A stretch of 21,449 bases of DNA from a virus. The notes beneath the pieces were generated by a model that saw only the letters and a program-made list of their open reading frames with translations, was not told the origin of the DNA and made no database searches. Position numbers and translations under genes: made by a program. Each line of letters begins with the position of its first letter. Within the stretch, counting starts at the first letter, position 1. Positions 1-21,449 of this stretch are shown piece by piece. The stretch is taken from the IMG/VR virus record IMGVR_UViG_3300034073_004691, positions 1-21,449 of that record; one strand, 5' to 3'.

Positions 1-45
1 AAAGGGTAACTCCAGTCAGACCCCCCAGAAATTCCGCCAAAAAAT

Positions 46-144
46 TCAGAACCAGTCCCCGACCAACACCCCAACCACCCAGGCTGTTACCAGGGCGAAC
101 AAGGTTCCGACCATGATTGCTACACCCAGGGGAAAGTCAGTCAT
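46..144 (-). CDS. 32-aa single-pass membrane microprotein
   Basis: Minus-strand ATG at 144 to TGA at 46. After a short polar start (MTDFP) almost the whole protein is one hydrophobic stretch rich in V, L, A, G and W, ending GDWF, so it should be a single membrane-spanning helix. Its ATG lies one base after the TGA of the 61-aa ORF (TGAaATG), an arrangement typical of translational coupling, so the two probably share a transcript. Function is not recognised. A small holin-like or inner-membrane regulatory peptide is conceivable but is only inference. The plus-strand reading of the same bases is polar and Q/N/T-rich, as expected for the antisense of a hydrophobic helix. The ORF is short, so chance cannot be excluded. 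Confidence 0.5.
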   Translation of the reverse strand: MTDFPLGVAIMVGTLFALVTAWVVGVLVGDWF

Positions 145-145
145 T

Positions 146-331
146 TCAGTACAGGTTACATAGCCATAGTTTAGTGGATTCTGGGTCAGACGACAATGCG
201 ATTGTCTTCAGGAGGACGAGTTTGGAGTAATCTTCGGTTTGGGTGCTTGCCAGGTACTCGAGGAACTGTTGTGTAGCGATTTGGCTACGGGCTTCAAGTG
301 CCAGCAACAGTGTGATAATGTCGTTTGGCAC
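146..331 (-). CDS. 61-aa hypothetical protein, minus strand
   Basis: Starts at a GTG (331) and ends in TGA at 146, directly followed by the 32-aa membrane ORF. The product is mostly amphipathic helix (ITLLLALEARSQ, QQFLEYLAS, KLVLLKTIAL) without a recognisable domain. A perfect TATAAT lies on the minus strand 24 bases before the GTG, preceded by CGT, so it has the same -14 G as the plus-strand motifs. No Shine-Dalgarno sequence is seen and there is no in-frame ATG upstream before a stop at 385. The gene opposes the structural genes and starts a divergent minus-strand unit that may continue past the left edge. Function unknown. Support comes from protein-like composition, the coupled neighbour and the promoter-like element. 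Confidence 0.5.
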   Translation of the reverse strand: MPNDIITLLLALEARSQIATQQFLEYLASTQTEDYSKLVLLKTIALSSDPESTKLWLCNLY

Positions 332-355
332 GAATATTTTTATGACGATAGTTTC

Positions 356-361
356 ATTATA
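356..361 (-). promoter_or_regulatory. minus-strand -10 element TATAAT
   Basis: On the minus strand the sequence reads CGTTATAATG, 24 bases before the GTG of the 61-aa ORF. There is a G at the -14 position, as in the plus-strand elements, and no convincing -35 box. It makes 332-507 a divergent promoter region. Confidence 0.4.
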
Positions 362-406
362 ACGAGAAGTGTGTGGATTTATTCATTCAGTGGCGGGCAT
401 GTTACT

Positions 407-508
407 CGGTAATCTGCTAGGTCGACCAGCGGTCTTGGATCGGTAATCTGCTACGTCGACTAGCGGTCTTGGATCGGTAATCTAGTGCGTCGACCAGCGG
501 TCTCGGAA
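407..508 (+). repeat. three tandem 34-bp repeats, promoter/operator-like
   Basis: Head-to-tail units at 407-440, 441-474 and 475-508. Each begins CGGTAATCT, contains GTCGAC (unit 1 GGTCGACC) and then AGCGGTCT. Units 1 and 2 differ at two positions; unit 3 is more diverged and its last base is the A of the next ATG. Each unit holds a copy of the GGTAnnCT element found before other genes; the last copy (TAATCT 478-483) is 24 bases from the start at 508. Each also has a small inverted repeat GACC-AGC-GGTC; in unit 2 the C-to-T change leaves a G:U pair. The 34-base period is not a multiple of three, so this is not a protein repeat. A repeated promoter or repressor/activator site is the likeliest reading. 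Confidence 0.75.
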
Positions 509-900
509 TGGCGCTAGACATCACGCTTGGATGGTCAGCGGGCGACGACTTGCGGGTACTTGTTGCTGCGGGACTTGGTGTGAGTCCTTATGGGGTGCAA
601 CAGATCCAGGTTGACATGAATTATTTGGGTGAATTTGCACCTGATGCTGTTGGAAATGTCCAGGACCTGTTGGACGAGTACGACAGTGTCCAGACTAGGA
701 TGAATGAGTTAAATTTGAGTTCAGAGTCCAGGGTATTAAAGAAGGCGGACGTGTTAGAGTGGGAGGTGAGTGACATTGGGACGACGTATGGCCCGGAAAG
801 GGAATTGATGCGTGTTAGGGACCTTTTGGCCCAATACTTTGGCTTCAGCCCACTGTTTACTGGCAATGGTGGTGTCGGTACGGCGTTGATTCGATCATGA
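508..900 (+). CDS. putative head-tail connector (adaptor) protein
   Basis: 130 aa from an ATG at the end of the third 34-bp repeat; an in-frame TAA at 478 limits the 5' end. No Shine-Dalgarno sequence is visible. The protein is largely helical and acidic in the middle (QDLLDEYDSVQTRMNEL, KADVLEWEV) and ends GGVGTALIRS. I have no diagnostic motif. The call rests on size, helix content and position as first gene of a neck cassette, ahead of a beta-rich stopper-like protein and a clear HK97 gp10-type protein. In siphoviruses the gp6/gp15-type adaptor that binds the portal sits in this place. The stop overlaps the next start as ATGA. An unrelated small virion protein is the alternative. Confidence 0.5.
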   Translation: MALDITLGWSAGDDLRVLVAAGLGVSPYGVQQIQVDMNYLGEFAPDAVGNVQDLLDEYDSVQTRMNELNLSSESRVLKKADVLEWEVSDIGTTYGPERELMRVRDLLAQYFGFSPLFTGNGGVGTALIRS

Positions 901-1088
901 ACGATTGCAACACCAGCGAGGGATTTTTCCAGCCTGTATTGCAGTCTGAGGTTGTTATGGTGATGTGTCATGGATGCGGTACTGAGCAACCGGTAAATGC
1001 GGTGTATGCGCCGTACGTGATGGATGGGATCAGTTCCTGTCGTGCGTGTCGTGAAAAGATGTATGGCAGTTCTGAAAGTGGTGGATGA
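897..1088 (+). CDS. zinc-ribbon microprotein
   Basis: 63 aa starting in the ATGA overlap with the preceding gene, which suggests coupled translation. Two CxxC pairs, C24-H-G-C27 and C48-R-A-C51, are 20 residues apart, the layout of a small treble-clef or ribbon zinc knuckle. An internal start at 957 would give a shorter protein that keeps both pairs. The rest is low in complexity and ends SSESGG. Such ribbons are common in small phage proteins that bind nucleic acid or protein, but no specific function can be assigned. Its position between neck genes may simply reflect space in the operon. Confidence 0.6.
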   Translation: MNDCNTSEGFFQPVLQSEVVMVMCHGCGTEQPVNAVYAPYVMDGISSCRACREKMYGSSESGG

Positions 1089-1094
1089 AATATG

Positions 1095-1103
1095 GGCATA
1101 ATT
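1095..1103 (+). promoter_or_regulatory. GGCATAATT -10-like element
   Basis: Member of the recurrent motif family. The hexamer CATAAT ends 27 bases before the ATG at 1130. A second AT-rich candidate, TATAAA at 1107-1112, follows directly. Confidence 0.35.
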
Positions 1104-1129
1104 TGCTATAAAAATTTTTCGGTACCGAG

Positions 1130-1639
1130 ATGACATCACCGTTATTGGACTATGCGAATGGATACTTGCTGGTGCGCCAGCAGGGGACTCCGAGTATTGT
1201 TAATGGAAGAGTGCAACAAACGGCGGGCACGACGTACTTGGTGCAGTGCTACTTAAAAAGGCAGGACAGTACGGGCACGTCCACGGGTGCTGATTATGTT
1301 CCGGTCCAAAGTCGTGGCGGTGCGGCGATTGATGGGGCCTCGGGACAGATTTATTTGTATCGAGGCTATGCACTTAGGTATGCGGCAGTGAGTTCGTCGT
1401 ATGACTTAGAGACGTTGTCACTGGCTGGCGTGACTTTTAGCTCATTTACGTTTACATCAGTGCCGGAGTGGTTGATTGCTGGCGTAAGTGGATCGCATAA
1501 GCAAGGGCGTGAAAAGGTGGCGTACTTCAGTATTGAGACGTGTGGAGGCAAGTTTGGCAATTCAGGGATTGATGAATTGATCAACAATAACATTGAAGGC
1601 ATTCCGATTGTCATTCGTAGTGGGCAGGTACTGAACTGA
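1130..1639 (+). CDS. putative head-closure (stopper) protein
   Basis: 169 aa, beta-rich, with alternating short hydrophobic strands (TYLVQCYLKRQ, IYLYRGYALRYAA, IPIVIRSGQVLN). No catalytic motif. Position between an adaptor candidate and an HK97 gp10-like protein, together with size and all-beta character, fits the head-closure or stopper proteins that seal the portal and accept the tail. This is inference from synteny. It has its own gap and promoter-like element upstream but no clear Shine-Dalgarno sequence. Its TGA overlaps the ATG of the next gene (TGATG). Confidence 0.45.
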   Translation: MTSPLLDYANGYLLVRQQGTPSIVNGRVQQTAGTTYLVQCYLKRQDSTGTSTGADYVPVQSRGGAAIDGASGQIYLYRGYALRYAAVSSSYDLETLSLAGVTFSSFTFTSVPEWLIAGVSGSHKQGREKVAYFSIETCGGKFGNSGIDELINNNIEGIPIVIRSGQVLN

Positions 1640-2136
1640 TGGCACGCAGTAAGGCAGCTTTTAACTTGTCAGATTTAAAGGCCAAATTAGACAAAAGAAT
1701 TGTTATCAAATCCCAGACGCAGACAAGTGGACTGCTTGCAGTAAATTTGACAAAGTTTCCTGCGACTGAGATAATCAATCGATTTGAAGCGGCGATTGAC
1801 CGAGCCAATAATAAGATCGCATTTGATCTAAAAAAGGCTCTTGATGATGCTATAAGAAGCGGGGTATGGCAAGGCACTGATATTTTTGAAACTGGAAGTT
1901 TGATGGAGTCAGGGACTGTAATAGTAGGGGCGAATGGGGTGACTGTTTCTTACGATGCTCCCTATGCTGCAATTGTGCATTATGGAGGATATATTAATCC
2001 TTACGGAGATGTGAACAGACGAATTTACCTGCCTCCCAGACCCTGGCTTGAATCCGTAATGCTTGGTGGGGGGCCTGTAGCGCAATTCAACTTCGTCGAC
2101 TACTACTTGAGGGAGATCGAACAAGAATTCGACTGA
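1639..2136 (+). CDS. tail-completion protein, HK97 gp10-like
   Basis: 165 aa. The N-terminal half is helical (residues about 40-75, FEAAIDRANNKIAFDLKKALDD). The C-terminal half carries the hallmark of the HK97 gp10 / neck type 1 family: VSYDAPYAAIVHYGG (residues 103-117) followed by LPPRPWLESV (131-140). In this family the protein joins the tail to the head or completes the tail end. It begins in a TGATG overlap with the previous gene, so it is probably translated by coupling. A gap with a promoter-like element follows. The family assignment is more secure than the exact step in assembly. Confidence 0.75.
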   Translation: MARSKAAFNLSDLKAKLDKRIVIKSQTQTSGLLAVNLTKFPATEIINRFEAAIDRANNKIAFDLKKALDDAIRSGVWQGTDIFETGSLMESGTVIVGANGVTVSYDAPYAAIVHYGGYINPYGDVNRRIYLPPRPWLESVMLGGGPVAQFNFVDYYLREIEQEFD

Positions 2137-2142
2137 TATACT
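2134..2142 (+). promoter_or_regulatory. extended -10 element TGATATACT
   Basis: TATACT at 2137-2142 preceded by TGA, a textbook extended -10 arrangement, ending 30 bases before the chaperone ATG. A perfect TATAAT (2148-2153) lies just downstream and could be used instead. Confidence 0.45.
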
Positions 2143-2172
2143 GGAACTATAATTGCGCTACATAAGATTAAA

Positions 2173-2781
2173 ATGGCTAAACTACCCTTTGTTGTTGAAC
2201 CGCGCCGCAAGCCGATTGTCGAAAGGATTGGCAACGAAGAGTCTGGGATTATCGAAATTGAGCGACTAGGTTACCTGACAACTGGTGAAAAAGCCTTTGT
2301 TCAGCAAGTACAACAATTTGATAATGGAACGACTGAGATTGTAACTCTCAGCAGGCGAGTAGCTCGCAAATACGGAATGGGCATGGACAAGGCTTATGGT
2401 CTTGTTATTGGAATTATGTCTGGGCAAGAATCGAATCAAACGAATGACAGAGATCTTGCAGACAAAGTAGAGGAAGAGTTTGCCGTAGAGCTGACTGAGG
2501 TAATTAAGAGCCTATCAAATGGACAAGTACGAGAGGACATGGTAATGGCAGCCTGTATGGTCAGATATCGACTTGATCCCAATTATGAAATTAGTGACAT
2601 TTCCAAACTGCATCCAGACTTGATTGCTGGACTTGCAAATCTTTACAGAGAAGAAGAGGCTAAGGTTCTTGATGCTTTTAAGCAGGAAGACGATGAGTCA
2701 AGTGAAATCACTATCGAGGAAGCCGAAAAAAAGCTCGTGACGGGGCCCAAATCCCGTTCGAAGACTTCTACTACCGATTGA
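2173..2781 (+). CDS. tail assembly chaperone, G-type (unshifted product)
   Basis: 202 aa from ATG at 2173. Mostly helical and acidic towards the end (VEEEFAVELTEVIKSL, EQ/DE-rich 160-185). Tail assembly chaperones bind the tape measure and recruit tube subunits, and many siphoviruses make a short (G) and a long frameshifted (G-T) form. The identification rests on the slippery heptamer A AAA AAG near the 3' end and the fully open -1 frame behind it. After that site the unshifted frame gives only 15 residues of S/T/K-rich sequence. The gene is separated from the tape measure by a terminator candidate, the tube and an HNH gene, whereas chaperones usually sit directly before the tape measure. Confidence 0.75.
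   Translation: MAKLPFVVEPRRKPIVERIGNEESGIIEIERLGYLTTGEKAFVQQVQQFDNGTTEIVTLSRRVARKYGMGMDKAYGLVIGIMSGQESNQTNDRDLADKVEEEFAVELTEVIKSLSNGQVREDMVMAACMVRYRLDPNYEISDISKLHPDLIAGLANLYREEEAKVLDAFKQEDDESSEITIEEAEKKLVTGPKSRSKTSTTD
2727..2757 (+). promoter_or_regulatory. programmed -1 ribosomal frameshift site
   Basis: The heptamer A AAA AAG occupies 2727-2733 in the zero frame (GAA AAA AAG) and equals the well-known dnaX-type slippery sequence. Six bases on, ACGGG (2740-2744) can pair with CCCGT (2753-2757) around an 8-base loop, a normal spacing for a stimulatory stem. The -1 frame has a stop at 2703-2705, just upstream, and is then open to 3356. Confidence 0.8.
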
Positions 2782-3356
2782 AAAGAGGATTTCCTGGCGA
2801 TCCTGAATTTTCTTTGCAGAACTATTGGAAACTGCCGTATATCTATGTTATCAAAAGCATAGAAAATCTTAACAAAATTCAAAGATATGAACTGCATAGC
2901 GCCGAAAAGCCGATTGCTTATCTAGCATTTCAGAATGCGGAATTAAATAGAGACAAGAAAAAAAGAAGACAGCCATTCAAGCCAGAAGAATTTTACTATT
3001 ATGCTGACCTTGAGGCTATGGATTTACCAGAGCCTAGATTTGGCGCAGCAGCCATGGAGCTAATCAGGCTTGAGATGTTTCCAAATTGGGCACTATTTGC
3101 CTATCCAGAATTAAAGAAGCGGGCAATGAATGCTATTGCGCCAGAGTTGTTATGTTACCAGTGCCAAGATGCAATCATTTTAGCGCCAAATATCGAAGGT
3201 GCGATGGTCCAAGGCATGCTTATAGCTGGTAAGACTGCCTCAAACGAAAGACGAGAAATGATCTCTCCATGTAGTCGGACCATAACGGTGCTCATGCCAA
3301 CAATCTTGGGTGAATTTGAGGCAATAGAGGAATCAGAGATCAGGATTGTTGGCTAG
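2733..3356 (+). CDS. tail assembly chaperone, T domain (expressed by -1 shift)
   Basis: Read from 2733 after the slip, the frame adds 207 residues to the first 187 of the G protein, giving a 394-aa G-T fusion. The junction reads ARDGAQIPFEDFYYRLKR, with an aromatic, structured look quite unlike the S/T/K tail of the unshifted frame. The only independent start is a TTG at 2778 that overlaps the G stop and has no Shine-Dalgarno sequence, so the fusion is more plausible. The body is helical with aromatic residues (EEFYYYADLEAMDL, FPNWALFAYPELKKRA). The last 24 bases overlap the convergent HNH gene. By analogy with lambda G-T, the T part should bridge to tail tube subunits. Confidence 0.7.
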   Translation, partial: ARDGAQIPFEDFYYRLKRGFPGDPEFSLQNYWKLPYIYVIKSIENLNKIQRYELHSAEKPIAYLAFQNAELNRDKKKRRQPFKPEEFYYYADLEAMDLPEPRFGAAAMELIRLEMFPNWALFAYPELKKRAMNAIAPELLCYQCQDAIILAPNIEGAMVQGMLIAGKTASNERREMISPCSRTITVLMPTILGEFEAIEESEIRIVG

Positions 3357-3746
3357 CCAGGACAATTCGTCTTCGTCTGGAACCCTTCCATATTTTAGCC
3401 AAAATTCTATGCGAATTTCTCTTGTTTGATCATAGAAATCTTGCTGTCTAAACCAGGGCCTCCAATCCTCGGATCCCTTGGCTTGATTATGCTCTAGACA
3501 GGCGGGCAAGCAATTGGTGCTGACATCTTCGCCCCCTTTACTGCGAGGTTTGAGGTGGTCAATGGTTAGTGACTTGTCACTGATCGGTGGCTGACCGCAA
3601 AAGCAACAACAGTTGCCCCATGCATCCTTTATCGCTTTTCGCCACCGCCTTTTGGCATCTCCACTTTTTAAGCATTCCATGGCCCATAGATAATGATGGT
3701 ACGACAAAGCAATCCCTGGTTGGGATGACACTTTGAGATCGGTCAT
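3333..3746 (-). CDS. HNH endonuclease (free-standing, zinc-finger type)
   Basis: 137 aa on the minus strand from ATG at 3746. Core: C47-x-x-C50-G, then L60-T-I-D63-H64, N78, and C83-L-E-H86-N87-Q-A-K-G, the ordered residues of a beta-beta-alpha-metal HNH nuclease with a structural zinc site. D63-H64, N78 and H86-N87 look complete, so it should be active. The C-terminal part (WRPWFRQQDFYD, RIEFWLKYGR) is a DNA-binding tail I associate with cyanophage HNH proteins. It lies against the structural genes, its 3' end overlaps the T-domain gene by 24 bases, and it separates the chaperones from the rest of the tail genes. Likely a mobile homing-type nuclease; a role in packaging is less likely since packaging HNH genes usually sit beside terminase. 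Confidence 0.88.
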   Translation of the reverse strand: MTDLKVSSQPGIALSYHHYLWAMECLKSGDAKRRWRKAIKDAWGNCCCFCGQPPISDKSLTIDHLKPRSKGGEDVSTNCLPACLEHNQAKGSEDWRPWFRQQDFYDQTREIRIEFWLKYGRVPDEDELSWLANNPDL

Positions 3747-3853
3747 GGATCAGTTGCTGATGTCGACTGTTTTATCCGAGAACAGGTAATTCATGACCAA
3801 TGTTCCGGGCATAATGTTGATTCGACTCACGCTAGAATGCCGTGTAATGGTAT

Positions 3854-3862
3854 GGCAAACTA
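3854..3862 (+). promoter_or_regulatory. GGCAAACTA -10-like element
   Basis: TGGCAAACTAAGG with the hexamer CAAACT at 3856-3861, 27 bases before the ATG at 3889. The same nine bases recur before the gene at 15010 (14979-14987). A second family-like site, GGCATAATG, lies at 3808-3816. Confidence 0.45.
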
Positions 3863-3888
3863 AGGCTTGATGGGTTACGGACTTTTGC

Positions 3889-4320
3889 ATGCCACAACAG
3901 CACGCGACTAGCCCTCAGGTTATTTATGATAAGTTGGCGGGTGATGCCACCTTCATGGCGCTGGTTGGCACGAGAAAGTTTGAGACCGGCGACATGGTAC
4001 TGAATGCGATTTCCATCGTAAGTCCTGGAGAAAAGCTGCCGACGCTTAAGTCAATCAGCGGCCTTGAGGTTGTAATTCATGATGTGGCCAACTTTGGTCG
4101 CAGGTCGTATCTTACCGGTGACGATGATATCACGACTAGTTGGAGGGTGTATTTGATGGCGTGGCCCCCGGCAAATGGTGGAACGCTTACTGCCGCTGCC
4201 ACTAGGATGATGCAATTGTTTAGTGGTGCTACAACTATTGATACCGCAGCGACGCCAGAAGGCCTTGGAATTATCGCGCAATTGCTTGTCCTGATTCCGT
4301 CTGATTCTGTAATTATTTAG
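3889..4320 (+). CDS. putative tail terminator protein
   Basis: 143 aa, alpha/beta, with SPQVIYDKLAGDATFMALVG at the N-terminus, a central LEVVIHD strand, and WRVYLMAWPPANGG followed by a helix (LTAAATRMMQLFSG). The pattern of an N-terminal helix, a DNA-independent beta sheet with W-x-V-Y-L and a C-terminal helix, and the place directly before the tube gene, fit the lambda U / SPP1 gp17 group that caps the tail tube. Assignment is by position and general fold only. It is a single-gene unit: an HNH gene and intergenic DNA precede it, and an 86-base structured gap follows. Confidence 0.5.
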   Translation: MPQQHATSPQVIYDKLAGDATFMALVGTRKFETGDMVLNAISIVSPGEKLPTLKSISGLEVVIHDVANFGRRSYLTGDDDITTSWRVYLMAWPPANGGTLTAAATRMMQLFSGATTIDTAATPEGLGIIAQLLVLIPSDSVII

Positions 4321-4406
4321 TGCATTAATCATTTGGTAGCCTAAAAATAAGCAGGTAGGCGCCTGCCCCTATTTGTCTTGCTTTTTAGCAATCCCTACCT
4401 GAGACC
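4321..4406 (+). promoter_or_regulatory. structured leader of the tail tube gene
   Basis: Three hairpins can be drawn. A: GCAGG 4351-4355 with CCTGC 4362-4366, extendable by AAATA/TATTT outside. B: TTGCT 4378-4382 with AGCAA 4387-4391, loop TTTT. C: CAGGTAGG 4352-4359 with CCTACCTG 4394-4401, which would enclose B and excludes A. Hairpin A followed by a T-rich stretch could end the upstream transcript, while C reaches to five bases before the ATG. GGTAGCCTA at 4335-4343 is a weak member of the promoter-like family. Confidence 0.45.
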
Positions 4407-5255
4407 ATGGCAAATTTCTCCACAAGCTTTGGCTACAATTTTTACATTGTGCCTCTGGCGTCTTCTAGTGTTGACGTGTCTTTTGCTGGTGTAACGCAAG
4501 CAATTTCCGCCACTACTCCGCTCAGCAAGAGCATCAGCAATGTTGCTCGAACCGACAACATTGTTACTGTTACGACCTCGGCTAGCCACGGGTTTAGTGT
4601 TGGCAACACTGTTGTCGTTACGGCAGTAACCAATACCGGCATCAACGGCACCTTTACGATTGTTGATGTACCGACCGCCGCCACCTTTACCTATGTGAAG
4701 ACTGGCGCTGACATCACTTCTGGTTCTGACACCGGCACCGCCGTGATTCAGAACGCTTCCTCGGGTGGCTTTATCTCGACTGCTTCGGTCATCCCTACTG
4801 GCGCCACTGTTTCGTACTCGAACGGCATCTTCACTGTTGAAGGCAGCACCTTCGACATGGATGGTCTTGACAATCCGGCTCGTATCGTTGGCCTGACCAA
4901 TGCGGCGCTGGAGACCGACACGGACACCGAGGACCTCATCACCTATGATGACGAGACCAAGGGTTACAACATCAGCCTGCCGACCGCCAAGACCTGGAGT
5001 ATCTCCCTGGCTGGCGTGGCCGACTTCCGTGATGCTGGCTACCACATCCTGCGCCTGACTGAGCAGAACACCGTGGCTGACTCGCTGCGCGTGAAGATTG
5101 TTCGGATTGGTCCCACCGGCACCGACGAGGCTGTGTACGGCTACGGCACCATCAACGGCTACACCGAATCGATCGAGGCTGGCTCGATTGCAACTTGGGA
5201 GGCCACCATCCAAGGCTACGGTCCGTATCGGATCGACCCCGACGTGAATCCCTGA
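4407..5255 (+). CDS. major tail tube protein with inserted beta domain
   Basis: 282 aa. The C-terminal half (from about residue 160, ETDTDTEDLITYDDETKGY, then SLPTAKTWSISLAGVADF and the closing IEAGSIATWEATIQGYG) has the strand pattern of siphovirus tail tube proteins, which stack as rings around the tape measure. Residues about 46-112 (IVTVTTSASHGFSVGNTV, GINGTFTIVDVPTAATFTY) form a separate HGF-x-x-G / NGT / TFTY module like small beta domains often attached to phage and surface proteins; it probably projects from the tube. The gene uses many C-ending codons, unlike its neighbours, consistent with high expression. It stands alone between a structured leader and a strong terminator. Confidence 0.75.
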   Translation: MANFSTSFGYNFYIVPLASSSVDVSFAGVTQAISATTPLSKSISNVARTDNIVTVTTSASHGFSVGNTVVVTAVTNTGINGTFTIVDVPTAATFTYVKTGADITSGSDTGTAVIQNASSGGFISTASVIPTGATVSYSNGIFTVEGSTFDMDGLDNPARIVGLTNAALETDTDTEDLITYDDETKGYNISLPTAKTWSISLAGVADFRDAGYHILRLTEQNTVADSLRVKIVRIGPTGTDEAVYGYGTINGYTESIEAGSIATWEATIQGYGPYRIDPDVNP

Positions 5256-5303
5256 GTCCTTCGGACTTTTGTGAATAAAAGGCCCCTATTCAGGGGCTTT
5301 TTT
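5255..5303 (+). terminator. tandem Rho-independent terminator after tail tube gene
   Basis: A short hairpin AGTCC-TTC-GGACT (5255-5267) followed by three T overlaps the stop codon. A strong one follows: GCCCCT (5282-5287), loop ATTC, AGGGGC (5292-5297), then six T (5298-5303), with flanking A/T pairs extending the stem. Confidence 0.85.
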
Positions 5304-5318
5304 ATTGACTTTTTGACC

Positions 5319-5327
5319 GGAAGACTA
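5319..5327 (+). promoter_or_regulatory. GGAAGACTA element before tape measure
   Basis: Weaker match to the recurrent motif (GGAAGACTAG against GGCAAACTAG). Hexamer 5321-5326 ends 26 bases before the GTG start, the usual spacing. It follows the terminator, so a new transcript must begin about here. Confidence 0.35.
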
Positions 5328-5352
5328 GAGGGCGCTAAGAAGTTGTTAGTCA

Positions 5353-8300
5353 GTGGCAAAGGGCACCCCAGCACTTGAACTTGAAGCAGTAATTACAGCT
5401 AAACAGCTCAACAAGGCGCTGGATGACCTTCGTAGTGGGGTGGAAGGAACTGCTAGGGAAATCAATAATGCACTAGGCGGTACTGTAAGAAAGACACTTG
5501 TACTGGAAACAAGGGAAGACGGGAATGGCGCGAAAAAACTTGTAGCAGTCGAAAAAGAACGCCTATCAATAACAGATAAAATTATCAAAGCACAACAGAA
5601 GGCGGCAAAGGTTGAGGGTGGTAGTGCCACGAGTCTAAGGCAACAAGTAAATCAAGCCAAGCAGGCGAGGGACGAGCTTGTTCGTTACCAAGGGGCTGCC
5701 GGATCACTATTTGGAACAATCAAGAGAATTAATCCGGAGTGGAGCGCTCAGAATAAAAGGGTTTCCGAGCTCAGTAGACAACTTGCAATTGCAGAAGCTT
5801 CTGGGTTTTGGGAAAAAGCGAAAATTGGCCTCAGGGCTCAAGGCATTGTTAGTTTTAGTAATGGTCTTGTGCAAATTACTCAAGGGCTGCAGGCAGCAAG
5901 CATTGTTGTTGGCCAGTTTACGGCAGGAATTAATAATGTTGTCAATACTGCCGCAGAACTTCAACAATTTGGATTGACTTTCAAAGCCATTGGAGAAGGC
6001 GTATCTGGCGGCCTGTCAGCCCTGCAAAGCGCAAGGGGAATCGCCCTCGGTCTTGGAGTTAATCTAAGCACTGTTGAGGAATCCTTTAGGCAATTATCGC
6101 CAGTTGTGTTAAACGCTGGTGGAACAATCCAGGACGTTTCTGAGATTACCGAAGCGCTTTCTAGTCGATTTGCAGCATTTGGCATTAGTGGAGACAGGGC
6201 AAGGCGCGTTACGAATGGCGTAATCCAGGCATTTGCAAAAGGCAAACTGCAGGCTGAAGAGCTAACGCAGCAAATCTCCGAGGCTGATCCAGCCTTCAAG
6301 ACAGATCTCGCAGGAGCTATTGGTGTAACAACCAAAGAGCTCGAAAGGATGGTCAAGGCCGGTGATATAACATCGGAAAAACTAATCGAAATTATTCCAC
6401 AACTATCTAAGTCATCATTGCTGTTTGGCAAACTCGGCCCAAGCGCCAACTCCGCAGTTGATGCACTTTCCGAGGGTTCTGTAACCATTGATCAAGTTCG
6501 AGCAAACTTGCAGAATTTGAACCAGATTTCGCTCAGGAACTTGGCAAAAGCGGCCGAACCAGTAATCAATGCGTTCTTTAGAATTCAGGCTGTCGTTGCC
6601 GACTTTTTCTCGAGAATTTCCAAGTCAGCTTCTGTTGATACACTGGCCAATCTTTTCGCAAAATTAGCGGAAAGTGCAGCCAGAATCCTAGATGTTTTTT
6701 TGGCAGTGACGGAAGGAGTTCTTGCCGTAATCAATGTTCTGAGCCCATTAATTAATGCAGTTGCCAATATTCCCGGAATATTTGAGCTAGCAGGCCTGGC
6801 CATCTTAAGCAAGTTCATCAAGCCATTGAATGAGCTTGACAGGAACACCGCAAATACCGTACAAAAACAGCAAGGTTTTATTTCAAGGCTAGGCAGATTG
6901 TGGCCACAAGCGGAATCCCCCGTCAAAGGAGCTATTAATGCTGTCAAAGAATTGAACAAGCAATTGCAGAAGCCGATTCAATTTAACATCACAAAAGAGC
7001 TCGAGACAACAGCAAATCAAATTAAGAAGCAAACGCAAAACTCTGCCAACAGCGTTAGCAGTACTGTCTCTACAGCGACTTCTGGAATCAAGAATGTAGT
7101 AACTTCTGCGCAGAAAGGAATTAACGATCTAAACAAGCAAGTACTGACAGCTCAATCACGTAACAAAAATATTGAACTGGCTCCAGTCTTAAAAACAGTT
7201 GTTTCATCAAGTGTGCCAAGGGAATTGAATGGTGCAAGCACTGCCTTTCTTCTTGCAGCAAAATACTTGGATCAGTTTTCTGCAAGCACGTCTGGAGCAA
7301 TTCGAATCACCAGTGACTTTGCAAAAAGGGTCGGGGCTGCCAGTCTTTTAACGGCAAGGCAATTGCAGGGTGTAACGGAAGGAATTTCTTTCCGTCCAAT
7401 TGATCCCAAATTCCTGGAAGACGTCAAAGAACTGTCCAAAACAAATCCCGGAGCCGCAATGGCGCTTCTGCAGGCTTCTATGAGAAAGCTGCAGGAAGAG
7501 TCCAGGAAAACAAGTGACAGCTTCAGGGGTCTTGATGTAGCCACGCAAAACGCTTTTAAGGCAAAGACGATAGAAAGCGCTGATCAATTAAAAGTCATCT
7601 TCAAAGAGATCGCGGCTTCTTCTGGACAGCTAAACAGCGGTCAGGTTAAATCACTGGAGCAAGCTCTGTCAGGCCAGCAACAGTCAATCAGAAATGAGAT
7701 TGCTCAAACCAGAAAAGAAACCAAGGGCTTGGTGGCTGAGCTGGAAAAAACGCCTAAAGACAACCAAGCAAAGGCCTCCATCAGAAGCCAAGGTATTATC
7801 AGGCAAGAATTGTCCAAAACGCAGAAAAAATTGCAAGATTTGTATGCATCCGAAGCAAAAATTCAGCAAGAAAGAATTAGCAGTAGACGCCAAGCCGCCG
7901 GATTCGATCCTTCTGATTTTTCTTCCGAGGCAAGCCTCTATCTTGATACACTAAAGAAAATCAAGTCAGAAGAAAAAATTGCTTCTGACTCAAGGATCCA
8001 GGAATTGCAAAGCAGCACGACAAAGGCAAAGGCTGAGCTGGATAGCCTTGCTAATAAGCAGAAAAAAGTATCTGCAGACTTGCAGGCGTTTAGGCTTCCG
8101 CGAATGGAAGCGGTCACAACGGAATTTGATATTAATAAAGCAGAGGCCCTCAGGGAAGTAATTAAATCAAACAACGAAGAGCTTGGATCAAGACTCAATC
8201 TAATCCGCCAAGATGTAGCCTATTCGACTGATTTGAATAATATCTTGGCAAGAGGTGCATCTCAGTACTCTACCACTGCTCAAAAAGTAAGGGCATTGGC

Positions 8301-11238
8301 GCTTGCTAGTCAATACTTTGGAGTTGTGGCAAATGTAAGCACAGATAGATTGCGCGAACTTGGTAAAGAAATTTCTAATTTGCAAAATAGACGTAAAGCC
8401 TTGCTTGAGCAGCAAGCAGGGAGGGATGTGCTGGATCCAGAAGCCGCTCAAAGGACTGCTTCTGAAATTAAAAATCTCGACGAAAACATTCTTAGGCTTA
8501 CTAGCACTCAGGAGAGCCTTGGGAAGACAGCAAGAGAAGCACAGATTCAGCAGTTGCAATTAGCTGACTCAGCGGATGCGTTTACAAGGAGCGCGTCCAG
8601 TGGTGACAAGAGAGCTAAGTTGCTGAGTGGATCTATCACTGGCCTTGGGGCAGGAATTTCTAAAACCTTTTCTGGACTAAAGAATTTCGCTAAGGGTATT
8701 CTGGAAGAGCTCGGACCATTGCAAATTGCGTTGATTGCTATATCTGTTGCTCAAAGAGCATACAGTGATGCAACGGCTACTAGTCAGATTGAGTTAGATA
8801 AAAATGCGGAGTCTGCAAAAATTTTAACAGAAAGAAATAAAGAGCTAGCAGAAGCTGTTAAGTTGGTTGGCCAAGAGATTTCAGGAACCGATGTTGCTCC
8901 ACCTCTTAGATTGCAGGAGTTATCCGGAGCGGAAGTTGCCTGGAGGGGACTTGGGAATGCAGTCGCCGACTCATGGGCACAAATCACAGGTGCATCCAAG
9001 ACTGGAGGTGCGCAAACAAGCCAGTCGATCAGACAACTTATTAGCGATATTGAAGAGGCAAAAGCCAGTGGGCGAGGATTTAAGTCGCCATTTCAGCTTA
9101 TATTTGAGCAGGGTTTTGGTTCTGCGGATCTTAAAAGAAATCAAGAATTGCAAAGTAGCCTAGAATCGGCGAGAATTCAGATCATTGAGTTTGCCAGGGC
9201 TGGAACAGCCGCAGCGCGTGGTATTGCTTCCGATTCCGGGGTGATAGATGATCAGATAACAACACTGCGTGAATTTGCAAAAATTTCCAACGTTTCTGCA
9301 GAGGGTCAGAGCAGATTCTCGAGTGAATTCGCCAAGACCTCGTCTAGCATTGGAGAGCAAGAGAAGCGACTTCAGACACTAACAAATCAATTAGAGCAAT
9401 TCGAAGCTCTGGCAGCGACTGGTGTACTTGGACCTGAATTTGAAAACAGACTAAAAAGCCTTCGATCCGAGGTGTCGAGAACCGAAATAAAGCTTAATCA
9501 GTCCAGAGAGGCGATGCTTCGACTAGGACTGGATACAGGGGAGCTTGGCAGGCAATTTGCAAATGCTACGTCTTCTGTCGACGGAATGAACGAAGCGCTC
9601 AAGGGTCTTCAACAGGGATTAAATGCGGCGGCAGTTGGGTCAAGAGAGTTCGAAACCTTTGCCGGTCGTGTGGCGGCCCTGGCCGGGCAGATTGAGTACG
9701 CCCAAAAATTGTCAAAAGATCCAATCTTTTTACAGACTGCTCTTCCAGCAGCCTACTCAAACAGGCTCGCCGAAGTCACTAGACTTGAGGAAGAAAGGGC
9801 AAGACTTTTGAGCGATCCTCAAAGATCGGCGAAAGCCGAGGCAGCAAATCTGGAACAACTTGCGAAAGTAAGAGGAGAACTAGAGTCAATTCGCAAAGAG
9901 CAAATTGAGAATACGATTAGATTGAAAGTTGATAAAGTTGCTTTCGAAGGAGAATTGCTAAAAATTAAAAGTGAAATATCGCAAAGCGCTATACTACTTC
10001 GCACTTCAATCGATCAACCGCGCTTGAGGGAAGTACTTTCTCAATTCGAGACAATTAGATCCAGGATTAATCAGCTCAACAATGAAAGGGAGCAAGTAGC
10101 GATAAAATTGCAGAATCCAAATATCGCTCCATCAGAAAGATTGGGATTGCAGCAAGAGGACGTTAGGATCTCTGAGCAGATCAGAGCAACAATTGCTGCC
10201 GGGGCTGCGTCTCTTAGGGACAGTGCCATGACACTTCGAAAGGCAGCGCAAGATGCTGCCACGCGACTCCAAGAGGCAAAGCAGTCATTGTTGAATTTGA
10301 AGCTTTCAAATCTAGATTTTTTGCCACCTGAGCAAAGAATAGCTGCAATCAACGAGCTAAATAATAAAGTACAGCAAATAGCAGAAAGTCGAGGACTGAA
10401 AGTTGTATTCCAGGGAACTGACGAAGAGATTTTGGCGGCAAAACAACGCTTTGTAGATTTTTATACTCAATTAGAGGCCGGCGAAAAACAGATTGCAGAA
10501 CTTAAAAAAGAAATCAATGATATCAACAATGCGATACAGGCAATTCAAGAAAGTGGAGTTCCGGAAACCTTTGGGGCGATAGCCGGAAACGCATACGAGA
10601 CAGCAGTATCGATGAAAGATGCTGCAATAAATCTTGACGCCGCTGGCATTTCAGCCAACAAATTTTACGATGCTTTAGACAATGGTCTTGATACGGTAAA
10701 TAAATTAAGTGATGCGATTGCACAGCTAGATGGTCTAACGGCCAATGTGACAATCACATCCTCTTCTGCGCCTGCGGCTCGCTGGTCGGGTGGACCGGTC
10801 AGCGCCGGATCGACATACACGGTTAACGAGCTTGGCAAAGAAGGGTTTTTATCGGCTTCTGGAAGGATCAGTGAGATCTCCAGGCCAAGAAATTCAACAT
10901 GGCGAGCCCCTTCGTCTGGCACTGTAATTCCTGCAAATATTTGGTCGCAGATTGATTTGCCTTCTAGCCGTGTCCAGGCTTCCTCTAGTCCCGCTGGGCT
11001 TTATGCGATCAAGGATCCGATCCAAAGACTTGCAAGATTGATTCGGGGCTCTAATCAACAGAGCAATACTTCGAGTGGAATTACGGAATTGGCTGCGGTT
11101 CAAGCCAATCAGGCACTACAGATCGGAAAACTAGGCCGCGCAGTAGACGACCTGGCTTCCAAGGACTGGAACGTCAATGTTCGAGTCAGGAATACAGGTA
11201 GCGCCGCGTACCTGGAAGCACTGAACCATAGACTGTAA
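5353..11238 (+). CDS. tail tape measure protein
   Basis: 1961 aa from a GTG at 5353. By the usual ruler relation (about 0.15 nm per residue) the tail would be near 290 nm. Residues about 205-350 carry the conserved tape-measure N-terminal domain: KGKLQAEELTQQISEADPAF, then AIGVTTKELERMVKAGDIT. Hydrophobic segments at about 443-490 (VFLAVTEGVLAVINVL) and 1120-1136 (LQIALIAISVAQ) may insert in the host membrane at injection. Long charged coiled-coil stretches fill the rest. The C-terminus (from about 1810, GGPVSAGSTYTVNELGKEGF) is the typical G-G-P-V / E-G-F closing motif. I see no lysozyme or peptidase domain. TAATG overlap links it to the next gene. Confidence 0.93.
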   Translation: MAKGTPALELEAVITAKQLNKALDDLRSGVEGTAREINNALGGTVRKTLVLETREDGNGAKKLVAVEKERLSITDKIIKAQQKAAKVEGGSATSLRQQVNQAKQARDELVRYQGAAGSLFGTIKRINPEWSAQNKRVSELSRQLAIAEASGFWEKAKIGLRAQGIVSFSNGLVQITQGLQAASIVVGQFTAGINNVVNTAAELQQFGLTFKAIGEGVSGGLSALQSARGIALGLGVNLSTVEESFRQLSPVVLNAGGTIQDVSEITEALSSRFAAFGISGDRARRVTNGVIQAFAKGKLQAEELTQQISEADPAFKTDLAGAIGVTTKELERMVKAGDITSEKLIEIIPQLSKSSLLFGKLGPSANSAVDALSEGSVTIDQVRANLQNLNQISLRNLAKAAEPVINAFFRIQAVVADFFSRISKSASVDTLANLFAKLAESAARILDVFLAVTEGVLAVINVLSPLINAVANIPGIFELAGLAILSKFIKPLNELDRNTANTVQKQQGFISRLGRLWPQAESPVKGAINAVKELNKQLQKPIQFNITKELETTANQIKKQTQNSANSVSSTVSTATSGIKNVVTSAQKGINDLNKQVLTAQSRNKNIELAPVLKTVVSSSVPRELNGASTAFLLAAKYLDQFSASTSGAIRITSDFAKRVGAASLLTARQLQGVTEGISFRPIDPKFLEDVKELSKTNPGAAMALLQASMRKLQEESRKTSDSFRGLDVATQNAFKAKTIESADQLKVIFKEIAASSGQLNSGQVKSLEQALSGQQQSIRNEIAQTRKETKGLVAELEKTPKDNQAKASIRSQGIIRQELSKTQKKLQDLYASEAKIQQERISSRRQAAGFDPSDFSSEASLYLDTLKKIKSEEKIASDSRIQELQSSTTKAKAELDSLANKQKKVSADLQAFRLPRMEAVTTEFDINKAEALREVIKSNNEELGSRLNLIRQDVAYSTDLNNILARGASQYSTTAQKVRALALASQYFGVVANVSTDRLRELGKEISNLQNRRKALLEQQAGRDVLDPEAAQRTASEIKNLDENILRLTSTQESLGKTAREAQIQQLQLADSADAFTRSASSGDKRAKLLSGSITGLGAGISKTFSGLKNFAKGILEELGPLQIALIAISVAQRAYSDATATSQIELDKNAESAKILTERNKELAEAVKLVGQEISGTDVAPPLRLQELSGAEVAWRGLGNAVADSWAQITGASKTGGAQTSQSIRQLISDIEEAKASGRGFKSPFQLIFEQGFGSADLKRNQELQSSLESARIQIIEFARAGTAAARGIASDSGVIDDQITTLREFAKISNVSAEGQSRFSSEFAKTSSSIGEQEKRLQTLTNQLEQFEALAATGVLGPEFENRLKSLRSEVSRTEIKLNQSREAMLRLGLDTGELGRQFANATSSVDGMNEALKGLQQGLNAAAVGSREFETFAGRVAALAGQIEYAQKLSKDPIFLQTALPAAYSNRLAEVTRLEEERARLLSDPQRSAKAEAANLEQLAKVRGELESIRKEQIENTIRLKVDKVAFEGELLKIKSEISQSAILLRTSIDQPRLREVLSQFETIRSRINQLNNEREQVAIKLQNPNIAPSERLGLQQEDVRISEQIRATIAAGAASLRDSAMTLRKAAQDAATRLQEAKQSLLNLKLSNLDFLPPEQRIAAINELNNKVQQIAESRGLKVVFQGTDEEILAAKQRFVDFYTQLEAGEKQIAELKKEINDINNAIQAIQESGVPETFGAIAGNAYETAVSMKDAAINLDAAGISANKFYDALDNGLDTVNKLSDAIAQLDGLTANVTITSSSAPAARWSGGPVSAGSTYTVNELGKEGFLSASGRISEISRPRNSTWRAPSSGTVIPANIWSQIDLPSSRVQASSSPAGLYAIKDPIQRLARLIRGSNQQSNTSSGITELAAVQANQALQIGKLGRAVDDLASKDWNVNVRVRNTGSAAYLEALNHRL

Positions 11239-11984
11239 TGGCAATTTCTATTGGTGCTGCTAGCTTCCCAACCCTGACGGCGCAACCGTTTGGGTATGAC
11301 GAGACAGACACACGAAGCGGCTTAACTGCTCGTCGATGGGCCATCCAGGGGTTACTAACGCCATCAGAGTGGCTTGCGTTGCTTGGTGTTTACGACACTT
11401 GGCGTGATCTGAAGATTCAGGAGGACGACACCGCCGTAAGTGGCGTTGTTGGCGCTACTGTTTCGTTTTCTGGTACTGGTGCTGGTGGTGCGACCTGGAC
11501 AAGTATTGCCTGCTGGTTTAGTGCAGCGCCCAGTGCAGAGCAAGTGGGCGCATATCTTTCTGTCAGCGTCGAACTGGTTGATGCGAACGAAGCGCTAGAG
11601 GTCGTACTTTATCAACAGCAACGAGAAGCCGAGTCCGAGGATCTACCTGACTTTGGTACAATCACACTAGGAACGACCACCCTGACTCTGACGAAGCCGG
11701 TTGATTCCTATGGTGAAGGCCCAGCGCTTGAACTAACGCCAACCGGCAATCACTATATCACCGGCCCGCTTGTTGTTTACAGAATCAAGGACGTTGAAGG
11801 GACCACGAACCTGACGGGTTGGAATAACATTAGGTCCTGGTATGAGAGCCAAATCGTGGCAGTGCCGGCGACAAGCAGCTATTTCCCCATTTCGGTACCA
11901 TCAGCGACGGCGGAAAAAAGAGTGGTTAATGGCGTCAAGACAACTGTTTATACCGTGTCGATCCAGTTGGGGCAGGTGCTGTAA
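11238..11984 (+). CDS. distal tail (Dit-like) minor tail protein
   Basis: 248 aa starting in a TAATG overlap with the tape measure stop. Beta-rich with two apparent halves: a first domain (FPTLTAQPFGYDETDTRSGL, TPSEWLALLGVYDTWRDL) and a second from about residue 140 (GTITLGTTTLTLTKPVDSYG). The repeat of L/I-T-x-T strands and position between tape measure and hub match distal tail proteins, which form the ring joining the tube to the hub. The next gene starts directly after the TAA, so tape measure, this gene and the hub form one translation-linked operon. Family is inferred from synteny and size. Confidence 0.6.
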   Translation: MAISIGAASFPTLTAQPFGYDETDTRSGLTARRWAIQGLLTPSEWLALLGVYDTWRDLKIQEDDTAVSGVVGATVSFSGTGAGGATWTSIACWFSAAPSAEQVGAYLSVSVELVDANEALEVVLYQQQREAESEDLPDFGTITLGTTTLTLTKPVDSYGEGPALELTPTGNHYITGPLVVYRIKDVEGTTNLTGWNNIRSWYESQIVAVPATSSYFPISVPSATAEKRVVNGVKTTVYTVSIQLGQVL

Positions 11985-14945
11985 ATGGTAATTGACCTCA
12001 GGGCTGATGTAACATGTAATCTTGGTACGCTGATTAGCGCAACTATCAGTGATGATTACATTCAAGGCAATGGCTTGGTAAAGGTTACTGGCTCATGCGA
12101 GATCAGTGGAATCATCACGCCAAATATTGGTGATGTCGTAACTTTTTCTTATGTAAAAAACGGAGTCACCAGGTCAATCCCAAGGAAGCTGCGCGTACTT
12201 AGTAGTTTTGCAGATCCGTTTCGCCGGATTACCAGCGTAGAGCTGGGATGCAAATTAGCATACCTGCAGGACCTGCAAGAGCCGATTGACTGGGAAGCCC
12301 TGAACGATCCCGCTAACAGCGGATACGATTCAGCAGACACGGATATCGTTACTGTTCCGATTCACGCTAGCTCCATCATGGACAAATGCCTGACGGAGCT
12401 GGGAATTACAGCATCAACCAATCCCCTGACGAATAAATTTAGCATCCCCGAATTTGACTTTAGCAGTGGATACGTTGAAATACTGGGTAATTTACTTGTC
12501 TCAGAAAGCTACTGTGGTTATTTGGATACCAGCGAGGTTCTGCAGATCTTTTCACTGGATCAAGAAGGTGGTTCCGGCCCTGTCCTGACAAGCGCGAATA
12601 TAGTTGACATTGGCCCTGTCGGAGTCGGATCCCTGCCGGGAGAAAGTGTTATCGTTAATTATAGTACTTTAAAATATAAAAGCGATACCGCAGACACGGA
12701 CGCTCAATCACCATGGGAATACGAGCAATCTCTTGCAACATTTGAAATCCCCATCAGCTATACAACTCAGGCGGGCAACCAATCAGTCGTGACATACAAC
12801 GGCTTCAATGCTACATACACGACAACAGGATACATAGAAGTGACAGACTTGAGCGGCGAGAAAAAAAGAGTCGTATCTAACAGGCTAACCACGCAATTCG
12901 AGAGTTCAGCCTCGGTCCTCGGGGGACTGGCGACAGAGTATCTATCAAATGGAATTGAATTCAACAACGCTCCAGTCACGAAAACAATATACGAGTCTTT
13001 CGTTTACGATGAAAACGGAAATGAATCATTTCACTCGAAATCGTCGAGAGGGTCTGCTGCCTACATTCTTGGCGGACTTGGGATTACCTTTGTATATGAT
13101 TCAAGTGACTATGTAAGCATAAATTATGGTTCAATTTATCCGCTTGAAGAAGAGCTTGTTTATACTTACACTGCCGGAGATTTTGAGCAGGTTACTACAT
13201 ATGTTTACGGCCCTTGGTCTGAAACCATTTCCGGACAGCAGACGATCGCGGCATCCAGGGAATCGATTACAAATAGCGCTGAAGCTGTTTCTTATATTGA
13301 GTCGGTAACACCGCGAAGTGGTGGATACGCAAATGCAGGACTTCATCTAATCAATCACAATCAAGTCACCAGGATAAAGAGTGGCGGCCAAGGGGCGCCA
13401 ACCCAGGCCGAAATCATCAATCAGACCCAGGGCAATCGCCTCGAAAGCGCTTCCGAGATAGAGCTTGCGCTTGGAAGTACTACGGCTCAGAGAAGGGTTG
13501 AGTTCTCAATGCCATACGCTCCAGACGATTTCTTTACCAAAAACTTGGGGCCACCAGTGAGTTATTCCGTTGTGCACAGCGACGCGCCTGAAAAAGCAAA
13601 TCGCTACGGAAGAACTCAGAATAGATTGCTGGCCGGTAGCCGCAATGGTATCAACTTGCAGGTTGCACCGGAAAGTCTTCCAGACAACCCGTTTGCACCA
13701 GTCATCGTGCAAGCAAGCGGTCTTTCGGCTCTATACCGGATAAACGGTACCAACTGGACCATCGATACCAGCGGCATTGTAGCAAGCACTGATGCTTTGT
13801 TCTGGGGCGCTGTGGGCGGTACCGGTACATTTTGGTTTCCGGTAGCTCCAGGTATCACGACCCTACCCAGCACTCCTCCTGTCGTTGATGGTCAAATGAC
13901 CGTCTCTTCGGTTGTACCGATTTGGAATGAAACACTGATTGCTGATGCCAGGATTAGAACTGGACTGACGGTCCAAGGTTTTGGATATCCACTAGAAGTA
14001 TTGGCTGAAGTTGATCCTATTGGCGTGAAAACTCGTATACGAGCTCTATATGCACTAAGGATTCCAAAGATCGATTTTGCGTTTTACTCTCATGCACCAA
14101 CTGTAGCAAGCGGAGTTTCCATTAATCCACCGACTAAGAATATTCAATTCAGCCTAGGTCAGCCTGAGATCTCGGTAAGCGTTCAAATTGAAATTCCATT
14201 AACAAATATCAACCATACAATGCTTCAGGCTTTGTATGTTGGCCAGTTTAATAATGACACCTTTGTCGCTATAGAAAATACGGTCAATGTTTCACTGAGC
14301 TCAAGTCTGCCCGTGATCAATACCGGGACATCACTAGATATTCCGGCCAAAAATTATAATCTGAACAAGTTCATTCCCAGGGTGCCTGGATGGGGACCTG
14401 ATATAATCGCGACTACCGGCACTTCTGGTACTCAGGCGTCTGGTCCGTTCAACGCTTATTATAGGCGATATATTATTGTTGCAACATATACTAGCGCTGA
14501 AATGAGCACTGCGTGTGGCGGTGCATTGTCTGCGACAATCAGAGGCATGAGGATTTATGTCTCCAATGCTCCGTCAGCGTCTTATCAGCCTTTCCCTGGC
14601 TATTCGATCGGAGCCAAGAATACTACTGAACCAGAAACTCAGTCAAACTCCGGCTCAACCGGAGGCACTTTTACCCTTGTTAAGGGACCGTCGAACGAAT
14701 CTTTTACAGCATTGACGACAAAAGAATTTATATTTGATACTCCAATTGAATGGACTGGATCTAATTTTGTATTCTCTTGGGCCTGGTGCCAAATCCCAAC
14801 TGGCTATACCGATGCTGGAAGTTGTCCAGTTGGAAGCGGTAGTAGGTACTCGGCCTTTGTTGACAATGCAGGATGCTATTCGATTAGCAGCGTTACATCG
14901 TCTACGCAATCAGGTCGTCCAGTTCTGCAATTGCTTTACACTTAG
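11985..14945 (+). CDS. tail hub / tip protein (Tal-like) with C-terminal beta-sandwich
   Basis: 986 aa, ATG directly following the previous stop. The N-terminal part (1-240) has hub-like beta domains (GLVKVTGSCEISGIITPN, IGDVVTFSYVKNG, RRITSVELGCKLAYLQD). The middle includes EFSMPYAPDDFF and a loop-rich PESLPDNPFAPVIVQ segment common in phage hub proteins. From about residue 830 a separate module appears: YYRRYIIVATYTSAEM, IRGMRIYVSNAP, KEFIFDTPIEWTGSNFVFSW and RPVLQLLY at the end, a layout resembling beta-sandwich domains in secreted adhesins. The hub closes the tube and opens at DNA ejection; the C-terminal module would be the receptor-facing part. No enzymatic motif is seen. Confidence 0.7.
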   Translation: MVIDLRADVTCNLGTLISATISDDYIQGNGLVKVTGSCEISGIITPNIGDVVTFSYVKNGVTRSIPRKLRVLSSFADPFRRITSVELGCKLAYLQDLQEPIDWEALNDPANSGYDSADTDIVTVPIHASSIMDKCLTELGITASTNPLTNKFSIPEFDFSSGYVEILGNLLVSESYCGYLDTSEVLQIFSLDQEGGSGPVLTSANIVDIGPVGVGSLPGESVIVNYSTLKYKSDTADTDAQSPWEYEQSLATFEIPISYTTQAGNQSVVTYNGFNATYTTTGYIEVTDLSGEKKRVVSNRLTTQFESSASVLGGLATEYLSNGIEFNNAPVTKTIYESFVYDENGNESFHSKSSRGSAAYILGGLGITFVYDSSDYVSINYGSIYPLEEELVYTYTAGDFEQVTTYVYGPWSETISGQQTIAASRESITNSAEAVSYIESVTPRSGGYANAGLHLINHNQVTRIKSGGQGAPTQAEIINQTQGNRLESASEIELALGSTTAQRRVEFSMPYAPDDFFTKNLGPPVSYSVVHSDAPEKANRYGRTQNRLLAGSRNGINLQVAPESLPDNPFAPVIVQASGLSALYRINGTNWTIDTSGIVASTDALFWGAVGGTGTFWFPVAPGITTLPSTPPVVDGQMTVSSVVPIWNETLIADARIRTGLTVQGFGYPLEVLAEVDPIGVKTRIRALYALRIPKIDFAFYSHAPTVASGVSINPPTKNIQFSLGQPEISVSVQIEIPLTNINHTMLQALYVGQFNNDTFVAIENTVNVSLSSSLPVINTGTSLDIPAKNYNLNKFIPRVPGWGPDIIATTGTSGTQASGPFNAYYRRYIIVATYTSAEMSTACGGALSATIRGMRIYVSNAPSASYQPFPGYSIGAKNTTEPETQSNSGSTGGTFTLVKGPSNESFTALTTKEFIFDTPIEWTGSNFVFSWAWCQIPTGYTDAGSCPVGSGSRYSAFVDNAGCYSISSVTSSTQSGRPVLQLLYT

Positions 14946-14978
14946 CATAATTTGTTCGGTAATTTTGATCGCGCTGTT

Positions 14979-14987
14979 GGCAAACTA
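14979..14987 (+). promoter_or_regulatory. GGCAAACTA -10-like element
   Basis: TTGGCAAACTAGG: hexamer CAAACT 14981-14986, 23 bases before the GTG at 15010. Identical over nine bases to the site at 3854-3862. A second family-like site (AGCATAATT) follows the hub stop. Confidence 0.45.
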
Positions 14988-15009
14988 GGTGCAAAAGAGC
15001 GCATGATCC

Positions 15010-15441
15010 GTGGCGATTACCGTTTCCCTGTTTAATCATACCGCCAAAAGATTTGCTGAAGGCTCTAATGTAGTCGGGGACAGCTATAAGCTAGCTCTTT
15101 ATACCGCAGCCACCTTTGACGCTACTGCCACAACACTGGCTGGAATCACTAAGACAGAGACCACTAGTGGTGCAGGGTACACCGCAGGTGGTCTTGCGCT
15201 AACCAACGTCAGCATCACAACTGTTGGCACCAATGGGGCCAAGTTTGATGCGGATGATGTTGCATGGAACGCCAGCGGTGGATCAATCACCGCTAGCTAC
15301 GCTATTTTGTATAACGACACGGATACTGATGATCCGCCAATTGCATTTATTGACTTTGGCGGCTCTCAGTCTGCCGGCAGTGGCACGCAATTTTTGATTT
15401 TGTGGAATACTTCTGGCATCTTCACTTGGACTGTTGCCTGA
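15010..15441 (+). CDS. small virion appendage protein, copy 1
   Basis: 143 aa from a GTG. Pattern: MAITVSLFNHTAKRFAEG, KLALYTAATFDA, GAGYTAGGLALTNVSI, DDVAWNASGGSITASYAILY, then a GSGTQFLILW strand. This type of small beta-sandwich (x-L-Y/M-L..., GYTxGG, W-x-A-S-G-G, A-x-L-Y) is frequent in tail regions of marine and freshwater phages and often encoded next to fibre genes; exact role unknown, probably a tail-tip or fibre-attached subunit. It ends in TGA two bases before the ATG of the next gene, which has a related layout. Confidence 0.55.
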   Translation: MAITVSLFNHTAKRFAEGSNVVGDSYKLALYTAATFDATATTLAGITKTETTSGAGYTAGGLALTNVSITTVGTNGAKFDADDVAWNASGGSITASYAILYNDTDTDDPPIAFIDFGGSQSAGSGTQFLILWNTSGIFTWTVA

Positions 15442-15442
15442 T

Positions 15443-15850
15443 ATGGCTATCACCACAACTATTAGCCAAAAGGAGCTCGAGCGAGTTGCGGCGTTAGTCT
15501 ATGAGGGAGAAACATTGAAGGTGATGCTGTGCAATGTAGCATCAACTGGTTACACAGCTCAAAGTACTGTCGCCAATTGGCAGTCAGCGGAATTAGCTAG
15601 CGCCAATGGCTATGTCCGGTATTCAGAAGTAATCGCAACTGGTTCATACAGCGCGGTCAATGGAAGATATGAATTGCCTTCGATTGATGCCGAGTTCACG
15701 GCGTCAGGTGTCGGCTATAGCTATGATCGGGTAGTTTTGTATATCGATGGCGCCACTTATCCACATAGCATCCTGGCTGAATCTCCCAATATCGTCCTGT
15801 CTCCGGGGCAGACTCAAACCTATAGACTGAATTTGAACACCGACGACTGA
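15443..15850 (+). CDS. small virion appendage protein, copy 2
   Basis: 135 aa from ATG at 15443; a TTG at 15434 would add three residues but overlaps the previous stop, and MAIT at the ATG mirrors the neighbour. Layout parallels copy 1: LKVMLCNVASTGYTAQ, NGYVRYSEVIATGSY, DAEFTASGVGYSYDRVVLYI, then PNIVLSPGQTQTYRL. The shared order suggests an ancient duplication although identity is low. GRYELPSIDAEF and VVLYID are strongly patterned beta strands. Likely a structural partner of copy 1 in the tail tip. Only one TGA and four bases separate it from the 533-aa gene, so the three are one operon. Confidence 0.55.
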   Translation: MAITTTISQKELERVAALVYEGETLKVMLCNVASTGYTAQSTVANWQSAELASANGYVRYSEVIATGSYSAVNGRYELPSIDAEFTASGVGYSYDRVVLYIDGATYPHSILAESPNIVLSPGQTQTYRLNLNTDD

Positions 15851-15854
15851 CGGC

Positions 15855-17456
15855 ATGGATGTCAATATTAATGTTGATGCCAGAATCGGAGCATTGCTGA
15901 ATAAAAGCCGCCAAACGACACAGGTTAATCGACAAGCGGCTCAAGAAAGCAGTAGCAAAAAAAAAGTTGAGGCCCAAGCCTCTCAGAAGCGTCAGGAAAA
16001 ATTGCGGTCCGAAGGCAGAGACGCAAGCGGGAGTCAAGCGAATCGTCCCGCAGCACTTCAAAGCTTTCAAAAGCAAAAGCCGGCGGCCTACAGACCAGTT
16101 GAATCTTTATTTGTAAATGGAATTGGTATCCAGGAATTTTTTCCTATTGGAAATGCAAATGGTCAGCAAAACAGATTGAGAATATCTGTGCCTAGCAACA
16201 ATGCTATTGTATTCGATGCGGGATATATCCCGTACTCCTCTGATCAATTAAATGGCCCAACTGCGTACTGGTTTACCGATAGTTCAGTCGCCGGTTACAC
16301 GAGTTTTTGTAATGGAACTTCCAGCTTCTGGAGCTTGACACCATGGCCAAATCTAACGGTAGTTTCCAGCCCACCAACATCTCAAACGTATTATACTATT
16401 TATATTAGAGAGCTTTATTTCTATAGCTCCTCGCCGGAAAACGAAAGCATGTCAGTGCTTTTGCCAGTTAATAGCGGAAAGGCTGTATATTGTTTTCATC
16501 GCATGGTATTAAGCCTGTGGAACCATCACTTCTTTGTTGTTCAGCAAGTGAACACCTGGAATCCATCTACCGGGTTTACTACTGGTCCGGCAGAGTTGGC
16601 CCAGCAATCAACCGAATCAATGGAGCCCCAGATCGAAAGGACCAGTTTCTGCTGCTTAGTTGGCGTGAACACAGCAAAACCAACGCAACAAAGCTTAAAG
16701 GCGGAATCAGACGTCATGGAAATTGAGGTTCCAGGCCAACTAGAACAAGCCTTCCAAAGACTGATCCCAGCACCTAATTTAAACGTAGTAAATCAAACCA
16801 TAAATCTTGGTAATTTGATGACAGCAAGTTACCAGGACAAGGTTTTTACCTATTCATCCACAAATGACTCTGCTGCCGTAAATACCGCATTTGAGTACTC
16901 TGATCCAACCATTCTGATCTCGTATGGTCAATATTATGACTGGGGCAATAGATCGTATTCATTTGCCTCTATTGATGAGCCGATTCGCGGATCATTTACT
17001 CCAGCGATATACACGCTATTACTGGATTATCAAAACGGGCTCGACAGCTCTGATCCGGCAAGTCGAGACTATTCGGATGTAGCTTCCGAGTATGATCTGC
17101 CACAGGTAAAATTTGTCTATACTTATGTAGATTTCTCCGAAACTCAGGATCCCGAGACCGGGAACTCTGTAATATCAATTGTCAGCGAACCAATGAAAGG
17201 TATGCCAGAAAGCACTGATTCTGATATTACAGAGCTTTTATACGCCAATCCAAAATATAAAGTCGTTGAGCTGCAAGAGCCACAAGAATTCGATGTATAC
17301 CCGGTTGAATCCGAGGAAATTGGACCAGGATCATATGGAGCATCCTTTTTCCAGGTAATGCCATGGGTGAGCTGGGGTTCTCAAGACTATCGCAATCAAA
17401 AACTACAAGCACTGGGATTTAATCCATCAAGCTTAAGCTTCCCAGCTATGCCGTAA
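15855..17456 (+). CDS. 533-aa putative tail-tip virion protein
   Basis: The N-terminus (about 10-75) is very polar, with K/R/Q/S runs (SSSKKKVEAQASQKRQEKLR) and probably a disordered or coiled linker. The rest is a large beta-rich body with many aromatic residues (YYTIYIRELYFYSSS, ILISYGQYYDWGNRSYSF, GSYGASFFQVMPWVSWG), as in virion surface proteins. I do not recognise a family. Position after the small appendage genes and before the scaffold points to a tail-tip or fibre-associated structural protein. Codon use is like the tape measure, not like the capsid gene, so it is probably a low-copy component. Confidence 0.5.
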   Translation: MDVNINVDARIGALLNKSRQTTQVNRQAAQESSSKKKVEAQASQKRQEKLRSEGRDASGSQANRPAALQSFQKQKPAAYRPVESLFVNGIGIQEFFPIGNANGQQNRLRISVPSNNAIVFDAGYIPYSSDQLNGPTAYWFTDSSVAGYTSFCNGTSSFWSLTPWPNLTVVSSPPTSQTYYTIYIRELYFYSSSPENESMSVLLPVNSGKAVYCFHRMVLSLWNHHFFVVQQVNTWNPSTGFTTGPAELAQQSTESMEPQIERTSFCCLVGVNTAKPTQQSLKAESDVMEIEVPGQLEQAFQRLIPAPNLNVVNQTINLGNLMTASYQDKVFTYSSTNDSAAVNTAFEYSDPTILISYGQYYDWGNRSYSFASIDEPIRGSFTPAIYTLLLDYQNGLDSSDPASRDYSDVASEYDLPQVKFVYTYVDFSETQDPETGNSVISIVSEPMKGMPESTDSDITELLYANPKYKVVELQEPQEFDVYPVESEEIGPGSYGASFFQVMPWVSWGSQDYRNQKLQALGFNPSSLSFPAMP

Positions 17457-17480
17457 GAATGCCAGCATCTTCGCAGTGGA

Positions 17481-17489
17481 GGAATCCTG
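17481..17489 (+). promoter_or_regulatory. GGAATCCTG element
   Basis: Weak member of the recurrent motif, similar to GGTATCCTG at 20251. Hexamer AATCCT ends 22 bases before the ATG at 17511. TACAAT (17493-17498) is an alternative -10. Confidence 0.25.
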
Positions 17490-17510
17490 TATTACAATTA
17501 TCGCAAAACA

Positions 17511-17642
17511 ATGGCTGACAGTTCCACAAATGATCTATCATCGCTCTTGGAGCGAGCAAAAATACAAATTAATTTAGGTAGGTACTACTTCCTCAGACAG
17601 GCATCAGACAAGAAGCTCATCGATAAAATCGTTAACAAATAA
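17511..17642 (+). CDS. 43-aa hypothetical protein
   Basis: ATG at 17511 to TAA at 17642. The product is a compact helical protein: DLSSLLERAKIQINLGRYYF then LRQASDKKLIDKIVNK, basic towards the end. It lies alone in the gap between the last tail gene and the scaffold, with promoter-like elements on both sides. Its amphipathic helix pattern (LLERAKIQINL) and complete start-to-stop reading argue for a real gene, but it is short and has no clear Shine-Dalgarno sequence. No family recognised. Confidence 0.45.
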   Translation: MADSSTNDLSSLLERAKIQINLGRYYFLRQASDKKLIDKIVNK

Positions 17643-17647
17643 AAATA

Positions 17648-17656
17648 GGCATACTA
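17648..17656 (+). promoter_or_regulatory. GGCATACTA -10-like element before scaffold
   Basis: Clear match to the recurrent motif (hexamer CATACT 17650-17655), 37 bases before the ATG at 17693. Between it and the ATG is a hairpin GAGGCG-AGA-CGCCTC (17669-17683) that ends nine bases before the start codon and could modulate initiation. Confidence 0.45.
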
Positions 17657-17692
17657 CTGCGCAATTTCGAGGCGAGACGCCTCATTCGTTAC

Positions 17693-18439
17693 ATGCCTGA
17701 CAACCAAGCATCGGCATCCGAGATGGACGCCAATCAACAAGGTGACAGCCAGCAAATGGATGATCAGCTCAATAGCAATGGTGATCTGATCCCAAAGGCC
17801 GAGGTCGACAACCTGCTCAAGGCCCTGAAGGCGGAGCGGGAGTCACGCAAGGCCTACGAGAAGGAAGTGCGTGAAAAGTCGGCGCAACTTGAGAAGTTTG
17901 CGGAGATTAACCCGAACGAGTACCGTCGCCTCCAGGAAGAGGCTGCAATTGCCGAGCGCGAGCGTTTGGCCGCCGAAGAGCGGACCTCCCTACTGGAGGA
18001 AAAGTACGGCTCACAGGCCGCCGAGGCCAACAAAAAGGCTGAACAGTACCAGGTCGAGCTCAAAGAGTTCCGCAAGCGCTACGCCCTGGAGAAGGTCTTC
18101 TTCGCTGCCGGTGGACGTCCTGACGCTGCCGACGGTGTGTCCTTTTTTGACATGCTGGCCGATCGCCTTGGTAGCAGCTTCCGGTTGGAGCCAAATGGCG
18201 CAATTACTGTCATTGATTCGAACGGCGATCCCGTCCTTGACGCTGACACCGGCAAGCGCATTGCGCCCGAGGAGTACCTGGGTGGCTTTAAAAATCACCC
18301 AATTTATGGCACGTTCTTCCGGGGTGCTAAGGGCTCTGGTGCTGGCGTCGGCTTCGGCGGCACCGATGCAAGCGGCATGCCGACCGAGGACCTGTCCAGC
18401 CTGAGTGCTGATGCGCTATTCGAGCGGGCGTTTGGTTGA
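17693..18439 (+). CDS. capsid scaffolding protein
   Basis: 248 aa. Polar D/N/Q/S N-terminus, then a long charged coiled coil (about residues 35-130: LLKALKAERESRKAYEKEV, LQEEAAIAERERLAAEER, ELKEFRKRYALEKVFFAAGG). The C-terminal third is globular, with ITVIDSNGDPVLDADTG, EEYLGGFKNHPIYG and a Gly-rich linker, ending LSADALFERAFG. Coiled coil plus C-terminal capsid-binding helix directly before the capsid gene is the usual form of phage scaffolds, which template procapsid assembly. Codon use is rich in C/G endings like the capsid gene. No protease motif is seen. The stop codon overlaps a palindrome and a terminator follows. Confidence 0.82.
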   Translation: MPDNQASASEMDANQQGDSQQMDDQLNSNGDLIPKAEVDNLLKALKAERESRKAYEKEVREKSAQLEKFAEINPNEYRRLQEEAAIAERERLAAEERTSLLEEKYGSQAAEANKKAEQYQVELKEFRKRYALEKVFFAAGGRPDAADGVSFFDMLADRLGSSFRLEPNGAITVIDSNGDPVLDADTGKRIAPEEYLGGFKNHPIYGTFFRGAKGSGAGVGFGGTDASGMPTEDLSSLSADALFERAFG

Positions 18440-18473
18440 TTCGCTATTCGCGAATAACGAATGCATCATGATG
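18439..18473 (+). repeat. palindromes after scaffold gene
   Basis: 18439-18462 is a 24-base palindrome with one mismatched pair (ATTCGCTATTCG against CGAATAACGAAT), centred on CGCG. 18464-18473 is a perfect palindrome, CATCATGATG. They lie between the stop codon and the terminator stem and could be a protein-binding site or an extra RNA hairpin. Confidence 0.6.
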
Positions 18474-18496
18474 AGGCTTCGGCCTCATTTTTTTTA
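18471..18496 (+). terminator. Rho-independent terminator after scaffold
   Basis: ATGAGGC (18471-18477), TTCG tetraloop, GCCTCAT (18482-18488), then a run of T. Confidence 0.85.
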
Positions 18497-18673
18497 CCAA
18501 AATACAGTTATATCGGGTTAAATATTGTCCATTAGGTATACTAGGGAGAAAAGATACCCTAAGTACCGCAGTCGAGAAGACAAGGTTCCAGGGTGTCGAG
18601 TCGAATTACTGCGTGATGCAAGTGTCGGCAAAATCACCCATCTTTCTTTGTCCCTTTTTCCTGAGGTATCACA
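18497..18673 (+). promoter_or_regulatory. long leader of the capsid gene
   Basis: GGTATACTA (18535-18543), the best motif match, lies 131 bases before the ATG, so the mRNA should have an unusually long 5' leader. Around it TAGGTAT and ATACCCTA form an imperfect inverted repeat. CGCAGT (18567-18572) can pair with ACTGCG (18608-18613), extended inside by CGA/TCG. A pyrimidine-rich tract precedes GAGGT (18663-18667), a good Shine-Dalgarno sequence six bases from the ATG and the only strong one in the window. No convincing ORF is seen in the leader. Confidence 0.6.
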
Positions 18674-19585
18674 ATGGGCCTTAGTCTCGTTGAAGCCAAG
18701 AAGCATAGCCGCAATCCCCAAGAGCTGGCTGTCATTACCGAGCTCGCCGCCGGTCCCCTGCTGAGCACCCTGCCTTTCCGCGAAGTCCAAGGCTCTGGCC
18801 TGTTCTGGAAGCGTGAAGAGTCGCTGGGCGACGTGGGTTTCCGTGCCTACAACGATAGCTATGATGAGAGCTATGGCGAGGTGCGCCAGTACAGCGAAGC
18901 CCTGAAGCTGTTCGGTGGCGACATCAAGGTTGACCGCGCCATCGTCGATCTCGAGGGTGCCCAAGCTCGTGCCTTCCAGGTTCAGTCGAAGGTTCGTGCA
19001 ATGCGTCTCGCCTTCGAAGGCCTGTTCTTCAATGGCGATTCCAACAGCACCGCTGCCGAGTTCGACGGTCTGAGCCTACGTCTGCCCGCTGCCCAGGCCG
19101 GTACCCACTCCCAGATCATCGCTAACGCCGGTTCGGCCGCTGCCCTGGATCTGAACAAGCTCGATGAAGCCATCGACGCTGTTGACGCCCAAGGCGGTCA
19201 GAAGTACCTGCTGATGTCGAAGTCGGCTCGTCGTCACCTGAGTGCCGTGGCTCGCGCCAGCAACCAGGTCGACATCATGCGCTCCGAGTTCGGTGGTCAG
19301 CAACTGGTGTACGGCGGCCTGCCCGTGCTGGAAGTTGACCGCGACCATAAGAACGTCAAGATCCTGGACAGCAACGCTGCCGACCAGTCGATCTATGTCG
19401 TGTCCTTCGGCAATGATCATCTGACCGGCATCCAGAACGGCGGTCCTCAGGTCCGTGACCTGGGAGAAGCCACTGATTCGCCGACCCTGGTGACCCGCGT
19501 GGAATGGTACTGCGGTGTGGCGATGATCAATGGCCGCAGCGCTGCTCGCCTGACCAAAGTCAACGCGAACGCCACCCCTGCCTGA
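18674..19585 (+). CDS. major capsid protein, HK97 fold
   Basis: 303 aa. N-terminal region PLLSTLPFREVQGSGLFWKRE, then VGFRAYNDSYDESYG, LFGGDIKVDRAIVD, the FFNGD motif at about 118-122 with FDGLSLRL just after, YLLMSKSARRHLSAVAR, VYGGLPVLEVDRD, and C-terminal IYVVSFGNDHL and VRDLGEATDSPTLVTRVEW. This series is typical of HK97-fold capsid proteins without a long delta domain; the scaffold is a separate gene. It forms the icosahedral shell. Strong codon bias to GGC, GCC, CTG and CGT, a strong Shine-Dalgarno sequence, its own promoter-like element and a strong terminator all indicate very high expression as a single-gene unit. Being downstream of the tail genes is unusual. Confidence 0.9.
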   Translation: MGLSLVEAKKHSRNPQELAVITELAAGPLLSTLPFREVQGSGLFWKREESLGDVGFRAYNDSYDESYGEVRQYSEALKLFGGDIKVDRAIVDLEGAQARAFQVQSKVRAMRLAFEGLFFNGDSNSTAAEFDGLSLRLPAAQAGTHSQIIANAGSAAALDLNKLDEAIDAVDAQGGQKYLLMSKSARRHLSAVARASNQVDIMRSEFGGQQLVYGGLPVLEVDRDHKNVKILDSNAADQSIYVVSFGNDHLTGIQNGGPQVRDLGEATDSPTLVTRVEWYCGVAMINGRSAARLTKVNANATPA

Positions 19586-19591
19586 TGAAAA

Positions 19592-19638
19592 TCCAGTCCA
19601 CGACTGGAATTACAAGGGGCTTCGGCCCCTTCTTTTTT
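19592..19638 (+). terminator. Rho-independent terminator after capsid gene
   Basis: A first hairpin TCCAGTC-CAC-GACTGGA (19592-19608) is followed by AAGGGGC (19614-19620), TTCG loop, GCCCCTT (19625-19631) and a C then six T (19633-19638). Confidence 0.88.
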
Positions 19639-19665
19639 GTCTGCAATGGCTATCTCGAGTGGTCC

Positions 19666-19674
19666 GGTATACTA
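19666..19674 (+). promoter_or_regulatory. GGTATACTA -10-like element
   Basis: Identical over nine bases to the capsid element at 18535-18543. Hexamer TATACT 19668-19673 ends 26 bases before ATG 19700, which favours that start over 19646 for the HNH gene. Confidence 0.45.
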
Positions 19675-19699
19675 CGCTAGATGCACTGAGCTCCAATCA

Positions 19700-20236
19700 A
19701 TGAAGTTGCCGATAGCCTTGCCGCACATCAGCGTCCTGCAAGAAGCCTTTGAGCTTGATCCCTCCATACCGCATGGACTGCGCTGGAAGGTCAGGGCCGC
19801 CAGGAATACGATTGTTGGGGACCCGGCCGGCAGAAAGCATCAAAATGGCTACTGGGAAGTAAGGCTAAATAAAGTATTGTTTAAAACTTCAAGAATTGTG
19901 TACAAGATGTATAACAATGGAGAAGATCCTGGCTGGCACGAGATTGACCATATAGATCGCAACAAGGATAATAATGATGGTCAAAATTTGATTTTGGCAA
20001 CCAGGGCCGAGCAGAACTGTAACAAAGCCCCGATCAGTGCCAGCGGTTTTCGCAATGTCACTCACGATAGGCGAGATTCCAAGCGAAGAGCTCCATGGAT
20101 CGCAGCAGTAAAAAGCAAAGGATTTGGCAAATTTCTTGGATACTACAAAAGTCCTTACGAAGCGGCGATCGCCGCCATTGCTTACAAAAGGGAAATGGGT
20201 TTGCGATACGAATATGCCCCCGCAGGAACGATGTAG
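19700..20236 (+). CDS. HNH endonuclease with AP2-like DNA-binding domain
   Basis: 178 aa from ATG 19700. An ATG at 19646 (196 aa) or TTG 19637 is possible, but they start inside or next to the terminator and upstream of the promoter-like element. N-terminal HISVLQEAFELDPSIPHGLRW and AGRKHQNGYWEVRLNKVLF are the NUMOD-like strands before the nuclease. HNH core: W79-H-E-I-D83-H84-I-D-R-N88-K-D-N91-N92. C-terminal residues about 114-172 (SGFRNVTHDRR, PWIAAVKSKG, FLGYYKSPYEAAIAAIAYK) match the AP2/ERF-like fold found in homing endonucleases. Free-standing between capsid and fibre genes, probably a mobile nuclease. Key residues look intact. Confidence 0.88.
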   Translation: MKLPIALPHISVLQEAFELDPSIPHGLRWKVRAARNTIVGDPAGRKHQNGYWEVRLNKVLFKTSRIVYKMYNNGEDPGWHEIDHIDRNKDNNDGQNLILATRAEQNCNKAPISASGFRNVTHDRRDSKRRAPWIAAVKSKGFGKFLGYYKSPYEAAIAAIAYKREMGLRYEYAPAGTM

Positions 20237-20250
20237 GTTCGTTTGTACAT

Positions 20251-20259
20251 GGTATCCTG
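20251..20259 (+). promoter_or_regulatory. GGTATCCTG element before fibre gene
   Basis: TGGTATCCTG: hexamer TATCCT 20253-20258, 39 bases before the ATG at 20298. An AGGA lies at 20269-20272 but is too far from the start to act as a normal Shine-Dalgarno sequence. Confidence 0.35.
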
Positions 20260-20297
20260 TTATCACACAGGAAAACTAGCAGGTATAGCCGGCCAGC

Positions 20298-21449
20298 ATG
20301 ATCACGTCGTCGTCGGACATCTATCGCTCCTTAGCGGCCGACGCGCTGATCAGTGCCATCGCGAAGGTACGAATCGTTGAGGGTGCGCCTTCCCTCAGGC
20401 CCGAAGATGGCGCTGTTATTTACATCTCCAAGTATCCTCAAGACAGCGAGTTTGAAGCGACCTGGTTCGTTTGGATCATTGACTTTGACAATGAACCACT
20501 AGACATTATTGTCAGCCAGATTCGCAGAACATATCCATCTTTCCAGGTTCTCGAGAGTGGTCCGATCCTGAAGGGGTCGCTGTCTGAAGTTAAGACTACC
20601 AGGACCGAGCTTGCCCCCGTAAAGCCCAAGCCGGTTTCGATTGAGCCATATCTCCAAAAGATCGAGGAGCGATTCGAGGAGCTCAGGGAATCCATTGATG
20701 ACCGGATGCTGCTGGTTAATTCCGGCAGGCCTGGCCGCGATGGCAAGGACGGCAAAGACGGTCGCCCCGGTCGGGATGGTCGCGCCGGCAGGGATCTGGT
20801 AGCGACGGACGCGAACCTGGATGATCTGAAAGACGTTGCAGTTTCTGATGCAAGAAAGGGCAACGTTTTGATGTATGATGGCGACACGTGGGTCGCAAAA
20901 TTTCTCGAGCAGCGATATTCCCCCGGCAGCGGCTTAACACAAACTGAATTGAACATCCTTGAGGGGATGGCCGAAGGTGGCGAGCCGATGGGGCACGCTG
21001 ACAGGACAGAAAGCATCATGACTTTTGATGATGCATCCAGGACCCTGACGATTGCTCCTGTCAACGACAATTTCAAGGTCTGGATCAAATCGAAGCGATT
21101 CGTCATCGATCAACCGCAATCGGTGCAAATTCCTGACGAGACCGGTCTGTATTTCATCTATTTCAGCGAAACAGGTCAACTGGCATACCAAGAGGATTAT
21201 TTTACATGGGAATCCGAGGCGCCCACTGCATATATCTATTGGGATGCCGACGCTAATGTGGCCCCATACTTCGCCGATGAACGGCACGGAATTGTTCTTG
21301 ACTGGCAGACGCACGAGTATCTACATAGGACCCGTGGAGCCGTACTGGCCAATGGATTTGCCATTTCAAATTATATCTTAAACGGCACCGGGGCGGACGA
21401 CGCCGATGCGCAATTCAACCTGAGTGGCGGTACCTTCTTTGACGAAGAC
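20298..21449 (+). CDS. tail fibre-like protein with collagen repeat, 3' end missing
   Basis: Open from ATG 20298 to the window end (384 codons, no stop), so the gene continues. Residues 1-105 form an alpha/beta N-terminal domain (GAVIYISKYPQDSEF, ATWFVWIIDFDNEPL, VLESGPILKGSL), probably for attachment to the virion. A helix-rich linker follows (YLQKIEERFEELRESIDDR). Residues 143-166 are eight Gly-X-Y triplets (GRPGRDGKDGKD...), a collagen-like triple helix. Then come LVATDANLDDLKDVAV and a beta domain (MTFDDASRTLTIAPVNDN, LYFIYFSETGQLAYQEDYF) seen in tail fibres. Trimeric collagen shafts are frequent in phage fibres, so this is likely a receptor-binding fibre or whisker. Receptor domain would lie beyond the window. 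Confidence 0.75.
   Translation, partial: MITSSSDIYRSLAADALISAIAKVRIVEGAPSLRPEDGAVIYISKYPQDSEFEATWFVWIIDFDNEPLDIIVSQIRRTYPSFQVLESGPILKGSLSEVKTTRTELAPVKPKPVSIEPYLQKIEERFEELRESIDDRMLLVNSGRPGRDGKDGKDGRPGRDGRAGRDLVATDANLDDLKDVAVSDARKGNVLMYDGDTWVAKFLEQRYSPGSGLTQTELNILEGMAEGGEPMGHADRTESIMTFDDASRTLTIAPVNDNFKVWIKSKRFVIDQPQSVQIPDETGLYFIYFSETGQLAYQEDYFTWESEAPTAYIYWDADANVAPYFADERHGIVLDWQTHEYLHRTRGAVLANGFAISNYILNGTGADDADAQFNLSGGTFFDED

Follow-up and report, generated by a model that had tools for sequence, protein, structure and literature searches.

The late promoters of phage T4, of which there are about 50, consist only of a −10 element located one helical turn upstream of the transcription start, with no −35 element, and are read on the host core polymerase by gp55, a sigma-family protein equivalent to domain 2, with gp33 and the gp45 clamp (PMC2988020). 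In cyanobacteria, the group 3 sigma factor SigF recognises type 3 promoters such as those of Synechocystis pilA1 and sigF, which carry GGTAA at −12 and TAGGC at −32, and it controls its own gene (PMC2758279). For Prochlorococcus phage P-SS2, the published description reports group 2 and group 3 sigma factors, the latter proposed to read a specific regulon, and its promoter predictions are limited to the sigma-70 type (BPROM), alongside rho-independent terminators (PMC2784084). Cyanosiphoviruses infect abundant marine phototrophs, and the literature found does not include a worked-out account of their transcriptional control.

The window, meaning the whole stretch of 21,449 nucleotides analysed here, is a fragment carrying structural genes of a cyanosiphovirus, whose relatives are Synechococcus phages S-CBS2 and S-CRES1-3 and, at a greater distance, P-SS2. 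A larger assembly was searched for, but the genome record of this virus is the window itself, and its own sigma factor genes are therefore not visible; they are presumably present, as in relatives with 85% identical capsid proteins. In the original prediction, made by eye, a recurrent GGYAWACTA element was said to precede nearly every gene that has an upstream gap.

When 257 upstream regions from S-CBS2, S-CRES1, S-CRES3 and P-SS2 were searched by unseeded de novo EM, with the window left out, the motif tnGGaAtaCTAg was returned in 45% of the regions with a log-likelihood ratio of 289. The same EM on three shuffled sets, the control proposed with the original prediction, gave ratios of 30-40. 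The element can be written t-w-GG-m-A-t-m-C-T-A-g. A scoring matrix trained without the window and without its 11 closest relatives found nine intergenic plus-strand sites of at least 9 bits in the window, whereas 500 dinucleotide shuffles gave 0.24 on average and never more than 4. Two further sites found with it are a conserved one within the tape-measure gene and one on the minus strand that faces an HNH gene. The sites and associated features, with matrix scores and the fraction of orthologs that have a site, are as follows.

476..484, plus strand: putative promoter element GGTAATCTA before gene 508 (11.2 bits; orthologs 4/4)
1095..1103, plus strand: degenerate element GGCATAATT before gene 1130, of doubtful function (1.1 bits; good site 19-22 nt upstream in 3/4 orthologs)
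2143..2151, plus strand: weak putative promoter element GGAACTATA before gene 2173 (6.2 bits; good site at 19-28 nt in 5/6 orthologs)
3833..3841, minus strand: putative promoter element GGCATTCTA facing the minus-strand HNH gene 3333-3746 (13.1 bits; HNH orthologs 2/3)
3854..3862, plus strand: putative promoter element GGCAAACTA before gene 3889 (10.3 bits; orthologs 6/6)
4335..4343, plus strand: putative promoter element GGTAGCCTA before tail protein gene 4407, 63 nt to the start codon (9.1 bits; orthologs 3/3 at 57-77 nt)
5319..5327, plus strand: putative promoter element GGAAGACTA before tape-measure gene 5353 (13.0 bits; ortholog 1/1), with a terminator-like hairpin just upstream (5277-5302)
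11125..11133, plus strand: putative promoter element GGAAAACTA within the tape-measure gene and 104 nt ahead of gene 11238 (16.3 bits)
14979..14987, plus strand: putative promoter element GGCAAACTA before gene 15010 (13.3 bits; orthologs 17/17)
17648..17656, plus strand: putative promoter element GGCATACTA before scaffolding gene 17693 (15.7 bits; orthologs 34/34)
17693..18439, plus strand: scaffolding protein gene (phrog_206, E 5.6e-25), a late gene that would be served by the 17648 site
18535..18543, plus strand: putative promoter element GGTATACTA upstream of the leader RNA and of the major capsid gene (16.8 bits; 31/50 orthologs reach 9 bits)
18544..18673, plus strand: 5′ RNA leader preceding the major capsid gene, with a structure supported by covariation
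18674..19585, plus strand: major capsid protein gene (phrog_212, E 5.2e-68; 67% identity to S-CBS2)
19666..19674, plus strand: putative promoter element GGTATACTA before an HNH gene (12.4 bits; 25 nt to ATG 19700)
20270..20278, plus strand: putative promoter element GGAAAACTA before gene 20298 (14.0 bits; orthologs 23/24)

The recurrent element is real, and eight of the positions picked by eye (476, 3854, 4335, 5319, 14979, 17648, 18535 and 19666) score between 9.1 and 16.8 bits. Several others were misplaced. Positions 408 (−1.1 bits), 442 (−0.2 bits) and 17481 (2.9 bits) find no support, nor does 1095 as written, which looks like a decayed copy. Position 2134/2135 scores −5.7 bits and gene 2173 appears to be served instead by the weak 2143 site, while 20251 (1.5 bits) gives way to 20270 as the site for gene 20298. 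The sites at 11125 (+) and 3841 (−) had been overlooked. The former recurs in 7/15 orthologs, six times at 104-107 nt, and S-CRES1 and S-CRES3 have divergent element pairs in the same place as 3841(−)/3854(+). Capsid-gene sites are weaker in one clade, and the 19666 site is not conserved among 4 orthologs. Its location indicates that the HNH gene starts at ATG 19700 and not at TTG 19637, an example of how the element can correct gene starts.

Exact copies of GGYAWACTA number five in the window (3854, 14979, 17648, 18535 and 19666), all on the plus strand and all intergenic. Equal frequency of the motif inside genes would have spoken against the original prediction. Among the 86 related loci covered, of which many are near-identical, 102 copies are intergenic and on the plus strand versus 10 intragenic on the plus strand, with 5 on the minus strand, although only 10% of the bases in those loci are intergenic. 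Promoter-proximal matches of at least 10 bits number 76 in the four phages plus the window, and four control phages (195 kb) have none. The element is concentrated in structural and packaging modules.

The element had been described as missing from genes with abutting or overlapping starts. Across relatives this holds for 897 (site in 0/1 orthologs), 1639 (0/2) and 11985 (1/14), and likewise for 2778 (0/7), but not for 11238 (7/15) or 15443 (5/19); a reversed-sequence control for these ortholog counts gave low values. EM on the genes without the element recovered only ribosome-binding-site-like (AAGGAG) and terminator-like patterns, and so yielded no early or middle class of promoters.

A logo was built from 288 sites. 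It shows GG at −14/−13, in agreement with the G at −14 noticed originally, followed by a −10-like hexamer. The view that no −35 box is shared was also borne out, as every column between 50 and 12 nt upstream of the motif stays at or below 0.04 bits in these sites. The distance from motif to ATG peaks at 19 nt, most sites lying 19-25 nt before start codons, and purines occupy the two expected start positions at 81% and 71%. Terminator-like hairpins are found upstream of the 18535 element and, at 19614-19631, of the 19666 element. In nearly all loci a GG-A---TA-like element directly precedes the conserved capsid leader RNA, which is found once per genome, solely ahead of the capsid gene, and had no match in an Rfam search. 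This leader, starting at one of the putative promoters, is a separate new target.

These elements are very likely extended −10, late-type promoters, as originally proposed together with a possible phage factor. That interpretation fits every test run, namely de novo discovery, positional conservation across orthologs, gene orientation, start spacing, the lack of a −35 box, module concentration, the control phages and the operon of the SigF-like factor described below. Promoter activity and late timing are suggested by position and gene function. It is reasonably likely that the element defines a phage-specific promoter class that drives structural and packaging operons and is read by the host core polymerase carrying a phage SigF-like factor. 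The element would form the promoter core, transcription would begin on a purine 6-7 nt past the hexamer, and most first cistrons would receive a leader of about 14-20 nt. The operons driven would be of late type, and the reader would be the host core RNA polymerase with a group 3, SigF-like sigma factor encoded by the phage itself.

Two sigma-70-family factors are encoded by S-CBS2, S-CRES1 and S-CRES3 and, by annotation, by P-SS2. In S-CBS2 the SigF-like factor is gp077 and the other, RpoD-like one is gp061. The best family match of the SigF-like factor is PRK07408 (cyanobacterial SigF), with a score below the curated cutoff for that family. Sigma70_r2 (region 2) was matched in 24/24 members, and Pfam region 4 in 1/24, weakly. 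In an AlphaFold model the protein ends in poorly conserved C-terminal helices, and the C-terminal part predicted alone is of low confidence (pLDDT 50). A structural aligner can superpose these helices on region 4, and loss of −35 recognition is for this reason only putative. The gene adjoins terL, and in 31 of 64 SigF loci outside the training set the gene that precedes terL and sigF has the element 19-25 nt upstream. Given this position beside terL, often in an element-headed operon, late expression would reinforce itself. The element is probably read by the SigF-like factor.

An attempt to tell the two sigma factors apart by co-occurrence failed, as both are present in every relative above about 61 kb and their distribution cannot indicate which one reads the motif. 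The same late promoters might instead be read by the second factor, which is RpoD-like (group 2 type), and one 60.8-kb record in which it is present and the SigF-like factor was not found adds to its presence in all the larger relatives. Its gene lies beside ssb in the replication module, so this factor would be made before the late genes, and region 2 is found in all 14 aligned members. However, members from the clade nearest the window still have a recognisable region 4, which would predict a −35 box where none is seen, and GG at −14/−13 resembles the −10 elements of SigB/SigF type (GGTAA, GGGTAT; PMC2758279). The element that often heads the operon of the sigF gene also counts against it, and the RpoD-like factor is an unlikely reader.

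The phage would need no factor of its own if these were ordinary host SigA promoters, since the picocyanobacterial −10 (TAnnnT) is loose and often lacks a −35. The −35 is not needed in some marine cyanobacteria, and the hexamer retains A and T at the equivalents of −11 and −7. Yet the −12 position is A in 54%, C in 31% and T in 15% of the 288 sites (G was excluded by the seed pattern), so that 85% have A or C in place of the T of a standard SigA −10, whereas the GG and the C, the latter unforced and at 86%, are strongly conserved. A TTGACA-like −35 box 16-18 nt upstream of the −10, a trait of standard SigA promoters, was not found in these sites. Plain TAnnnT and TATAAT show no clear intergenic enrichment when the coding strand is compared with the other strand, and a canonical sigma-70 scan of the window gave 24 sites against 24.2 expected, no excess over shuffles. 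Start-proximal copies of the element are missing from P-SSP7 and S-CBS4, which infect related hosts. Host SigA promoters are accordingly improbable.

A role other than promoter, as an intergenic RNA or DNA signal (a processing site, ribosome-binding aid or repressor operator), is the most improbable reading. A translational role is conceivable from the tight spacing to the start codon (peak at 19 nt) and the lack of Shine-Dalgarno excess over shuffles in first cistrons. Against this, the element still lies upstream of capsid and tail genes at 57-130 nt, bordering the conserved capsid leader on its 5′ side, follows terminator-like hairpins, matches gene orientation in its minus-strand and divergent copies, has a purine at the expected start position, and is asymmetric, with no operator-like palindrome.

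No description of the motif was found in the literature searched; an earlier one may exist elsewhere, the original S-CBS2 genome paper included. With a late-promoter consensus in hand, what the group 3 sigma factor reads in P-SS2 and related phages becomes a matter of one in vitro experiment, and operon maps can be drawn for many uncultured phages.

Host core polymerase with the SigF-like factor remains the preferred reader, and the promoter class can be set beside the systems described at the outset. P-SS2 belongs to the same virus group, and the element was found before its late genes in the present analysis, although the passages of PMC2784084 consulted do not name it. Compared with cyanobacterial SigF promoters, GGTAA is close to the GGyAa seen here, sharing the GG and the next A while the third and fifth bases vary, and the phage operon arrangement suggests the same self-control. 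However, no conserved column corresponds to the −32 TAGGC in the 288 sites, and region 4 is at most weakly recognisable in the phage protein. The T4 late promoters are alike in having a −10 element only, no −35 and late genes downstream, late here being judged from gene function. They differ in their 8-bp TATA box, which is absent from GG-m-A-t-m-C-T-A (tnGGaAtaCTAg), and in using gp55, where the candidate factor here resembles cyanobacterial SigF. The promoter class here may be a second instance, independent of T4, of −10-only late promoters in phages. Whether a captured SigF-type cyanobacterial sigma factor, stripped of −35 recognition, runs the whole late regulon from GG-extended −10-only promoters, along with its own synthesis through a terS-terL-sigF operon, is evenly balanced; if so, it would be a gp55-like solution reached from a different sigma lineage.

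The gene order in the window is head-tail connector protein, tail protein, tape measure (1,961 residues), tail-tip proteins, scaffold and major capsid protein. The last of these shares 67% identity with its counterpart in Synechococcus phage S-CBS2 and 50% with that of Prochlorococcus phage P-SS2, and also resembles those of S-CRES1-3. Eighty related contigs and annotated stretches of S-CBS2, S-CRES1, S-CRES3 and P-SS2 were used for comparison. Genes for site counts were called with a simple home-made caller that matches the S-CBS2 annotation in most genes.

The original prediction was of a recurrent GGYAWACTA element, a putative late promoter core, before genes with an upstream gap. The exact 9-mer occurs five times in the window, each time in an intergenic region and on the coding strand. 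A position matrix was trained on 229 non-redundant sites from relatives; to avoid circularity, neither the window itself nor the 11 relatives closest to it contributed sites. The matrix identified 9 intergenic plus-strand sites in the window scoring at least 9 bits, whereas 500 dinucleotide shuffles of the window's intergenic stretches averaged 0.24 and never exceeded 4. Motif discovery also recovered the element from the isolate phages, with unseeded EM on 257 upstream regions of the four genomes giving tnGGaAtaCTAg, the same motif as the matrix, in 45% of the regions (LLR 289 versus 30-40 in three shuffled sets). S-CBS2, S-CRES1, S-CRES3, P-SS2 and the window together contain 76 start-proximal matches of at least 10 bits, and none was found in phiCbK, S-CBS4, P-SSP7 and Microcystis phage Mwe-JY26 (195 kb). 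The S-CBS2 sites are concentrated in the structural half of the genome.

The anatomy of the element was derived from 288 non-redundant sites, where some positions are forced by the search pattern. Unforced positions are strongly biased, with C before TA in 86% and A or C preceding that in 89%, and the two bases 5′ of GG are AT-rich. Purines occupy the two positions 6-7 nt past the hexamer, the predicted transcription start, in 81% and 71%. As originally proposed, there is no common -35 box, every column 50 to 12 nt upstream being at or below 0.04 bits. Spacing from element to start codon has a sharp maximum at 19 nt, and the majority of sites fall between 18 and 24 nt. First cistrons behind the element in the four phages and the window have very short leaders, and their Shine-Dalgarno matches are not above shuffles, unlike operonic genes, which show a clear excess.

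Matrix scores upheld the sites at 476, 3854, 4335, 5319, 14979, 17648, 18535 and 19666, but those at 408, 442, 1095, 2134, 17481 and 20251 were wrong or weak as first given. A well-supported site at 20270 was added to the good sites, and three had been overlooked:

2143, plus strand: weak, yet at a conserved place
11125, plus strand: within the tape-measure gene
3841, minus strand: faces an HNH gene

With these corrections, 9 of the 11 plus-strand genes with an upstream gap have a good site, and the remaining two have weak sites at the orthologous position. Terminator-like hairpins lie upstream of 5319, 18535 and 19666. Before gene 508 (genes are named by start position), a 34-nt unit, TCGGTAATCTgctaGGTCGACCAGCGGTCTTGGA, is repeated three times in tandem (404-507), and only the last copy includes the full element. 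A divergent pair of elements (3833-3862) separates the minus-strand HNH gene from gene 3889, and S-CRES1 and S-CRES3 have such a pair in the same place. Translation of the HNH gene at 19637-20236 probably starts at ATG 19700; the upstream TTG 19637 would place the predicted promoter within the gene.

Conservation was assessed by counting orthologs with a site of at least 9 bits in the upstream region.

Orthologs with a site
Scaffold gene: 34 of 34
Gene 15010: 17 of 17
Gene 20298: 23 of 24
Gene 3889: 6 of 6
Gene 508: 4 of 4
Gene 4407: 3 of 3
Gene 2173: 5 of 6
Gene 1130: 3 of 4
Capsid gene: 31 of 50

Reversed-sequence controls gave 8 matches in total, and the HNH site at 19666 was not conserved in 4 orthologs. 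Genes that abut or overlap a neighbour had been noted to lack the element. This holds for four of them (0/1, 0/2, 0/7 and 1/14 orthologs) but not for 15443 (5/19) or 11238 (7/15). For 11238, six of the seven sites share a distance of 104-107 nt, in favour of a genuine promoter inside the upstream gene.

A 130-nt leader (18544-18673) begins directly after the 18535 element, an arrangement that also indicates the predicted transcript start, and is conserved across 49 non-redundant sequences. Compensatory changes support two hairpins with GNGAN pentaloops in it. Counted across the entire structure, 96.7% of cells are paired, and both sides have changed in 97 cells versus 33 in shuffles. The ACCC/GGGU helix enclosing the first hairpin is nearly invariant, and GGGUG can alternatively pair with a conserved CACCC just 5′ of the start region, which suggests a switch. 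The leader, possibly a capsid-expression switch or a protein-binding site, is present in single copy before the capsid gene only. Two control phages whose capsids belong to the same family lack it, and it matches no Rfam family and is so far undescribed. A second long leader, of 63 nt with a hairpin, precedes tail protein gene 4407 (4335-4406) and is 57-77 nt in orthologs.

Two sigma-70-family factors are encoded by each of S-CBS2, S-CRES1 and S-CRES3, and by P-SS2 according to its annotation: an RpoD-like factor near ssb, and a SigF-like factor, the candidate reader of the element, adjoining terL. Both occur in every relative above ~61 kb and in several shorter ones, including two records with capsid proteins 85% identical to that of the window. 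The element lies 19-25 nt before the gene that occupies the place of terS in the terS-terL-sigF operon in 31 of 64 SigF loci, many of them near-identical and none used in matrix training. Regions 2 and 3 of the SigF-like factor are conserved; Pfam detects region 2 in all 24 members and, weakly, region 4 in one of them. In the AlphaFold model the sigma-2 domain is clear (VIA-align Z 11.1, 74 residues, 2.3 A) and the C-terminal helices are ambiguous. In the nearest relatives of the window, the RpoD-like factor retains a recognisable region 4. A gene annotated as an SPT5-like elongation factor is found near the RpoD-like sigma gene in S-CRES1 and S-CRES3, and its product, which in S-CRES3 has no match in Pfam or NCBIfam, is possibly an accessory factor of late transcription.

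Sequence alone establishes the motif with its statistics, orientation, spacing, conservation and module bias, and the existence of the sigma genes; that the element acts as a promoter, that it works late, which factor reads it and that -35 recognition has been lost are inferences. No prior description of the element was found in the literature searched. Cyanobacterial SigF promoters have a -32 TAGGC and a -12 GGTAA (PMC2758279); the phage element shares the GG of the -12 box but lacks the -32 box, a pattern that could be explained by a factor no longer dependent on upstream sequence. T4 late promoters likewise consist of a -10 without a -35, and are read by gp55, which is related to sigma domain 2 (PMC2988020). 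The mode of working would be alike, but the sequence and sigma lineage differ, and the element is therefore not classed as a T4-type promoter. For P-SS2, a group 3 sigma was proposed to read a specific regulon, and the only promoters predicted in that study were of the sigma-70 type (PMC2784084). The element is found before P-SS2 late genes, and is a natural candidate for the mark of that regulon.
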